A stretch of DNA of 56,647 nt from a virus. Below the pieces are notes generated by a model. It saw only the letters and a program-made list of their open reading frames with translations, had not been told where the DNA came from and did not search any database. Shown piece after piece: positions 1-56,647 of this stretch. How positions within the stretch are numbered: position 1 is the first letter of the stretch; each line of letters opens with the position of its first letter. The DNA lies in the IMG/VR virus record IMGVR_UViG_3300025759_014178, positions 1 through 56,647 of that record; one strand, given 5' to 3'. The translations under genes and the position numbers were made by a program.

Positions 1-148
1 GCCAAAGCGGCTGATGTCTTTAGGGAATCGATCAGCTACGATCTGGGCTGTTTGGTCGGTGTAGTATGACCGGTAGTCCTTGCGGTTGGTCTTGTTTGCG
101 TGCGGGAGATGTAGAGCCAGTCCCAAGCGGCCGGTGATCCTTTTCCAG
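1..148. repeat. Terminal redundancy, left copy
   Basis: This stretch matches 56500-56647 at 147 of 148 positions. The only difference is A at 22 against G at 56521. It shows that the window is a circular or terminally redundant molecule cut at an arbitrary point inside the sulfotransferase gene. The difference changes the third base of a proline codon and is silent. Confidence 0.97.
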
Positions 149-570
149 GCCTCGTCAATCTCCTCGAACTTGAATATCTCGTCGACGATAACTCGGCCGG
201 CCCGGTCTTCTAGCATTCTCGACTGATCGCTCCACTCCATGTTCCCCTTGTTGGGCTGGACGACGTCGACCAACCACCTAGTGAAATCGGTGTCTTCCGG
301 CAGGTGCTGGGGGTTGGGTGGAAGCAGGCGCTGCTTCCGGTACTGGAACGAGCTGACGATCCTGTCCCAAGGGTTCCTGACGACGGCAAAAGACCAGAAG
401 TCTTTGAAGCACATCCCAGCATCGTTTATTGCGGCCCTAACCGTCAGGGCCGAGTCGTGGTCCTCGGCCAGCTTCGGCAACCTTTCCCATGGGCGCAGCG
501 CGACGGAGACCGACGTTCCGCCGGTCTTGTTCACATGAATGAAGATTATTTTGAGAGATTCGCTGATCAT
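1..570 (-). CDS. Sulfotransferase (N-terminal 190 codons; gene continues at the window end)
   Basis: Read across the circular junction (570 to 1, then 56499 to 56479) this is a complete 196-residue protein. Near the N-terminus IIFIHVNKTGGTS is the 5'-phosphosulfate-binding loop, and around residue 60 VRNPWDRIVSSF is the 3'-phosphate-binding motif of PAPS-dependent sulfotransferases of the Sulfotransfer_2 type. The expected activity is transfer of sulfate from PAPS to a carbohydrate hydroxyl. The ATG at 570-568 overlaps the TGA of the FkbM methyltransferase by four bases (ATGA), so translation is probably coupled. The end overlaps the next gene in the same way. It lies last in a tail fibre, glycosyltransferase, methyltransferase, sulfotransferase order, which suggests modification of a glycan on the virion or host surface. 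The family is clear; the substrate is unknown. Confidence 0.88.
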   Translation of the reverse strand, partial: MISESLKIIFIHVNKTGGTSVSVALRPWERLPKLAEDHDSALTVRAAINDAGMCFKDFWSFAVVRNPWDRIVSSFQYRKQRLLPPNPQHLPEDTDFTRWLVDVVQPNKGNMEWSDQSRMLEDRAGRVIVDEIFKFEEIDEAWKRITGRLGLALHLPHANKTNRKDYRSYYTDQTAQIVADRFPKDISRFG

Positions 571-1307
571 TTGATTCCGATAATCTGTCCGTTGGGAGGA
601 GCGTCCTCTACCGGGAGAAGCTTGCCACTGCCTACAACTCGATGAGTCTTAAACCCGGCCCTGTCAAGGTGGTTCGCAACGAGCCGGGCTGGGGTCTTCG
701 CATCGTTGTGAGATTCTACGATAACCCAGCCGCCGGGAGTCATCGACTCCAGAACTTGTTTTGCGCCTTCGAGTACGTCCAGCTCGAACCCCTCGACATC
801 GATCTTGATCGCGTCGGGAACCTCGCGAACCAGATCGTCCAATGGGATCACGCTTACCTCCTGAAAGGGAAGGTTCTTTTCAACGGCCATCGTGCTCTCG
901 GCAATGGCGTTGGCGATGTATAGCTTGGCCGTCCCCAGCGTTCTGCCGATCGCGGCGGCGCAGATGCGATCTCGAGGGATACCGTTGAGGTCAAAGTTCA
1001 ATTCAAGCACCTCGCGAGCGCGGTCTTCAGGCTCGAACGCCAAAACATCGCATCCGCGAGATGCGGCCGCGAGGCTCATCAGCCCGATGTTCGCGCCGAC
1101 GTCGATCAGCAGCTGACCTGGTCCGAGCTTATTGATCCAGCCCATTACGGGCATCTCATAGAGGCCAAAAGGGCAAAGCGAGTATCCCAGATGCCCGTAA
1201 GGAACCCAGGCCTCGGCGTTGATGTTGTGGAGGTAGGTCTGGTAATAGGCCAAGCCCTCAGGCTGCTCTATTAAAACCTCTCGTGTTGTCTTCTCAAAAT
1301 GCTTCAT
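567..1307 (-). CDS. FkbM-family SAM-dependent methyltransferase
   Basis: This 246-residue protein has a Rossmann-type SAM-binding region. LLIDVGANIGLMSL (about residues 87-100) is motif I, VLAFEPEDRAREVL is motif II, and VPDAIKIDVEGFELDVLEGA (about residues 163-182) is the typical FkbM signature. Family members O-methylate sugars, polyketides or lipids, which suits a glycan-tailoring role here. Its ATG overlaps the stop of the upstream glycosyltransferase and its TGA overlaps the sulfotransferase start, both as ATGA, so the three genes form one tightly coupled unit. The region looks GC-richer than the virion genes, consistent with acquisition by transfer. The exact acceptor cannot be deduced. 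Confidence 0.9.
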   Translation of the reverse strand: MKHFEKTTREVLIEQPEGLAYYQTYLHNINAEAWVPYGHLGYSLCPFGLYEMPVMGWINKLGPGQLLIDVGANIGLMSLAAASRGCDVLAFEPEDRAREVLELNFDLNGIPRDRICAAAIGRTLGTAKLYIANAIAESTMAVEKNLPFQEVSVIPLDDLVREVPDAIKIDVEGFELDVLEGAKQVLESMTPGGWVIVESHNDAKTPARLVANHLDRAGFKTHRVVGSGKLLPVEDAPPNGQIIGIK

Positions 1308-2191
1308 TTTCCGAGAATGTGCCGGGCTCTATCTAGGTGCTCCATCGCGTGATCGTAGAGGCCCCAGTTTGGGTAAGTAGGAGGCGTGTGCGTGTGAATG
1401 TGAACGCTGGCAGTGTTGCCGTCTGGCGGCTCTTTTCTCCAGATCCCGTGGTTGTGTTCGCGGCCGAAATAGTCGCAGTGGAACAGTCCCGGCAACCTTT
1501 CCATGCACTTCTGTTCGTAGAACCCGTCCATGCCCTCCTCATACATATATAACCAGGTGCCGGCCGTCAACTGGTGCCTAGTCATCAGGAAGCCAGCATT
1601 GAAGACCCCATGCCGGCCGATGACGCTGTGGCCCCAGTCAACCCAGTGGAACGGGCTGAGAACGACGTCGGCCGCGTAGGTCTCGATCAATGATCGGCAG
1701 AAAGTTATGTCGCAGTCTGCAATCAAGGCACCTTTCCCGTTGGCCACAGCGACGGCCTGCTGAAGGGCGTAGATTTTCCACCAGATGGGAACGATTTTCC
1801 AGTAGTCGGACTCGGTAGCTACCTTCTCCAAGCGCTTCTCGATCGTTCCCTGTGTCGCGGCGTTCATGTGAGGCATGACCTCAACGTATTCGAGCCGCCA
1901 CTCCTTCACCAAACTTCCAACGTAGCGAGATGTCTCAACGTCACAAATTACTAGGACCGGCGTGTTCCGATGGTAGGCGCAGAAGGTTAGCAACCAGGCC
2001 TCAAGATCGCCCATGACCGGCTCGTCGGCCACAACAGCGGCCGCTCCGAGGCCCATCCTAGCTGTCGAAGTAGAAGTATGCCTAGTCCCCTGCCGAAGTT
2101 TTTTTTTCCACTGGGAGACTAGGTCGTTGCACTCGCGCCGGTCCCTTGCGGCCGACGCGAGTTCGTGGTTCATATTCGCTCTTCTTCCCAT
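1304..2191 (-). CDS. Glycosyltransferase-like protein (DxD type)
   Basis: This protein has up to 295 residues. GALIADCDITFCRSLIETY (about residues 153-171) contains a DCD element resembling the metal- and nucleotide-sugar-binding DxD motif. GVFNAGFLMTRHQL resembles the second conserved block of nucleotide-diphospho-sugar transferases of the GT8/GT77 type. The C-terminus is rich in His and aromatic residues. Two starts are plausible: 2191, eleven bases after the tail-fibre stop, or the ATG at 2173. Neither has a Shine-Dalgarno sequence. It heads the three-gene glycan-modifying cluster directly behind the tail fibre. Assignment rests on motif resemblance, so family is moderately sure and substrate unknown. 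Confidence 0.65.
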   Translation of the reverse strand: MGRRANMNHELASAARDRRECNDLVSQWKKKLRQGTRHTSTSTARMGLGAAAVVADEPVMGDLEAWLLTFCAYHRNTPVLVICDVETSRYVGSLVKEWRLEYVEVMPHMNAATQGTIEKRLEKVATESDYWKIVPIWWKIYALQQAVAVANGKGALIADCDITFCRSLIETYAADVVLSPFHWVDWGHSVIGRHGVFNAGFLMTRHQLTAGTWLYMYEEGMDGFYEQKCMERLPGLFHCDYFGREHNHGIWRKEPPDGNTASVHIHTHTPPTYPNWGLYDHAMEHLDRARHILGK

Positions 2192-2201
2192 GGTCCTGAC
2201 T

Positions 2202-4430
2202 TTACGGTGCGATCGGGCTCCAAAGGAAATACATATCGAAGCCAGTAGCTCCTGCGCCGCTCGAAATCACAACGTCGATCTCTCCCTTATCGGGAACCAC
2301 CCGGCTGGGGAAGTTTCCGGTGCTGACTGACCTGCCTAGGTCGTCAACGACGTAGGCCGCCTCAACGCTCTGGTTGATCGCCCCACCAGAGAAGACGGCC
2401 GCGCCGTTGATGTTGATCGTATAACTGAAGTGGCCGGGCGATGAAAGCGAAGGGTCGGTCGTGCAGACTAGGATGTCACGCAGATAGCGCTTCTTTGGAA
2501 CGAAACCGGCCGGGTGAGTTGCGACGGTGATGGCCGTCGAGGGATCAATCACCTCGTAACGGGTAACCTCCTCGCCGATCTCTTGCCAGACGGCACTTCC
2601 GGTCGCGCTGCTATTGCAGATCCACAGGCGGAACGCCGACGGCCAATACCATTGGCTCCCAACTTCGTATCCCTGAGTGTTGTCGTTCCCAGACGCAGGA
2701 GCGGTTGTCGCGGAGAAGTTGTTCGTCGTGCCTCCAGAGCTTGCCCCGCCTCCTATAATGATCCACCTAGAGTAGAGAGCGCTCCAGATGGCTTGAACCG
2801 CTTTGTTGTTAGCGTCAAGCGTTACATCGGATCCACCCCAGCAATAAATGTCTCCAGCGTTATGCTTGATAACTACCGTTCTAGCATCGTTGGCCGCATA
2901 AAGGAAAACGACATCTCCATCAGCAGGGCTGCCGCCGAGCGTTTCTAGGTCATCGGTAGCGGCATCGCCTTGTGTGTCAATATAGTGATGGTTTCCGGTT
3001 ACCGCCACCGCACCAGCCGCAATGGTAAGTTCAGAAGCACCTCCTGCATCTGGGCCAGATCCTCCACCACTAGAAGCAAAAGAAGAAAAATTTGCTCGGC
3101 GCATTGCCCCAGCTCCCGTGTCATAAAATGGAATCCAATCACCGGTGACCGGAGAGGCCAGAGTATAACTCGGCACGTCCGCGTCGAGAACTTTGTTGGA
3201 AGCGCTAATAGTGGTCCCCGATACTCCCCATGTATTAAGCACCCGAGAAGCGAGTGCCTGATCGATCCCGTAAAGGTGCGCGGTGAGCTCGTCTTCGTTA
3301 GTGACCTCTGTTGGGTTGGTCGAAGGAGTGTAGTTGCTGGGATTCCAGTCTATGTCAATGGTGTCCCCATCAATTGGATCAGATCCGCTTCGACTATGGG
3401 AAGAAGCATGAGAGCTTGGGGATCGTGAATCTGTTAATCTCGCATCACTGTCGGTTACATATTTATTTGAACCGCTTGCAGAGCCATCGGTTCCATCAAG
3501 GGCTGCTTTTTCATCAGCAGTTGGAAATCTTGCATCTTGACCAGAAGCAGCTTTATCGGATGTCGTGCCAAGATTAACAAAAATACCCTGAGAATCTTCA
3601 CCCAAAGATCCTTGGCTGTTTGCCGAGAGGCCAACAGACTTACGCTGCACATCAAGCGAGATTGTATCCGCAGCGTCGTCAGGAGTGCAGTTGATTGAGT
3701 TAGTGTCCCCGCCGCTTAGCGCGGTTCCAATTGCATCACGGGCATTTTCATCAGTGTAGGATCCGCTAGATGTTAGTGAATTATCGATTCCTTTGAGGAT
3801 AGCCCCAAGGTGATCTGAATCGGTCACGTTTGGATCCGAAGTGTCAGCCGAAATAGTTGAAAAGCTGACGTCGATCTGGAGTTTGTCGGCATCAATGGAA
3901 TCAGTTCCGCCTTTGATATGAGACGAGGCATGGCTGGACGGAGACCTAGAGTCAGTAAGCCTAGAATCATTTCCTTTTACTATTTCGCCAGAAGCCGCAT
4001 CACCAGCGGCGGGAACATTGAGGGCCGCGGCTGTTCCAGCGTCACTTATTGTCGATAAAAGCTGGGTGCCGGTATGATTTGCTCGAGAAACAACTTCTGC
4101 AATTGTATTGCCGCCATCTTTTAAAAGTTTTCCCGTGGTGCCATCAAATGTAGCAATTCTGTTGTTTACTGAAGAACTAGGTCCGGCGACATCAGCGGTG
4201 AGCGCTACAAGTGCAGCCTGAACAAAAGCGGTTGAAGCTAGTTGGGCGGTATTGGTCCCAGATGTGGCGGTTGGTGCGGTGGGTGTTCCGGTGAAGGAAG
4301 GACTTACAGTGGAAGCCGCGGGATTTCCCGCAACGTTTACCGCATCGGCATTTACTTCTGCCCACGGTTTCGTTGAAGTTCCTATTTTGCCTTCGCTGGC
4401 TGCTCTTGGTACTACGTTTTTTGTTGCCAT
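2202..4430 (-). CDS. Tail fibre / host-recognition protein
   Basis: This 742-residue protein has a low-complexity, Ser/Thr/Ala/Gly/Asp-rich sequence typical of trimeric phage fibres. A module beginning SRSPSSHASSH followed by a G-x-D-x-ID segment and ending in LxGID occurs twice (about residues 155-225 and 335-400). These modules are common in collagen-like or beta-structured fibres of unrelated phages. Around residues 485-565 lies a compact domain containing DGDVVFLYAANDARTVVIKH and a Trp-rich end, also widespread in tail proteins. The C-terminal about 130 residues are less repetitive and are the best candidate for receptor binding. Glycan-modifying genes follow directly, so this protein is a possible target of those enzymes. 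Confidence 0.85.
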   Translation of the reverse strand: MATKNVVPRAASEGKIGTSTKPWAEVNADAVNVAGNPAASTVSPSFTGTPTAPTATSGTNTAQLASTAFVQAALVALTADVAGPSSSVNNRIATFDGTTGKLLKDGGNTIAEVVSRANHTGTQLLSTISDAGTAAALNVPAAGDAASGEIVKGNDSRLTDSRSPSSHASSHIKGGTDSIDADKLQIDVSFSTISADTSDPNVTDSDHLGAILKGIDNSLTSSGSYTDENARDAIGTALSGGDTNSINCTPDDAADTISLDVQRKSVGLSANSQGSLGEDSQGIFVNLGTTSDKAASGQDARFPTADEKAALDGTDGSASGSNKYVTDSDARLTDSRSPSSHASSHSRSGSDPIDGDTIDIDWNPSNYTPSTNPTEVTNEDELTAHLYGIDQALASRVLNTWGVSGTTISASNKVLDADVPSYTLASPVTGDWIPFYDTGAGAMRRANFSSFASSGGGSGPDAGGASELTIAAGAVAVTGNHHYIDTQGDAATDDLETLGGSPADGDVVFLYAANDARTVVIKHNAGDIYCWGGSDVTLDANNKAVQAIWSALYSRWIIIGGGASSGGTTNNFSATTAPASGNDNTQGYEVGSQWYWPSAFRLWICNSSATGSAVWQEIGEEVTRYEVIDPSTAITVATHPAGFVPKKRYLRDILVCTTDPSLSSPGHFSYTININGAAVFSGGAINQSVEAAYVVDDLGRSVSTGNFPSRVVPDKGEIDVVISSGAGATGFDMYFLWSPIAP

Positions 4431-4432
4431 GT

Positions 4433-4696
4433 TTACAATTTTGGTTGGAGGTCCCCATTGCCGTCTAATTCCCAGAAATTATCACCCGTCAATGAAACTG
4501 AATTGGTTGGTTGGAGAAAATTTGATGAATCACTTTGCCATCCTTGGCCGACTGTTAAAGCCGCAGCCAAAGACGGTTGCAGGTTGCCTGATTCCTCCTC
4601 CCACGCCTGTTGCGGCGTGACAGTTTGTTCAAGGACTTCAGGAACTCTGGAGATCAATGTCATACTATTATATTGAGTCGTTTTTTGAATCAGCAA
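4433..4696 (-). CDS. Small repetitive virion-associated protein, unknown
   Basis: This 87-residue protein of unknown family contains three degenerate copies of a short unit with an LQP core: GNLQPSL, NFLQPTN and GDLQPKL, spaced about 20-25 residues apart. The repeats suggest a small beta-structured element like the short fibre or chaperone-like proteins next to tail fibres. Its start overlaps the stop of the upstream gene by seven bases and its stop lies just before the tail fibre, so co-expression with the fibre is very likely. No enzymatic motif is visible. Confidence 0.6.
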   Translation of the reverse strand: MLIQKTTQYNSMTLISRVPEVLEQTVTPQQAWEEESGNLQPSLAAALTVGQGWQSDSSNFLQPTNSVSLTGDNFWELDGNGDLQPKL

Positions 4697-4995
4697 GCAG
4701 AAGGTGATGTCTCTCCCGGTGGAGTAATCGGTTCGTCATTCTGAAACGGGATTGTAAAATTCAAAACAAGAGTTTTGTCGTCAAAAGATTCACTAATTCC
4801 AGGCTCCGATTCTCGAGTTGATGTCCGAGTTACAGTAGCTGGTTGCGTAGTTGTAGTTTCAGAAGATTCTTTCTCTGATGGTCCTCTCGTGCTTGTAGTG
4901 GTTGTAGTGTTTACCCTTGCTTCGGAAATTTGTTGAGTAACTCTGGCAGTTCCTCTTTTTGTATCCGTGATAGTTTCGTCAAGTTCTATTGGCAT
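4690..4995 (-). CDS. Thr/Ser-rich small protein, unknown
   Basis: This 101-residue protein has a central region made almost entirely of Thr, Ser, Arg and Glu (about residues 20-65, with runs such as NTTTTTSTRGPSE). A more ordinary C-terminal strand-like segment, KTLVLNFTIPF, follows. No family is recognised. The composition resembles that of the neighbouring 140-residue protein and suggests an extended fibrous structural or linker protein. It sits in the co-directional block feeding into the tail fibre and overlaps the following gene. Confidence 0.55.
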   Translation of the reverse strand: MPIELDETITDTKRGTARVTQQISEARVNTTTTTSTRGPSEKESSETTTTQPATVTRTSTRESEPGISESFDDKTLVLNFTIPFQNDEPITPPGETSPSAC

Positions 4996-5004
4996 GGTAT
5001 TATT

Positions 5005-5427
5005 CTATTTTTTACTTACTTCCCCATAGTGCCTTTTAACTTTAGTTTGGTCGCTACCGCTATCTCGTGTTTCTGAAATCGTGCTAGTAGGTCCATCATT
5101 AGTAGTTCTTTGTTGAATGGTTTCTTCGGTGCCATCACTTACTTTGCTTTGTGATGTTTGAACCCGCTCACCGCTTAACTCAGTAGAAGATTCAGTTGCA
5201 GTTCCAGATGTTTGAGACTGGGTCCTAGTAATTGCGTTGATTGCGCCGTCTTTTCCAAACTGAACTTGGAATTGAACTTCTTTAGGGAGAAGACAAAGCA
5301 AACCAGGCGCCGAACCGTCACCTGTGTTTTGGTCTTTACGAAGATACCAGCAAGCCGCGTTGATCTCCAGCATGGCGCTGATGATCGTATCGCGAAGTTC
5401 GTTTGTTTTGTCTGTAATTACCGGCAT
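5005..5427 (-). CDS. Hypothetical virion-module protein with Ser/Thr/Gln-rich tail
   Basis: This is a 140-residue protein. The first about 70 residues look globular (an amphipathic helix, ELRDTIISAMLEINAACWYL, then a hydrophobic segment LLCLLPKEVQFQVQF). Residues 68-130 are low complexity, rich in Thr, Ser, Gln and Glu, matching the next gene in composition. It starts one base after the stop of the 297-residue protein gene. No family is recognised. The position between adaptor-like proteins and the fibre suggests a tail or neck component. Confidence 0.55.
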   Translation of the reverse strand: MPVITDKTNELRDTIISAMLEINAACWYLRKDQNTGDGSAPGLLCLLPKEVQFQVQFGKDGAINAITRTQSQTSGTATESSTELSGERVQTSQSKVSDGTEETIQQRTTNDGPTSTISETRDSGSDQTKVKRHYGEVSKK

Positions 5428-5428
5428 T

Positions 5429-6322
5429 TTACCACCCTGCTTTAGTCCCTACTTTGTTTCTTGGTTTTGCAAAATCAGGCATCATTCTAGCCATTTCTAC
5501 TCTAGCTCTCTGAGCTTGTGTTCCGATTGATCGCTCGGCCTTATCGGACCCGTTCCACATGGAAGACCCGATGAGCCTTTCTTCGATCAATGGAATTAAA
5601 ATTAAATTGGCGTGACCATCAGCTACGGGAATATCCCGAGGTTCCGACATTTCAGAAAATTGCACCGGATCAGGATAATAATCAGCTTCGAACCGAATTA
5701 CATCTTGCTCTTGCGGAATTGGATCAAGCCTTAAAAGAGTCACGAGATCACTCCCTTGACTTTGTCCACCATACTCAACTCCATAACGGACAGGCGTTCC
5801 AAACCGGCGCCATCCACTTTTGTTCCAATGCCGGCGGTAGTCGCCATTGTATTGAACTCGATCATCTCGAGTTAAAACCCAGCCGTTGTTGTGAAGTCTC
5901 GGGTCGCTTACAATGCGTTTAATAACTTTGTTCTGAATCGCAATTGCGTCTGGGTAAACGACAGCTTGGACGTCTCCTGTTTCACCCGGATAAGTATCAA
6001 GAACCTGATCCGTTGCCACAACTTCATTCCACTCAGATGTATTTCCTCCAAATACGACTGTGCAGCCTCGTTCTGAAGGAAAAAATGGAACATTTCCAAC
6101 TGAATTTGAACCGTTTACTACTGAGGCTGTAAGGGTTCTGGCTTTTGGAATACGAAAGGAAAACGTAGTTCTGGACCAAACGTCAGGAACATTTTCATAA
6201 AATTCCATCAAGCCGGCTGTAATTTCACCTGCGAGTTCCTGTTTGGAACGAGCGGATAAATTGCCAATGTCGGAAACATCAAGATGCCGAGTTAGGCGGT
6301 GAGCAAGTTCAACGGTGTTCAT
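5429..6322 (-). CDS. Putative head-tail or tail structural protein
   Basis: This 297-residue protein has a helical N-terminus (MNTVELAHRLTRHLDV, then KQELAGEITAGLMEFYENVPDVW) followed by a beta-rich body. The segment VVVYPDAIAIQNKVIKRIVSDPRLHNNGWVL type layout and a late hydrophobic stretch, GHANLILIPLIEERLIG, resemble the preceding adaptor-like protein, with which it shares a four-base overlap (6319-6322). The pair may form the connector between portal and tail, as gp4-like or tail-tubular-A-like proteins do in podoviruses. I recognise the arrangement, not the exact family. Confidence 0.55.
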   Translation of the reverse strand: MNTVELAHRLTRHLDVSDIGNLSARSKQELAGEITAGLMEFYENVPDVWSRTTFSFRIPKARTLTASVVNGSNSVGNVPFFPSERGCTVVFGGNTSEWNEVVATDQVLDTYPGETGDVQAVVYPDAIAIQNKVIKRIVSDPRLHNNGWVLTRDDRVQYNGDYRRHWNKSGWRRFGTPVRYGVEYGGQSQGSDLVTLLRLDPIPQEQDVIRFEADYYPDPVQFSEMSEPRDIPVADGHANLILIPLIEERLIGSSMWNGSDKAERSIGTQAQRARVEMARMMPDFAKPRNKVGTKAGW

Positions 6323-7047
6323 GATTTTGGAATCATTGCTCCGGTTCGAGATTTTTTATCGACGCTGTAAATTTGCGGGTCAGAAACCCCAAGCGAAGTC
6401 AAGGCGGCTGCATAGCTTTCTTGGTAGCCCCTGAGGGCTTCTTGGCCCCTTCGAAATAGATGTGACTGAGTCATGTGGTATTGAGCCAATGGGAGCAATA
6501 TAGACTCGTGATATCGGTGAGGCGTTGGAAGTTTACTTCCGTCGCAAAAGCTATCTACAGTGAAAACTGGACACTCTCTAGCTAAATCCACCTCGAGGTT
6601 TTTTGTTGATGCCGGAGTAGGAGCTAACATCAAGTAAATTTCCACAACTTCATCTTGAGCGTCTCCGGTTTTTCGGCGCCGGTCGACCCAAAATACCTGA
6701 GGATCCGCGTTATCAGTGTCGTAATCGTTGCCACTATAAATGGCTCCGAACGACAAAAATTCCCCTTTAGAATCACAAGGGGCTATAGGTTTACCAGACG
6801 AAGAAAATCGCAAGGGTCCCAAGACCTCTTGGACGTCATCGTCAAGTTGGTATTCAGAAATTCCTGAAGCGGTTGCAAACTGGTGGATTTCTCTTGTAAG
6901 AAAATCAGCGTTTGGTGCGCTCCAAATATTCTGATAGGCGCGGTTCAGCGCGGTTACCGCATCCTGCTTCAAATAGCTGGGCGCGGTTCCAGGCTGCTCC
7001 ACTTGAACCACCCTGTAAAGGTGGTCTCTGAAGGTTTCGATGTCCAT
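6319..7047 (-). CDS. Putative head-to-tail adaptor (gp4 / tail-tubular-A-like)
   Basis: This 242-residue protein begins with a helical segment YLKQDAVTALNRAYQNIWSA (about residues 24-43), the kind of start found in phage adaptor proteins that bind the portal. A beta region with repeated acidic turns follows, then a C-terminal helix LLPLAQYHMTQSHLFRRGQ, where the polypeptide usually contacts DNA or portal. It lies in the coat-to-fibre interval in the expected order. Assignment is by architecture and context only; another neck protein is possible. Confidence 0.55.
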   Translation of the reverse strand: MDIETFRDHLYRVVQVEQPGTAPSYLKQDAVTALNRAYQNIWSAPNADFLTREIHQFATASGISEYQLDDDVQEVLGPLRFSSSGKPIAPCDSKGEFLSFGAIYSGNDYDTDNADPQVFWVDRRRKTGDAQDEVVEIYLMLAPTPASTKNLEVDLARECPVFTVDSFCDGSKLPTPHRYHESILLPLAQYHMTQSHLFRRGQEALRGYQESYAAALTSLGVSDPQIYSVDKKSRTGAMIPKS

Positions 7048-7070
7048 GCCGAATGGCTGTGGTCACCGAA

Positions 7071-7493
7071 CTACTTTTTTGCTTTGGCGGTCTTCTTCTT
7101 GGCTGGTGCCTTTTTCTTACGCGGTGCCTTCTTAGTGTCGTCAGACTCTTCTTTGTCAGATTGCTGAATATCGCCCACAAGGACGCCTTCAGTTACTTCT
7201 TCAGAATCTTTAAGATCAGGCTTTGGCGCAACAGGCTTAGGCTGGACTACTTCTTTTTTCTTCTGTGCGTCCGGATTGATTTTTACTAGCTTCACGTAGG
7301 GTGGCGAAAAATAGCGCCGATCTGTCGTGAGAAACTTGCAATCTCGGTTGAAGTCTTCGATGTCGTCTGGTCCGTAAACTCGGCCTTTATAGGCCAGTTC
7401 ACCATGCTCAGGAATTTCTATGAAGTCCCCTACTCGACCTCGCTGGTTTGGCGACGATCGACGGTAGCAAATGATAGCTCGGAGTTCTTCCAT
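7071..7493 (-). CDS. Hypothetical protein with Lys-rich tail
   Basis: This is a 140-residue protein. Residues 1-75 form a small globular region beginning MEELRAIICYRRSSPNQRG. The linker is Pro/Lys/Asp-rich, and the last about 20 residues are Lys/Ala (APRKKKAPAKKKTAKAKK), resembling histone-like or DNA-neutralising tails. It sits directly downstream of the major capsid gene, separated by a strong hairpin. A head-completion or DNA-contacting virion role is plausible but unproven. Confidence 0.5.
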   Translation of the reverse strand: MEELRAIICYRRSSPNQRGRVGDFIEIPEHGELAYKGRVYGPDDIEDFNRDCKFLTTDRRYFSPPYVKLVKINPDAQKKKEVVQPKPVAPKPDLKDSEEVTEGVLVGDIQQSDKEESDDTKKAPRKKKAPAKKKTAKAKK

Positions 7494-7509
7494 GGTTTTT
7501 GTTAAAGTT

Positions 7510-7543
7510 GAGGGGATGCCGGAATCCTAACCGACACCCCCTC
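7510..7543 (-). terminator. Hairpin after the major capsid gene
   Basis: Bases 7510-7522 pair with 7531-7543 in a 13-bp stem with two wobble pairs and an 8-base loop, about 18 bases beyond the capsid stop codon. No U-tract follows on the minus strand (AACTTTAACAAAAACC), so it may act as an attenuator or as an mRNA-stabilising 3' end rather than a complete intrinsic terminator. Confidence 0.6.
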
Positions 7544-7560
7544 TATCTTATAAACAAGGA

Positions 7561-9096
7561 TCAAGTGATCGTAGGAGTTGGGACCCCAGCGTAGTTGATA
7601 GCATGTGCGATCATTACGTAACCTGGGAATGCTCCCGAAGCATCCATTCGAGGCTGCTGCCCAAAATAGGTGCGGACAAATACATCAGTGATGTATCCGT
7701 CTTCGTGAGTTTCCTCTCCGCGCTTGTTGCGGTGTTTTCCGTATCCGCGGCGTGCTGCTTCAGCACCCATCATAAGACTCCAACCGTAGGTCTGTCCTTT
7801 CGAGTTGGCGAGCATGATGAGGGCGTCTTCGGCCCAGTCGTCGCAAATAAGACCGGCGAACGGTCCAGAAGCATTTGTTACGGATCCAACGGTCTGCTTG
7901 AACACTGTTCCCGAGAGAGTAGTGCTAAGAACCTCGGCCAACACAAGATTGTGTCCGTTGTTGGTCTCGACCTTGGCGAATCCGAACTTGTTTTTCTGGT
8001 TTGCGGCAACGCCAGTAGCGTCAGGCGGATTGTAAACGATGATGTAGAAGTCATCCGTTCCAGCAGCCGGTGCGCTCAGAACGTCCTGCTCGTTAAACTT
8101 GAACGCCATTTTGGGGAAATACTTGAAGTAGTCCCGGATACCCGCAGCAGCCGGAGTAGTGGCTCTGGAGCCTCCACCGTTGAGCGTGTATTTGGTGTTC
8201 GCGTTAGCGCCTCCAAAGAAGGCTGAACCGTCAAGAATAGCACCCGCACCATCAGTGTGGACATAAGCTTTCGGGTTCCACGGCGAAGCAATTGCACCGT
8301 CGCCATCGTGATCGATTGGATTCCACTTGTGGAAACTATGCCCACGGGCGTAAGAATAGCCTCCCTTGAAGAGGAAGTTTGTGTCGCCGCGCTCGCCACC
8401 GTCCCGAAGGATGGTTTTGTAGTTGTCGTCCAACTCGAGGGCATAAAGGCCATCAGTGGTCGAGCAAACATGCTTGCACTCAACAGTGTTGCCATTGACG
8501 GTCTTGGTTTCAGCCGGACGGCCGCCAAGACGCTCCAATCGGACACCTGCCTTGATGACTTCATCAAAGCTCAAAGTGTCTGCGCTGGTCAGATCATCTG
8601 CGCCGCCGCTGTCGCCAGCCCATACGGTGTTAGATGAGTCTCCCTTTTCGCGGAACATCATTGCCATGCGCTCCGATTTCGTACGTCCAAGCCATTTTCC
8701 GAGCTCAGCAGGAAGTCCGGAGACGATTTCGCCTCGCATTCCCATGTGCTCTTCCATTCGCTCGCTGTATCGAGTCGCGTGACGCAGAACATCGAGAACC
8801 AGGTCGTCCTCGTTGAAAGTGAGCTTTTCGAAATCTGTAGAAGATTCGAAGAGTTCTTCCGCGTGTTTTGCCTCATTGTAGAGACCCGCCATTGAAGTGA
8901 ACGTGATACGGTGACCGCGTCCCTTTGAAGTGTCAGTGATCGTCCGGATACCGGAAGATGGGCTGTTACCTTCGAACTGCTGGAAGAAATCCCGCGTTTG
9001 TTCGAAAATATCAACTCCACGTTTCCACATCTGATGTGGATCGATTTGAGCGGCGACAGAGCCGCCAGTGTTTGGTGAAGATAAATCCCAAGCCAT
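7561..9096 (-). CDS. Major capsid protein (N4-gp56-like)
   Basis: This 511-residue protein lies between a scaffold-like gene and neck genes, the normal place for the coat protein. After an N-terminal arm, GRGHRITFTSMAGLYNEAK (about residues 59-77) and the block LVLDVLRHATRYSERMEEHMG (about 98-118) followed by LGKWLGRTKSERMAMMFRE resemble the conserved early region of N4-gp56/DUF4043 coat proteins (HK97 fold). The middle is Gly/Asp-rich with DHDGDGAIASPWNPKAY. The C-terminal part (KGQTYGWSLMMGAEAARRGYGKHRN) is typical of a coat A-domain. The ATG at 9096 is preceded by AT-rich sequence without a Shine-Dalgarno, which for an abundant protein argues for SD-independent initiation. Confidence 0.82.
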   Translation of the reverse strand: MAWDLSSPNTGGSVAAQIDPHQMWKRGVDIFEQTRDFFQQFEGNSPSSGIRTITDTSKGRGHRITFTSMAGLYNEAKHAEELFESSTDFEKLTFNEDDLVLDVLRHATRYSERMEEHMGMRGEIVSGLPAELGKWLGRTKSERMAMMFREKGDSSNTVWAGDSGGADDLTSADTLSFDEVIKAGVRLERLGGRPAETKTVNGNTVECKHVCSTTDGLYALELDDNYKTILRDGGERGDTNFLFKGGYSYARGHSFHKWNPIDHDGDGAIASPWNPKAYVHTDGAGAILDGSAFFGGANANTKYTLNGGGSRATTPAAAGIRDYFKYFPKMAFKFNEQDVLSAPAAGTDDFYIIVYNPPDATGVAANQKNKFGFAKVETNNGHNLVLAEVLSTTLSGTVFKQTVGSVTNASGPFAGLICDDWAEDALIMLANSKGQTYGWSLMMGAEAARRGYGKHRNKRGEETHEDGYITDVFVRTYFGQQPRMDASGAFPGYVMIAHAINYAGVPTPTIT

Positions 9097-9135
9097 AATT
9101 AATTGTTGTTGATGTTAAAAGGCCGATTCATGGAC

Positions 9136-10218
9136 TTAGCCTGCCGAAAGCTGCCCGTTTTTGAGCGCTTCCATGGCGTTGTAATAGTCCGATGGGTTTT
9201 CAACCCCTACAAGGGGATCGGCCGGTTGAGGTGGCGCAGTATCGGATCGAGCAGAGCCCGAGGCGATCGGCGCCTTAGTTTGAGGTTGGACTGCTGGTTT
9301 TGCTGGTTCAGATGGTTGGGAAGATTTGGCTTTTGGATCGACAGGGGCAACGCCTTTGCTCTTGGCTGCCATTTTGGCAAGCTGCCAGACGTAGTCCGGC
9401 TGAGAGACGCGGTCGTCACCTGTTTCAATCAGAACACTATGTATTCTGACCATTTCCTGATGGAGATCTGAATTTTCTTTTGCGGAATCAGGGTAGTAGG
9501 TCTCGGCCTTTTGACTGGCTTCACTGACCTGCTGCTGTTGTTGCTGTTGAGCGGTCTGAACCTCGCGCTGTTCGCGGTCGGTCAGAGGCTTCTCGAGCTT
9601 CCGTAATTCGTAAATTTGCTTTTCGATCCGACCTGCCTCGGCTACATCGTAGTCCTCGGTCTGGGCCTTGATCTTTGCCTCCATCAGTTCATCGAGGCGC
9701 ATTTCCAATTCTTCCAGAGTCTGTGGCGCATTTGGATCAACCGGCTCGTCAATCGCTTCACTTTCTTCCTTAGGGACCTCAATTTGAATGCCGGCAGATT
9801 CTGCCAACCTCATTTGAGCTTCCATTTGGAGTTCAGAAAAACTCTTGTCCGGATTTTCCTTTTGGAGCCTCAACACTTCGGCCAGCATTGGGTCGCTGGT
9901 CCTTACGCGCTGCCTATAAACTTCGTCAGACTCTCCGGGCTGCTGTTCGGGCGCCTCGGTGGACTCCTCGCTTGCAGGCTCTTGAGATTCTTCCTCAATC
10001 GGATCGGTCAATTCCTGCGGCGTCTCGCCAGCGGGTTCTTGTGCCGATGTTTCGGTTGGCTCTTGATATTGTAGCGCCGCATCCATCCACGCACTGGGGT
10101 CATCCCCCAACGTGTCAGGCGTTGCAGCATTCTGGTTTTCGGCCCCCAATTGGGTAGCCGCCGTCTCTGGTGGTTCCTGGGCTCTCGCCTCAGACGAATC
10201 CGTTTCCATATTAAGCAT
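9136..10218 (-). CDS. Putative scaffolding protein
   Basis: This 360-residue protein is acidic, very rich in Glu, Gln, Ala and Pro, with predicted long helices (LEMRLDELMEAKIKAQTEDYDVAEAGRIEKQ around residues 170-200) and a Gln run near residue 230. Composition, length and the position just upstream of the capsid gene match phage scaffolding proteins. The N-terminal third is disordered, and the C-terminal segment VGVENPSDYYNAMEALKNGQLSAG is the probable coat-binding end. The start is 10218 or the ATG nine bases further in. It diverges from the plus-strand gene starting at 10258. Confidence 0.75.
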   Translation of the reverse strand: MLNMETDSSEARAQEPPETAATQLGAENQNAATPDTLGDDPSAWMDAALQYQEPTETSAQEPAGETPQELTDPIEEESQEPASEESTEAPEQQPGESDEVYRQRVRTSDPMLAEVLRLQKENPDKSFSELQMEAQMRLAESAGIQIEVPKEESEAIDEPVDPNAPQTLEELEMRLDELMEAKIKAQTEDYDVAEAGRIEKQIYELRKLEKPLTDREQREVQTAQQQQQQQVSEASQKAETYYPDSAKENSDLHQEMVRIHSVLIETGDDRVSQPDYVWQLAKMAAKSKGVAPVDPKAKSSQPSEPAKPAVQPQTKAPIASGSARSDTAPPQPADPLVGVENPSDYYNAMEALKNGQLSAG

Positions 10219-10257
10219 CTGAGTGGTAAAGTGACTGAGTCAACAAAAAATTTAATT

Positions 10258-10986
10258 ATGCCAAATACAGCACCATCAGGAGGAGACCAATTTCTAGCAC
10301 CAGTTCCTGGTGCAGATTTCGATCCAGACAACGCCATCATGCAAGCAAGAGCGTTAAATGCTCTTCAAGACCAAATGAAATGGGTTGTTGATCTGCTTTT
10401 ACCTTTAGAAAGTGAAATACTAATCGATTCCAGAGGAAGGAAATTTGAAACTCTCGTCGACTTGCTGGGAACAGATCCTCAGTCTGCAAAAAAATGGAGA
10501 TTAACAGGAAGTCCTGAAGCTGCCTCAATTGAAAACCCAGGATTGATTCGGTCGGGAATGATGTTTAATACGTCGTTGCGAATAAAAGACATTGACGAAG
10601 AGTTTGATATCTCGACGATCAATGACCGCCTTTACCTCGAGGGTGAATTTATTGATGAAGAATGGAAAATAACTCTAAAAGGAGGTCAAGACTGGTCAGA
10701 CGCTTACCCAATTGATTACCAAGGCGGTAGCGATTTTAATTATCTCAAATTTTACTATCCGCTTGCTATTACGCATCAATTGGAAGCTTTGGAAAATGAC
10801 AACATTACACCTTCGCTATCTGACGCCGATGTAGGAGTTAGGTTAGTTGCCCCTGATTCTGATCTTACTTTAATAGATTCCTATTTTATTGATCAAGAAA
10901 AGGACGAAGGTCAATACATGATCTACCCAACACCGCCACCAGGAGATATTTATCTCCCTGCAAGCGCAGATGAAGATGCAGATTAA
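10258..10986 (+). CDS. Hypothetical plus-strand protein in the virion module
   Basis: This protein has 242 residues if translation starts at the ATG at 10258; upstream in-frame codons run through the scaffold gene and are unlikely. The sequence begins with a helical segment (NAIMQARALNALQDQMKWVVDLLLPL) and then becomes acidic and beta-like. It ends in an Asp/Pro-rich tail. It has no recognised family. The 39 bp between its start and the divergent scaffold gene must hold both promoters; TTTAATTATG precedes the start, without Shine-Dalgarno. It is followed after eight bases by the next plus-strand gene. The opposite orientation inside a minus-strand block suggests an independently regulated or inserted unit. 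Confidence 0.75.
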   Translation: MPNTAPSGGDQFLAPVPGADFDPDNAIMQARALNALQDQMKWVVDLLLPLESEILIDSRGRKFETLVDLLGTDPQSAKKWRLTGSPEAASIENPGLIRSGMMFNTSLRIKDIDEEFDISTINDRLYLEGEFIDEEWKITLKGGQDWSDAYPIDYQGGSDFNYLKFYYPLAITHQLEALENDNITPSLSDADVGVRLVAPDSDLTLIDSYFIDQEKDEGQYMIYPTPPPGDIYLPASADEDAD

Positions 10987-10994
10987 AACTCAGA

Positions 10995-12053
10995 ATGAGC
11001 AGACCAAAACCAACACCTTTTTGCGGACGCAACGCCTGGATGATTGACCGGCAAGGCATCAAAGTGTCCAATTTTTCTTTAGATCCATTTTGGGTAAGAC
11101 CTAAAGATTGGGTGGATTGGATGATAAACGTAAACCAAATCAATTATTTGATAGATGTCCAAGATGGCTTTGGCGGTTCTGTTTCGGGAGAGCTCGTTTC
11201 TGAATTAACAAGCGGTCCTCCGGTTGCAAACGAAGAACCAACAATTTACCGTAGAGAACAGCGGTGGATACCAAAGGGGGAAGGCGACAATCCGGATTAC
11301 TTGGACGCTTACAATTCTTTGAGGGTGTCTACCCTCTCATTTCCTGATAAAGCAAGGACTGCAAAACCCTACCCGCCATCCGACTACAACCGTGCGGATA
11401 TTGAACTGAATCCCATCAATGGGTCTTACGGAAACTACGGAGTTCAAGCTTGGAGGGAATGGCCTTTGTTTGACACAAATGACTTTTCTTATACCACGCC
11501 AGTTGTGTCGGTCTCGAATAATTCCCAAATTGCCACAAATCAATCGCTATGGAGGAAAGCTTGGGAACAAGAAGATATCGAAGAAGGAATACCAAACCCC
11601 GGATGGCGATACCAGATCCCATTTTTTTGCGAAATTGGTGTAGAACTTGGGCATTGTGGACCTGTGTTTGTAACAGAAAATTTTGACCCAAACACTGGCC
11701 CAGTTCCGATCGCGCCAATTTACGAAGATGTTTTTGAAGGAGGTCGAGTAGTCATTGGTGGAAACGCCTATTCGAATGAAAATGAAGATTCTGAGAACTT
11801 TGAAGAACCTGAAGACCCTTTTGAGATCCCTTCTGATTATCAAGAAATAGAAGTAGATTTCATTTTGACAGCGTTGTCAGGAGACGAATATACAATGCGA
11901 GCCAGAGTCCAATCTGGATTAGAAAGCGCAAGAACCCAAACGGACCCAAGCACTGAATACAATGATGGAACACCGTTCAATACAACGGGGGAAGGTGAAT
12001 ATGCGGCTTACAGCATGTCGGGCGAAGTCCGCATAAACCTGCAAAAAGTTTAG
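10995..12053 (+). CDS. Hypothetical plus-strand protein, possibly structural
   Basis: This 352-residue protein of unknown family contains several Trp/Tyr-rich segments (LDPFWVRPKDWVDWMINVN) and a region of prolines and asparagines. An acidic stretch of about 30 residues, NENEDSENFEEPEDPFEIP, lies near residues 255-275. A beta-rich C-terminal part follows. No signal peptide or membrane helix is evident. It partners the upstream plus-strand gene. Its stop codon overlaps, tail to tail, the stop of the minus-strand 82-residue gene (12050-12053), so no terminator separates the two converging transcripts. Confidence 0.75.
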   Translation: MSRPKPTPFCGRNAWMIDRQGIKVSNFSLDPFWVRPKDWVDWMINVNQINYLIDVQDGFGGSVSGELVSELTSGPPVANEEPTIYRREQRWIPKGEGDNPDYLDAYNSLRVSTLSFPDKARTAKPYPPSDYNRADIELNPINGSYGNYGVQAWREWPLFDTNDFSYTTPVVSVSNNSQIATNQSLWRKAWEQEDIEEGIPNPGWRYQIPFFCEIGVELGHCGPVFVTENFDPNTGPVPIAPIYEDVFEGGRVVIGGNAYSNENEDSENFEEPEDPFEIPSDYQEIEVDFILTALSGDEYTMRARVQSGLESARTQTDPSTEYNDGTPFNTTGEGEYAAYSMSGEVRINLQKV

Positions 12054-12298
12054 CCGTCCGACTTCATTTGCTTTGAAAGATGCACTAGGTCGCGGTCCGG
12101 TTTTTCAATTACCTTACGGATAGCTTTTGCCTCGTTTCTTTTAGCCTCACGATCTTTGTCAGAAAGTTCTTCGTTTCGAAGAACGTCTTTTTCTAACACA
12201 AGCAAAGATTTTTCCAAATCTATCTTCAGATACTCATTCCAACCTGAACTGTTTAAAAGATTCCGGATTGCCAATATTCGATCTGTATTGTCCATCAA
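12050..12298 (-). CDS. Small helical protein downstream of portal
   Basis: This is an 82-residue, highly charged helical protein (NSSGWNEYLKIDLEKSLLVLEKDVL, then LSDKDREAKRNEAKAIRKVIE). It overlaps the portal stop by four bases and probably depends on portal translation. No family is recognised. Size and place would suit a small virion assembly factor. The gene ends against the converging plus-strand gene. Confidence 0.65.
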   Translation of the reverse strand: MMDNTDRILAIRNLLNSSGWNEYLKIDLEKSLLVLEKDVLRNEELSDKDREAKRNEAKAIRKVIEKPDRDLVHLSKQMKSDG

Positions 12299-14496
12299 GT
12301 CAGTGGCCCCGTGTTGGCCGTAGGTTGTTGCCCTGCTGCATCCATAGCACCTTCAGGCCCACCAGGCAACTCTGACCCCCCTCCGATTTGTATGTTTGTA
12401 GGGATCAAATATCGTTCTGCATTCTGTATCTGGAACGACTTTAAAATATCCACGTAAAACTGCACTGTTTGTAGTTGGATTTGCGGCGGTAGACTGTAGA
12501 ACTCCCTGACAACACTGGCAGCCTGAAGGTTTTGCTGCAACTTTTGTTCCGCGTGATAGCGGGTCATCTCAAGTCTAATATTAAGATCGAGGTGATTGAT
12601 TTCTGCTGGAGACATGACGTCCATTACCGGAGATGCACCTTCAAAAAACTCAAAAACTTCATCTTCATCAAGGTTGGCCATTGTAACCAAGACGGCTTGA
12701 TGAACTAGATCTTCAATCCCGTCTTCAAGATCGGAAACGTAAACGCCAAAAAGCTCATGGCCGCTTAGGTCAATGTTTCGAATACCTGTAGCAAGCTTGG
12801 TGGAGTTTAGGCCGGCCATTTCAGAGTCATTGGCGCTGGCAACCCCACTCATGTTCATCGCCATTTGAAGATTAAACTCAATTAAGTTCTGAAGGTCATT
12901 GGATTTAATATCCTCAAGGTAAACCGTCTCAATTACATCTTGCGCTGTTTTGTCGGGCAACGGCGAATAAGTTCCACCCCAGTTCATCTCGAGGTTTGGA
13001 TTTGAATCACCCTCAATAGTGTTGTAAGGCCGGAAAAGGTCAATTCGGCCAGAGCTTGACTGACTGAAATTCCAACGGTTGAAAGATAAGTCTACAATCT
13101 TTTGGATTGGCTCAAAAATCTCCATGGATCCAATTCCATGCCATCTTCCCTCGACAGGGTTAATTCTAACACATCGGAAGGGGCGCTTTGAGTCTGGCGT
13201 TACATTGGCGACGTGATCATAAAAAAGCGGAATGTTGTTCTTACGATCGTAAACCAAGATCACATCTTCATATCGACCGTCTTCGTTTACATCAAAACGT
13301 AGATAGGTTTCTGCAATTTCGGTGGTTGGCTCCCTTGTCGTGGCTTCAGCCTCTCCCTCTGATGTCATGTCATCTCCCGACTCGTTGAGCTCAGGGCGAG
13401 GCTTGTTTGCGGCCGTGCTTGGCTGTCCGGACTCCGATGCTACTTCTCGAATTAGATTTAGGCCTCGAATGTAGGAATCTTCACTTCCTTGAAGTGAGTT
13501 GTTGTTGACGATCATATCAACTAGCGACATCACCGGCATATCATAAAGGTGACAGATCTGGTCAGCGTCTTGAATCGATTCGGCGTTTAACGGACACAAA
13601 AAATCGCGAAAGTAGACCGTTTTTGATTCTGGCCCCCTGTAATGGGTAACTGTTCTTTCGACTTTTCTAGCCTCGTAATTGCGATTCGCTTGCGTCGGAA
13701 CTGGTGTTACTTGGTCTCGACCCAATATAGACTGGGGAACAAAATCCATTGGGTTTTCACCTTCTGGGATAACTGGTTCAACCTCAATGATGTCATCATC
13801 CGAATAAATGTAGTCGCCATCGGCGGCAATAATTGGATTTCCATCTTCACCTATCATGACCACAGCTTCGGTCTCGTAGGTAACCGACTGGTCAAGATGG
13901 GTCGTTTTAACGACTGCCTCACCCCTTATGAATGCCCCATAAATTGCACGCTCAATCGTCTTTTTAAGCTTCGCTTTCCGAAGTTTAAAATTAGCGTAGC
14001 GGTTTACCTTGTCGGCTTTTTCTTTGTCAGATTCACCTATCGGTGATGCGGCCATGAAAGGCTCAGTTCCTACAAAGTATTTGATTGCTCGGCTGACTTG
14101 TTGCTGAACGATCCTGCGACTAATTGGAACAGTGTGGTTTGATTCTTCAAAAATGCCGCGTAGAATTGACTCTCGCCATTCAACTTGGTTGGCAAAAGTC
14201 ATCTCGTAAATGATTCGGCGCCCTAGAAATGTCTGGGCTGATTTCGCGGCTCTACCGGGATCGCTTGCATACCAATTTACGTCGTAAAGATTTTCACGAC
14301 CCATCTCTCCTTCCAAAGTTTTGTTTCTGGACTCTGCCCATTCGACCAGGCGGTCTTCTTGCTGTCGATTTAACCGTAGTGCTGATTTAATCATAACACG
14401 CGGCTCATCCCTGCGATCAACGGGGGGATATTGCGGGACGTTTTCGAGGACTTTGTCAATTTGAGGTTCTGCCATAAGTCTATCTGGTAGGGCCAA
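12295..14496 (-). CDS. Portal protein
   Basis: This 733-residue protein matches podovirus (P22/N4-type) portals in length and layout: helical N-terminal wing (ESILRGIFEESNHTVPISRRIVQQQVSRAIKYFVGTEPF type), an insertion with GEDGNPIIAADGDYIYSDDD around residue 220-235, and a stem region. The C-terminal helices include LNSTKLATGIRNIDLSGHELFGVYV. An acidic low-complexity loop (ESGDDMTSEGEAEATTREPTTEIAE) lies near residues 375-400. Gene order giant protein, portal, scaffold, coat supports the call. Its start overlaps the end of the 6,597-codon gene by 17 bases. No Shine-Dalgarno is visible. Confidence 0.85.
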   Translation of the reverse strand: MALPDRLMAEPQIDKVLENVPQYPPVDRRDEPRVMIKSALRLNRQQEDRLVEWAESRNKTLEGEMGRENLYDVNWYASDPGRAAKSAQTFLGRRIIYEMTFANQVEWRESILRGIFEESNHTVPISRRIVQQQVSRAIKYFVGTEPFMAASPIGESDKEKADKVNRYANFKLRKAKLKKTIERAIYGAFIRGEAVVKTTHLDQSVTYETEAVVMIGEDGNPIIAADGDYIYSDDDIIEVEPVIPEGENPMDFVPQSILGRDQVTPVPTQANRNYEARKVERTVTHYRGPESKTVYFRDFLCPLNAESIQDADQICHLYDMPVMSLVDMIVNNNSLQGSEDSYIRGLNLIREVASESGQPSTAANKPRPELNESGDDMTSEGEAEATTREPTTEIAETYLRFDVNEDGRYEDVILVYDRKNNIPLFYDHVANVTPDSKRPFRCVRINPVEGRWHGIGSMEIFEPIQKIVDLSFNRWNFSQSSSGRIDLFRPYNTIEGDSNPNLEMNWGGTYSPLPDKTAQDVIETVYLEDIKSNDLQNLIEFNLQMAMNMSGVASANDSEMAGLNSTKLATGIRNIDLSGHELFGVYVSDLEDGIEDLVHQAVLVTMANLDEDEVFEFFEGASPVMDVMSPAEINHLDLNIRLEMTRYHAEQKLQQNLQAASVVREFYSLPPQIQLQTVQFYVDILKSFQIQNAERYLIPTNIQIGGGSELPGGPEGAMDAAGQQPTANTGPLT

Positions 14497-16486
14497 TATA
14501 TCGGCCGTTTATAAAAAGTTGATCTTTGGCTTCCCTTCGAGCCTCGGAAAGCAACGCTTTGAAATCTTTCAGGTCATCTTCCGTTGGTCTGCTAATCTTT
14601 AACGGGTTAGCCCACTGATTGACTTTGACCGAGAATTTTTGTCCTGCAAGTTTTGAAAACGCATTGCGTTGTTCATCTGTCATATCTTCCCATTCGCCAA
14701 CGCTATTTTTAAATTTGTTTGTGGTAGATCCACCCCAGGATGTCGGGAATGTGCTAATTAGATCAGGGCGCTTTATAGAAAGCGAAGACAGAAACGCATC
14801 GCCTTTGTGAAGATCAGCGGCGGCGTATGGAGTCCGAACTAGCAACCTTGCTGGCCCGACAAGAGTCTTTTCAAGATCTCTTCCGTAAAGGTCGTGCTTA
14901 GGCAGACCAAATGCGCCAACATTTGTCAGACTGTAGAGGTATCCGGATCGATCTCGAGGAACTGGATCAAGCTGTCGAAGCGGCTGCCTAATTAGGTTTG
15001 GAACAAAGCCTCTCAAGAAATCCTTAATGCTTTTTGCAATCTGTTCTTCCGCTTTCTCCGGATTTCGGTTAATCATGTCGTTGCCCATACTGATTGTGTC
15101 AGCAACTGTTCGTATTCCTTGAAGAAAAGTTTTTTCTTGCGCTTGGTTTGCTAAAGATCCAGCAAAGTTTACAAGCCATGTCTGACCATCGGTGTTAGGG
15201 TTTTTCTTAAACTCTCGAATCATGTCAACTGTCGAAGCCAGCACGGTGGAAATAGGCTCGTATCGACCGTAATCAATGTGAATACCGTTTCTTCCGCCAA
15301 TCCGAATGATGGTGCTGCTTCCATATAGACGATCTGCAAGCTGGCGATCCGAGTGTCCACCAGGAGCATAAGGACGAGATCCCACGATAAGCAAGTTTTT
15401 GTCTTCGTCATCTTCGTCCCCTTCTGCGGCGCCAAAAAGAATTGTCATTACGACACTTGCTATGCCCTGCTCTGTAATATCCCGAATCAATTCCGACCGA
15501 CCCGCCTCACCGTAGTTGGCATTGAAAGACATTTTTCCTTCAGGTCCGTAAGTTGCAATTCCAGATTTGATAACTTTGTAGAAAAGATTTGCCGTCCCGG
15601 TTATGGGAGCTTTTCGAAGGCCAATCTCAAAGATTCTGTAGGGAGTTCGGATGAACGGAAACAAAAAGCTAAGTCCCATTTTAATCATCGATTGCTCGGC
15701 TTTTTGTATTTTTGCATTTCGGAATTTTTGAACCATCGACATCCACTGCTCTCTTTTCGAAGCTTCTGGGTCAGCTCGAAATTCTTTAGTAAAAGTCAAT
15801 TCTTTTGCTTTTCCGATTGCAAGAATCCAAGCCGGACTACCGTGTTCCATTAGTTCCTCAATCCGGCTTTCCATTTGATCTTGTCGCAAGTCGCCAACTT
15901 GAACTTGAGCGTTCGCTATTCGATAAGCCTGAACTGCCACTTCGCCCATGGCAATGGATGTCTTAAACAAAGTGTCCATTGCTTGAAGGGCATTTCCAGG
16001 CATTCTAATTATCCTGCCTTTTCGACCTTGAATGCTTGGCAAGTAGGCCGATTCAACTTTAGACGCATCAAATTGGGACACTGGTTCCTGCATAGCCCAA
16101 GACTCGAAAAAGTCGAGCCCGTCATTCTTGAATGAGGACACAGCGTTTCTCCATGCGGGGGCTATTCCTTTAGAAAAACCTTTCCAAAATCTTCGGATGT
16201 CTCCGTATTGAGCTCCTTGAGCTTTGTCGCCTGGAATGATTTGATTAAAAATCGACTCGAGGCCGGTTTGAATAGTTTTGTCCCAGCCAAGGTTTAAAGA
16301 GTTTGAGAAAACATTTATAGCCTGTGTTTGTGGCCCTGATAAAATTGAGTTTATCCAAAACTCATTGATAGCATTGTAAATGTTCCCGTTGAACACTGTA
16401 GCAAGAGTTCGCGCCGCCCAAACTGCGTGCTCCGGTTTTGCAATATCGAACTGGCCACTTTCTTCACCGTGAAATTGGTTTGCGTT
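14480..16486 (-). other. Domain: C-terminal polyvalent-protein module
   Basis: Residues about 5930-6597 contain INSILSGPQTQAINVFSN and, near 6203-6225, LSFLFPFIRTPYRIFEIG followed by LRKAPI. Related phage giant proteins share this hydrophobic-Pro-Phe-x-R-T-P pattern near their C-terminus. A hydrophobic stretch, IASVVMTILFGAA, lies at about 6265. The module is probably what attaches the protein to the virion or passes through the portal or membrane. Confidence 0.65.
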
Positions 16487-19400
16487 CCGGACATCTTCCG
16501 GCACAAGCACAAACTCATCCGAAAGGCTTTGCTCATCCCGTTGCGCCATTTGCTGGGTCGCTTTTCCAAATTCTAGGCGAAGAGCCTTGCGGAAATCTTC
16601 CTCAAACTTTCTGATCTTCTCTTCGGTAATCCCTAGTTTCTTTTGTATCTTTTTGTTTGGCTGCCTATTGAGGATCATTTTGGCAGCGTCTTTGCCTACC
16701 TCAGATCTCATTCTATCTATTGCGGCTTTTACAGCCGGAGCCTGTCTGGAAGCCCTAATTCGATCGCCATTAAAAATATCGCGCAAAGTAACGCCGTAAG
16801 TTCCAAGAACATTCTTGGCGGTCTCCATGCGTTTTTGTTGAATCTCTGCGTCAACTTCGGCTGCTTTGATTTCCTCCCTGAGCGTCTTTAACTCATTTTT
16901 ATAGCGATTAGCTTCCTCAGGACTTTTGGCCTCTGAAATCAATTTGTGAACCTCTTTGATGCGATCTTGACGTTGTGGGTTCATGGCAAGATCTCTAATC
17001 CTGCGTTCTTCTGAGGCGGTATGTTCAGAAAAGCCCAAGAAAGACGCGATCATTTCCGCGTGACGTTCTGCCGGAGTTTTTGATGGGTCTCGGCCGGCCG
17101 CCAGTTCTCTAGCTACCTCAGTGCGCGTCCTTTGGTAAGCGTGAGAAAGAAGCCTCGCTCGTGAAATTGCTTGTGGGTCTTCTGAGGCTGTAGCGTCTCT
17201 CCAAGCTCGTGAAAGGACGATCTTGGCCGCGTAAACCATCTCAGCACTCCCAAGAGATGTGCGATTAGATCCCGCTTCCAGTATAGCGTTTTCAACTGCC
17301 GCAGGCGTTTGGTCGGCCATGCGGCGCCCTTCAGCCATCATGTCAGGCTCGCTTAGCTTTTCGCGCTCTCGATCGTATGCCCATTGAACTACTGAATGAG
17401 CGGCTCGAACATTTTCATCATCTGAAATATTGGCAAGTCGAGGAACCGCGGTCTGCACTTCTCCCTCCACTTCCTTTTTCCGTTCTTGCAGGTCGCTGAT
17501 AAAATCTGCAAGAGAGCCGACTTCCTCGGAAAGAACACGGGCTGCGTCGACTGCTTCGTCATCAATAGATCCTTCTTCATCTAGGTTTCCAATGTCGCGC
17601 TGGGCGGCCCCTTGGAATACTCTTTCTGCTATTTCAAGATCTCCAAGCCCTTTGACTTCAGCTACCTGAGAAGGCAAAAGCGCTACAGTTTTTGGTCTTC
17701 CACTTCCTTCTTCGTCAACCAGGATTGCGTCGTATCCCTGACTGCGGGACCAGTTTGCAACCAATGGCGTTTCAAGAAGGCCCCAGTGCGCTAGGTCAAC
17801 GCTTTGGTCAATCCATTCCGGAACTGTGTAAGGCCCAGTGATCACTTCAAAATCTTTATCGATGGCAAAGCCCTGCCGGTCCATTTCATCAGCAAGCTCG
17901 AGTTGAGTCTGACTTGGCTCTCCCACTTGGGGAATCCCGCGAAGCGCACGACGACGAATCCCCAGCACGTCAGCAAGGATGTCTCGGACTGACTCCACGT
18001 TATCTTGGAGATAACTCTTGAGGGCCGCTCCGGCTTCTCCGGTTGGGTCTAGCGGGTTTCGAATGTCAACCCATACCGGAACCGGATCGCCATAGTCTGA
18101 GGCGAGTTCAATAGGTCCGACAAAGACCAAGCCAGTGTCTGGACGGCCAGAGCCACTGATGCGGTCACCCCCATGAAAGTAAATTGATTGATCTACCGAC
18201 TCTGGGAAGGCGCTGTCTCGGGCGGCTGCGAATTGACTCAGTCTTCCGCCGCTAGGTCCGGATACTGAAGGAGGTATGCCTCCTCCAGACTGACCTCCCG
18301 GCCCCTCCGGATCTCCATCGCCTCGCGGGTCTCCTGAAGGCCCTCGATCTCCGCTGGGGTTAGGCCCATCTCCGCTTCCGTCATCCCACGCAAAGGAGGG
18401 AGTGAAGTTTGCTGTAAGGGCTGATCGGACATTACTAAAATCGGTTGATGATTTATTATTGTCCCATAATTCAGCGACTTCAGCAACCATTTTCGGACCC
18501 TTGCCAGCAAATATTTGACGGATCATTTCCCAAGTAATCGACTGCATCTGGCGGGGCTGAATACCGCGCTGTGCGGCAGCATCGCGAAGAGCCTCAAGGT
18601 GCGCCCAATAAAGTCCCGTGAGACCATTTCCTGCTGATCCAGAGGTGGAAGTTGTCGTTCCATCTGGAAGGTTGAATCCTGAACTGCTACCAAAATTGAC
18701 TCCTACTTGGTAATCCTTTTGAGCCAGTGGGAACATGAAAGCAGCGGCAACGTGATGGGTGTCGATAGTTCCGTCACCATACCCGTTATTCGGAGCAATG
18801 ATGTTATTGTAAAAATTTCTCACTTTGTGGTCATTGCTGATGGATGCACTAATATTCTCCAGAGATCCATCCTGAAGAACGCTAAACGCATTCCAGACCC
18901 CAGAAGCCGCTTGCCACCCCATGCCGGCAGGCTGTCCCGCTTTTGTCTGGGCTATGCCACCAACCCTACCCTCGGGATAGATCGTCTTGTAGTTCAGCCC
19001 GTGGACCTCACCGGTAAGGAATCGGAAAGCCCAATAGAAATCTGATTTAACCTTTTTGTCTTTCGTCGCCTCGGTTAGCAGGTCACGGAGTGTTTTTCCT
19101 TCCGCGTATGCCAGTTCTTCTGGCACGCTTTCATACAAGGCAAATGACTTAGGATCTTTGGCGTCCGCTTTTCGGATGGGGCGGTCCATGTGATTTTGCC
19201 AAACGTCCATAAGGTTGTGTCCCATCTGCACGTTCTGAAACCAATCTTTTCCTGGGCTTAGAGTGGCAAAAACGCCAGCGGCCTGTTCAGCAGTAACTCC
19301 ATAATCAGAAGCGGCATTGTCGGCCAGAATCCTCGCCCCGTCATACCAAAGCGAAGCCCTTTGCCTGAGTTTTTCTCCGTTGGGAATAGTGTCATAAAGG

Positions 19401-22400
19401 TCATGGAGGAAAAGTAGGTTTTCGACAAAGAAGTCATGAAGGCGCTTGGCTCTCGTTTCAGCAGTCAGTCGTTTGTCTGAAAAGTATCTCGGAAGTGGCA
19501 CCTCGATCCCCTTGATCTTTTTCGCGATGCGATCATATCGAGGCAACGTGAAGTGGGTCATCATCCCCATCTGTTTTTCAAGATGCTCAGGCGCGACCCT
19601 TTCTCTGGTCACGATATCTTCTTGGCTGGGTATTTTGTTCCCCTGTTTGGCTGTGCCAATACGGGAAGCATCGTGGATGGAACTTACGGAGTTAAACCCA
19701 CTGCTCCCAGAACTTCTCTGCGCGGGAAACTGACGCTGGGCGGCTTCTTGAAGCAAGTCGGATTTAGGGTTAAACCTCTGGCTGAGAGGGATCACGTTGC
19801 CGTCTGCATCGCGGGTTACGGGGTCGGCGGATTTGATGAATCCTCTCTCAAGATAAGTGGAGTAACGCTTTGCGGCATCTTTACTTACCATCCAATCAGA
19901 ATCCAAAGACCCTTGATGGTTCAAGGCAAAGTCTACCAATTTAGTTGATACCCCATCCCCCCTAAATTCAGGAGCGACATACATCGCAAAAATCTTAGGA
20001 GGTCTTCCGCTAGGGCGACTACCAGGATTATCTGATGAGACAATAATAAACCCACGAGCCTCACCTCCAACCTCCAGGCTATATCTGGTGAATAAGCTCG
20101 CCCCTGTCACGCTTGTATATGTGCTTATATTTCCATATCTACCTGTTGCCTCCTCCATCGACCCATCGAAGCTGATTGCTTGTGGGGCATTCCAGCGAGC
20201 GAATTGCTTCTCTGTTTTTTCGTCCAACTTCTCGGCGTTTTGCAAATTCTTGATTTGATTGGGAGTAATCCCAATTTTTTTAAACGCCCACTTAGCCATG
20301 TAGTCGTTGCGTCTCCAATACCCCGCAGCCATAGCCGCCTCATCGACCATACGCTGCGCCGTCTCCATGTCGCCGGACTCAACTGCTGCCAAGTAGTCTG
20401 CATCCTGCTTGGATGAGATACGGGATGCGATGTCCCGAGGGGCTGCCCCTTGCTCGCCTGTCGGAGAATCAAGAAACTCTGCGATCTGAGGTAGCTGGTC
20501 AGCCACTTCACGGGCAGCAACTGCCGAAGTGGTGGAGTTTCTGTCGTCAATCGGTGAGTCAAACTCAATCACCACAATAGAATTTTCACCTACCCCTCCG
20601 GCTGCTTTGATGGTGCCGGGTTGGTTATTATCGCTAGGGGAGGTGACCCTTTTCCCTACCAAGTCTTTTTGAATCCTGCGAAGGTCTTTTGCGGGTAGGG
20701 CATCCGGCCTGAATCCAAGCCAAAATTTAAACCCTTCATCCGACAGCGTTCCAGATGGGTATAGAGGCTCCTCGAGATTGGACTCAGCCGCTCGATACAT
20801 CGCGGTCGCTACCCCGCGACGTCGGAACTCGGGCTTGACGAAGGTCTTGTAGGACATCCTCCTGCCGCGCTCATCCCATCCCCTGGAATGCAGGGCTAGT
20901 TGGCCTGCAAGATTCCTCCCCACGTAAGCACGATAGACATCATCCCCCATATCCTTTACTTGGATTCCATTTTCTTCGTAAACGACCGGCCTAGAGGCTG
21001 CGCTTTGGTCACCAGCCCTACCGGTGGTGTGCTTGAACCACTGTTCTGCGGTAGGCTCTTTCAAAGCGATCAGGACCTCACCGTCTCTAATCACGTTACC
21101 TTTGCCGAACACGGTCTCGATGAGTCCGCGGTAGTAGTTGAGCGATTCACCGACCTGAAATTGATCGCGATCACCCACCTGACCCTTTTCAGGAGCTCTG
21201 TAGATCGTAACGTAGAACTTCCCTCCGGGCTTGAGGGCATTCTCAGCTTGAAGAATAAGTCGCCGCTGGTTTGTCTTCTCGGGGATGAGGTTCAGGACGT
21301 TGTTGGTCACCACCACATCAGACTTTCCGTCAATCGCTTCCGCAAGTGCCTTTTTGACGTCGTCGGATCTTTCTTCCCACTGTGGGTCATAAGAGTAAAA
21401 CTGAGCTCCCATTTCCTCCACCGCGCTGTCGGCGTAACGAAAGGGTCCTGTCCCAATGTCGAGAACTTTTTGACCTGGTTTTATCAGGCCTTTGTCGCTC
21501 AGGTATCTGTATCCGGCTGGGATTCCTCCGGCATTGCCTCGCGCCGTGTCTTTAGACGAGAATCTCTGTTTTGGCTTGCCCCATAGGTCAATGGATCTCC
21601 GAGCCGCTCCCTGAGCTCTGTTTTCAATTTGGCGATCTTCTTCCGCTTTTCTTCCTGCCTCGAGGCGTCGATCAAGATCTTTGAGGGTCCACTCGACTGG
21701 TTTTTTGCGGTTTGGCTTTCCTCCTGCGAGGAGCCAGATTTGGGAGTTTGTGAGAGTAGCGACTGGGGAGAGTGCATGCTTTGATAGTAATTCAGATACG
21801 GCTTCAATTCCACCAATTTCACCTTCGCGGTAATAATCATCAATATACGTGAGGGCTTCGCTTGTTGGCTGAAGAACCCATCCAGGCCCATTTTGTGGGC
21901 TATTTGGAGAAGCTATCGCAACAGATGCCACCACGGTCCCTCCCTGCTCTTGAATGTAAGAGCGCATTGAGTTGAATGTAGAGCCCGAAGTGGAAACGTC
22001 GTCAACTAAGACGTATTCTTTTGTAGGATCAATTTCACCGCCATATTGAGGAACTCTGAAAAGTCTTTCCCACGCATTGGCTTTGGTATGATTTGCCTGA
22101 CCTACCTCGTGGAGGCTTTCCTCCATTGGCATCCCCGTCGTGTGGGAGATCCAAGCGGCCATCGCTTCTGGAATTGCGTTGGTGAAATTATTTTCTCGAC
22201 TGTTAGGAGTCGCAAGCACGGCACCTGGATAGAGACTTGCAAGCTCCTGAGCCTTCTCTGGTTTCATTACTTCCGTAACGATTTCCATAGCAGCATCAAG
22301 GTCACCTTTTTTGGCTCTTTCGTGACGGGCTTCCTTCTCTGATCCCTTCTTGCCTTTGAGCGCGACTAAGGTCGAGTGAGACTGGACCATAGGAAAATTC

Positions 22401-25400
22401 ATGGGCCAAGTTTGCATCTCGCGCTGAGCTGCGTTTTGACGTTTCGGTCTCGTCCGGAATACTTTAGTAAAATCCAATTCCCCTTCTTGACCTGTCATCT
22501 GGTCTCGGGCTTGGAGTTTATAATTGTCCGTAGAAATAACTTCGAAAGAACGACCTCCATGGTCGATCGACCGGATTGTATCTCCGCGTTTAAGATCTTT
22601 GCTGACGGCCCAGATCGAAAGTGCTGCGGTGGCTTCTTTAGGATTGTCAAACATCCCGATCACTTGCCTCTCGGGGCGCCCTACCTCTACATGCCACATG
22701 GTGTCCGGGTGCTTGGATAGGTGGACAAGTGCGCCTGACTTCCTGATGGCGTGCATCTGGTATTCGCTTCGGGCAAGTTGATCAGCTTCAAATCGCTGGG
22801 CGCTTGCTTGTAGGCCTTTTGGTTGGGTCGCTGCGTGCTGGAGAATGTGCTCAATGACTGGCACGGCCCACGAGTTTCCGGCCCCTGCATATTTATTCCC
22901 GTTGGCAACATCGGGAACATCGCTCAAATATTCATCTGGCAATCCCATCAAGCGAGCCGTTTCGGCCATCGAAAACTTTCTGTATTGCCCTTGTTTGTCT
23001 ACAAGCAGGTTTTTTGGATAACCTTTGTCCATCGACTTGACTAGGGCCATAGCCTTCGGGCGCCTGACGTCGGAGTGATTGGAATTGTTCCAACGAATTG
23101 TTCCATTGGCCTTAGGTTTGCTCATGAAGGCGTCGACCTTCGCCCGATTCCACAGCAAATCTTTTGAGGCCCGTGGTTGGATTACATGCTTCAGTTCAAC
23201 CCCAATGTCCATTGGTTGAGTCACTGAGATATTGGTCCAATAAAGCCGATCCCTGTTTGCTCCCGTGAGAAGATTGCCATTTATCCGAATTGGGGCCACG
23301 CCCAAGGCGCGGGTGATGATCGCCTCGTCCTCAGGCTTCATCCTGACGTTCTCGAGGAGGAAAAAGCGTGGTGCAGTTTTCTTCCAGAGACGCACATAAT
23401 CCCAGAACAGCTTTGAACGAGGGTCTTCCATACCCTTGCGCTTCCCTGCGCGTGAAAACCCTTGGCAGGGCGACCCTCCCCACAACAAATCGATTTTGGG
23501 GATTTCATCGCCTGTGACTTTAGTCACATCACCTAGTTCTTGAATGTCTGGGTGGTTGTGTTTTGCAATTGCGATTGCCGATTTCTCAATTTCAGAACCG
23601 TAGTAGTTATCGACCGGAACCGCTAGGTTTTTAAGCGCCTGTCGACCGGCCGCAATTCCATCAAACAATGACAAAACGTTCCAGCCGCCGTTTGGTCCGG
23701 ATCCCTTCGGCCATTGAATGTCGCCCGATACTTCAATTAGACGTCCGGCCCTGTCGCGGGTGTTCCCGAAGGCATCAGGTCGTCGATTGATGGACTGTCG
23801 GCGTGCAGCCGCTTGAAGATCGGGTAAACTTTGTTGAGCAGACTGTGTCCGTTCGGTTGCCTCAGTATCGACCTCACTACCGACCTGAGATGATTCCTGG
23901 TCGACGCGTGAGCCAGGTGCGATATCCACATTGCTTCCAAGTCGGAAATTGGCGCCGTCTCGGCCTGTTGGGGTTCCTTGGATGAATACTGCGTAGTCAT
24001 GGGAGTCATTTTGGTCTTGTTGGGAATCTACCCGTTGGAGAAACTGTTGTAGATCGGTTTCTGTGAAAATTGTCTCGAGGTCATCCGCGAGTTCATCAAT
24101 AATATTTAAGTTCTCAAGAGCCATTCTTGAGACGTTTTCTGTCAATTGATAGGTATAGTTTTCGCTGGCATCTCCAAACCCGCCATTGTGGGTAATCTCG
24201 TGGAGCATTGTCGTGACAGAATCGGTGGCGAATTTCCTAACGATGGTCCCGTATTGATCAAGTCCCAGGCGTTTGCTGTTTTCGATGGATCGGTTTAAAA
24301 TGATTGAAGGGTCGAGAGAAATTGCATACTCTTTTTCCCCAATGACATTTAAGTCTTGTTCGCCTACGTGAACCTTAGTTTTGTAGTTCACTCCGATTGC
24401 ATCTTGACCGATGTTCCAAGCGACTAGGTCTCCTTTTTCGGCGGCGTCAAAACCGTTATCCATCAAAACCGTTTGAACTCGCTTGAATGTAGCGGCCATT
24501 TTGGCAAACAGTTGGTTTGACGGCTCGTGGTTGACAATCTCTTGCGCCAGTTCAGAATTGCTCCCTGAAACGTCTACGACCCGGATATTCCGGACGCTTG
24601 GAAGTGTCATTGTTGGCGATGCGTCCCAACGGGACTTGAGCGCCTTATTCTTGGACACCATGGCGTCCTGTTCGTAGTTCTTGTAGAACGATTCATTACG
24701 GCCTATTGCAACACCGTGAAAATTGTCTCTGCCGGCTGTGAAGGGGTAATCGTCATGTGTGGCATCGACATTAGGATGAACATCGATAACGAGTTTTTCG
24801 GGTAGTTGGACTTGCGCTGTAATGTCGGCAATTGTCGAAAACTGCCATATTCCTCGGTTGAGAACTTGTATAACAAGACGATTGCTGGAAACCAGATTTT
24901 CAGATCGGTAAATTTTGTAGTTTGCCTCTAGCGCGTTGACCTGCTTGATGAACTCAAGATCTTGTGAAGTGTTCTTGAGTCTTTTAATGGCTTTTCGCCC
25001 TTCAGGAGTTTTCTCAGTAAGATCATCTACAGAAAGACCGGCACCAGTTGTCCCTATTTCAAATTCGGTGCCTGTTGTGTCGTTTTCAGAAATCAATTCA
25101 AAAGTTTTCTCTGCCATAGAGAAATCAAATTGGACGCTGTCGTCGATCGTTGATCTAACCCGAGTGTAGGTAGTAGGTTTTCCGGTGACGTAGACGGAAT
25201 CCTCCATTTCAGATGAAAGATATTTTTTAAGCGCCTCTCCAAGCTTTATATCTTCTTCTGCTACACTGAATCCAAAGTTTGAAAAATATGCTTGTTCTGG
25301 CGATCTGCCGATGAAGCCTGCAAAATCGTCACCTTTGTTAAAATAGCCCTTTAGAACAACGCCGTTCCATTCTTCATCTACACTGACCGGTTCTTGATTC

Positions 25401-28400
25401 AACGGTCTCAAACCAGCCTCTGGAAATTTTTCAGCCCAGTGGTCGTAGATTTTCTTTTGCAGCGGCGGTGGAAGCTGGCCTATGAGGCCTTTAAAAGTCC
25501 TTGAAATATCGCTTAATCCAGACGCATTCGAATCCTTCGTAAACGCAGAAAACCTATCAATAAATTTTTGGTCTACATCTGCAAAAACGTCGATTTGGTT
25601 TTCAATGTAACTGCGATATTCTGCCACTGAACTTTTAAGAGCATCAGCGCTCCCATGATACCTATCATCACCAACCCAAGAACGGACCCAGTCATCAAGA
25701 TAGCCTGAAATTTGGCTTTCCTCATCATTGATAATTGAAGCTATTTCTTCAATGGATTCTTCATTTTGAAACACCTCTGGTAAATTTGGAATCAATTCAG
25801 GAGATACTTCTAGTCTGACTTGATAGCCGGCGTGCTTGAACCGTATGCCTTCAGGAAAGGCATTACCAGTTGGGAGATATTTGCCTGTGAGTTCGGCATT
25901 AGTTTGGTTAAACCACTCGCTTTCTATTTTGACTTCTTCGGGCTCGAGCGCCTCGCTTGGCTCAAAATTCCTTTCGGTCAAAATCCGAACGCCGTTTGGA
26001 TCTTCATTTATGGTGTTTTCCCAATTTTGGGCATCACCAGTCATGATAGTTTTTGACCAGGATCCATCCCGCTCTTGGTAAACGGTCTCGACTTCAAATT
26101 GCTTGGAGTTTCCAAAAATGACAGCTTTTGCAAGTCCGTAGCCGCCGGCGCCGTCAGTCTCTTTAAATGATTTGGTAATGTCGACCAAGGCGCTGGCCAC
26201 AACTTCGGGCGGCATACCGTGGCCAGTATCAGTTACTTCGATAACACGGTTTTCTGGGTCGAGAAATAACGTGACCTTTTGGTCTTGTGGGCGCTGACCT
26301 TTTGCGATTTGTGGTCGAATAGCGTCGAGAGAGTTCTGAAGGAGCTCTCTGACGATCACCGTCCCCATATCCTGACTGTAAATCTTTCCTCGAGCTACAT
26401 CTATGATGTCGGATTTCTTCGAAGTAATCAACGGTTTGACCTCTTCAAAGCCTGCCCGTTTTGCGGCCCACTGAAGCGGGTCACGGCGCTTTCTTGCGAC
26501 TCCCCCAAACATACCGTAGACGGGCTTAGCATCAAATACCATTGCGTGGACGGTGTCCATTTCGTTTACTTGGTCCATGCCAGGAAAGTAAGTCGTCGCA
26601 TCCATTATGATGCCGTCATACCCCATCCGGCGCAGCCCGAGCCCCAACAGGAATCCACCTACACCTGGACCTACCGGAATCATGCTGTCGGTGCGCGACC
26701 AAGATTCCGGCGTCATTGGATGCAACCCGAAGACTCTCTGGGCAATTTCGGTCATCGTCATTGAGCCATATTCGCTCAGTTGCAGCTTGGCCTGTTGAAT
26801 CCCATCCCTGAGCTCGGCTATTCCTATCTCGCCAAATTCAATCAAGGTCTCCTCGGCGGTGAAGGAGTCGCGGAGCTCATCTAAAATCCCATTAAAAAGT
26901 TCGGCAATCTCGCCTGATTCGCGAGGGTCATAGTTGGTCTCAAAAGCCATCTCCTGAGCAGCTTCATTGATCTCGTCTTCTTTTTCGCTTTTTACGTAAT
27001 TCTCGAAAGTTCCCAAGTCAGGATAAAGCTCTAAAGCGTCTTCGTATTCCTGCCGCAAATCGGCTTCGTTTTCGAGAATGAGTTTATTTAAAGCATCTTC
27101 TTTGTAAGCGTCTACCTCGTAGTCGATTTCAAAAGTCCACCGGGGCTGATCAACCTCGTATGGCATAATCTGGAACCATTTTTTCCCGTGAAGATAGACT
27201 GGCGTAATCCTTGGGGCATGTTCTACCTCCATGATTTCCTGCGCCTTTAGCATTGCTGTCTCTATATCGAGCCCCTCTTCCTCTGCAATTCTGTCTGCCA
27301 ACTGAACCTGTATTTCTTCGCCGGCCCCATCAGGGTGATTGTCGTAATCGGCATACGCGGAAGCGTCACCAACGTTATTTGTGAAGTAAACCCCAGGCCC
27401 AAGAAAACTACTTGGCCGGCTTGGTATGGAAAACAGGTCGTCGTCAAAGTGGCCGCGATAAAAAGCAACTGGAGTGCCGTCAGGGTTTTTAGTTAAAGGA
27501 TGAGAGTCAGACCAAATTTGAGTTAATTCTTCTGGGTCCTCGCGAAGGGCTGCGTTCTGGATAGGCACCTCGTCGTCGTCCCAGTATTCCTCGCTGTATT
27601 TGGGGAAGTAGTCGTCGATCAACTCATACTCGACCGCTTTCTGGTAGAACCCCTCGGCATCTGCGACGATGTCGGCAACTTCAATCTTCGCATCCCCTCC
27701 CAGTTCACTCCTGAGCCATGCCAGCATGTCCATCCCGGTTACACCGGTCCCGTAACGGAAGACGCCAGTGATGACCGCATCCACATCAGGATCATGATCC
27801 ATGCTGCGGATATTGGCAGGATCCTCAGTCCAGGTGAGATCGTTCTTATCGCCCTCACCCCACTTGGCGTGCTTGTATCCGGTTGGAATATACAGATCAG
27901 TGTCTAGGTCGTCCCCTGTCAGAATTGTGCGAGGATTCGGAAAATTTCGCGGTGCAGCCCCCTGATCTGGGCCAAAGCGATCGGTCGGAAACGGCTGATC
28001 GATTTTCCGAGAACTTCTTTCTACATCCCTTGCTGGTGCGCTTAAATCTTCGGTTCGCTGATTGCGACCCCTAATTTTCGCGGCTTTGTCGAGTTGTTGC
28101 TGAATCGTCTTTTCGGCTTCCTTAGCAATGTTTTCAACTGCTCTCAAATTGAGTCCAAGTTCTTTTCCTATCCGAGTGCTGGAAAACCCTTTGCCTTTTC
28201 GCTCCATTACTTGGCGCTGCTTAGTCGGGAGGGTCTTAACTATGTCGTCTTTAATAATTTCGCCATACCTCCATGCTTCGGCCTCAGACTGAGCGTTATA
28301 GGACAGGATCTTTTCTATTAAATTTGGTCGGATAGTTCCAGGCCGCCCTTCTGCGGGAACCTTTAATTTGTCCAAAAGGTTTTCAATTTCTTGCTGAGCA

Positions 28401-31400
28401 GCTTGAATGGCCTCTTCTGCAAAATTCTGACCGCCTTTCTGGGCTGCTTTTTTCAACCCGCGATCAGCGGCTGTGATAAGCTCTTGAACCGACACTCCTG
28501 TTTGGCGGTATTGGGCTGCTACCATCAACGAAATTCCTGATTCGCGAAGATACTCAATCCGATCCTTTGGCGTCTTAATAGTATCGGGGGCTTTTTCTTC
28601 CGCGAACAGGTTCAATGCACCAGACTCTATCTGATTCATTGCTTCAATCGTGTAATCCCGGATGTCCTCAATTTGACGCCTGATGTCTGGATCAAGGTTT
28701 GGATCCTGCAACGAAAAACCAATTGCTTCTGCAAGACTCTCAAGTAACTCGAGGAGCTTGTCCCACATATTTTTGGGCGGCAGCAGCGCCACTGACACTT
28801 GTCCGGTTCGAGCTTGCTCGATAACCATGTTAAGATACTCGTGTCCCATGTAGACCGGATCAAGCATACGCTCAGCCATCTCTCGGTATTGTTCAGGCCA
28901 TTCTTCAATCGGGACAGAGGTAAGGTCGATCCCGTCCTGACGCATCGCCTTGTCGTAAGTGTAACTAAAATACGCTTGGCCTACTGTGTCTTTTGTCTCT
29001 TGGCTAAGTGCCTCGTAAATTTCAGCTACTCTTTCGTCACCGCCTACACTGCGGAGTAACCATCTGACAATATTGTGTGTTGTTTCTTCCGCCATCACCC
29101 CGTCGACAAAGTCAATGGCTTCTTGGATAGATCCTCCTTCCGCGATTCCACTAAGGGCCGCTCGAATGATGTTGGCTGGGTCAACGCGAAGATTTCCAGT
29201 TTGAGTCACCGCCGCTGGTGAAGCCATTCCTTTCATGACTTCCACGTTTCTAAACGCCCCTTCCAGGGCTTTAGTTCGCTGGGCAAGTCGCTCCATTAGC
29301 ATGTAGGCAACGTTTGCAACTTCCTGCTCGGTCAAGTTTGGAAACGATCTTCCTAAAGAGCGCACAACATCCTCTACAATTTGAGGGCCGGCCTGCCTAA
29401 ACTTGGCCTCACCTGGACCTTGTTGGCCTTGACCAATTCGGAACATGCGAGGGTCATAATCTGGGATCTGACCGACTGTTTCGTCGACCGGAGTATCCTG
29501 TGCTTCTTGTTGCAGTCGCTCTTGTTCTGCAAAGCGATCGCTGGGCAATGGAATCGTTTCTTGTAGTTCGGGCGTTGGGAGTTCACCCATCCGGCCGTCT
29601 TCAATACGTTTGACGGTCTCATCTCTCGACATCTCCACAAGCGCGGCCTGTGCTGGAGCATTTTCAGTTGCCCATTCTATGATTTCTTTATTTACTACCG
29701 GCACCCCTTTGAAATCTTCAATAGCAGGACCAACTCCCAGTTCCTCGTTACCGTTTCGAACTAAGTCCCAGTCGGAATCAGAAAGATATTCGGATCGTCC
29801 TTGGGCAATCTTAGTAGCAATGTTTGCCTGTTGAATCCGAACCCGCTGTGCTCGAAGTTCATTGAGGGCTTTTTCGGCTTCAGCCGCAGCAACAAAACCG
29901 CCAGATTTCTCAGCTTCGAAGAATTGCTTTTCGGCGGTCGCAATGTCCTCATCGATTTGAGCAAGTTGTTCTGCGTTTTCTCTTGTGGCGATAACCTGTC
30001 GGCCCATGCGGCGACCGGCATCTTGCCCTTGCAGCGCCAGTGCGGCCGTCAAAGCCATTTCGGCTTCGCGAGTCTGTGGAGAATCCCAGCCATACGTTTC
30101 AGTGGCGCTTTCTAGCTCCTTTCGCATGACCGCGACAGACTTTCCTCCTGGTTTCGCGGCTTCGCGTGAACCACCGTAAGTAGCGTTGATTTCATCAACT
30201 TCTTCTTGCGTGGGTGGCGCCGACCCATCAGGCATGTTCTCGTAAATAGCTTCCGCAGCATCTTCTCCCTGCAAAGCCTCGAGTTTTGCTTCGGTGGCAC
30301 GAGTAGCTGCATCGATCAAAACGTCTTGACGCCTTTTGGCCTTTCTGAACTTACGACCCAGCATCAAGTTCTCAATGATAGTTGAGCCAAGGCCCATCAA
30401 ACCACCAATCGCGGTTTCTTCGACGATTTGAGTGCCATCTTCGGCAATTCTCTCATTAAACCTTTCTACAAATGAGCGCCCGAGATCTGGGCCGTAGTCG
30501 ACTCCTCCAGCTTCAACCCTTCCTGGGGTAGGAAGAGTAAGTTCGCTTACCGTTACGTTTCCAACGGCCACAAGCCCTTCTTGCCCCCCTTCCGCCAGTG
30601 TGTTTGCAAGAGCGCTGTTAAACTTGCGCCAAAACGTAGGCGGCACTTTGGTCATGTCGACCATTTTGAAAATTCTTTCGATCGGCAAGCCCTCGGTGTA
30701 GCCCAGCCCCATGTAGCCGATCATCGTAAGAATGGATTTTTGAATATTGACCTGTTCGTCAAAATCCAAGTCAGGGTCTGCCGCAGCTCTTTCGGCGGCC
30801 ATTTCAAGTTGCCGAAATCCCTCAGTTGAGTTCACCATTGCTCCCTGAAAGCCTATGAGGCCTAACGGGTGGCTGCCAGCAAAACTAGACTTAGGTCCAA
30901 AACGAAAAATCTTTTCTTCTGGAGACGCTCTTCGAATAAAATTTGATCCCCGCATCGCTCCGGACCTCAAAAGGGACGCCCTGCCAATTAAACCTCCAGC
31001 CCAAAATCCACCCATAGAGCCAAGTCCGGTCATTCCATGAGCAAAGTAGTTTCGATCGTTCAATGGGTTTGTGCCACTTTGCACACCTTCCTCAACCGCT
31101 TCCGCCCACCTTACAAGCGGGTTGTTTTCAATGTCTTCACCAATTACTGCTGAAATGTAATCAAGCTCTTTACCAATTTGCTTTTGAGCATCGGTCGAAA
31201 GTTTTTTGTAAGATTGGCTGTCTTGAAACACTTCCAAAGCTTTTCGATATTGAACAGCGTTGATTTTTTGGGGCGGCATCCACTCTCCGGTTTGCTGGTT
31301 TTTTCCGCCGCCTACCTCGGCTCGCCTAATCGTGTCCTCAGTCCAAATATTGTATTCTTTGCCATGCTCGACATATTTTTCTGAAGGCCGTCTTACCAAT

Positions 31401-34273
31401 TCGTTAATCGAGTCTCCTGGTCCCATCATGTGACCAAGAGTCAAAACTCCTTTGGCTGGAAACATATTGACGGCACCAGAAAGAATCCTGATCGGCGCGT
31501 CTGAAAACCCTTTTGGATTAAACCCTTCTCGGCGAGCCTCTTCTCGGACCATGTCCTGAAGTTTCTTCTCCTGCTCGAGGCTAAGTTCCAAATCTCGGCG
31601 CTCTACAAGTTGAATGTTCTCGCCATACATGCCAGCCATCTCGCCGACCACCACTTCACCAAAGAGCTTTTCCGCAAGGCGGTTTTTGAGTTGCTCCTCA
31701 TAAGACAACATCATCATGATCTTGTCTCGGTAGTCGAGAACTGTCATGGGATCTAACATGACTAAGCCGCCATTTTGCTTACGATATTCGTCCAGCGCTT
31801 CCATGTAATCGGTCGAGATGGGCGTATCTGATACGTTTTCTTTTACCCACTCGTCGATAAACGGTTCCAAAGCTTCTGGTTGTTCCAACGACATCCCAGC
31901 TTTCCGAGCTAAATCGATTACTTGAGAGAAGTCACCGCCGCCAGCAAACGCTGCATTTCTGAGGCCCAGGATCTGGTCTTGTAGTTCATTTCTCTCTCTG
32001 CCAAGTCCACCTGGTCCGTAGATTTCGTCGACTTTCTGTTTGTAAAGTCGTTCTCCCTCAACTTCATCAAGAGTCCCAGCAGCGACTTGATTGAATATGT
32101 CTTGAACTCCAGACTTTTTAAATAGCTCTTCGTTGCGCCGTTTGAACTTCTCTATCAAAGCAGACGTAGCTGCGATTTTTTCTGGAGTAATTTGCAACTC
32201 TTCGACGGCAAATTCTGAAGCTTGGCCTCCGCTCAAAACAGCCCTTGTGTCCTCAAGAAACGAAGTCACTATTTCGGGATCAACTCCCACTGGGGCTTTG
32301 TAATCTTCAAACGGGTCAAACGCTGAAGTTTTGAAAATGCCTTCCCCCATCTCCAATCGCAATCTAGGATCTTCGACAACTTTAATTTCTCTTCCGGCTG
32401 CTGATGGAAAAGCTGATTGCAGATTGTTGCGATAGACATTCCACACTTCGCCAGAATCTCCGTTTGGAAGAACCTTTTCTTCGACCCAGCCTACTTGCTT
32501 CCCATCAAACATGAGCTCAGCAACAGCATTTCCTTTGGCCACAAGCGCACGGCGCTGAGCTAAGTTTCGAGCAGCAGTTTTCTGCTCTCTAACATTTTTC
32601 TCAACTTCAAAAGCGTTATACGATGGATAAGAAGATCCTAAGTAAGGTTGTGGGTCGGGACCTTTTACCGCAGCCTCACTTTGTTGCAGCCAACTTTCTC
32701 GATCTTCAGGAAACGCTTTAACTTCAATGGCCGTTTCATTTACTGGCTTTCCTGATTGCCTATCTGCTTGCGCCAATTCCGCCACACGGTTTTGGGATTT
32801 GACTACTTCATTGTAAGTATCAATTTGACCTTGTTTCCTAGCGCTTAGGATCTCGGCATCAATTTCAAGCTGTTGAAGTTTCTGTTCTTCTGCCCTGATT
32901 TGGTCGTTGGTAATTTGCTGACCGGACAACGTTGTTCCGGCGCCCTGCCTCAATGAATTGACCAAGTTACTCTGCTCTTCGACTGAAGCCATACGGCCCT
33001 GCAACTCTGCATCAGTCGATTCAACTCCGGACCAGATTTCTCGATTTTTAACGCTTAGTTTTGCAGCTTCGACTTGCCTTTTAAAATAAGGAAGTTCCGA
33101 AATTTCATTTGCCGAAACCTCTTCCTTTTTTTCTTTTATGCTTTGATTGGCTGGACCGACTCCTTGATATTCGTCGTGATCGCTTTCAATCCATTTTTCA
33201 AACTCTTCGTCCCGGATGCTTTCCTCGCTTGGGATGTTTCCTTTCCACTGCTCTGTCAGTTTGTTTATCCGAGCACGCTTAGCTTCGGCTTCTGAACGGA
33301 TTGCGCGGTTTTCTTGCTCTCTCCTAAGCTCATCATCGATTAGTGGATTATCTTGATTTTCCGACAGGACCTTGTCAACATAGCTGGGGTCAACCCGCAT
33401 ATTGTAAAGACGCTCTCTTCGAGCCTCGAGCTCAGCGACGTCCTGTTTTGCTTTTTTCTCCTTTGCTCCAAATTTGAAGAACCCGATGTTTTTGTTTGCC
33501 TCTTCAAGTTTGTTAGAAATTTCTTGCTCTTCGTTTTGCAGAATGTTATTAGCGACTGCAATTCGACGTTCGTTATAATCAGTATCCGTCAGTTCTGTTT
33601 TCGCAGCGTCAAATTGAGCTTTATAACCGCTCATGTAGCCTTTAGCCCGATTTTCAAGTTCGGTTCGGCGCTCTTTAATTTTTTCTGCGGTCTCCTCGGC
33701 TTTTTTGGCTTGAAGCTCTGCTTTCCACTCTTCGCCTGAAAGAACAGGCCGCGGAAATCCAGGTCGATCAGGGTCTTCAACATACTCCCGTCCTGTGCGA
33801 GCTTTCTCGAGGTCAGCTATGTTCCATTCCCGTTCTTTTTGGGCCGCCAATTCACTTTTTTGCTCACTTTCAAGCTGAGACTGAATTTCTTTATTTTGTC
33901 TTTCCGCTTCGCGTCGACGGGCTACTTGCTCTTTTTGTCGAGCCGCATCTTCCCGAGCTTGGATTTCAATTTCGTCGCGAAACAAACTCCTAGCGTAAGG
34001 GCTTCGCAGGGCGGTATAGTTGAACCTGTTTGGATCGTAAAATGGCTGAAAAGCCTCAGGGGTCCCAGGAGTGGGTTCTTTTTGCCGCAATTGATTACGC
34101 AAACGCTGGTTTGTAACTTCAGGATCGGGATCTGCTAAAGCGGGGTCAGTCGGGCTTACGACCGGCCGATCTCTAAGTATTTTTGGTCGCAGCCTTTGCC
34201 CCTGAGACGAAGCACTCCCTTGTGGAAGCGCCGGTGTAGGGTTCAGGGCGTCTTCAAGATTTTCGTTACCCAT
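14480..34273 (-). CDS. Giant polyvalent (internal virion) protein, 6,597 residues
   Basis: One open frame of 19.8 kb without a stop encodes a mosaic of domains, approximately: N-terminal coiled coils (100-560); hydrophobic helical patch (1075-1105); degenerate zincin-like AEETTH (about 1724); sigma-region-4-like HTH (2005-2060); ADP-ribosyltransferase-like domain (2255-2560); GHKL ATPase (2600-2800); HEITH zincin (3358); C5 DNA methyltransferase (3520-3805); phosphoribosyltransferase (3960-4145); SAM methyltransferase (4245-4395); two GNAT domains (4415-4535, 4690-4825); conserved phage domain (4890-5270); second ADP-ribosyltransferase-like domain (5358-5545); C-terminal polyvalent-protein module (5930-6597). 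This is the architecture described for polyvalent proteins of phages and conjugative elements, thought to enter the host with the DNA and disarm defences. It precedes portal, as internal virion proteins often do. Whether it is cleaved is not visible. Confidence 0.95.
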   Translation of the reverse strand: MGNENLEDALNPTPALPQGSASSQGQRLRPKILRDRPVVSPTDPALADPDPEVTNQRLRNQLRQKEPTPGTPEAFQPFYDPNRFNYTALRSPYARSLFRDEIEIQAREDAARQKEQVARRREAERQNKEIQSQLESEQKSELAAQKEREWNIADLEKARTGREYVEDPDRPGFPRPVLSGEEWKAELQAKKAEETAEKIKERRTELENRAKGYMSGYKAQFDAAKTELTDTDYNERRIAVANNILQNEEQEISNKLEEANKNIGFFKFGAKEKKAKQDVAELEARRERLYNMRVDPSYVDKVLSENQDNPLIDDELRREQENRAIRSEAEAKRARINKLTEQWKGNIPSEESIRDEEFEKWIESDHDEYQGVGPANQSIKEKKEEVSANEISELPYFKRQVEAAKLSVKNREIWSGVESTDAELQGRMASVEEQSNLVNSLRQGAGTTLSGQQITNDQIRAEEQKLQQLEIDAEILSARKQGQIDTYNEVVKSQNRVAELAQADRQSGKPVNETAIEVKAFPEDRESWLQQSEAAVKGPDPQPYLGSSYPSYNAFEVEKNVREQKTAARNLAQRRALVAKGNAVAELMFDGKQVGWVEEKVLPNGDSGEVWNVYRNNLQSAFPSAAGREIKVVEDPRLRLEMGEGIFKTSAFDPFEDYKAPVGVDPEIVTSFLEDTRAVLSGGQASEFAVEELQITPEKIAATSALIEKFKRRNEELFKKSGVQDIFNQVAAGTLDEVEGERLYKQKVDEIYGPGGLGRERNELQDQILGLRNAAFAGGGDFSQVIDLARKAGMSLEQPEALEPFIDEWVKENVSDTPISTDYMEALDEYRKQNGGLVMLDPMTVLDYRDKIMMMLSYEEQLKNRLAEKLFGEVVVGEMAGMYGENIQLVERRDLELSLEQEKKLQDMVREEARREGFNPKGFSDAPIRILSGAVNMFPAKGVLTLGHMMGPGDSINELVRRPSEKYVEHGKEYNIWTEDTIRRAEVGGGKNQQTGEWMPPQKINAVQYRKALEVFQDSQSYKKLSTDAQKQIGKELDYISAVIGEDIENNPLVRWAEAVEEGVQSGTNPLNDRNYFAHGMTGLGSMGGFWAGGLIGRASLLRSGAMRGSNFIRRASPEEKIFRFGPKSSFAGSHPLGLIGFQGAMVNSTEGFRQLEMAAERAAADPDLDFDEQVNIQKSILTMIGYMGLGYTEGLPIERIFKMVDMTKVPPTFWRKFNSALANTLAEGGQEGLVAVGNVTVSELTLPTPGRVEAGGVDYGPDLGRSFVERFNERIAEDGTQIVEETAIGGLMGLGSTIIENLMLGRKFRKAKRRQDVLIDAATRATEAKLEALQGEDAAEAIYENMPDGSAPPTQEEVDEINATYGGSREAAKPGGKSVAVMRKELESATETYGWDSPQTREAEMALTAALALQGQDAGRRMGRQVIATRENAEQLAQIDEDIATAEKQFFEAEKSGGFVAAAEAEKALNELRAQRVRIQQANIATKIAQGRSEYLSDSDWDLVRNGNEELGVGPAIEDFKGVPVVNKEIIEWATENAPAQAALVEMSRDETVKRIEDGRMGELPTPELQETIPLPSDRFAEQERLQQEAQDTPVDETVGQIPDYDPRMFRIGQGQQGPGEAKFRQAGPQIVEDVVRSLGRSFPNLTEQEVANVAYMLMERLAQRTKALEGAFRNVEVMKGMASPAAVTQTGNLRVDPANIIRAALSGIAEGGSIQEAIDFVDGVMAEETTHNIVRWLLRSVGGDERVAEIYEALSQETKDTVGQAYFSYTYDKAMRQDGIDLTSVPIEEWPEQYREMAERMLDPVYMGHEYLNMVIEQARTGQVSVALLPPKNMWDKLLELLESLAEAIGFSLQDPNLDPDIRRQIEDIRDYTIEAMNQIESGALNLFAEEKAPDTIKTPKDRIEYLRESGISLMVAAQYRQTGVSVQELITAADRGLKKAAQKGGQNFAEEAIQAAQQEIENLLDKLKVPAEGRPGTIRPNLIEKILSYNAQSEAEAWRYGEIIKDDIVKTLPTKQRQVMERKGKGFSSTRIGKELGLNLRAVENIAKEAEKTIQQQLDKAAKIRGRNQRTEDLSAPARDVERSSRKIDQPFPTDRFGPDQGAAPRNFPNPRTILTGDDLDTDLYIPTGYKHAKWGEGDKNDLTWTEDPANIRSMDHDPDVDAVITGVFRYGTGVTGMDMLAWLRSELGGDAKIEVADIVADAEGFYQKAVEYELIDDYFPKYSEEYWDDDEVPIQNAALREDPEELTQIWSDSHPLTKNPDGTPVAFYRGHFDDDLFSIPSRPSSFLGPGVYFTNNVGDASAYADYDNHPDGAGEEIQVQLADRIAEEEGLDIETAMLKAQEIMEVEHAPRITPVYLHGKKWFQIMPYEVDQPRWTFEIDYEVDAYKEDALNKLILENEADLRQEYEDALELYPDLGTFENYVKSEKEDEINEAAQEMAFETNYDPRESGEIAELFNGILDELRDSFTAEETLIEFGEIGIAELRDGIQQAKLQLSEYGSMTMTEIAQRVFGLHPMTPESWSRTDSMIPVGPGVGGFLLGLGLRRMGYDGIIMDATTYFPGMDQVNEMDTVHAMVFDAKPVYGMFGGVARKRRDPLQWAAKRAGFEEVKPLITSKKSDIIDVARGKIYSQDMGTVIVRELLQNSLDAIRPQIAKGQRPQDQKVTLFLDPENRVIEVTDTGHGMPPEVVASALVDITKSFKETDGAGGYGLAKAVIFGNSKQFEVETVYQERDGSWSKTIMTGDAQNWENTINEDPNGVRILTERNFEPSEALEPEEVKIESEWFNQTNAELTGKYLPTGNAFPEGIRFKHAGYQVRLEVSPELIPNLPEVFQNEESIEEIASIINDEESQISGYLDDWVRSWVGDDRYHGSADALKSSVAEYRSYIENQIDVFADVDQKFIDRFSAFTKDSNASGLSDISRTFKGLIGQLPPPLQKKIYDHWAEKFPEAGLRPLNQEPVSVDEEWNGVVLKGYFNKGDDFAGFIGRSPEQAYFSNFGFSVAEEDIKLGEALKKYLSSEMEDSVYVTGKPTTYTRVRSTIDDSVQFDFSMAEKTFELISENDTTGTEFEIGTTGAGLSVDDLTEKTPEGRKAIKRLKNTSQDLEFIKQVNALEANYKIYRSENLVSSNRLVIQVLNRGIWQFSTIADITAQVQLPEKLVIDVHPNVDATHDDYPFTAGRDNFHGVAIGRNESFYKNYEQDAMVSKNKALKSRWDASPTMTLPSVRNIRVVDVSGSNSELAQEIVNHEPSNQLFAKMAATFKRVQTVLMDNGFDAAEKGDLVAWNIGQDAIGVNYKTKVHVGEQDLNVIGEKEYAISLDPSIILNRSIENSKRLGLDQYGTIVRKFATDSVTTMLHEITHNGGFGDASENYTYQLTENVSRMALENLNIIDELADDLETIFTETDLQQFLQRVDSQQDQNDSHDYAVFIQGTPTGRDGANFRLGSNVDIAPGSRVDQESSQVGSEVDTEATERTQSAQQSLPDLQAAARRQSINRRPDAFGNTRDRAGRLIEVSGDIQWPKGSGPNGGWNVLSLFDGIAAGRQALKNLAVPVDNYYGSEIEKSAIAIAKHNHPDIQELGDVTKVTGDEIPKIDLLWGGSPCQGFSRAGKRKGMEDPRSKLFWDYVRLWKKTAPRFFLLENVRMKPEDEAIITRALGVAPIRINGNLLTGANRDRLYWTNISVTQPMDIGVELKHVIQPRASKDLLWNRAKVDAFMSKPKANGTIRWNNSNHSDVRRPKAMALVKSMDKGYPKNLLVDKQGQYRKFSMAETARLMGLPDEYLSDVPDVANGNKYAGAGNSWAVPVIEHILQHAATQPKGLQASAQRFEADQLARSEYQMHAIRKSGALVHLSKHPDTMWHVEVGRPERQVIGMFDNPKEATAALSIWAVSKDLKRGDTIRSIDHGGRSFEVISTDNYKLQARDQMTGQEGELDFTKVFRTRPKRQNAAQREMQTWPMNFPMVQSHSTLVALKGKKGSEKEARHERAKKGDLDAAMEIVTEVMKPEKAQELASLYPGAVLATPNSRENNFTNAIPEAMAAWISHTTGMPMEESLHEVGQANHTKANAWERLFRVPQYGGEIDPTKEYVLVDDVSTSGSTFNSMRSYIQEQGGTVVASVAIASPNSPQNGPGWVLQPTSEALTYIDDYYREGEIGGIEAVSELLSKHALSPVATLTNSQIWLLAGGKPNRKKPVEWTLKDLDRRLEAGRKAEEDRQIENRAQGAARRSIDLWGKPKQRFSSKDTARGNAGGIPAGYRYLSDKGLIKPGQKVLDIGTGPFRYADSAVEEMGAQFYSYDPQWEERSDDVKKALAEAIDGKSDVVVTNNVLNLIPEKTNQRRLILQAENALKPGGKFYVTIYRAPEKGQVGDRDQFQVGESLNYYRGLIETVFGKGNVIRDGEVLIALKEPTAEQWFKHTTGRAGDQSAASRPVVYEENGIQVKDMGDDVYRAYVGRNLAGQLALHSRGWDERGRRMSYKTFVKPEFRRRGVATAMYRAAESNLEEPLYPSGTLSDEGFKFWLGFRPDALPAKDLRRIQKDLVGKRVTSPSDNNQPGTIKAAGGVGENSIVVIEFDSPIDDRNSTTSAVAAREVADQLPQIAEFLDSPTGEQGAAPRDIASRISSKQDADYLAAVESGDMETAQRMVDEAAMAAGYWRRNDYMAKWAFKKIGITPNQIKNLQNAEKLDEKTEKQFARWNAPQAISFDGSMEEATGRYGNISTYTSVTGASLFTRYSLEVGGEARGFIIVSSDNPGSRPSGRPPKIFAMYVAPEFRGDGVSTKLVDFALNHQGSLDSDWMVSKDAAKRYSTYLERGFIKSADPVTRDADGNVIPLSQRFNPKSDLLQEAAQRQFPAQRSSGSSGFNSVSSIHDASRIGTAKQGNKIPSQEDIVTRERVAPEHLEKQMGMMTHFTLPRYDRIAKKIKGIEVPLPRYFSDKRLTAETRAKRLHDFFVENLLFLHDLYDTIPNGEKLRQRASLWYDGARILADNAASDYGVTAEQAAGVFATLSPGKDWFQNVQMGHNLMDVWQNHMDRPIRKADAKDPKSFALYESVPEELAYAEGKTLRDLLTEATKDKKVKSDFYWAFRFLTGEVHGLNYKTIYPEGRVGGIAQTKAGQPAGMGWQAASGVWNAFSVLQDGSLENISASISNDHKVRNFYNNIIAPNNGYGDGTIDTHHVAAAFMFPLAQKDYQVGVNFGSSSGFNLPDGTTTSTSGSAGNGLTGLYWAHLEALRDAAAQRGIQPRQMQSITWEMIRQIFAGKGPKMVAEVAELWDNNKSSTDFSNVRSALTANFTPSFAWDDGSGDGPNPSGDRGPSGDPRGDGDPEGPGGQSGGGIPPSVSGPSGGRLSQFAAARDSAFPESVDQSIYFHGGDRISGSGRPDTGLVFVGPIELASDYGDPVPVWVDIRNPLDPTGEAGAALKSYLQDNVESVRDILADVLGIRRRALRGIPQVGEPSQTQLELADEMDRQGFAIDKDFEVITGPYTVPEWIDQSVDLAHWGLLETPLVANWSRSQGYDAILVDEEGSGRPKTVALLPSQVAEVKGLGDLEIAERVFQGAAQRDIGNLDEEGSIDDEAVDAARVLSEEVGSLADFISDLQERKKEVEGEVQTAVPRLANISDDENVRAAHSVVQWAYDREREKLSEPDMMAEGRRMADQTPAAVENAILEAGSNRTSLGSAEMVYAAKIVLSRAWRDATASEDPQAISRARLLSHAYQRTRTEVARELAAGRDPSKTPAERHAEMIASFLGFSEHTASEERRIRDLAMNPQRQDRIKEVHKLISEAKSPEEANRYKNELKTLREEIKAAEVDAEIQQKRMETAKNVLGTYGVTLRDIFNGDRIRASRQAPAVKAAIDRMRSEVGKDAAKMILNRQPNKKIQKKLGITEEKIRKFEEDFRKALRLEFGKATQQMAQRDEQSLSDEFVLVPEDVRNANQFHGEESGQFDIAKPEHAVWAARTLATVFNGNIYNAINEFWINSILSGPQTQAINVFSNSLNLGWDKTIQTGLESIFNQIIPGDKAQGAQYGDIRRFWKGFSKGIAPAWRNAVSSFKNDGLDFFESWAMQEPVSQFDASKVESAYLPSIQGRKGRIIRMPGNALQAMDTLFKTSIAMGEVAVQAYRIANAQVQVGDLRQDQMESRIEELMEHGSPAWILAIGKAKELTFTKEFRADPEASKREQWMSMVQKFRNAKIQKAEQSMIKMGLSFLFPFIRTPYRIFEIGLRKAPITGTANLFYKVIKSGIATYGPEGKMSFNANYGEAGRSELIRDITEQGIASVVMTILFGAAEGDEDDEDKNLLIVGSRPYAPGGHSDRQLADRLYGSSTIIRIGGRNGIHIDYGRYEPISTVLASTVDMIREFKKNPNTDGQTWLVNFAGSLANQAQEKTFLQGIRTVADTISMGNDMINRNPEKAEEQIAKSIKDFLRGFVPNLIRQPLRQLDPVPRDRSGYLYSLTNVGAFGLPKHDLYGRDLEKTLVGPARLLVRTPYAAADLHKGDAFLSSLSIKRPDLISTFPTSWGGSTTNKFKNSVGEWEDMTDEQRNAFSKLAGQKFSVKVNQWANPLKISRPTEDDLKDFKALLSEARREAKDQLFINGRYIGPTR
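17639..18202 (-). other. Domain: ADP-ribosyltransferase-like, copy 2
   Basis: QSIYFHGGDRISGSG starts the domain with an aromatic-His-Gly-Gly strand, LVFVGPIELASDYG replaces the usual Gly-x-Tyr block, and YDAILVDEEGSGRPKTVALL gives the final strand seen in ART-type polyvalent domains. It is preceded by a Gly/Pro/Ser-rich linker (about residues 5290-5350). Confidence 0.6.
18464..19606 (-). other. Domain: conserved phage domain of unknown function
   Basis: Residues about 4890-5270 include LWYDGARILADNAASDYGVT followed by an AAGVFATLSPGKDWFQN segment, and later DTHHVAAAFMFPL. I recall this combination as a recurring domain in phage polyvalent proteins resembling a helix-hairpin nucleic-acid-processing fold. 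The conserved D-x-H-H may be catalytic. The function is not known to me. Confidence 0.5.
19799..20206 (-). other. Domain: GNAT acetyltransferase, copy 2
   Basis: FAMYVAPEFRGDGVSTKLVD (about residues 4760-4780) is a second GNAT motif A, followed by a helix and a Tyr-containing YSTYLERGFIKS strand typical of the C-terminal part of the fold. The two GNAT domains are not close copies, so they probably arrived independently. Confidence 0.78.
20669..21031 (-). other. Domain: GNAT acetyltransferase, copy 1
   Basis: TFVKPEFRRRGVATAMYRAA (about residues 4478-4497) carries the V-x-P-x-x-R-x-x-G-V/I-A acetyl-CoA pyrophosphate-binding motif A of GNAT enzymes. A preceding beta region and a following GFKFWLGFRP element complete the fold. 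Confidence 0.8.
21089..21541 (-). other. Domain: class I SAM-dependent methyltransferase
   Basis: GQKVLDIGTGPFRYADSAV (about residues 4265-4283) is motif I and SDVVVTNNVLNLIPE (about 4314-4328) is the post-II acidic/strand-4 region. ALKPGGKFYVTIYRAP is the strand-5 block of small-molecule or protein methyltransferases. The substrate is unknown. Confidence 0.85.
21839..22396 (-). other. Domain: phosphoribosyltransferase-like
   Basis: KEYVLVDDVSTSGSTFNSMR at about residues 4084-4103 is the PRPP-binding loop signature (hydrophobic strand, Asp-Asp, Thr/Ser-Gly-Ser-Thr) of type I phosphoribosyltransferases. The preceding segment ends in a substrate-hood-like region. Such domains occur in polyvalent proteins and may act on nucleotides. 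Confidence 0.8.
22859..23716 (-). other. Domain: C5 cytosine DNA methyltransferase embedded in the giant protein
   Basis: VLSLFDGIAAGRQAL is motif I, GGSPCQGFSRAGKR is motif IV with the catalytic Cys at residue 3603, FFLLENVRMKPEDE is motif VI, and GAGNSWAVPVIEHIL is motif X. All key motifs are intact in about 285 residues, giving a compact enzyme of the Dnmt3-like phage type. Methylating incoming or host DNA early would protect against restriction. The segment looks GC-richer than flanking parts. Confidence 0.92.
24074..24256 (-). other. Domain: zincin metalloprotease (HEITH)
   Basis: SVTTMLHEITHNGGFGD contains the HExxH zinc-binding and catalytic motif at residues 3358-3362, in a helix following a typical hydrophobic run. 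It may cut host proteins, or process the giant protein itself. The third zinc ligand cannot be assigned with certainty. Confidence 0.75.
25874..26476 (-). other. Domain: GHKL (HSP90/histidine-kinase-like) ATPase
   Basis: Three diagnostic blocks appear in order: N-box VIVRELLQNSLDAI (about residue 2640), G1 box VIEVTDTGHGMPPEVV (about 2680) and G2 box GAGGYGLAKAVIFG (about 2713). These bind ATP-Mg in the Bergerat fold of HSP90, MutL, gyrase B, histidine kinases and MORC proteins. The region after it (2800-3300) probably forms the partner S5 and C-terminal parts. Confidence 0.85.
26570..27511 (-). other. Domain: ADP-ribosyltransferase-like, copy 1
   Basis: PVAFYRGHFDDDLF (about residue 2265) begins with the Arg-Gly strand of ADP-ribosyltransferase folds, SFLGPGVYFTNNVGDASAYA is the Gly-x-Gly-x-Tyr-Phe-Thr block, and about 230 residues later YDGIIMDAT supplies the final strand. 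The set matches ART-type domains reported in polyvalent proteins. Targets would be host proteins or nucleic acids. Confidence 0.65.
28094..28261 (-). other. Domain: sigma-region-4-like helix-turn-helix
   Basis: Residues about 2013-2056 begin LPTKQRQVMERKGKGFSSTR and continue with a GKELGLN turn and a recognition helix, followed by KEAEKTI. The pattern of Leu-Pro, Gln-Arg-x-Val-Met, Gly-x-Gly and I-G-x-x-L-x-L matches region 4 of sigma-70 family or LuxR-type HTH domains. It could bind promoter -35 elements or RNA polymerase after injection. Confidence 0.6.
32594..33976 (-). other. Domain: N-terminal coiled-coil region of the giant protein
   Basis: Residues about 100-560 are dominated by Glu, Gln, Lys, Arg and Ala in heptad-like order, for example AARQKEQVARRREAERQNKE and later EEQKLQQLEIDAEILSARKQ. 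Such long coiled coils are common in internal virion proteins that must unfold and refold during ejection. Confidence 0.7.
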
Positions 34274-34287
34274 AACGGTGCTGTCGC

Positions 34288-35661
34288 TTACCGGCGAACG
34301 CTGTTCTGATCGCGAAACATTTTTCGATCGATCTGATTAGACTTAGCTTGGGAGACCCTTCGCGCATCAGAGGCGGCTCTTGACCCCGCATCCAAAAGCT
34401 CTTTTGCCATTCCTTTGGCGCCCCGTCCCTGTAGACCTGTTTCGTAAATGCCTTCATATCCAGGAACCTTGTCAGTGGAAAAAGCTTCTTTACTAGTCAT
34501 TGGCACGCCAGACCTAGTCTCAAACATCTCGTAGGCGCTGGGTTTATAGGGTTCGATTCCTCGGCTTGCTTGCGCGTATCCACCTCCATACTGAGCAGGG
34601 ATCTCCATAGTTCTAATTTCAGGGCCAGTCCTTTGGGTGGCCCTACCCATTGCAGAATTTTCCATGAAATTCCCAGCGGCTATTTTGCGCTCTTCCATCG
34701 GGAGCGACTTATCGTATGCGTCTCTTGCGGCCGCGTTTGCTTTGCCGGCGTATTCTCGAGCTTCTTTGTTGTAAAGCCGCGTAATACCCTTTTTATCGGT
34801 CGCAGAGCCATATTCCTCAATGTCCTTTTGAGTCTGCATACGATCGGCTACTTGAGCCAGCTTCTTTTCTCTTACCGCTACGGCGCCTTGCGCGGCGGCC
34901 TTGTTAGCATCCTGTCGGTCAAAAAAGCGGTAATGGTCTTCTCTTTCACGACGCTCGGCTTCTTTTCGAAGTTGAAAATTGTCAGTCCCAAGAGAACTAG
35001 ATGGTTTGAATCCGGATGCGGTGGTGGAAAAATCTCTGTAGGGGTTCACTCGGTTTGGATCTAAGTCTTGGGGTTGGCCGTATTTCGAATAACCAAATTT
35101 TGGTCGAATAGGGTTACCGCTTTCATCGACCCTGGAAATGCCAGTGTTTGCGGCGGCCATGTCCGGCTCACGATTTACCTTCTGATCCTGAACTGACTGG
35201 AAAGCTTCAGGCATAGTCATCCCTTTGAATGGACCTTTTTTATATGTCATATTTCCAGCCGGACCACTTGTGTAACCAGATTGATTAAATTGTCTATCAG
35301 CTAGTTGTTCGGGACTGCCTTCGTAAGGGTCCGGCGCTGGCACAGGTTGACGCCTAACGCTTTGCGGGGCATTCGAGCCGTTGTCGCCATCGGTCGGCGT
35401 TCGAGACTGCAAATTGCTGTCGCTGTAATCGGCCTTGCCCATTTGGGCATTTTTCTTGGCACCATAACCCGCTACGGGTTGAGCAGTTCTTCCTACTCCC
35501 CGCAAAGCTCTTTGAGTTTTTTGAGTTTGCGGACTGTTGAAACCATTAATGAACCTACTGTATGGATCATCCGCTTCATTTAAAAATCCTTGTGCGGATT
35601 GGTTAAAGCCGGGCATGTTGTATTGCATCGCCATACCCTCTTTCTGAGTGGTGATGGCCAA
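34288..35661 (-). CDS. Hypothetical virion-associated protein
   Basis: This 457-residue protein (or 448 if the internal ATG at 35634 is used) is polar and mostly disordered or helical, rich in Gly, Gln, Ser, Arg and Ala. A charged helix around residues 230-290 includes RREREDHYRFFDRQDANKAA. The C-terminus is Arg-rich. It ends 14 bases before the giant gene starts, so the two are probably co-transcribed. It may be a companion internal virion or ejection protein. No family is recognised. A TTGACA element lies about 27 bases upstream of the start. Confidence 0.65.
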   Translation of the reverse strand: MAITTQKEGMAMQYNMPGFNQSAQGFLNEADDPYSRFINGFNSPQTQKTQRALRGVGRTAQPVAGYGAKKNAQMGKADYSDSNLQSRTPTDGDNGSNAPQSVRRQPVPAPDPYEGSPEQLADRQFNQSGYTSGPAGNMTYKKGPFKGMTMPEAFQSVQDQKVNREPDMAAANTGISRVDESGNPIRPKFGYSKYGQPQDLDPNRVNPYRDFSTTASGFKPSSSLGTDNFQLRKEAERREREDHYRFFDRQDANKAAAQGAVAVREKKLAQVADRMQTQKDIEEYGSATDKKGITRLYNKEAREYAGKANAAARDAYDKSLPMEERKIAAGNFMENSAMGRATQRTGPEIRTMEIPAQYGGGYAQASRGIEPYKPSAYEMFETRSGVPMTSKEAFSTDKVPGYEGIYETGLQGRGAKGMAKELLDAGSRAASDARRVSQAKSNQIDRKMFRDQNSVRR

Positions 35662-35713
35662 ATGTCAACTGCGTTATTTCACAACAGGCTATAGCAGGAC
35701 AATATTTTGAAAC

Positions 35714-36067
35714 TCACGAGATGCCGTTGCGGTCACGCGACCAAATTTTAAGGCTATGTTTTTCAGCCTCTTTTCGCATTGAAGCAGTTCCAGCGCCACC
35801 AGGAAAAACAATTAACGCATCAGATTCTTTGGCCATCTTTCGATTTCTAATTGGTCCCGCAGCCCTGCCATGCTTTTTCCATTCGGCGGGATACAGTTCA
35901 ACCGGGATTCCGTTTTGATTTGCCCAAGCTTCGCCGAAACGGTCTGCTCCGCTTGCACCGCCAGACAATATAGTTGTGATGTTGTGCTTTTCGTTTAGTC
36001 GATCAAGCCAATCTGAATCCTCGGGCTTGTGTTGAAAGTTCCGCCCTCCTGCAATGACCACTCTCAT
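35714..36067 (-). CDS. SLOG-domain protein (DUF2493 / YspA type)
   Basis: This 117-residue protein starts with MRVVIAGGRNF, the first strand and Gly-rich turn of the SLOG (LOG/DprA-like Rossmann) fold. It continues with ILSGGASGADRFGEAWANQ (about residues 33-51), the GGxxGxD nucleotide-binding block. WKKHGRAAGPIRNRKMAKE is highly typical of DUF2493, and VFPGGAGTASM closes the fold. SLOG proteins bind or hydrolyse nucleotide-derived ligands and are linked to nucleotide signalling and conflict systems. It overlaps the upstream zinc-ribbon gene by four bases (ATGA), suggesting a functional pair. Confidence 0.88.
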   Translation of the reverse strand: MRVVIAGGRNFQHKPEDSDWLDRLNEKHNITTILSGGASGADRFGEAWANQNGIPVELYPAEWKKHGRAAGPIRNRKMAKESDALIVFPGGAGTASMRKEAEKHSLKIWSRDRNGIS

Positions 36068-36279
36068 GCGGCGTCCTCCTCCATTTCATCATGCCAAGTT
36101 TTAGGCTCTCGGCTCATAAGCTTAGCTGCGTGCGCCGCCACTCCCTCATGACTAAACCGGTAAGCGTGACAGTGTGGACAAATAGCAACGTGGCGAGTTA
36201 CGATTGAACTGCACCCATGGCAAATTTTGTAAGCGCTGCTGTTATTGATGATTTTTAAACCTTGTTCTTGTCGATTCAT
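36064..36279 (-). CDS. Zinc-ribbon protein
   Basis: This 71-residue protein has two knuckles, ICHGCSS and ICPHCHAY, 14 residues apart, forming a four-cysteine zinc ribbon in the middle. A charged C-terminus follows. It lies immediately downstream of the repeat-rich non-coding region and overlaps the SLOG gene. It could be a small nucleic-acid or protein-binding adaptor for the SLOG protein. The family is not identified further. Confidence 0.72.
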   Translation of the reverse strand: MNRQEQGLKIINNSSAYKICHGCSSIVTRHVAICPHCHAYRFSHEGVAAHAAKLMSREPKTWHDEMEEDAA

Positions 36280-36376
36280 TTCTAAAGAAGAAAGCTTAAT
36301 TCCACGGTTTTGTGAATCAAGTCAAAACCCAAATTTCTTGTCTGCCCCCCCCCAAAGAAAAAAGAGGGTAACGTAT

Positions 36377-36426
36377 TGTTCTGTCCTGTTCTGTCCTGTC
36401 CCGTCTTGTACTGTTATGTAGGTGGA
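36377..36426. repeat. 10-bp-periodic repeat tract
   Basis: TGTTCTGTCC occurs twice in tandem (36377, 36387), followed in phase by TGTCCCGTCT, TGTACTGTTA and TGTAGGTGGA, so TGT recurs every ten bases. Similar words, including CTGTTATGT, occur inside the replisome-organizer gene near 47271-47320. Confidence 0.8.
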
Positions 36427-36441
36427 GACAAATCTATCGGG

Positions 36442-36470
36442 CTCGGAGTCCACTCGGAGTCGGCTCGGAT
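36442..36470. repeat. Three CTCGGA repeats with 11-bp spacing
   Basis: CTCGGAGTC starts at 36442 and 36453, and CTCGGAT at 36464, each 11 bp apart, placing the words on the same face of the helix. The same word, CTCGGAGT, occurs twice with the same 11-bp spacing at 47349 and 47360. Confidence 0.85.
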
Positions 36471-36485
36471 TTCGGGAAGGTAACG

Positions 36486-36527
36486 GTTCGCAAACCAGTC
36501 CGCAGGTACGTCCGCAAATCGTCCGCT
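36486..36527. repeat. Four GTYCGC iterons
   Basis: GTTCGCA starts at 36486, GTCCGCA at 36498 and 36510, and GTCCGCT at 36521. Spacing is 12, 12 and 11 bp, about one helical turn, immediately followed by AT-rich DNA. Confidence 0.82.
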
Positions 36528-36615
36528 TAAATAGAAACTTCTTAAATACAACCCCTGAATAACGACCGGATAGTCATGCTACATGCAATTTCCGACAGTG
36601 CATCTCAACCTGAGC

Positions 36616-37365
36616 TCACTTGAGGTAGCCGGCAATCGAGCCCGTGATTTTTGCGTTCGAGTGCTCAATTGCACACCGCAAAATCATGATCGATCCCTCA
36701 CTCATTCCAGGTAGGGCTGAAATTGGAATGATGGCTGAAGATTGTTTGCCATGCACGTCGAATGTTTCATACCAAATTCCTGTAGCAGGATTGTATTGGT
36801 AAAATTGGAAATTCAAATTTTGTGTGGCGTCGTCGTTAAAAATCGTAAGCTGGTCGCAAACAAAAGATTTCCCAGCAGGCACTGCAACAGCGCAAAACGC
36901 GCTGACGTTTGTGCCTAGCTCAATATTGATCAAGGGCGCCGCCGGAACTCCAGCAGTAAAGGTGCCTGTCCCGGACCAAATAGATCCAACATTGGAACCT
37001 CCTGTGCCAACTTCAATTACCTCCAATTTGGTCACGATGTAAAAAGTCCCAGATGTGGCAACGGCTGTTTGACCATTCAGGTTTACATTTTCAATCAAGA
37101 CCTCGAGGTTCTCGTCTAGCCCAGTGACTTGGACAACCCAGGCCCCTGTTCCGCTTGTCAAAACATCATCTCCACTTGTAGAAGCAATTTTGACCTGAGC
37201 TGGTGTTGCAATTAAAGATTGAATGTTCGCAGTGATGTCGGCGACATCTGTGCCTGAAAACAAGGGCCGTAAATCTGTGGTGACGCTGTGCGTGTTACCA
37301 ATCGCAACAATTTTCCCAATTCTGTCAGAGACAGTTGGGATCCTGCGAATAAAAGTGCTCATCAA
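36616..37365 (-). CDS. Putative virion surface or decoration protein
   Basis: This 249-residue protein is beta-rich, with many Gly, Thr, Ser and Val residues (SGDDVLTSGTGAWVVQVTGL, GGSNVGSIWSGTGTFTAGVP). The C-terminal half resembles an immunoglobulin-like or jelly-roll sheet protein (NDDATQNLNFQFYQYNPATGIW). Such proteins often decorate heads or form short head fibres. It shares ATGA with the upstream 91-residue gene. The family is not recognised with certainty. Confidence 0.6.
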   Translation of the reverse strand: MMSTFIRRIPTVSDRIGKIVAIGNTHSVTTDLRPLFSGTDVADITANIQSLIATPAQVKIASTSGDDVLTSGTGAWVVQVTGLDENLEVLIENVNLNGQTAVATSGTFYIVTKLEVIEVGTGGSNVGSIWSGTGTFTAGVPAAPLINIELGTNVSAFCAVAVPAGKSFVCDQLTIFNDDATQNLNFQFYQYNPATGIWYETFDVHGKQSSAIIPISALPGMSEGSIMILRCAIEHSNAKITGSIAGYLK

Positions 37366-37637
37366 ACGCGCTTGCTTGCGCCAGTGTTAAAACCAGCTCC
37401 GCGTTGTTCTCGGACCCCAAAAGTAAACTCGAGGGTAGTTGGCACGGTGCAGTCGTAATCAAACTGAATCTGATCTCCAATATCAACAGCGGTGAATGTA
37501 ATTGATTCGCCGGACGCTAGAGATTTACCAGCAACTGTTCCGGCACTGGCGCCAGTGTTCTCAACCAATACGGTGACGCCTCCACGCCAGGTTCCCGATT
37601 CATTGGTCTTAGTCTCAGTTTTGTGAACTTGCCTCAT
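37362..37637 (-). CDS. Small beta-rich protein, unknown
   Basis: This 91-residue protein has alternating hydrophobic strands (GGVTVLVENTGAS, ESITFTAVDIGDQIQFDYD, TLEFTFGVRE), looking like a small beta-sandwich. Overlap with the next gene suggests the two are made together, perhaps as a head-decoration pair. It starts opposite the endolysin gene; the 55-bp gap must contain both promoters, and a TTGACA word lies about 23 bp upstream on the minus strand. Confidence 0.6.
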   Translation of the reverse strand: MRQVHKTETKTNESGTWRGGVTVLVENTGASAGTVAGKSLASGESITFTAVDIGDQIQFDYDCTVPTTLEFTFGVREQRGAGFNTGASKRV

Positions 37638-37692
37638 AGGGCATTCCTGAGTCGATCTTGATGCTTGTCAAGTCTGATCAAGTGAGTGTATC

Positions 37693-38367
37693 GTGATGTT
37701 GATGAAGAATCACAACACTCAACTTTGGAAAAAAGTCCAGACGGCGATAATCGATTCCGGTTTTCCGCTTCCCAAATACGGGGCCGATGGAGAACCTGGG
37801 GAAGAAACAGCAAACGCCATGCTGTTGCTTATTCGGGCGTATTTGGATCGAATCAATTCCGATTCGCCATTAGACGATGCAGCAATGTCATCAAAAATTG
37901 ATGCCAGAACTTCTCTGAACATCGGAACGCTATTGCCAAAAGTTCAGCCTACGTTTTTGCAACTTGCTCTTTTGGGTAAAAAAATTGCAGCGGCGCAAAA
38001 TCTTGATTACCGCATGATTTCTGGGACTAGGTCCTACGAGGAACAGAACAAGCTATACGCCAAGGGTCGCACAACAGCCGGCCCAAAAGTCACAAATGCT
38101 CGAGGTGGATACAGTCGGCACAACTTCGGGATCGCGGGTGACTTCGGGGTGTTCGACAAAGAGGGCCAATACCTGGATTCGGGCAATCCGTCGCTCGCTT
38201 CCCAGATCCACCAAGCGGTGGCCGAAGAGGTGAAGGCCCGAAAGATAAACATCGACTGGGGCGGTGACTGGAAGTCATTTGTTGATGAGCCGCATTTCGA
38301 GTATCGAACCGGCCTTTCAACAAGACAACTTCGAGAGCGAGTTCAAGCAGGAAAGGATATCGTATGA
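37693..38367 (+). CDS. Endolysin: M15-type peptidase with N-terminal binding region
   Basis: This protein has up to 224 residues. The first about 55 residues (IDSGFPLPKYGADGEPGEET) resemble a peptidoglycan-binding repeat. From about residue 105, MISGTRSYEEQNKLYAKGRT, SRHNFGIAGDFGVF and DEPHFEYRTG form the Peptidase_M15 (VanY/L-Ala-D-Glu peptidase) core. His and Asp of the second block and His of the third are zinc ligands. It cleaves peptidoglycan cross-bridges or stems at lysis. Starts at GTG 37693, ATG 37696 and ATG 37702 are all possible. Its stop overlaps the next gene by four bases. Confidence 0.9.
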   Translation: MMLMKNHNTQLWKKVQTAIIDSGFPLPKYGADGEPGEETANAMLLLIRAYLDRINSDSPLDDAAMSSKIDARTSLNIGTLLPKVQPTFLQLALLGKKIAAAQNLDYRMISGTRSYEEQNKLYAKGRTTAGPKVTNARGGYSRHNFGIAGDFGVFDKEGQYLDSGNPSLASQIHQAVAEEVKARKINIDWGGDWKSFVDEPHFEYRTGLSTRQLRERVQAGKDIV

Positions 38368-38840
38368 AAGTTCTTTTATTCAGAGGACGCGGTTTTATGT
38401 CTGCGGCGATCCGGTGGCAGTCTCGATCGATATACAGCCACGCTGCGATTCAACTTAGGGATGGATCGATCATTGAGTCATGGCAGGGCGACGGCGTCCG
38501 GCAAAAAATACTAACTGACTGGAAAGGGATCGATGCGTTTGACATCGTGAACGCCCCTGATATCGGGATCGAACTTGACGAAGATGGATGCGAAGAGTTT
38601 TTACGCGCCCAAATCGGGAAAGACTACGACTACTCTTCCGTTTTAAGGTTTGTCTCTCGGCGAAAAGGAGGAAACCCGAACCGGTGGTTTTGTTCTGAAT
38701 TGGTTTTCTCTGCTCTAGGTTACGCTGGCGTTGACTTGTTTGAGCGGTGCGAGCCATGGCGAGTGTCACCCGGCATGTTGGTCTACTCACCGTTTCTTTC
38801 TCGCGCCCAGAGATATGCTGTGTTGCGTCCGCGCTTTTAG
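38364..38840 (+). CDS. Permuted papain-like (YiiX/NlpC-superfamily) enzyme
   Basis: This is a 158-residue protein. SIYSHAAIQLRDGSIIESW (about residues 23-41) supplies the catalytic His on a strand, and WFCSELVFSALGYAG (about 108-122) supplies the nucleophilic Cys on a helix. This His-before-Cys order is that of circularly permuted NlpC/P60 enzymes. Members act on lipids, amides or peptidoglycan. Overlap with the endolysin gene suggests a role in lysis or envelope passage. No signal peptide is present. Confidence 0.82.
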   Translation: MKVLLFRGRGFMSAAIRWQSRSIYSHAAIQLRDGSIIESWQGDGVRQKILTDWKGIDAFDIVNAPDIGIELDEDGCEEFLRAQIGKDYDYSSVLRFVSRRKGGNPNRWFCSELVFSALGYAGVDLFERCEPWRVSPGMLVYSPFLSRAQRYAVLRPRF

Positions 38841-38870
38841 TAGCTGAATTTTTCAGTGCAGGGATTTAAC

Positions 38871-38902
38871 AAAAAAAAGGGCCTCCTCCGAAGAGAAGAC
38901 CC
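38871..38902 (-). terminator. Intrinsic terminator, minus strand
   Basis: On the minus strand 38902-38893 pairs with 38888-38879 in a 10-bp GC-rich stem with a TTCG loop, followed directly by eight T's (38878-38871). It lies about 47 bases after the stop of the gene ending at 38949 and separates that unit from the converging lysis genes. Confidence 0.9.
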
Positions 38903-38948
38903 TCAAAATGCCGTAGTAGGCTTTTACTGTTATTTTTGATCGCGGCGG

Positions 38949-39164
38949 TTAATCGTATTCTTTGAAATTCATCGCCTCCTCGTTTTCATCATAGCCGGCA
39001 TAGTAGGCTTCGATTTCCTCTGCGGTCATATCATCCGCATCGACTTTGGGGGAGGTCATTGACCCAACCTCATAGTAATGGGGACTACCATTACGGCCAT
39101 AGTAGGAATCAGCTGCGCCTCTGTCATAAGGGCCGCCGTGTCTTTTGTCGTATTTTTTGCTCAT
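38949..39164 (-). CDS. Small conserved phage protein (DRGxADSYYGR type)
   Basis: This 71-residue protein is read from the ATG at 39164; a longer frame to 39275 would run through the stop region of the upstream gene. RHGGPYDRGAADSYYGRNG followed by PHYY is a motif I remember from small uncharacterised phage and plasmid proteins. The C-terminus is acidic (DADDMTAEEIEAYYAGYDEN). The function is unknown. It ends before a good terminator. Confidence 0.72.
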   Translation of the reverse strand: MSKKYDKRHGGPYDRGAADSYYGRNGSPHYYEVGSMTSPKVDADDMTAEEIEAYYAGYDENEEAMNFKEYD

Positions 39165-39196
39165 AGTTATTTCTTGACAAAGCCTTCTTGGGAGAC

Positions 39197-39787
39197 CTAT
39201 CGGTTGATACATTCTTCGGATTCGACGTAGGAGCCCATTTCGGCGAGGACTTGGGCAAACTTGATCGGGCCGCAACTATTGGCCACCTGATCGTTAAAAG
39301 ACTCAACAACACGGCCGTGGCGCTCTTCTAGTCTGGCGCGGTTTTCGGGAGTCCATTTGATCTTGAAAACGTGCCAGCCACCATTGTCGTATTCATGGCC
39401 GTCAAAACGAACCCAAGACTTTCCGGCGACTTGTCGCTTGTCCTTTTGGCGCCTTAGGGTCAACTCAGCCAATTCCGCGAGGAACCAGTACATGTCGGGA
39501 TTAAGGTCGAAGCCGCTTTTGGTGTGAGCGGTCGGAGCAGACGCAATAGCTTTTTGAAGATCGTCAAGAGCCTTAACTGCCTTTGGGTCCTCAACCCCGT
39601 AGGGGGCATCGTCGGTGGCCTTGGTCCTGACCGGACGCCAGTCGACCGGATCGCCATGCCCCCGATTGGAGAGTTCAGCGACAGGTTTGTTGTCGATGTA
39701 GAGTCGGCCCGTAAAAGCCAACGTTTCCTCTGAAAGAGAAAGGGCTGGCTTGAAGGACTTGATTTCGATGGTTGGGTTGTATTTCAT
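39197..39787 (-). CDS. Hypothetical protein, 196 residues
   Basis: No family is recognised. The protein begins with a strand-rich segment (SFKPALSLSEETLAFTGRLYIDNKPVAEL), has a central region with GDPVDWRPV, and ends in a helical part containing ENRARLEERHGRVVESFN. Several Trp, His and Asp residues could form an active site, but none is diagnostic. The start is preceded at 6-16 bases by the recurrent AACCTACTTA leader motif. Confidence 0.7.
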   Translation of the reverse strand: MKYNPTIEIKSFKPALSLSEETLAFTGRLYIDNKPVAELSNRGHGDPVDWRPVRTKATDDAPYGVEDPKAVKALDDLQKAIASAPTAHTKSGFDLNPDMYWFLAELAELTLRRQKDKRQVAGKSWVRFDGHEYDNGGWHVFKIKWTPENRARLEERHGRVVESFNDQVANSCGPIKFAQVLAEMGSYVESEECINR

Positions 39788-39792
39788 AATGA

Positions 39793-39803
39793 TAAGTAGG
39801 TTG
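39793..39803 (-). promoter_or_regulatory. AACCTACTTA leader motif, copy 1
   Basis: On the minus strand CAACCTACTTA lies just before the ATG at 39787, with seven bases between CCTACT and ATG. It is one of six copies next to start codons between 39.8 and 51.4 kb. Confidence 0.6.
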
Positions 39804-39830
39804 GGTTTGGAAATATTGGTAAAAGTGGTT

Positions 39831-39857
39831 GGGGCGCCCCCGTGGATGAGGCGCCCC
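39831..39857 (-). terminator. GC-rich hairpin between two minus-strand genes
   Basis: GGGGCGCC (39831-39838) pairs perfectly with GGCGCCCC (39850-39857) around an 11-base loop, eight bases after the stop at 39866. There is only a weak pyrimidine tract beyond it, so it may be a terminator or a processing hairpin. Confidence 0.6.
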
Positions 39858-39865
39858 TTGTGCGG

Positions 39866-40168
39866 TTAGGCGGTCAGGCCGTTTTCCCCGATCACGATTG
39901 GCTCCTCAATCGAGCGTTTGCGAACCACGACGCGGTCATGCGCGGGACGAACGTGGGCGGGAACCGAGACTTCGTCACGATGATCGACCACGACTTCCCT
40001 GCCTTCGGACGGGAGAGTTACAATTCCGCCGGAACCAAGCAGCCCCTTGAGGGTTGCCTGTTGGCGCTTGATCTTGGACTCAAGCTCGCGCTGGGCAGCT
40101 TTGAGTTCAAGTAGACGACGCGCACGAGCGCGGATGGACTGAATTTCTGAACGACTGAGGTTTGACAT
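39866..40168 (-). CDS. Coiled-coil hypothetical protein
   Basis: This is a 100-residue protein. Residues 5-45 are a long basic coiled coil (ARARRLLELKAAQRELESKI), followed by a short beta segment GGIVTLPSEGREVVVDHRD. The function is unknown; a small DNA-associated or regulatory role is possible. It is preceded by a leader motif (40173-40184) and a good minus-strand promoter at 40214-40242, and followed by a hairpin. It may head an early transcript. Confidence 0.68.
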   Translation of the reverse strand: MSNLSRSEIQSIRARARRLLELKAAQRELESKIKRQQATLKGLLGSGGIVTLPSEGREVVVDHRDEVSVPAHVRPAHDRVVVRKRSIEEPIVIGENGLTA

Positions 40169-40172
40169 ATTA

Positions 40173-40184
40173 GGTAGTAGGTTT
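40173..40184 (-). promoter_or_regulatory. AAACCTACT leader motif, copy 2
   Basis: On the minus strand AAACCTACTACC precedes the ATG at 40168, with seven bases between CCTACT and the start codon. Confidence 0.6.
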
Positions 40185-40213
40185 GGGTTAAAGCAATGTT
40201 TGCTTTGCGGTGT

Positions 40214-40242
40214 ATTAAAACACGACTGCGTGTAATCGTCAA
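40214..40242 (-). promoter_or_regulatory. Sigma-70-type promoter, minus strand
   Basis: TTGACG (40242-40237) and TTTAAT (40219-40214) are separated by exactly 17 bases. The promoter would start transcription near 40206, about 38 bases upstream of the gene at 40168. Confidence 0.65.
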
Positions 40243-40290
40243 CATCAAATGATGATTTTTTTCATTTTTAGTCCACACTGCTTTGTGCTT

Positions 40291-40626
40291 ATGCTCTTGC
40301 CAGATCCATTTTCGGATTTAATCGGATCCTCCGATGTCGCAGAGTTGTGCGAAATTATGATTGTGGAACACGTTGAGCAGTTGTATGGCCGAATGATAAC
40401 CAGGTCTGAGTTTTGGGAAGGTTTCGATTGGAAACTCGACAAGGAATACAATGATGTTCATCGGCCTCGACGCGGCAGGGCTTGGTTTTTTTGGAAAAGT
40501 GAACCAATTGTAAGATTGGAGTATGAGCTTGAGCCAGCCATTGGAAGTGAAGGGTTTGAGTTTTCGGCTTGCCGGCCTTCGGCAAACAGAACAAAATATC
40601 ATGCCAGCAAAAAAAACACCATCTAG
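40291..40626 (+). CDS. Hypothetical small protein upstream of the small-terminase-like gene
   Basis: This protein has 111 residues from the ATG at 40291; an in-frame ATG at 40249 would add 14 hydrophobic residues. The body is acidic and aromatic (EFWEGFDWKLDKEYNDV, AWFFWKSEPIVRLEYELEP). No family is recognised. Its 3' end overlaps the next gene by 26 bases in another frame, so it may be genuine but weakly conserved. Confidence 0.45.
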   Translation: MLLPDPFSDLIGSSDVAELCEIMIVEHVEQLYGRMITRSEFWEGFDWKLDKEYNDVHRPRRGRAWFFWKSEPIVRLEYELEPAIGSEGFEFSACRPSANRTKYHASKKNTI

Positions 40627-40999
40627 CAAGAACACATCAGTTGCAAAAGCGAAACTTGAAGCTAACAAGGCACAGGCCCTCGCCAGAATGTCTATGCTGG
40701 AGCTTTTAGAGAGCGCCGTCGATAACCGAGGCATTCCTCTTAACGACAAAGTGGTAACCGTCCTGGTTGATGCAATGGAAGCGGAAAAGGAAGACGGGCA
40801 GCCCGATCACGCAATCCGTCTGCGAAGCGCTGAACAATTCATGAACCGCACTTTGGGTTTGCCGGTTAAGAGAGAAGAAAAGATCCACCGCACGGTTACA
40901 ACTGATGACGATGTGCAAGAATTACTCAATACGTCGGAAGCATTTCGCGAAACCGTGGAAAAAATGCTTGATAAGGCGAAAACTGTTGCTGATGTTTAG
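40601..40999 (+). CDS. Putative small terminase-like DNA-binding protein
   Basis: This protein has 132 residues from the ATG at 40601. A Lys-rich, disordered N-terminus (PAKKTPSSKNTSVAKAKLE) is followed by helices MSMLELLESAVDNRGIPLNDKVVTVLVDAMEAE and an acidic C-terminal coiled segment. Size and helical layout suit a small terminase or DNA-binding packaging factor. However, it is 10 kb away from the large terminase gene and has no diagnostic motif, so this is only a suggestion. Confidence 0.5.
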   Translation: MPAKKTPSSKNTSVAKAKLEANKAQALARMSMLELLESAVDNRGIPLNDKVVTVLVDAMEAEKEDGQPDHAIRLRSAEQFMNRTLGLPVKREEKIHRTVTTDDDVQELLNTSEAFRETVEKMLDKAKTVADV

Positions 41000-41040
41000 T
41001 CGGCTAGGGACGCCGCTGGATTAAAGCAACCATATTAGGC

Positions 41041-41060
41041 GTGACAGCCGGAGAGACGGC
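41041..41060 (+). promoter_or_regulatory. Conserved hairpin element, copy 1
   Basis: GTGACA is followed by GCCG-GAGAGA-CGGC, a 4-bp GC stem with a purine loop. It lies upstream of the C5 methyltransferase gene. A copy with one base change lies at 43134-43153 upstream of ssb. Confidence 0.6.
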
Positions 41061-41062
41061 AT

Positions 41063-41073
41063 AAACCTACTCA
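41063..41073 (+). promoter_or_regulatory. AAACCTACT leader motif, copy 3 (plus strand)
   Basis: AAACCTACTCA occurs seven bases before the ATG at 41079 and twelve before the methyltransferase ATG at 41084. This is the only plus-strand copy adjacent to a start codon. Confidence 0.58.
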
Positions 41074-41083
41074 CCAATATGTC

Positions 41084-41665
41084 ATGGCACTACAACAAGA
41101 ATCTCCTCGAGAGCTCGCTCTCTTCGCAGGAGCAGGAGGGGGGCTCCTCGCCTCAGAACTCTACCTTAACTGGCGAACCGTCTGCGCGGTCGAATACGAG
41201 CCTTACCGGATCGAACGACTCCTCCAAAGGCAAGAAGAACAGCACCTCTGCCCGTTCCCGATCTGGGACGACGTCACGACATTCGACGGGAGACCATGGC
41301 GTGGACAAGTGGATATTATTTCTGGTGGATTCCCGTGTCAAGACGTCAGCATCAGTGGCACCGGTGATGGACTCCGAGGATCCCGATCGGGTCTCTGGGA
41401 TCACATGGCAAGGATTATCGATGAAGTTCGACCCGGAAACGTTTGGATTGAAAACTCACCACAGCTTATTCGAAGAGGCCTTGGACGAATACTCTGTGAT
41501 CTTGCCGCCGTGGGGTATGATGCTACGTGGGGAGTTGTTTCAGCGCGAGACGCCGGAGCCCCACACCTTCGCAAAAGAGCATGGGTCCTTGGGTGGCTGG
41601 GCGACCCCGAAGAAAAGAGACTGGAAGGATACAGCCGGAACCTCAAAGACCGGTGTGAATCCTGA
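41084..41665 (+). CDS. C5 cytosine DNA methyltransferase, catalytic N-terminal part
   Basis: This is a 193-residue protein. ALFAGAGGGLLASEL (residues 12-26) is motif I, VDIISGGFPCQDVSISG (about 77-93) is motif IV with the catalytic Cys, VWIENSPQLIRRGLG (about 120-134) is motif VI, and DAGAPHLRKRAWVLG (about 156-170) is motif VIII. The frame then closes before the target-recognition domain and motifs IX-X, which are found in the overlapping frame downstream. It may work with the next product or be joined to it by frameshifting. It is GC-rich relative to neighbouring small genes. A second, complete C5 methyltransferase sits in the giant protein. Confidence 0.9.
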   Translation: MALQQESPRELALFAGAGGGLLASELYLNWRTVCAVEYEPYRIERLLQRQEEQHLCPFPIWDDVTTFDGRPWRGQVDIISGGFPCQDVSISGTGDGLRGSRSGLWDHMARIIDEVRPGNVWIENSPQLIRRGLGRILCDLAAVGYDATWGVVSARDAGAPHLRKRAWVLGWLGDPEEKRLEGYSRNLKDRCES

Positions 41666-42401
41666 TGGCTCGGTAAGAGACCGTATGGATAGACTCGCCA
41701 TGCAGGTATTTCATGGCGACCCGTGGCCCATCCCCACAAAGGCCGAAGGGGAGAAAATCCCGAACCGGCCCAACTTCGGCAAGGTCGGGCTCTCGAATAA
41801 CCCTCGCATTGTGGGGGAGCCTGACCGACCCAAAGGCCGGAAGGGGCAGTCGCTCGACTCGATCAAGAATATTCCGACTCCAACCAAGGGAGACGCGAAA
41901 TCCTCGGGGAGTCGCAACACCCCTGACTCGAAAGCCAACGCGGGAGTGAGTTTGACCGATTTTATCAAAGGCGATGGTGGGACCGGCCGCAGTGAACGTT
42001 ACGAGGCTGAATTTGTCGGTGAATTTTTCCCGACCCCGACCAAGGACGCCGCCAACGAGCGGAACGCCCCCTACAAGCAGGGAGGAACCTCGCTGTCGAC
42101 GGCGGTCAAACCCAAGGATGAATCCGTTGACAAACCAGGTCAGTTGAATCCCGATTGGGTTGAGTGGCTTATGGGATGGCCGGTCGGGTGGACCTCACGC
42201 GACCCCCTCGCGGACATGACCCCGCTTCCATGGGGTAAGGATCCCGGCGACACCGGTGAGGTCCCGAGGACCGCCCGTGACATCAGGGACAGGGTGAAGA
42301 GAATTGAGGCCATCGGTGATGGTCAAGTACCAGCGGCCGTCGCTCTCGCGGTTAGCTTGCTCAACAAAGCTAGAGAGAATATTGAAAAAATTCAGCAATG
42401 A
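41367..42401 (+). CDS. Methyltransferase C-terminal / target-recognition protein in overlapping frame
   Basis: The open frame extends back to 41079, but the part before about 41367 looks like an out-of-frame shadow of the methyltransferase. From the ATG at 41367 (or 41421) it has 344 (or 326) residues. The segment TFGLKTHHSLFEEALDEYSV with WGMMLRGELF, repeated PTPTK blocks, LNPDWVEWLMGWPVGWTS and IRDRVKRIEAIGDGQVPAAV are characteristic of the C-terminal half of phage C5 methyltransferases; the last is motif IX-X. About 300 bases are read in both frames, each yielding recognisable motifs, so a simple sequencing frameshift cannot explain it. The product ends with an ATGA overlap to the next gene. 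Confidence 0.8.
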   Translation: MDSEDPDRVSGITWQGLSMKFDPETFGLKTHHSLFEEALDEYSVILPPWGMMLRGELFQRETPEPHTFAKEHGSLGGWATPKKRDWKDTAGTSKTGVNPDGSVRDRMDRLAMQVFHGDPWPIPTKAEGEKIPNRPNFGKVGLSNNPRIVGEPDRPKGRKGQSLDSIKNIPTPTKGDAKSSGSRNTPDSKANAGVSLTDFIKGDGGTGRSERYEAEFVGEFFPTPTKDAANERNAPYKQGGTSLSTAVKPKDESVDKPGQLNPDWVEWLMGWPVGWTSRDPLADMTPLPWGKDPGDTGEVPRTARDIRDRVKRIEAIGDGQVPAAVALAVSLLNKARENIEKIQQ

Positions 42402-42952
42402 ACAAAGAACAAAAACTCGACGATCAAAAGGTGTCTGAAAAAACCAAATGCCTTATGGAGTTGGTGTCTCTAAACAAAGATATCAACAAGGCGCTTAACG
42501 CCGTTCGCTCCATGAGCAAATCAGAATACATCAAGGCGGAAAAACAAGCTGTTGATCGATATGGCCCAGACCTGCTCCACGCAGTAATTAAAAGCGAAAA
42601 CGAGAAAATTTTGGTTTTCAGCGTTGCAGACAAACACGATTGGCCAAGGCCGCCTCGTAAACTTGCAGGTCGTGATCCATGGGATATTTGTAAAACGGAA
42701 GAAGTTCAAAAAGATAAAAAGACTTGGTTGACCGATTGGGAAGAATCTCGAACGGAGCAGATCAATTGTGAAGAGCCGCCGAGCGGACAGGATACATCTT
42801 CGGCAATCAAAAAACCTAGCGAATCCATTTCCGATTCATTACAAAAGCTGGAGGAGCGCACTCAGAAATTGACGGACGCCCTGGAAGAAAAATCTGACGC
42901 AATAGTCGATGTAATTGAAGACGTTCTTCAGTTCTTAAACAAAAAATCTTGA
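42398..42952 (+). CDS. Hypothetical helical protein
   Basis: This 184-residue protein has a helical N-terminal region (CLMELVSLNKDINKALNAV), a middle with KHDWPRPPRKLAGRDPWDI, an acidic linker and a C-terminal coiled coil (SLQKLEERTQKLTDALEEK). No family is recognised. It is translationally coupled on both sides: ATGA with the methyltransferase C-terminal gene and TTGA with the next small gene. It may be an accessory subunit for the DNA-modification locus. Confidence 0.68.
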   Translation: MNKEQKLDDQKVSEKTKCLMELVSLNKDINKALNAVRSMSKSEYIKAEKQAVDRYGPDLLHAVIKSENEKILVFSVADKHDWPRPPRKLAGRDPWDICKTEEVQKDKKTWLTDWEESRTEQINCEEPPSGQDTSSAIKKPSESISDSLQKLEERTQKLTDALEEKSDAIVDVIEDVLQFLNKKS

Positions 42953-43137
42953 ACATTAGACCCGAGCATTTGCCAGTCGTTAGGGCGGCCGACCAAGATG
43001 GCTACGATGGAGGTTACGTTGCCCTTCACCGCCAATGGTCTGCGTATGGGAGCACTCGTGATGAAGCTCGCCGCCGACTGTCCCGCAAGCTCAAGAAAAT
43101 TGCATTAAATGATCAGACGACAGGAAAAGACCTGTGA
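42949..43137 (+). CDS. Small HicB-like protein
   Basis: This 62-residue protein starts at a TTG that overlaps the previous TGA (TTGA). QDGYDGGYVALHRQWSAYGS followed by TRDEARRRLSRKL resembles the core of HicB/UPF0150-type domains, where a strand pair D-G-G-Y-V-A is followed by a W/G turn and helix. No HicA toxin is adjacent, so an antitoxin function is unproven. Its stop codon lies inside the second copy of the GTGACA hairpin element. Confidence 0.55.
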   Translation: MNIRPEHLPVVRAADQDGYDGGYVALHRQWSAYGSTRDEARRRLSRKLKKIALNDQTTGKDL

Positions 43138-43153
43138 CAGCCGGAAAGACGGC
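43134..43153 (+). promoter_or_regulatory. Conserved hairpin element, copy 2
   Basis: GTGACA is followed by GCCG-GAAAGA-CGGC, differing from 41041-41060 by one loop base. It lies 25 bases before the ssb start, and its TGA is the stop of the preceding gene. Confidence 0.6.
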
Positions 43154-43177
43154 ACGTAATCCAAAAATGAAATCAAC

Positions 43178-43633
43178 ATGCCAAATCTAAACAAAGTAAT
43201 GTTAATAGGAAATTTGACTCGAGACCCTGAAGTGCGATATACGCCCAAGGGAACCGGCGTCACCGACATCAGTCTAGCGGTAAACCGAACCTGGTCTTCC
43301 GAAGACGGCCAGAAACAAGAAGAAACAACGTTCGTTGATATTACATTTTTCGGCAAGACCGCAGAGATTATTGACCGATACTGCTCAAAAGGAAAACCTG
43401 TCTACGTAGAGGGGCGCCTCAAACTCGACACCTGGGAAGACAAAAACACCGGCCAAAACCGATCCAAGATGAAAGTGGTGGGTGAGCAGATCCAATTTTT
43501 GAGTTCTCGGTCAGCCGATGATGCTACGTCAAGCCGTGCAGACAACACAAATTACGATCGAGCTCAGGCACAAGCTAATCAAGGAGGCCAAGGAAAACCG
43601 TTACCGTCAAACGGCGATGACCTTCCTATGTAA
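43178..43633 (+). CDS. ssb: Single-stranded DNA-binding protein
   Basis: This 151-residue protein opens with LNKVMLIGNLTRDPEVRYTP, the classic start of bacterial SSB. It continues with AVNRTWSSEDGQKQEETTFVDI, GKTAEIIDRYCSKGKPVYVEG and RLKLDTWEDK, all parts of the SSB OB-fold (about residues 1-110). A Gln/Asn/Gly-rich linker leads to the acidic tip GDDLPM, a near match of the usual DDIPF that recruits partners. It coats single strands in replication and recombination. A second, shorter SSB-like protein is encoded at 45845-46147. Confidence 0.96.
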   Translation: MPNLNKVMLIGNLTRDPEVRYTPKGTGVTDISLAVNRTWSSEDGQKQEETTFVDITFFGKTAEIIDRYCSKGKPVYVEGRLKLDTWEDKNTGQNRSKMKVVGEQIQFLSSRSADDATSSRADNTNYDRAQAQANQGGQGKPLPSNGDDLPM

Positions 43634-43655
43634 TAAACACGTAAAAAATTATCGA

Positions 43656-43874
43656 ATGACAGAAGAATCCATTCAAAATCAAATCTGCGACCTTTGGAAA
43701 CAGATTGATGAAGCTCGTCAAGAGCAGAATTTAACCCAAGGGCAATTGTCAAAAAAGGCGGGGATTTACCAGACCATCTACAGCGACATTAAGATGGGAG
43801 TTAGGCCGCTTAACCTGAAAAGGGCTATTGCCTTAGCTGATGCTTTAGGGCTCAAAATCCAAATTGCAAAGTAG
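43656..43874 (+). CDS. XRE-family helix-turn-helix regulator
   Basis: This protein has 72 residues from the ATG at 43656; the longer frame overlaps ssb and is unlikely. IDEARQEQNLTQGQLSKKAG is helices 1-2 and YQTIYSDIKMGVRPLNLKRA is the turn and recognition helix of a Cro/C1-type HTH. A final helix AIALADALGLKIQI follows. It probably represses a nearby promoter, for example in the inverted-repeat-rich gap directly downstream. Confidence 0.85.
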   Translation: MTEESIQNQICDLWKQIDEARQEQNLTQGQLSKKAGIYQTIYSDIKMGVRPLNLKRAIALADALGLKIQIAK

Positions 43875-43895
43875 AAAAAAATTCAAAGAAATCTT

Positions 43896-43946
43896 TCGAA
43901 GCTTGGGTTCGATTTCGCAGTGTGCGAAGTCGGATTTCAAGCTTCG
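43896..43946. repeat. Nested inverted repeats downstream of the XRE gene
   Basis: CGAAGCTTG (43896-43904) is perfectly complementary to CAAGCTTCG (43938-43946). Inside, TTCGCA (43913-43918) pairs with TGCGAA (43923-43928). No T-run follows directly. It could be a cruciform, an operator pair or an RNA hairpin. The rest of the 43875-44086 gap is AT-rich with no gene. Confidence 0.75.
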
Positions 43947-44039
43947 TTCATTTATACTCGTTTTGTTTTGCCGCGCTTGCAGATAAACTTGAGTTGCCAA
44001 AACCCTACTAAATTAGTCAAGAATTGCTAAAAAAGTCAC

Positions 44040-44052
44040 ATCTTGTGAAGAT
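44040..44052. promoter_or_regulatory. Small palindrome before the winged-HTH gene
   Basis: ATCTT-GTG-AAGAT is a 5-bp inverted repeat with a 3-base centre, 34 bases before the start of the DNA-binding protein at 44087. It is a candidate operator. AAACCCTACT, an imperfect leader-type motif, lies 30 bases further upstream. Confidence 0.4.
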
Positions 44053-44086
44053 CGAAGACATCTGTTAGGTTACGCAAAAGTCGATC

Positions 44087-44320
44087 ATGAAAAAACAGGA
44101 CATCACAAAACTTGCTAAAAATTCTAAGCGAGAAATGATTAAGAAAATTGCTTTAGGGCTTAAACAAGGGGAAGGCATAGCAATATCGGACGTAGCATCC
44201 GAAATCAAAACCTCTACAACCACCATCAATAGGCACGCAAAGATTCTTGGCGCAATTGCAATATTCTATCCCGGAGCAGTCAAAACCGCCTATTTGGTAA
44301 ACCCAAAATACAATAAATGA
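44087..44320 (+). CDS. Small winged-HTH-like DNA-binding protein
   Basis: This is a 77-residue basic protein. The segment GIAISDVASEIKTSTTTINR and HAKILGAI (about residues 31-58) has the spacing of a helix-turn-helix in which a V-A-S-E-I helix is followed by a turn and a recognition helix. A short wing-like strand FYPGAVKTAYLVNP follows. It overlaps the phosphoesterase gene by four bases. It is probably a regulator or replication accessory factor. Confidence 0.65.
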   Translation: MKKQDITKLAKNSKREMIKKIALGLKQGEGIAISDVASEIKTSTTTINRHAKILGAIAIFYPGAVKTAYLVNPKYNK

Positions 44321-45324
44321 AAGCTACCAAAACTTCGGGGCTTCCTGAACAAGAACCTTCTGCGGATCAAAAAAGAATTGTTAAGCTTTTGGAAGACAAC
44401 AAGAAGTTGCGTGGTGAACTGACTTTAAAAAATCGCCAATGCGAGGAATTAGAAAAAACCCTTTTCAACGCTCGAAAGGCAAAGAGAGGAACGATACCTA
44501 AAACGTCTACGAGAAAACGAAAAAAAGACGATTGGGTGCGTGTTATTATCACCGACACGCACGGGAGCAAAGTCGATCCAGCAGCTTTTGCGGCCGTAAT
44601 GGGCGACATCAAAAAGCTGGATCCGGATGAAATCATTCACTTAGGTGACTCAATTGATTGCGGAGGATTTCTGGCCGAACACCACACGCTCGGTTTTGTC
44701 GCCGAGACGGAATACACTTACGAAGACGACGTGCTAAAAGCTAACGAGCAGTTTGACGAAATTCAACGTATCGCACCTCGAGCTAAGTTTCATTTAATTG
44801 AGGGAAACCACGAGCGGCGAGTTGAATCATATTGCGTTACAAAAGCGTTGCGAAATGGCACAGACGCTGAATACCTTCGTCGCCTCATTAGCCCCCACAC
44901 TCTTTTGCAGATCAAAGAAAGAGGCATCAATTATTATCGCGAGGGAGAAATGCACCGAGGCGCGACCATACCAGGTTGGCTACGCCTTGGAAAGTGCTGG
45001 TTTGTGCATGGTATCAGCACGGCTAAGCACGCGGCGGCAGTTCATTTAGCAAAAGCCGGAGGCAATATTGTTTACGGCCACACGCACCGCATTGATTCCG
45101 CTCACGATGAACTTACGAATGTAGGAACAGTAGCCGCTTGGAATCCTGGGTGCCTTTGCACCAAACAGCCGCTCTGGAGACACAGCAGTCCTACCGGCTG
45201 GGGAACAGGTTACGCCGTGCAGATTGTTGCCAAGTCCGGCGAATTTTTGCATTTAAATGTCCCAATTATTGACGGCAAAAGTCTGCTGATGCCCCTTTTT
45301 CATACAGCTAGTTCTGGCAAATAA
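44317..45324 (+). CDS. Calcineurin-like metallophosphoesterase
   Basis: This is a 335-residue protein. A coiled-coil N-terminus (about residues 15-50) and a basic linker precede the catalytic domain. That domain has the full metal-binding set: IITDTHG (D-x-H), IIHLGDSID (G-D-x-x-D), LIEGNHERR (G-N-H-E), WFVHGIS and VYGHTHR (G-H-x-H). Such enzymes hydrolyse phosphomono- or diesters and are found in many phages, often of uncertain substrate. Its start overlaps the winged-HTH gene. Confidence 0.92.
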   Translation: MKATKTSGLPEQEPSADQKRIVKLLEDNKKLRGELTLKNRQCEELEKTLFNARKAKRGTIPKTSTRKRKKDDWVRVIITDTHGSKVDPAAFAAVMGDIKKLDPDEIIHLGDSIDCGGFLAEHHTLGFVAETEYTYEDDVLKANEQFDEIQRIAPRAKFHLIEGNHERRVESYCVTKALRNGTDAEYLRRLISPHTLLQIKERGINYYREGEMHRGATIPGWLRLGKCWFVHGISTAKHAAAVHLAKAGGNIVYGHTHRIDSAHDELTNVGTVAAWNPGCLCTKQPLWRHSSPTGWGTGYAVQIVAKSGEFLHLNVPIIDGKSLLMPLFHTASSGK

Positions 45325-45364
45325 CTTGCGTGACAAGCGTTTGAAAAGTGCATACGATCTCGCG

Positions 45365-45829
45365 ATGACGAGATCAATTGCCCTGATTTTTTGTTTTTTT
45401 GCAGAGAGTGCTTTTTCGGAAAACCAACCATCATTTTTTTCTTTTTTCGCAACCAGAGATTTATCAGCGAAGATGGTGCAACAAGCCAAGCTGTGGAACA
45501 ACCGGCACTATCGTAAAGGCGCATCATGCCAGTGCGCCAATTTTATTGGCGAGGTAGTCACTTCTTCTGGTGGAAGTAAACCAAAAGCTTCATCTCTGGC
45601 TCGTAGCTGGCTCGAGTGGGGGAATCGAGTTTCAATTGCAAAAAATGCAATAAAACCAGGTGACGTCATCGTAACATGGCGGGGCTCCAAAAATGGCAAC
45701 AGCGGTCATATCTTGATTTACATCGGTGACGGGCAATGTATTCACCGCCCGACAAGATCAAAACCCGTGCAAGTAACAGAATTGTCAATTTACCGATCGA
45801 AAATACTTGGAGTCAGAAGAGGATCCTGA
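45365..45829 (+). CDS. Secreted CHAP/NlpC-type peptidoglycan hydrolase
   Basis: This protein has 154 residues from the ATG at 45365; upstream codons of the frame would place charged residues before the signal. TRSIALIFCFFAESAFSEN is a plausible Sec signal peptide with cleavage after AFS. RKGASCQCANFIGEV (about residues 63-77) supplies the catalytic Cys, and NSGHILIYIGDGQCIHRP (about 116-133) supplies the His and polar third residue. It would cut peptidoglycan from the periplasmic side, independent of a holin. Confidence 0.8.
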   Translation: MTRSIALIFCFFAESAFSENQPSFFSFFATRDLSAKMVQQAKLWNNRHYRKGASCQCANFIGEVVTSSGGSKPKASSLARSWLEWGNRVSIAKNAIKPGDVIVTWRGSKNGNSGHILIYIGDGQCIHRPTRSKPVQVTELSIYRSKILGVRRGS

Positions 45830-45844
45830 GATTTTGATTCCTAT

Positions 45845-46147
45845 TTAATTGATCTCGTTTACCCACTCCGCAACGAGAATCAAACTCTGGTAACGGCCAC
45901 CTGGTCGTTTTCGAAGAATGCCCTTCAGGCGTCCACAAATTACTACGCGCTGGCCTTTTTGCCAGTCGGAGCAAAGCTCTCCAATAGTGTCCCAGCAATC
46001 GACTGAAACGTAAGTAGCGTGTTCCTCCTCATCTCGGTTCACAGCCACCTTGAGTTCAGTAACCGATCGCCCAGAAGGCGTAGTTTTGAAAATAGCATTT
46101 TCGGTCAGATAACCAGTTATCGTAACGTCATTTCGGTCGTGGGCCAT
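45845..46147 (-). CDS. Second SSB-like OB-fold protein
   Basis: This is a 100-residue protein. NDVTITGYLTENAIFKTTPS, VTELKVAVNRDEEEHATYVS, LCSDWQKGQRVVICGRLKG and RYQSLILVAEWV follow the strand order of the SSB OB-fold. It lacks the disordered tail and acidic tip of the first SSB, so it should bind single strands without recruiting tip-binding partners. It belongs to the minus-strand replication block. Its start overlaps the DUF4326 gene by 20 bases. Confidence 0.85.
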   Translation of the reverse strand: MAHDRNDVTITGYLTENAIFKTTPSGRSVTELKVAVNRDEEEHATYVSVDCWDTIGELCSDWQKGQRVVICGRLKGILRKRPGGRYQSLILVAEWVNEIN

Positions 46148-46499
46148 TGGCTATTTTTATTAAGATGTCAGCATGAGATGGCTGGTTGTCGCGGTCGAAA
46201 CAAGCGAGATCCACACCCCTGAGCTCCTGCCAAACCAATTTTGGAGTAATCTCAAGCTCTCCAGCAAGCAAAGCTTTTTCGAACTTTTCTACGGCTTCTA
46301 ATTTTGTTTTGCACCGAAACGAGCGAACCCTGACACCAAGGCGAGCAGCAAGCTCAATCGTGGTCCAGGGTATCGCTCGATAGTTTTGAATGAAAAAAGG
46401 GTTAGACCACCTTGAGGGTCGGTCTACGCACACAACATCACGGTCAAGGGTTTTCATCCCCCTTTTGCCTCGGTAAATCCGTTGCGGCTTGTTTGGCAT
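46128..46499 (-). CDS. DUF4326-family protein
   Basis: This protein has 123 residues from the ATG at 46499 (possible starts also at 46514 and 46457). VVCVDRPSRWSNPF near the N-terminus and ELRGVDLACFDRDNQPSHAD near the C-terminus are the two conserved blocks of DUF4326. In most members I recall, the second block has cysteines (C-W-C...C-H-A-D); here they are replaced by Phe and Ser, so any metal or thiol chemistry may be lost. The function of the family is not known to me. Confidence 0.8.
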   Translation of the reverse strand: MPNKPQRIYRGKRGMKTLDRDVVCVDRPSRWSNPFFIQNYRAIPWTTIELAARLGVRVRSFRCKTKLEAVEKFEKALLAGELEITPKLVWQELRGVDLACFDRDNQPSHADILIKIANGPRPK

Positions 46500-46782
46500 T
46501 GCAGAATTTTTCAAATGAGGTGGTTGGCCGTAGCATCAGCAGACGACCGGATGGTCCTCTTTTGATTTCCACTTCGGGACAATTCGATGCTTTCAACTTC
46601 CTTGCAAGGGTTGATGAACTTATTCCTATTTTTTTGCAAAACAATTGAGGAGATATCCATTCTTCTAATTCATGAATACCATACCCTTTCACAGAAAGCC
46701 AAGTTTTGATTTTACTCATCATTTCCGCGTCGGTGGTAGCTACCAATTGAATTAGTGATCTCGGTTTCTGTAAATCAGGCAT
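46444..46782 (-). CDS. Small HTH-type protein
   Basis: This is a 112-residue protein. GYGIHELEEWISPQLFCKKIG followed by ISSSTLARKLKASNC (about residues 33-66) looks like a MerR/excisionase-type helix-turn-helix. GPSGRLLMLRPTTSFEKF is a wing-like segment. It overlaps the replisome-organizer stop by eight bases and runs into the DUF4326 start region, so it is expressed with the replication block. It could regulate that block or act as a replication accessory factor. Confidence 0.6.
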   Translation of the reverse strand: MPDLQKPRSLIQLVATTDAEMMSKIKTWLSVKGYGIHELEEWISPQLFCKKIGISSSTLARKLKASNCPEVEIKRGPSGRLLMLRPTTSFEKFCNAKQAATDLPRQKGDENP

Positions 46783-47746
46783 CTTGGGCCTCCTTCCATT
46801 CGTCGTATTCTTTTTTCATGTGCCGCCATGCTTCATCCTTACGAGTCAACAACGCAGGGTTGGAGTAGTCAAGAAAAGCCTCAAAATCATCAGGCATAAG
46901 CCTTTCCTTTTTGTCTTTTTTGACAACACCGCCAGTGGCAGTGTTTGCCCTTCTGGAGGCGCGGTCAGATTCACTAATCCAATTATTGAGCAAGGTGAAT
47001 AAATCCCGGCGCCGGAAGTCTTCGTTTGTTGGAATCGTGGCACGGTAGTAAGTCCTGACTGACCTGTATTCGTCAGGATCAATTGGAAGAATATCCAGCA
47101 GGGCCTTGGCTTCTGCAACGGTCCACTTAGTTGACTCCATTCTGTTAAAAAGCGAGCCAAGCTCGACCATCAGGGGAGTGTTTTTCTTTACCCGAGCTTT
47201 TTTGGCTTTTTCTTGGGACATGGACCTCCAACCGGCCGGCATGACTGACTCGACTTCTTTAGAAGTCGGATCCTGTTCTGTCTCGTCCTGTTCTGTCTCG
47301 TCCTGTTCTGTTCTGTTATGTTCTGTAGGAACACTTGTGTCGACTCGACTCGGAGTGGCCTCGGAGTCAAAACCTGGAAGGCTCTGATCTTGCTCTTCAG
47401 GTATAATTTCAGCCTCGATCCAACCGATCTCATCAGAAGAAAGGACTTGAATTGCGGTCTTTAGCTTAGCCTCTTTGACTCGCAATTTTACTGACAAACT
47501 TCGGGCATCGTGAGGAATCTCTCTGGAACCGCGAGTAAGTTCACCTCGAGTTCTTGATTGGCTGGCCTCAAGCGCAAGCACGCAAAAGATTCCGTAAATT
47601 TCTGGGCCATCTGGTCTCTCCATTAAAGCGCAGAAACCATAGGAGGATGGGTTGTAAGGCAGTGCGATCCATTTCATGACCTCGCACCGCTTGCTTTGGC
47701 TGACCTCAAAGGTCTCTTCCCAATTGCTGATTCGGTATTTTATCAT
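46775..47746 (-). CDS. Replisome organizer / replication initiation protein
   Basis: This is a 323-residue protein. The N-terminal about 125 residues (MIKYRISNWEETFE, then RCEVMKWIALPYNPSSYGFCALMERPDG) resemble the DNA-binding region of phage replisome organizers, with a DUF-type winged helix. A repetitive linker, TEHNRTEQDETEQDETEQDP, starts at about residue 141, and a C-terminal helical region may bind the host helicase or loader. The linker DNA contains 15-bp repeats and two CTCGGAGT words 11 bp apart, matching the non-coding region at 36.4 kb. An origin inside the initiator gene, as in lambda O, is therefore possible. It is preceded by a leader motif. Confidence 0.68.
   Translation of the reverse strand: MIKYRISNWEETFEVSQSKRCEVMKWIALPYNPSSYGFCALMERPDGPEIYGIFCVLALEASQSRTRGELTRGSREIPHDARSLSVKLRVKEAKLKTAIQVLSSDEIGWIEAEIIPEEQDQSLPGFDSEATPSRVDTSVPTEHNRTEQDETEQDETEQDPTSKEVESVMPAGWRSMSQEKAKKARVKKNTPLMVELGSLFNRMESTKWTVAEAKALLDILPIDPDEYRSVRTYYRATIPTNEDFRRRDLFTLLNNWISESDRASRRANTATGGVVKKDKKERLMPDDFEAFLDYSNPALLTRKDEAWRHMKKEYDEWKEAQDA
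47271..47367. repeat. Repeats inside the replisome-organizer gene, shared with 36.4 kb
   Basis: TCCTGTTCTGTCTCG occurs at 47271 and 47286 and again partly at 47301, followed by TTCTGTTATG. CTCGGAGT starts at 47349 and 47360, 11 bp apart. Words and spacing of the second set equal those at 36442-36470. Confidence 0.85.
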
Positions 47747-47749
47747 AAG

Positions 47750-47760
47750 TAAGTAGGTTT
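47750..47760 (-). promoter_or_regulatory. AAACCTACTTA leader motif, copy 4
   Basis: On the minus strand AAACCTACTTA ends five bases before the ATG at 47746. It sits in an 18-base gap after the exonuclease stop, which leaves little room for a separate promoter and favours a translational role. Confidence 0.6.
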
Positions 47761-47764
47761 AATT

Positions 47765-48712
47765 TTAAACTTGCTCCAACATCTTTTCGACCCAGACCGG
47801 CGGCATGATTTCAGCAACACCTATTCTTGGCCATTCATCCACTTGGAACGCATGGGCTATCTTGTAAAGGTCTGCTCGGTATTCGCGCCGACCTAGTTCA
47901 AGCCAGTCTGATGGCATCCAATGCAGAGCGCACTCATACGGCCATTCCTTCTCGATCGCCAATATTCCTGCTCGGGATTTGTCGAGACCAGCTAATCGGC
48001 AAACATCGACGTAGAAAGCCAATTGCTTGTGATATCCATATTTCTGAATGCTGGCGGCAAATGGTTCCGCAGCGGCGTTCACGGTTGTTTTAAGGTCGAT
48101 TACGGAGTCACCATTGAGATCAAGCATGTCGAGGCGAGCTTTTAGCTGCATCAGCCACCTGTCTTCCTCCCTGCCTCCGGCGTAACACCCAAACACGGTC
48201 ACTTCAGTCTGGCTGCCCTCAATGGCTTCCCAAACCTCATCATAATCCCTGATGGATTGACACATTTCAGACATTCCGATGAACCAATCAGCGTCTACAA
48301 TCTCCATGCCGCTTTTGGTGGATTCTTCCAACCAAGCTTTATAACCAGGAAAGCGTCGATTGAAGTCAGTCGGCATCTTGAGTGACCTCGATGGAGGTCG
48401 ATCCTCGTTTTCTTTCTCGACCCTGGCTTTTTCTTGCGCTAAAAACTCAGCTTTTTTCGAATCATCTAGCACGGCATAACGGCTGTAAAAAAGATCCGGC
48501 TCAAGAAGAAGCGTATGGAACTGACGACCCTGCAAAAGAGCCTCAGTGTCTAGCCTATCCCTAGTTGGGTTCTCAAGAATTTGTTTAAAGCGCCACAAAG
48601 ACCTTTGTGCAGCTTTCATTCGCGTGTTGTTAAGACCTTGAGACATTGCGTATGCCTCAAACGACAAGTCGTTACAGACCTGATTGACTGGATTTTTAGG
48701 ATTAAATATCAT
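47765..48712 (-). CDS. RecE-like PD-(D/E)xK exonuclease
   Basis: This 315-residue protein resembles the exodeoxyribonuclease-8/DUF3799 family. LLQGRQFHTLLLEPDLF near residues 63-79 is the conserved entry segment. LKARLDMLDLNGDSVIDLKT (about 192-211) contains the catalytic Asp and D-x-K, and QKYGYHKQLAFYVDVCRLAG (about 223-242) is the Q-x-x-x-Y motif. It would resect double-strand ends 5'-3' to expose single strands for RecT. It starts one base into the stop of the 82-residue gene (TAATG), and a RecT gene follows upstream in the same block. Confidence 0.9.
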   Translation of the reverse strand: MIFNPKNPVNQVCNDLSFEAYAMSQGLNNTRMKAAQRSLWRFKQILENPTRDRLDTEALLQGRQFHTLLLEPDLFYSRYAVLDDSKKAEFLAQEKARVEKENEDRPPSRSLKMPTDFNRRFPGYKAWLEESTKSGMEIVDADWFIGMSEMCQSIRDYDEVWEAIEGSQTEVTVFGCYAGGREEDRWLMQLKARLDMLDLNGDSVIDLKTTVNAAAEPFAASIQKYGYHKQLAFYVDVCRLAGLDKSRAGILAIEKEWPYECALHWMPSDWLELGRREYRADLYKIAHAFQVDEWPRIGVAEIMPPVWVEKMLEQV

Positions 48713-48960
48713 TAGTTTAATAGAGAATGGTGAAGTGAAACTCGCTCTTCGAGCGAACCAGAAGGTTGTTCGAAAATCGAAATAAGGGCAAGCCGGTTCC
48801 CAGAAATATCGACCACCGAAGCGGTCATTGGGTCGTCCGGATCATTTAGCAAACCTCCAAGCTCAACCCCGACAATGTCAAAAAAACCGCCAGCATTGGC
48901 AATCCACATGGCATCTATCACGGGTTGGCGAAGAGGTTCGGGCATGGAATCTATTACCAT
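48712..48960 (-). CDS. Small protein between exonuclease and RecT
   Basis: This is an 82-residue protein of unknown family. It has a mixed composition (ANAGGFFDIVGVELGGLLND, then ASVVDISGNRLALISIFEQ) that looks like a small alpha-beta domain. It overlaps RecT by seven bases and touches the exonuclease start, so it is made together with both. It may be a recombination accessory or a host-nuclease inhibitor, but no motif proves it. Confidence 0.6.
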   Translation of the reverse strand: MVIDSMPEPLRQPVIDAMWIANAGGFFDIVGVELGGLLNDPDDPMTASVVDISGNRLALISIFEQPSGSLEERVSLHHSLLN

Positions 48961-49946
48961 GTCACAGCGGTAAGTTCATCAAAGCGGTCAATGACCGAAG
49001 ACAATGTTGGGCCGGCTAAAGACCTCCAAGTCTGGTCAGGCTTTGTAAGTTTGTGATTCCGAAGAACCTCATCAAGATCTCCATCAGTAAGTTCAGCATT
49101 TTTCAGCTTAGTCTCAATTTCGTCGATTAAGTCTTGATTAAGATCGACAACTGCAACAGTTGCTTCCTCAACAGGAATTTCAGCAGAAAGTTTCTCCTGC
49201 TCTTCATCCGGCTCAATGGGATTGTGAACATTGTCGAGGTCGATTAATCGAGTGAACTCATCAGTGCGAGGAAGCCACTTCATCATGTTCTTCAAACACG
49301 TCCTTTTTCTCATGTCATCGGGATCAGTCTGGTTTGGGTTGAATTTACCGTTGAAGTCTTTCGATCTCCTCCGCTTCGATTCCACCTCCTCAATGTCCAT
49401 CGCATGGATCTGCATAGGGTGTCCTTTAAACTTAACGCGAGTATAAACTGCAATCGGAGTCTTCGACGTTCTAGGAAAAGTTGGTCGATGAACTAATCGA
49501 TCACTTCCATCCTCGTTTCCACCCCGCTGGTAATCAAATTCGTCATCCTCATAGACCACTGCCCCGTCTACAATTTCAGCACCACAATAGTCGTGCAGAA
49601 TTGTGACAAAGCCTTTGTAGTCCACTATAAGGGTGCATTCCAATTTCCATTGGCCATCAGGTTGTTTAATGTTTCGAGGAATCAGGTGAGCGTCTCTGGA
49701 GTTCGGCATCAAACCAAACTCCGCAAGCTCAAGAACGCATGTCGCAATTGAGTGCTTGGTGCATTCCTTCAATTTCGGATTTTTTTCCAAGGCGGTTACA
49801 AATGTCCGCTCCAGTCTTTGAACCCAACCAATCCGGTTTTCTTCTCCTACAATAAGACCCGGTAGGGCCTTGGCGATCTCTTCATGGGCGGCGTCCGAAC
49901 GGACCCAATCCACAAGAGCCTTGACTTTGGTGTTTTGTTTGCTCAT
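48954..49946 (-). CDS. recT: RecT-family single-strand annealing recombinase
   Basis: This is a 330-residue protein. CTKHSIATCVLELAEFGLMP followed by an RDAHLIPR segment (about residues 62-90) and CTLIVDYKGFVTILHDYCGA (about 103-122) are the core RecT motifs. TPIAVYTRVKFKGHPMQIHAMD and KRTCLKNMMKWLP follow. The acidic C-terminal part is shorter in motifs. It anneals complementary strands produced by the neighbouring exonuclease and can drive concatemer formation. Its start is 13-24 bases after a leader motif and behind a terminator-like hairpin. Confidence 0.92.
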   Translation of the reverse strand: MSKQNTKVKALVDWVRSDAAHEEIAKALPGLIVGEENRIGWVQRLERTFVTALEKNPKLKECTKHSIATCVLELAEFGLMPNSRDAHLIPRNIKQPDGQWKLECTLIVDYKGFVTILHDYCGAEIVDGAVVYEDDEFDYQRGGNEDGSDRLVHRPTFPRTSKTPIAVYTRVKFKGHPMQIHAMDIEEVESKRRRSKDFNGKFNPNQTDPDDMRKRTCLKNMMKWLPRTDEFTRLIDLDNVHNPIEPDEEQEKLSAEIPVEEATVAVVDLNQDLIDEIETKLKNAELTDGDLDEVLRNHKLTKPDQTWRSLAGPTLSSVIDRFDELTAVTW

Positions 49947-49958
49947 TTGTTATTACGG

Positions 49959-49970
49959 TAAGTAGGTTTA
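49959..49970 (-). promoter_or_regulatory. AAACCTACTTA leader motif, copy 5
   Basis: On the minus strand TAAACCTACTTA lies 14 bases (counted from CCTACT) before the RecT ATG at 49946. This is the largest spacing among the six copies. Confidence 0.55.
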
Positions 49971-49974
49971 CCAA

Positions 49975-50004
49975 GAAGGGCGGTATCCACCGGATCCGCC
50001 CTTC
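49975..50004 (-). terminator. Strong hairpin between the winged-helix gene and RecT
   Basis: GAAGGGCGG (49975-49983) pairs with CCGCCCTTC (49996-50004), extended by ATCC/GGAT inside to about 13 bp with one bulge. It lies 11 bases after the stop at 50015. No clear U-tract follows on the minus strand. Confidence 0.65.
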
Positions 50005-50014
50005 GCTTTTCCTA

Positions 50015-50536
50015 CTAATCTTCATAGTTTAGTTTGTGGCTTCTCAGCCGTTTCAGATAACGCCATCCCCTCTGAGAGCCGTGAATGTAAAAGTAGCCTT
50101 CGGAGTCTCGGTGCGAAAATCTTCCGAGAACCGTCGCGTCCTCGATCTGGAAATCATCCCAGTGAGCCACCACCACCAGTTCCCAGAACCTAGGAAGCGG
50201 AAGCGTGATAGCTTGGGGATTCCCATCCCCTTCGACCCAGACAATCTGTTGTCGCCCAGACGGCGCTGTCCGGCGCTGTCCGGAGTCCTTGATAAGCCCT
50301 TTCCGGCGCAACGGCGCGAGACGAGGGGTTAGCGATTCGTTCGGGATCTGAGTCAGGGCCTGAATCTCATAGCAAGCCAACCCTTCGGGATGTTTGATAA
50401 CGGCGCGGACAACCTGCATCTCAAGTTCGCTCGCCTTTTGTCCGCGAATTGAACTGGCGGCGGCATGAGCAGTCTGGGGATCTTCCTCGCGAGCCCATGC
50501 GGCCCCGTTTTCTGCTTCTTCGAATAAATCAATCAT
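50015..50536 (-). CDS. Winged-helix DNA-binding protein
   Basis: This is a 173-residue protein. ELEMQVVRAVIKHPEGLACY followed by EIQALTQIPNESLTPRLAPLRRKGLIK (about residues 36-82) is a winged helix in which the L-T-P-R helix is the recognition helix. The C-terminal half has an acidic FWELVVVAHWDDF segment and ends in Arg-rich sequence. It probably regulates the replication block or helps build the initiation complex. It overlaps the next upstream gene by eight bases. Confidence 0.68.
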   Translation of the reverse strand: MIDLFEEAENGAAWAREEDPQTAHAAASSIRGQKASELEMQVVRAVIKHPEGLACYEIQALTQIPNESLTPRLAPLRRKGLIKDSGQRRTAPSGRQQIVWVEGDGNPQAITLPLPRFWELVVVAHWDDFQIEDATVLGRFSHRDSEGYFYIHGSQRGWRYLKRLRSHKLNYED

Positions 50537-50765
50537 GACGGGCCTCCTCCCTGTAATGGGCCGCTATGGCCTTCAAAACATTGTTCTTCGTTTCCGAATT
50601 ATGAATTGAAATTTGCTTATCAAGGCGGTCGGCCGCGAGATTCAAAGCTTCAGAATAGTAGACTTGTTTCCACCCCGCAACATCGCGTGCGGCGTAGACA
50701 AGCTGCGCCGCTTCTTCTTGAATTGGGTTTGGATACTTTTCAAAAGTTATAGAGTTGTTCATCAT
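50529..50765 (-). CDS. Small helical protein in the replication block
   Basis: This 78-residue protein is almost entirely helical (EEAAQLVYAARDVAGWKQVY followed by SEALNLAADRLDKQI). No family is recognised. It shares ATGA with the RusA-like gene and overlaps the winged-helix gene, so it is translationally coupled on both sides. Confidence 0.6.
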   Translation of the reverse strand: MMNNSITFEKYPNPIQEEAAQLVYAARDVAGWKQVYYSEALNLAADRLDKQISIHNSETKNNVLKAIAAHYREEARHD

Positions 50766-51136
50766 TTGGTGGGTGTTTTTAATTGAATGACAGTTTTTTG
50801 GTCAGCCTTTTTCGCGACCTTATATTGCTTGCACTCTAGTGACTTCACGACTGAGGGGTCATCTTCTAACAGAACGCCAGAATGCCGAAGGGCATCTAGC
50901 GGAATCTTGGAAGCGGCAAACAGGTTGTCTAGGTCAAGCGGGTGAGTCGCGTAGTGGCGAAAAATAACGACTTCGCACTCTTCAATCTGTTTGAAACCGC
51001 GCTCAAGATTTGCCTGTGTTCGAATCAAAAGCGTCCACTTGTCCTTAATCTTACGGTAATTTGCCCAGTGCATCCTCATAAGGCCCTTAGAACCGTTAAG
51101 ACTTGGAGCCAGCATAGGAATCGAAAACTCAATCAT
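50762..51136 (-). CDS. RusA-like Holliday-junction resolvase
   Basis: This is a 124-residue protein. A short N-terminal strand region (FSIPMLAPSLNGSKG) is followed by HPLDLDNLFAASKIPLDALRHSG and VLLEDDPSVVKSLECKQYK (about residues 65-107). This is the D-x-D-N...K...D-A-L...G...D-D pattern that holds the magnesium-binding acids of RusA. It would cut recombination intermediates before packaging, fitting RecE/RecT and the terminase. The length is typical for the family. Confidence 0.88.
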   Translation of the reverse strand: MIEFSIPMLAPSLNGSKGLMRMHWANYRKIKDKWTLLIRTQANLERGFKQIEECEVVIFRHYATHPLDLDNLFAASKIPLDALRHSGVLLEDDPSVVKSLECKQYKVAKKADQKTVIQLKTPTK

Positions 51137-51404
51137 TGTTCACCTCCTCAGGTTTGATGTCGATTGTCTCAAGCAAATTTGTAATCGGCTCTAACCTCAA
51201 CTCGGCAAATTTTTTCACTCTATCCTCAACAGTGTCTCGGATTTCGTTCTCAACGATAGAAATAATCTTTTTTGCGGCCCATTCACTAATTTCTAAATTG
51301 GTGATTTGAACTGTTTCGATTCCAGATTCTACTTCGATTGAAGAACGGATGGAGGGGCGATCATAAATGTCGCGGGTCGTAATGAATATTTGTTTTATGT
51401 GCAT
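51129..51404 (-). CDS. Hypothetical protein at the head of the replication block
   Basis: This protein has 91 residues from the ATG at 51404; an in-frame longer version would cover the leader motif. It begins with a strand segment (HIKQIFITTRDIYDRPSIRS) and continues with a helix EWAAKKIISIVENEIRDTVE. No family is recognised. It is the first gene of the minus-strand replication block, diverging from the large terminase gene. The leader motif ends directly at its start. Confidence 0.6.
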   Translation of the reverse strand: MHIKQIFITTRDIYDRPSIRSSIEVESGIETVQITNLEISEWAAKKIISIVENEIRDTVEDRVKKFAELRLEPITNLLETIDIKPEEVNND

Positions 51405-51416
51405 AATAAGTAGGTT
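51405..51416 (-). promoter_or_regulatory. AACCTACTTA leader motif, copy 6
   Basis: On the minus strand AACCTACTTATT ends directly at the ATG at 51404. It is in the 112-bp divergent region before the large terminase gene, which also contains a plus-strand TTGACG (-35-like) element. Confidence 0.6.
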
Positions 51417-51516
51417 GTTTTCAAGTTGCATTCAACTTGGCTTGATAAGTTGACGGCAACATCTAAAAAGTCAAGATTTATTGCCTTACGGCCAAGATTG
51501 CTCTAGGGTTTTGGAA

Positions 51517-53310
51517 ATGACACCCCTTGATCTAATCAATGCCGTGCGGCAAAACGGAGGCGCGTGGTTTGAGTCTTTTGGGCGGATCAAAATGAAGTCC
51601 GGAGCAATCGGCCGGCCTTCGATGAACGCTTACCAAAGAGACATCAATGAGGTCCACCAGTTCTGTCGTGAGAACGAACTCCCTTGCCGAGTCATAGGCC
51701 TCAAGCCTCGTCAAAAGGGGTCATCGACTTTTTTCACCAACCTTATGTATTCCGATGTGCGGCGACCGAAGGTCGGGGAAGCTGAAGTGTCGGCTTGTGT
51801 AATGGGAGGGCAATACAGCCAGGTGGACAACCTGTGGCAGATCCTGAACCGTTACGAGGCTCACGATTCTTTCGAATGGGGGAATCAGATGAAAATCAAC
51901 AACCTTGAGGCGACCTGTTCGAACGGTGGCCGGATAGTGAAAGAAACCGCGGGTGATTTCGACGCTGCCCGTTCGGGAACTTTTCAGTGGCTTCTCACAA
52001 CAGAGACAGCACGCTGGCGAGACGAGGGTGTCGCGAATGCCCACAAGGTCCTTCAGGGGGCGATGGCTTGTGTTCCGGACCTTCCTGGGACTGTAGTGGT
52101 ATTGGAGTCAACAGCCAACGGATCCAGCGGGGCTTATTTTGATTTCTGGCAGGGAGCAGTGACCCTTGAGGATTTCAAAGCAGGCAAAAGAGGAAATGGT
52201 TTTGTAAAAGTTTTTCGAGCGTGGTATGAATTTCCTGATTCTCACCTTCCTTTGACCGAAACCCAAACTCAAGAAGTCGAGGGGAGTCTCACTCCGGATG
52301 AAAAAGAGCTAATCGAAGATTTTAATTGCGAAATTTCTCAAATTGCTTGGAGAAGAAACAAGATTGCTGGTGAATGCGGTGGTGACGCAGATCTGTTTGA
52401 GCAAGAATATCCCCGCTCATCTAGCACTGCTTTTCTGCTTTCTGGGCGGAAACGGTTTAACCGAATTGGAATCGAATGGCAGAAAAAAATTCGCGCTCAA
52501 CACCCTGTGGAACAAGGCTCAATCGAGCTTGTAAATGATGGAAGCGTCGACAAAACGTCTTGGAGGCCAACAACTGATCCCGGAGAAGCTGAGTTCGACA
52601 GATGGGAAGCGCCTCAACCTGGTCGTAAATATGTTATTGCGGTCGATACCATGACTGGGGCCAGTCAGGCGATGGGGTTGGATCCTGATTGCCACTCAGT
52701 GCTGTGTTTCCGGAGGGGTTACTACGATGGCAGGGGTTGGCACCCCACAAGGCTCGTGGCGAGATTATTCAGTCCATGCCGCTGGGACATCGATGTTCTG
52801 GAACACGCGGTCTACCGGCTCGCCCATTACTACGGGAAGTGCATGATCGTCCCAGAGATCAACAACGATCGGGGACTGATCGAACTCCTGAAACTGCGGA
52901 GATCGGCCAAGATTTATCGACGTCGAACGACCAACAAAAAGACCGGCAAGGTGACAGATGCCTACGGCTGGCAGACCAACGTCCAGACTCGGAAGAATAT
53001 CGAAGACGCAGTCGCGAAGGCGATTAGGGAATGGGATGTTGAAGGAGAAGGCGTAGAAATATATTGTCCCAATGTGATCCGAGAACTCGAGACTTTTATT
53101 GTGAACGATAAAGGAAAGGGCGAGGCCGCAGATGGCTCTCACGATGACGACGTTATTGCTCTTGGAATAGCGTTATGCACTATTGACTCAGCGACTAATT
53201 ACGCTGAACCTGTTGATGAAGAGTTTCTCGCCCCGGATGTTAAAAAAGATTTCAAACGCCGAGGTCGAGTAAACCGAAACCAAAAATCTCAAAAAGCCCA
53301 TTACAGATGA
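51517..53310 (+). CDS. terL: Terminase large subunit
   Basis: This protein has 597 residues from the ATG at 51517; the frame opens at a TTG at 51481. GLKPRQKGSSTFFTNL (about residue 61) is the adenine/Walker A region with an unusual R-Q-K-G-S-S-T loop. WLLTTETARW (about 157-166) is the Walker B. AVDTMTG (about 374), EINN (about 446) and SHDDDVIALGIA (about 542) are the nuclease-domain acids. It translocates and cuts DNA during packaging. It overlaps the next gene by four bases. Parts of the gene look GC-richer than the small neighbours. Confidence 0.95.
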   Translation: MTPLDLINAVRQNGGAWFESFGRIKMKSGAIGRPSMNAYQRDINEVHQFCRENELPCRVIGLKPRQKGSSTFFTNLMYSDVRRPKVGEAEVSACVMGGQYSQVDNLWQILNRYEAHDSFEWGNQMKINNLEATCSNGGRIVKETAGDFDAARSGTFQWLLTTETARWRDEGVANAHKVLQGAMACVPDLPGTVVVLESTANGSSGAYFDFWQGAVTLEDFKAGKRGNGFVKVFRAWYEFPDSHLPLTETQTQEVEGSLTPDEKELIEDFNCEISQIAWRRNKIAGECGGDADLFEQEYPRSSSTAFLLSGRKRFNRIGIEWQKKIRAQHPVEQGSIELVNDGSVDKTSWRPTTDPGEAEFDRWEAPQPGRKYVIAVDTMTGASQAMGLDPDCHSVLCFRRGYYDGRGWHPTRLVARLFSPCRWDIDVLEHAVYRLAHYYGKCMIVPEINNDRGLIELLKLRRSAKIYRRRTTNKKTGKVTDAYGWQTNVQTRKNIEDAVAKAIREWDVEGEGVEIYCPNVIRELETFIVNDKGKGEAADGSHDDDVIALGIALCTIDSATNYAEPVDEEFLAPDVKKDFKRRGRVNRNQKSQKAHYR

Positions 53311-53696
53311 TCAACCTTAGAGACCTCATTCCCGTCACGGGACGCCGCTATCGCAAGTCTTTGGAAATTTTGCACTCTATGCACAAAGCAATAGAGGATG
53401 CTAAAGGAGAGCGACAATTGGCTCAGCGTAGCCTTCACCATGCTATGGGAGATCTTGCCAAAAAAATCTCAACTTGGAAAGCTACCGAAAAAGACGAAAG
53501 CGTAGAGATTGTTTTGAGAGTTAGCAAATCTATGTCAAGGGCCGCCCTCAAAGCTTCGCCAGAAGAGTTCAAGAAATTTTTGGCTCAAGAACTAGCTGCA
53601 AGAGCCGTGGGTGCTTTGGACGACCTTGTTAAAGACATTGAGATGCAAGAAGAAGAATTGGCTTCCCACAAGCCTTCTAGGATAATTCGGCCGTGA
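53307..53696 (+). CDS. Helical protein coupled to TerL
   Basis: This is a 129-residue helical protein (RKSLEILHSMHKAIEDAKGE followed by RQLAQRSLHHAMGDLAKK, then KKFLAQELAARAVGALDDLV). No family is recognised. The ATGA overlap with terL means it is probably made in fixed ratio with terminase, so a packaging partner is likely. Its 3' end overlaps the converging HNH gene by 20 bases. Confidence 0.68.
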   Translation: MINLRDLIPVTGRRYRKSLEILHSMHKAIEDAKGERQLAQRSLHHAMGDLAKKISTWKATEKDESVEIVLRVSKSMSRAALKASPEEFKKFLAQELAARAVGALDDLVKDIEMQEEELASHKPSRIIRP

Positions 53697-54012
53697 CGTT
53701 AAAGTTTCGATTTCTCGCTAAGTCATTCCAACGATCGAAAAGTGGGACAAATAACCTCCATCCCATTTCGGGATGTGATTCCGCGATGTCTTTGAAGGCG
53801 TTCTGAGCGTGAACAGGTCCCTGATGACATCCCGCACAAAGAGAAACTCCGTTAGAAAGATCTAACGCCCTTGTTGGATAAAGCGATTTTGGTCGGATGT
53901 GATGGGCTTGAAGGCGCCAAATCGCAAATGTTCCACCGCAGAGGACACACCTGCCTCGGCGGTCTCTAGCGTCCCTGATTCGGACTAACTTAGACCACTT
54001 GGAATGGTTCAC
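53677..54012 (-). CDS. HNH endonuclease
   Basis: This 111-residue protein starts at a GTG (54012) that overlaps the TGA of the lysozyme-like gene (GTGA); an ATG at 54048 would add 12 residues. CVLCGGTFAIWRLQAHHIRP is the first zinc knuckle and the His-His of the HNH motif, and SNGVSLCAGCHQGPVHA is the second knuckle and final His. HNH nucleases near terminase often help cut packaging intermediates. It is complete and unbroken. Confidence 0.9.
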   Translation of the reverse strand: MNHSKWSKLVRIRDARDRRGRCVLCGGTFAIWRLQAHHIRPKSLYPTRALDLSNGVSLCAGCHQGPVHAQNAFKDIAESHPEMGWRLFVPLFDRWNDLARNRNFNVTAELS

Positions 54013-54737
54013 GCGATTGAAAGAGCAAAGGTAATAGCGTTGTTCCACCGGTTTACAAGTTCAGCCCATACGTTGCTGTTTGCATCGTTTGATTCTTTTG
54101 ATAACCCAGGAACAGGATTTGACGTTTTTGCGTAGCGTTCACACGCTTTACGAAATGCTGCAATAAATTCGGCGACGTTTTCACGACTTTCCTGAACAAC
54201 GGCCAAAGTGTCTCGAGTTTCTGGACCCCATTGTCCATCAACCTTGACTTCGAGGCCGAGATCTTCAAGCGCCCATTGGGCAATCACAGTGACTCCGGTA
54301 GGACCAAGGTTGAAGCATCCATTCATCATTAAAAACTCAACTCCAGCATTAAACCACGGCCCTTTTATAAATTGCCGGAAATAACCGTCAATGTATGCGG
54401 CAGCCATGATCTCTCTTCGGCGCGGTGGAGCGCTTTCGAGTTGGCGATACATTTCAGGATGATCCCGCTGATTCATCCCGGCATATTCGTAACGGCCACC
54501 ACCATTGCCAGGTGTGAGCCCAAGACCGTATCGCTTCAGATACCCGTTTTTGTCCCTGCGTGTTCGATCGCGTGGATGGGACTCCTGTTCGACTACTTTT
54601 AAAGCAAGCCAATACTGAGCTCTGTAGGGCCTTTCGTCGTCTACCTCTTCAATCGAAGGTGAAGCCTTAGACGCCCATTGTCTTCGCTTGGTAAAGATGC
54701 GAAGCCGTCTGAGGCAAGGTATTTTTGAAACGTCCAT
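54009..54737 (-). CDS. Lysozyme-like / GH108-type peptidoglycan hydrolase
   Basis: This 242-residue protein has features recalling GH108 lysozymes with a PG_binding_3-like end. KVVEQESHPRDRTRRDKNGY (about residue 47) could hold the catalytic Glu. YFRQFIKGPWFNAGVEFLMM (about 118-137) is followed by an NLGPTGVTVIAQWALEDLG segment and VKVDGQWGPETRDTL (about 172-186), the binding part. The E-G-G-Y of typical members is missing, so activity is unsure. Its start region overlaps the preceding gene by 71 bases, so the true start could be further in. Confidence 0.6.
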   Translation of the reverse strand: MDVSKIPCLRRLRIFTKRRQWASKASPSIEEVDDERPYRAQYWLALKVVEQESHPRDRTRRDKNGYLKRYGLGLTPGNGGGRYEYAGMNQRDHPEMYRQLESAPPRRREIMAAAYIDGYFRQFIKGPWFNAGVEFLMMNGCFNLGPTGVTVIAQWALEDLGLEVKVDGQWGPETRDTLAVVQESRENVAEFIAAFRKACERYAKTSNPVPGLSKESNDANSNVWAELVNRWNNAITFALSIA

Positions 54738-55032
54738 GTTCTCTGTGAATTGGTGCGTTGTCCCAACGAAATCGTTTTTTCCAATACTTTCCTTTTGGAT
54801 TTCCGTATTCTCTTCTCAACCGGCGAGCCAAAGGTTCTTTCTTTGGGTTGAGTCCAGCGGCTCTTGCTGCCCTCCACGGGGCATTTACGTCGCACACATG
54901 ATTTGGATTGAGGTGGTTGGATTCTGCAATAACCTCACCCGTTTTTTTCTGCATAGCAGCTTTGTTTTGCCTGTTGCTAAGACGCTGAGCTTGAGTTTTT
55001 TTAGTTTTGTTAAGTTTGGCGATTCGTTTCAT
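54667..55032 (-). CDS. Basic hypothetical protein
   Basis: This protein has 121 residues from the ATG at 55032. A longer frame would run through the tRNA-like element. It is strongly basic (MKRIAKLNKTKKTQAQRLSN and PLARRLRREYGNPKGKYWKK), suggesting nucleic-acid or ribosome contact. It begins 12 bases downstream of the tRNA-like element. No family is recognised. Confidence 0.6.
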   Translation of the reverse strand: MKRIAKLNKTKKTQAQRLSNRQNKAAMQKKTGEVIAESNHLNPNHVCDVNAPWRAARAAGLNPKKEPLARRLRREYGNPKGKYWKKRFRWDNAPIHREHGRFKNTLPQTASHLYQAKTMGV

Positions 55033-55043
55033 GAGATAAATAG

Positions 55044-55113
55044 TTGCAGAGGAAGGAATCGAACCTTCAAGCAATGGGTTATGAACCCACGCTAGGCACC
55101 AGCCCTCCCTGCT
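55044..55113 (-). tRNA. tRNA-Met(CAT)-like element, initiator-like features, short D-arm
   Basis: On the minus strand a 70-base cloverleaf can be drawn. The T-arm is GAAGG-TTCGATT-CCTTC, the anticodon arm is GTGGG-TTCATAA-CCCAT with anticodon CAT, and the acceptor is AGCAGGG/CTCTGCA. The acceptor has five Watson-Crick pairs, one G-U and an A-A mismatch at position 1-72. Three G-C pairs in the anticodon stem and a first-pair mismatch are initiator-tRNA traits. The D-region (16 bases) is too short for a normal D-arm, and the 3' end is CTA, not CCA. It may be a diverged or degenerate tRNA. Confidence 0.6.
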
Positions 55114-55118
55114 TGAAA

Positions 55119-55331
55119 TTACGCCGCTTTATATTGAGAACTAAACCGGCGAAAGACGCCCCAGATTACCGCAACAGCAGAAACAATTTGAAGACCGCTC
55201 GCTTCAGATCCAACAGCATTTTGGAACGTTGGGGCAACAGCGTCAAGATTGCTCAAGAGGTCGTTAGTAAGAACGCCGACCAAGCCAAGGCCGGTCAACT
55301 TACCTTTCAGAATAGTTTTAAGAAACTTCAT
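55119..55331 (-). CDS. Small membrane-type protein, holin-like
   Basis: This protein has 70 residues from the ATG at 55331. A basic start (MKFLKTILKGKL) leads into TGLGLVGVLTNDLLSNLD, and a second hydrophobic run LQIVSAVAVIWGVFRRF lies near the C-terminus, ending in a basic tail. Size and charge distribution would suit a small holin. It lies close to a lysozyme-like gene. Only one hydrophobic segment is strong, so the call is tentative. Confidence 0.55.
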   Translation of the reverse strand: MKFLKTILKGKLTGLGLVGVLTNDLLSNLDAVAPTFQNAVGSEASGLQIVSAVAVIWGVFRRFSSQYKAA

Positions 55332-55417
55332 TTTATTTAGTTGGTTTTCGAAATAGCGAGAATTTACTCGCAGTAGAATCACCTTGTCACTGTCATATCG
55401 GGTTTGTCTAGAACAAA

Positions 55418-55762
55418 TTAGTTCTTCTCTAAAAATTTGCGCTTCCACATATCTCGATCCTGCCGCAATCTGCTATCAACATCACCTCTGCCGACTGCGT
55501 GCAAAAGCTCCTTGGTTTCCTCCCATTGGTTTTCTAGCCACTCCGCTCTATCCGCTAGTATCCTCATGGCGCCATTAGTGAAGTTCTCTCCACCTTTCAG
55601 ATATGGAAGCAACTCTTGACCGAGCTCCAACCATTCTTGGTCATGGATTGAATGCCTTGCCAGTTTCGCAGCGATCCCCCAAGGAGAACAAGGCAGCGCA
55701 CTCGAATCTTGCTCTCGTTGGGGTTGTTCGGTCGGTTTGTCACTTAATAGGGTATTGCCCAT
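55418..55762 (-). CDS. Hypothetical protein
   Basis: This is a 114-residue soluble, helical protein (PWGIAAKLARHSIHDQEWLE; DRAEWLENQWEETKELLHAV). No family is recognised. It is separated from the upstream gene by 114 bp that contain a (GCA)5 run at about 55813-55828 and no gene. The position near lysis-type genes is the only clue. Confidence 0.55.
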   Translation of the reverse strand: MGNTLLSDKPTEQPQREQDSSALPCSPWGIAAKLARHSIHDQEWLELGQELLPYLKGGENFTNGAMRILADRAEWLENQWEETKELLHAVGRGDVDSRLRQDRDMWKRKFLEKN

Positions 55763-55876
55763 AATATAACAGAGTTAGATTTGTCAGCGCAGGATCGGTG
55801 GCCTTGGTCGTGCAGCAGCAGCAGCAGCGTTATTGAGTCATCCTTTCGAGCTGATCAATTCAATTTTCTACTACTC

Positions 55877-56482
55877 TCAATCAATTTTATCTACCTGCTT
55901 TTTTAACGAATTTAAATCGTCCTCGAGCGATTTGATTTCTTCGTTTTGCTTGAGCGGATGATCAGCTTTGTCTCGGTAATTATCAATTTCATGTTGGGTC
56001 CAATGGAGTTTTTCTTGAATGCGCCCCCAATCAGTTAAAAACTGATCTCGCCATGTCCTAATATATGCCAATTCCTTTTCATTCTCGACCATCTCTTCCT
56101 TGTTTGATTCGACGATGAGAGAAACTTTATCATCCCCAGAAGATTGAGCCCAAAGAATGACGCCAGCGGCCGTTCCAGTAACTGTTAAGCCAAGGCCGGC
56201 AAGAGAAACCATGAGGCCAACTCCCCAAGTAACATAGTTGGCTGGAATCATGCCCTTAGTCGCTGTTGCACTGCTGTAATTTTCAGACCACCGATCCATT
56301 TTTGAAAACAGGGTCGACATATCATTGCGAAGATCTTCGATTATGGCTGCTGACCCAGCAACTGTCGTTTTTACTTCGCCGATTTCGCTTCTCATCGACT
56401 CAACTTCAGTGTCGAGCCGATTTACTCTCGAACCAAGCTGGTTGATGGTCACGTCCTGGTGAATGCCTGTTTCTTCACTCAT
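55877..56482 (-). CDS. Membrane-anchored coiled-coil protein
   Basis: This is a 201-residue protein. Residues 10-72 form a coiled coil (LGSRVNRLDTEVESMRSEIG). VTWGVGLMVSLAGLGLTVTG and TAAGVILW (about 85-112) form one transmembrane segment. A second coiled coil ending NEEIKSLEDDLNSLKKQVDK closes the protein. The layout resembles holin- or spanin-like phage membrane proteins, but no family is certain. Its ATG overlaps the stop of the sulfotransferase (ATGA), so it is the fourth member of that coupled cluster. Confidence 0.65.
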   Translation of the reverse strand: MSEETGIHQDVTINQLGSRVNRLDTEVESMRSEIGEVKTTVAGSAAIIEDLRNDMSTLFSKMDRWSENYSSATATKGMIPANYVTWGVGLMVSLAGLGLTVTGTAAGVILWAQSSGDDKVSLIVESNKEEMVENEKELAYIRTWRDQFLTDWGRIQEKLHWTQHEIDNYRDKADHPLKQNEEIKSLEDDLNSLKKQVDKID

Positions 56483-56647
56483 GATGGGTCGAAGTTGTAG
56501 CCAAAGCGGCTGATGTCTTTGGGGAATCGATCAGCTACGATCTGGGCTGTTTGGTCGGTGTAGTATGACCGGTAGTCCTTGCGGTTGGTCTTGTTTGCGT
56601 GCGGGAGATGTAGAGCCAGTCCCAAGCGGCCGGTGATCCTTTTCCAG
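56479..56647 (-). CDS. Sulfotransferase (C-terminal part; continues from window start)
   Basis: This is the end of the gene described at 1-570. The part 56500-56647 repeats the reading of 1-148, and the last seven codons, including the TGA at 56479-56481, lie only here and complete the protein with YNFDPS. Its stop overlaps the start of the membrane coiled-coil gene. The two partial entries are one gene of 196 residues. Confidence 0.88.
   Translation of the reverse strand, partial: WKRITGRLGLALHLPHANKTNRKDYRSYYTDQTAQIVADRFPKDISRFGYNFDPS
56500..56647. repeat. Terminal redundancy, right copy
   Basis: This is the same sequence as 1-148 apart from G at 56521 in place of A at 22. It marks assembly overlap of a circular or circularly permuted genome. 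Confidence 0.97.

What the first reader, a model, noticed from the sequence alone, without database searches (positions are those of the whole stretch)
14480..34273. A single 6,597-codon polyvalent protein takes 35% of a 56-kb phage genome
The frame is open over 19.8 kb and carries at least eleven recognisable effector or enzyme domains (HTH, two ADP-ribosyltransferase-like, GHKL ATPase, zincin, C5 methyltransferase, phosphoribosyltransferase, SAM methyltransferase, two GNAT) ending in a module typical of phage giant proteins. Polyvalent proteins are known, but this size and number of intact catalytic domains is extreme for such a small genome. It may act as a one-shot, co-injected anti-defence package.
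Basis: partly seen in the sequence, partly recalled or inferred. Interest (0 to 1): 0.88.

Follow-up and report, generated by a model that had tools for sequence, protein, structure and literature searches.

The report
Giant phage effector chain with repeated joints
One phage gene makes a 735-kDa protein that strings about nine enzyme units onto a DNA-injection protein and marks nearly every joint with the same short peptide, as if it were built to be cut into separate tools inside the infected cell.

Summary
The frame is real: 14480-34273 on the MINUS strand, ATG to stop, 6,597 codons (735 kDa). It takes 35% of a complete genome (148-bp end repeats, 147 identical). It is under purifying selection against a close relative (overall dN/dS 0.26). 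Two parts were missed. (1) The C-terminus (aa 5798-6441) is the core of "internal virion protein D", the T7-gp16-type ejection protein of Pelagibacter and Roseobacter podophages (HMM E 2.6e-50). Its relatives are normally about 1,220 aa. (2) aa 4933-5258 is DUF7178, whose model most resembles HhH-GPD DNA glycosylases. The strongest new observation is that the peptide Q-x-A-A-x-R occurs 11 times (0.2 expected; maximum 3 in 5,000 shuffles). Every copy lies between domains, every copy is written with different codons, and neighbouring enzymes are always separated by at least one. A relative keeps 10 of 11 exactly and swaps cassettes between them. Other phage polyvalent proteins carry their own repeated peptide at the same places, for example flanking the ART domain. 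Best reading: a virion-delivered effector chain organised as a polyprotein. Injection is strongly supported by homology; cutting is inferred, not shown. Known class, extreme member, apparently undescribed joint signature.

The parts
14480..34273 (-). giant polyvalent protein gene, 6,597 aa, 735 kDa
27965..34273 (-). N-terminal part (aa 1-2103): charged helical region, glycine-rich stretch aa ~900-1360, HTH; no junction peptide
28109..28243 (-). sigma-70 region-4-like HTH (aa 2011-2055)
   Evidence: Pfam Sigma70_r4_2 E 7.7e-5, below the curated cut-off; NCBIfam
27947..27964 (-). junction peptide 1 QGAAPR (aa 2104)
27542..27559 (-). junction peptide 2 QNAALR (aa 2239)
26534..27481 (-). ART-PolyVal-like ADP-ribosyltransferase 1 (aa ~2265-2580)
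   Evidence: Pfam E 0.004; FYRG / GVYFTNN / YDGII patterns
26456..26473 (-). junction peptide 3 QWAAKR (aa 2601)
26024..26359 (-). GHKL/HSP90-like ATPase (aa 2639-2750), N, G1 and G2 boxes present
   Evidence: Pfam HATPase_c 1.2e-6; NCBIfam HSP90 2.5e-7
24188..24202 (-). zincin signature HEITH (aa 3358-3362)
   Evidence: weak profile hit NF038122 E 0.027
23798..23815 (-). junction peptide 4 QAAARR (aa 3487)
22727..23740 (-). C5 DNA methyltransferase (aa 3512-3849), PCQ, ENV and GN motifs present; divergent allele in relative G001
22421..22438 (-). junction peptide 5 QNAAQR (aa 3946)
21911..22339 (-). phosphoribosyltransferase (aa 3979-4121), VLVDDVSTSGS
   Evidence: phrog_22413 E 1.8e-28
21596..21613 (-). 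junction peptide 6 QGAARR (aa 4221)
21191..21505 (-). SAM methyltransferase (aa 4257-4361)
   Evidence: Pfam Methyltransf_23 3e-7
20990..21007 (-). junction peptide 7 QSAASR (aa 4423)
20771..20938 (-). GNAT acetyltransferase 1 (aa 4446-4501)
20435..20452 (-). junction peptide 8 QGAAPR (aa 4608)
19919..20083 (-). GNAT acetyltransferase 2 (aa 4731-4785); this cassette is replaced by an unrelated one of about 790 aa in G001 and G003
19733..19750 (-). junction peptide 9 QEAAQR (aa 4842), exactly at the edge of the swapped cassette
18500..19477 (-). DUF7178 domain (aa 4933-5258), HhH-GPD glycosylase-like model, K5150 and D5171 invariant in the alignment
   Evidence: Pfam E 1.2e-19; model and fold search; alignment
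18218..18235 (-). junction peptide 10 QFAAAR (aa 5347)
17654..18184 (-). ART-like domain 2 (aa ~5364-5540), by residue pattern only
17597..17614 (-). junction peptide 11 QGAAQR (aa 5554)
14951..16882 (-). internal virion protein D core (aa 5798-6441), the ejection-protein part
   Evidence: HMM iE 2.6e-50; hhalign 99.4%; phrog_6651 1.4e-5
12295..14496 (-). portal protein, next gene downstream
   Evidence: phrog_1216 5.7e-18
7561..9096 (-). major capsid protein
   Evidence: phrog_334 3.6e-10

Best explanation
The gene encodes an ejection protein of the internal-virion-protein-D (T7 gp16) type that has grown into a polyvalent effector polyprotein. Steps supported by sequence: it is one intact late gene beside portal and capsid genes; its C-terminus is the ejection-protein core; about nine enzyme units sit upstream of that core; and a repeated peptide, Q-x-A-A-x-R, stands between neighbouring units. 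Inferred steps: the protein is built into the virion core through its C-terminus, leaves through the portal with or ahead of the DNA, and is cut at the eleven marked joints, in the prohead or in the host. This would free about ten small effectors (15-99 kDa), a 235-kDa N-terminal piece and a 117-kDa ejection protein of near-normal size. The effectors would then act at once: DNA modification or repair (C5 methyltransferase, DUF7178), protein modification (two ARTs, two GNATs, SAM methyltransferase) and nucleotide chemistry (phosphoribosyltransferase). The embedded zincin is the first candidate for the cutter, but weakly so.
For: C-terminal homology: hhalign 99.4%, E 2e-21; 68-sequence HMM iE 2.6e-50; 65 complete relatives of median 1,220 and maximum 2,615 aa, with the matched core in their C-terminal part. 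Intermediate forms carry cargo in the same ejection protein: L065 (DUF7178 + methyltransferase), L067 (ART), L034 (InPase + ART). Junctions: 11 copies against 0.19 expected, maximum 3 in 5,000 shuffles or 2,000 Markov sequences; different codons at every copy; no copy inside a unit and all 8 neighbouring unit pairs separated, in 0 of 200,000 random placements; 10 of 11 kept exactly in G001, including where the flanks have diverged or been swapped; absent from the phage's other proteins. Six other phage polyvalent proteins carry their own peptide, and in five of them, where domains were placed, it lies at domain edges. Proteolytic separation of polyvalent proteins was proposed, without such sites, by Iyer et al. 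(PMC5512222).
Against: No cleavage has been seen and no mass spectrometry exists. N4 virion RNA polymerase, a comparable protein, is packaged uncut (PMC5512222). Three of the six other marked proteins (L116, L127, L136) have no HExxH, so a zincin cannot be the universal cutter. The ejection-protein core gave a poor model (pLDDT 52) with no T7 gp16 match, so the tie to T7 gp16 rests on name, family and gene order. Homology of the giant's N-terminal part to the usual N-terminus of this protein was not found.
Confidence: 0.55

Rival explanations
1. It is injected as one uncut polyvalent protein, and the repeated peptide is a docking or unfolding signal (for a packaging chaperone, scaffold or ejection partner) placed in each linker so that every domain can be threaded through the portal.
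For: Same sequence facts as the best explanation; N4 virion RNA polymerase is packaged unprocessed (PMC5512222); T7 gp16 is thought to leave the narrow portal channel partly unfolded (PMC8954989).
Against: Other polyvalent proteins use entirely different peptides at the same places, which suits a fast-changing enzyme site at least as well as a conserved chaperone site.
Confidence: 0.25
2. The repeated joints are recombination seams: leftovers of module exchange or duplication with no role in the protein.
For: Cassettes are exchanged inside the frame: third-position divergence jumps from about 2% to over 50% in the C5 methyltransferase and around aa 4380-4620, and the swapped GNAT2 block ends at a joint.
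Against: Codons differ at all eleven copies and in the other proteins, so there is no shared DNA for recombination to use; the peptide is kept where flanking sequence has diverged.
Confidence: 0.1
3. An ordinary polyvalent protein, large only by accumulation, whose C-terminal module is not used for packaging; it is expressed and acts inside the producing cell.
For: Virion presence has not been tested; gene order differs from T7.
Against: Late position directly before portal and capsid genes; strong homology to an internal virion protein; similar giants lie next to virion genes in phages LS06-2018-MD07 and CRP-738.
Confidence: 0.1

Closest known systems
Polyvalent proteins (Iyer et al. 2017, PMC5512222)
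   Same: Disparate enzyme domains in one chain, ART-PolyVal, GNAT, zincin, next to portal and capsid genes; processing by an embedded peptidase was already proposed there, with the RNA-virus polyprotein comparison
   Different: Here 6,597 aa in a 56-kb genome, a C-terminal ejection-protein core, and a repeated junction peptide; a term search of that paper's main text found no such motif ('linker' and 'motif between' 0 hits)
Internal virion protein D / T7 gp16 of Autographiviridae (Pelagibacter phage HTVC025P AXH71713.1, Roseobacter phages CRP-361 and CRP-403)
   Same: C-terminal ~640 aa homologous
   Different: Those are 1,211-1,309 aa and precede the tail fibre gene (or, in CRP-361, an unnamed gene in that place); this one is five times longer and precedes the portal; their N-terminal part was not recognised here
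Rhodobacteraceae phage LS06-2018-MD07 giant protein (WBK39883.1)
   Same: 3,102 aa, ART-PolyVal + SAM methyltransferase + DUF7178, directly after virion genes
   Different: Half the size, no enriched junction peptide and no detectable protein-D core
Multi-site processing of head proteins by a phage protease (SPN3US gp245, motif AXE; PMC10052503)
   Same: Short motif used repeatedly in virion proteins
   Different: There the sites are in propeptides of several head proteins; here the motif is confined to one protein and separates domains

Membership tests
Polyvalent protein | two or more biochemically unrelated enzyme domains in one chain | tested here: met
Polyvalent protein | encoded with virion (portal/terminase) genes or a conjugation apparatus | tested here: met
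   portal and capsid genes downstream on the same strand
Polyvalent protein | delivered into the cell with the DNA | not testable with these tools
   inferred from the C-terminal homology only
Internal virion protein D (T7 gp16-type ejection protein) | sequence homology of the C-terminal core | tested here: met
   hhalign 99.4%; HMM iE 2.6e-50
Internal virion protein D (T7 gp16-type ejection protein) | family N-terminal region | tested here: inconclusive
   hhalign probability 0.1; HMM fragment iE 0.16
Internal virion protein D (T7 gp16-type ejection protein) | fold of T7 gp16 | tested here: inconclusive
   model pLDDT 52, no gp16 match listed
Viral polyprotein | repeated consensus peptide between functional units | tested here: met
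Viral polyprotein | proteolysis at those peptides | not testable with these tools
   needs mass spectrometry or expression
HhH-GPD DNA glycosylase superfamily (DUF7178 part) | fold | tested here: inconclusive
   the seven best rows are five AGOG glycosylase entries (best Z 6.9, rmsd 4.9, 192 aligned) and two PaMx11 gp46 entries, but Z is under 8; no significant Foldseek match in PDB
HhH-GPD DNA glycosylase superfamily (DUF7178 part) | catalytic Lys and Asp | tested here: inconclusive
   invariant K and D 21 apart, HKVRNF...DTH.VAA; the comparison with EndoIII VDTH is from memory; no profile match to a solved structure

The most novel reading that the evidence does not exclude
Phage polyvalent proteins in general are polyproteins: each carries its own short peptide, repeated at the joints between domains, that is read by a cognate protease to release the effectors. 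The peptide changes from phage to phage while its position relative to homologous domains (for example just before and just after the ART domain) stays fixed.
Probability: 0.4. Interest if true: 0.9.

Novelty: new variant of a known kind. Interest (0 to 1): 0.78.

Why it matters
How phages pack many unrelated enzymes into one injected protein, and whether the enzymes work joined or apart, has been open since polyvalent proteins were described. The repeated joint peptides give exact places to look: eleven predicted sites in this protein and sites in several other giants. They also offer a way to draw domain borders in such proteins without homology, which helps find unknown effectors. An ejection protein carrying natural cargo, with a cassette swapped between near-identical phages, would show how injected effectors are exchanged.

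Tried and rejected
(1) Relatives by DNA in phage records: no match; by tblastn over aa 1-3400: no match. (2) T7 gp16 by fold: model too poor. (3) Homology of aa 800-1480 to the N-terminus of internal virion protein D: not supported. (4) Strong transmembrane helices in the giant: none above Kyte-Doolittle 1.3. (5) DUF7178 against PDB by profile: nothing. (6) The zincin as general cutter: three marked giants lack HExxH, although HExxH is enriched in the class (33 of 59 ORFs against 1.8 expected); homology of this zincin to theirs was weak. (7) Joint peptide as a general head-protease site: not present in the phage's other proteins or in other ORFs of 100 aa or more in the other loci. (8) Joint peptide as a DNA repeat: rejected by codon variety. 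(9) One consensus shared by all giants: rejected, motifs are protein-specific. (10) Pfam on the cassette of G001 that replaces GNAT2: no family. (11) Some automatically found repeats in other giants are low complexity or probably recurring domain motifs (L056, L194) and were not counted.

Full report
OBSERVATION. The reading frame is real and intact: 14480..34273, minus strand, 6,597 aa, ATG to stop, 735 kDa. The window is a whole viral record. Its first 148 bases recur at its end with one mismatch, and two relatives continue across the ends. The genome is therefore complete and the 35% share stands. Against the nearest relative (G001, IMGVR_UViG_3300028844_004948), 6,147 aligned codons give dN/dS 0.26, with every tested region below 0.65. 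In G001 and G003 the frame is broken once each, at different sites, by a 2-bp and a 1-bp difference; I cannot tell assembly error from mutation.

SURROUNDINGS. Minus-strand order: a 457-aa unknown gene, the giant, portal, a scaffold-like gene (by position and acidic sequence; no profile match), capsid, small structural genes, tail fibre with a T7-like N-terminus. Only 14 bases lie between the upstream gene and the giant, and the portal gene starts at the giant's end, so the giant is in the late block. RecE/RecT, SSB, terminase and endolysin genes are present. No integrase was seen among the proteins scanned.

DOMAINS. Profile searches support HTH, ART1 (weak), GHKL/HSP90-like ATPase, C5 methyltransferase, phosphoribosyltransferase, SAM methyltransferase and two GNATs. 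The zincin rests on HEITH and a weak hit, and the second ART on residue patterns. Motifs for the GHKL boxes, PCQ/ENV, the PRPP site and HEITH are present and mostly kept in G001.

MISSED PART 1: EJECTION PROTEIN. The last 747 aa match 'internal virion protein D' of Pelagibacter and Roseobacter Autographiviridae at about 23% identity. Profile comparison gives 99.4%, E 2e-21, and an HMM from 68 family members hits aa 5798-6441 at 2.6e-50. In the four annotated phages the protein is 1,211-1,309 aa; in three of them it precedes the tail fibre gene, and in CRP-361 an unnamed gene stands in that place. Among 65 complete IMG/VR relatives the median is 1,220 aa and the maximum 2,615 aa. The longer ones show the same trend: L065, L067 and L046 keep both ends of the protein with an insert between, and the scanned inserts or extensions hold DUF7178 + methyltransferase (L065), ART (L067) and, on the N-terminal side, InPase + ART (L034). 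In T7, gp16 leaves through the portal, refolds, and its C-terminal part is placed in the cytoplasm (PMC8954989). If the homology carries function, cargo fused to it would be delivered. My attempt to confirm the gp16 fold failed because the model was poor, and the family's N-terminus was not found in the giant.

MISSED PART 2: DUF7178. aa 4933-5258 match Pfam DUF7178 (E 1.2e-19). At least 586 stretches in viral contigs encode it. It sits in proteins of 842 to over 3,400 aa, including a 3,102-aa protein after virion genes in phage LS06-2018-MD07 and an 836-aa protein near the portal in CRP-738. The AlphaFold model's best structural neighbours are five AGOG 8-oxoguanine DNA glycosylase entries (Z up to 6.9) and two entries of PaMx11 gp46, a glycinyltransferase acting on a modified thymidine. 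The invariant HKVRNF...DTHxVAA resembles the Lys/Asp pair of HhH-GPD glycosylases (my recollection of EndoIII). Z is below 8 and Foldseek alone found nothing significant in PDB, so this is a lead.

THE JOINTS. Q-x-A-A-x-R occurs 11 times at aa 2104, 2239, 2601, 3487, 3946, 4221, 4423, 4608, 4842, 5347 and 5554. Shuffled copies average 0.19 (maximum 3 of 5,000); first-order Markov copies average 0.25 (maximum 3 of 2,000). No copy falls in an enzyme unit and each of the eight neighbouring unit pairs is separated; this did not happen in 200,000 random placements. The units were the ones I had annotated, two of them by pattern only. The codons differ at every copy, so the peptide and not the DNA is conserved. 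The segments are 235, 15, 41, 99, 51, 30, 22, 20, 26, 55, 22 and 117 kDa (cutting arbitrarily between the two alanines). The last, 1,041 aa, is close to a normal internal virion protein D. G001 keeps ten copies exactly and has VPLFAAQR near the eleventh; G002 has GAAERD at the last.

CASSETTES. Along the frame G001 differs at about 2-10% of third positions in most places, but at over 40-50% in most of the C5 methyltransferase and at 50-60% around aa 4380-4620. GNAT2 (aa ~4593-4847) is replaced in G001 and G003 by another module of about 790 aa, and near-identity resumes exactly at joint 9. Domains are thus exchanged as blocks while the frame and joints are kept.

IS IT GENERAL? In 44 long ORFs from related loci (this one and G001's copy included) I searched for any dispersed repeated peptide. 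This protein scores 15.5 against a null maximum of 8.55 in 176 shuffles. Weaker but similar cases are L127 NYSI (9.0), L124 D[TV]LxAR (8.6), L136 LFGG (8.3), L151 D[IV]L[GA]SR (7.4), L116 [TV]FS[ILM] (7.4) and, by eye, L163 [AS]SxRG. Each peptide is essentially confined to its own protein: the seven-by-seven count table is nearly diagonal, and 36 other giants hold few copies. In five of these proteins with Pfam domains placed (DUF7178 ends approximate) no copy is inside a domain, and the same ART domain is flanked by different peptides at corresponding places: about 21-23 aa before and 9-11 aa after in L116, L136 and L151. These proteins were chosen because they scored high or looked alike, and shuffles are a lenient null, so their individual significance is modest; the agreement of position is the stronger point.

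MECHANISM. I commit to virion delivery by the C-terminal ejection module (about 0.85) and separation of the effectors at the joints by proteolysis (about 0.55). Iyer et al. (PMC5512222) proposed peptidase release and compared polyvalent proteins with RNA-virus polyproteins; P1 DdrB is processed before packaging, N4 virion RNAP is not. I found no description of repeated joint peptides there or in the literature searches, which cover open papers only. The cutter is unknown: the internal zincin is a candidate, but three marked giants have no HExxH.

NOVELTY. The protein belongs to a known class; size, fusion to an ejection protein and the joint signature make it a new variant. Another polyvalent-type giant above 5,000 aa exists (L193, 5,134 aa, in a betaproteobacterial MAG contig), so size alone is not unique.

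Noticed in passing
1-148 and 56500-56647: 148-bp direct end repeat with one mismatch: the record is a complete, circularly closed or terminally redundant genome although it is not classed so.
   Followed up: yes
10150-12053 (+): Two plus-strand ORFs (278 and 352 aa) of unknown kind sit inside the minus-strand late block; G001 and G003 have ORFs of similar size and place in the opposite orientation to the late genes.
   Followed up: no
L193 (contig CAIKVZ010000090.1): Complete 5,134-aa ORF in the DUF7178 locus of a betaproteobacterial MAG contig, another very large polyvalent-type protein.
   Followed up: partly
L124, L127, L136, L151, L116, L163: Each of these phage giants has its own short peptide repeated at domain joints (D[TV]LxAR, NYSI, LFGG, D[IV]L[GA]SR, [TV]FS[ILM], [AS]SxRG).
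   Followed up: partly
L056: 2,114-aa ORF with a strongly repetitive NTT/NTA-rich sequence near an internal virion protein D gene, probably a fibre-like protein.
   Followed up: no
1-2191 (-): At the window's end, beyond the tail fibre: a sulfotransferase-like gene, a methyltransferase gene and an unidentified 295-aa gene; possibly surface-glycan modification.
   Followed up: no
34288-35661 (-): 457-aa gene directly upstream of the giant with no family match; by position a candidate second ejection protein or partner of the giant.
   Followed up: partly
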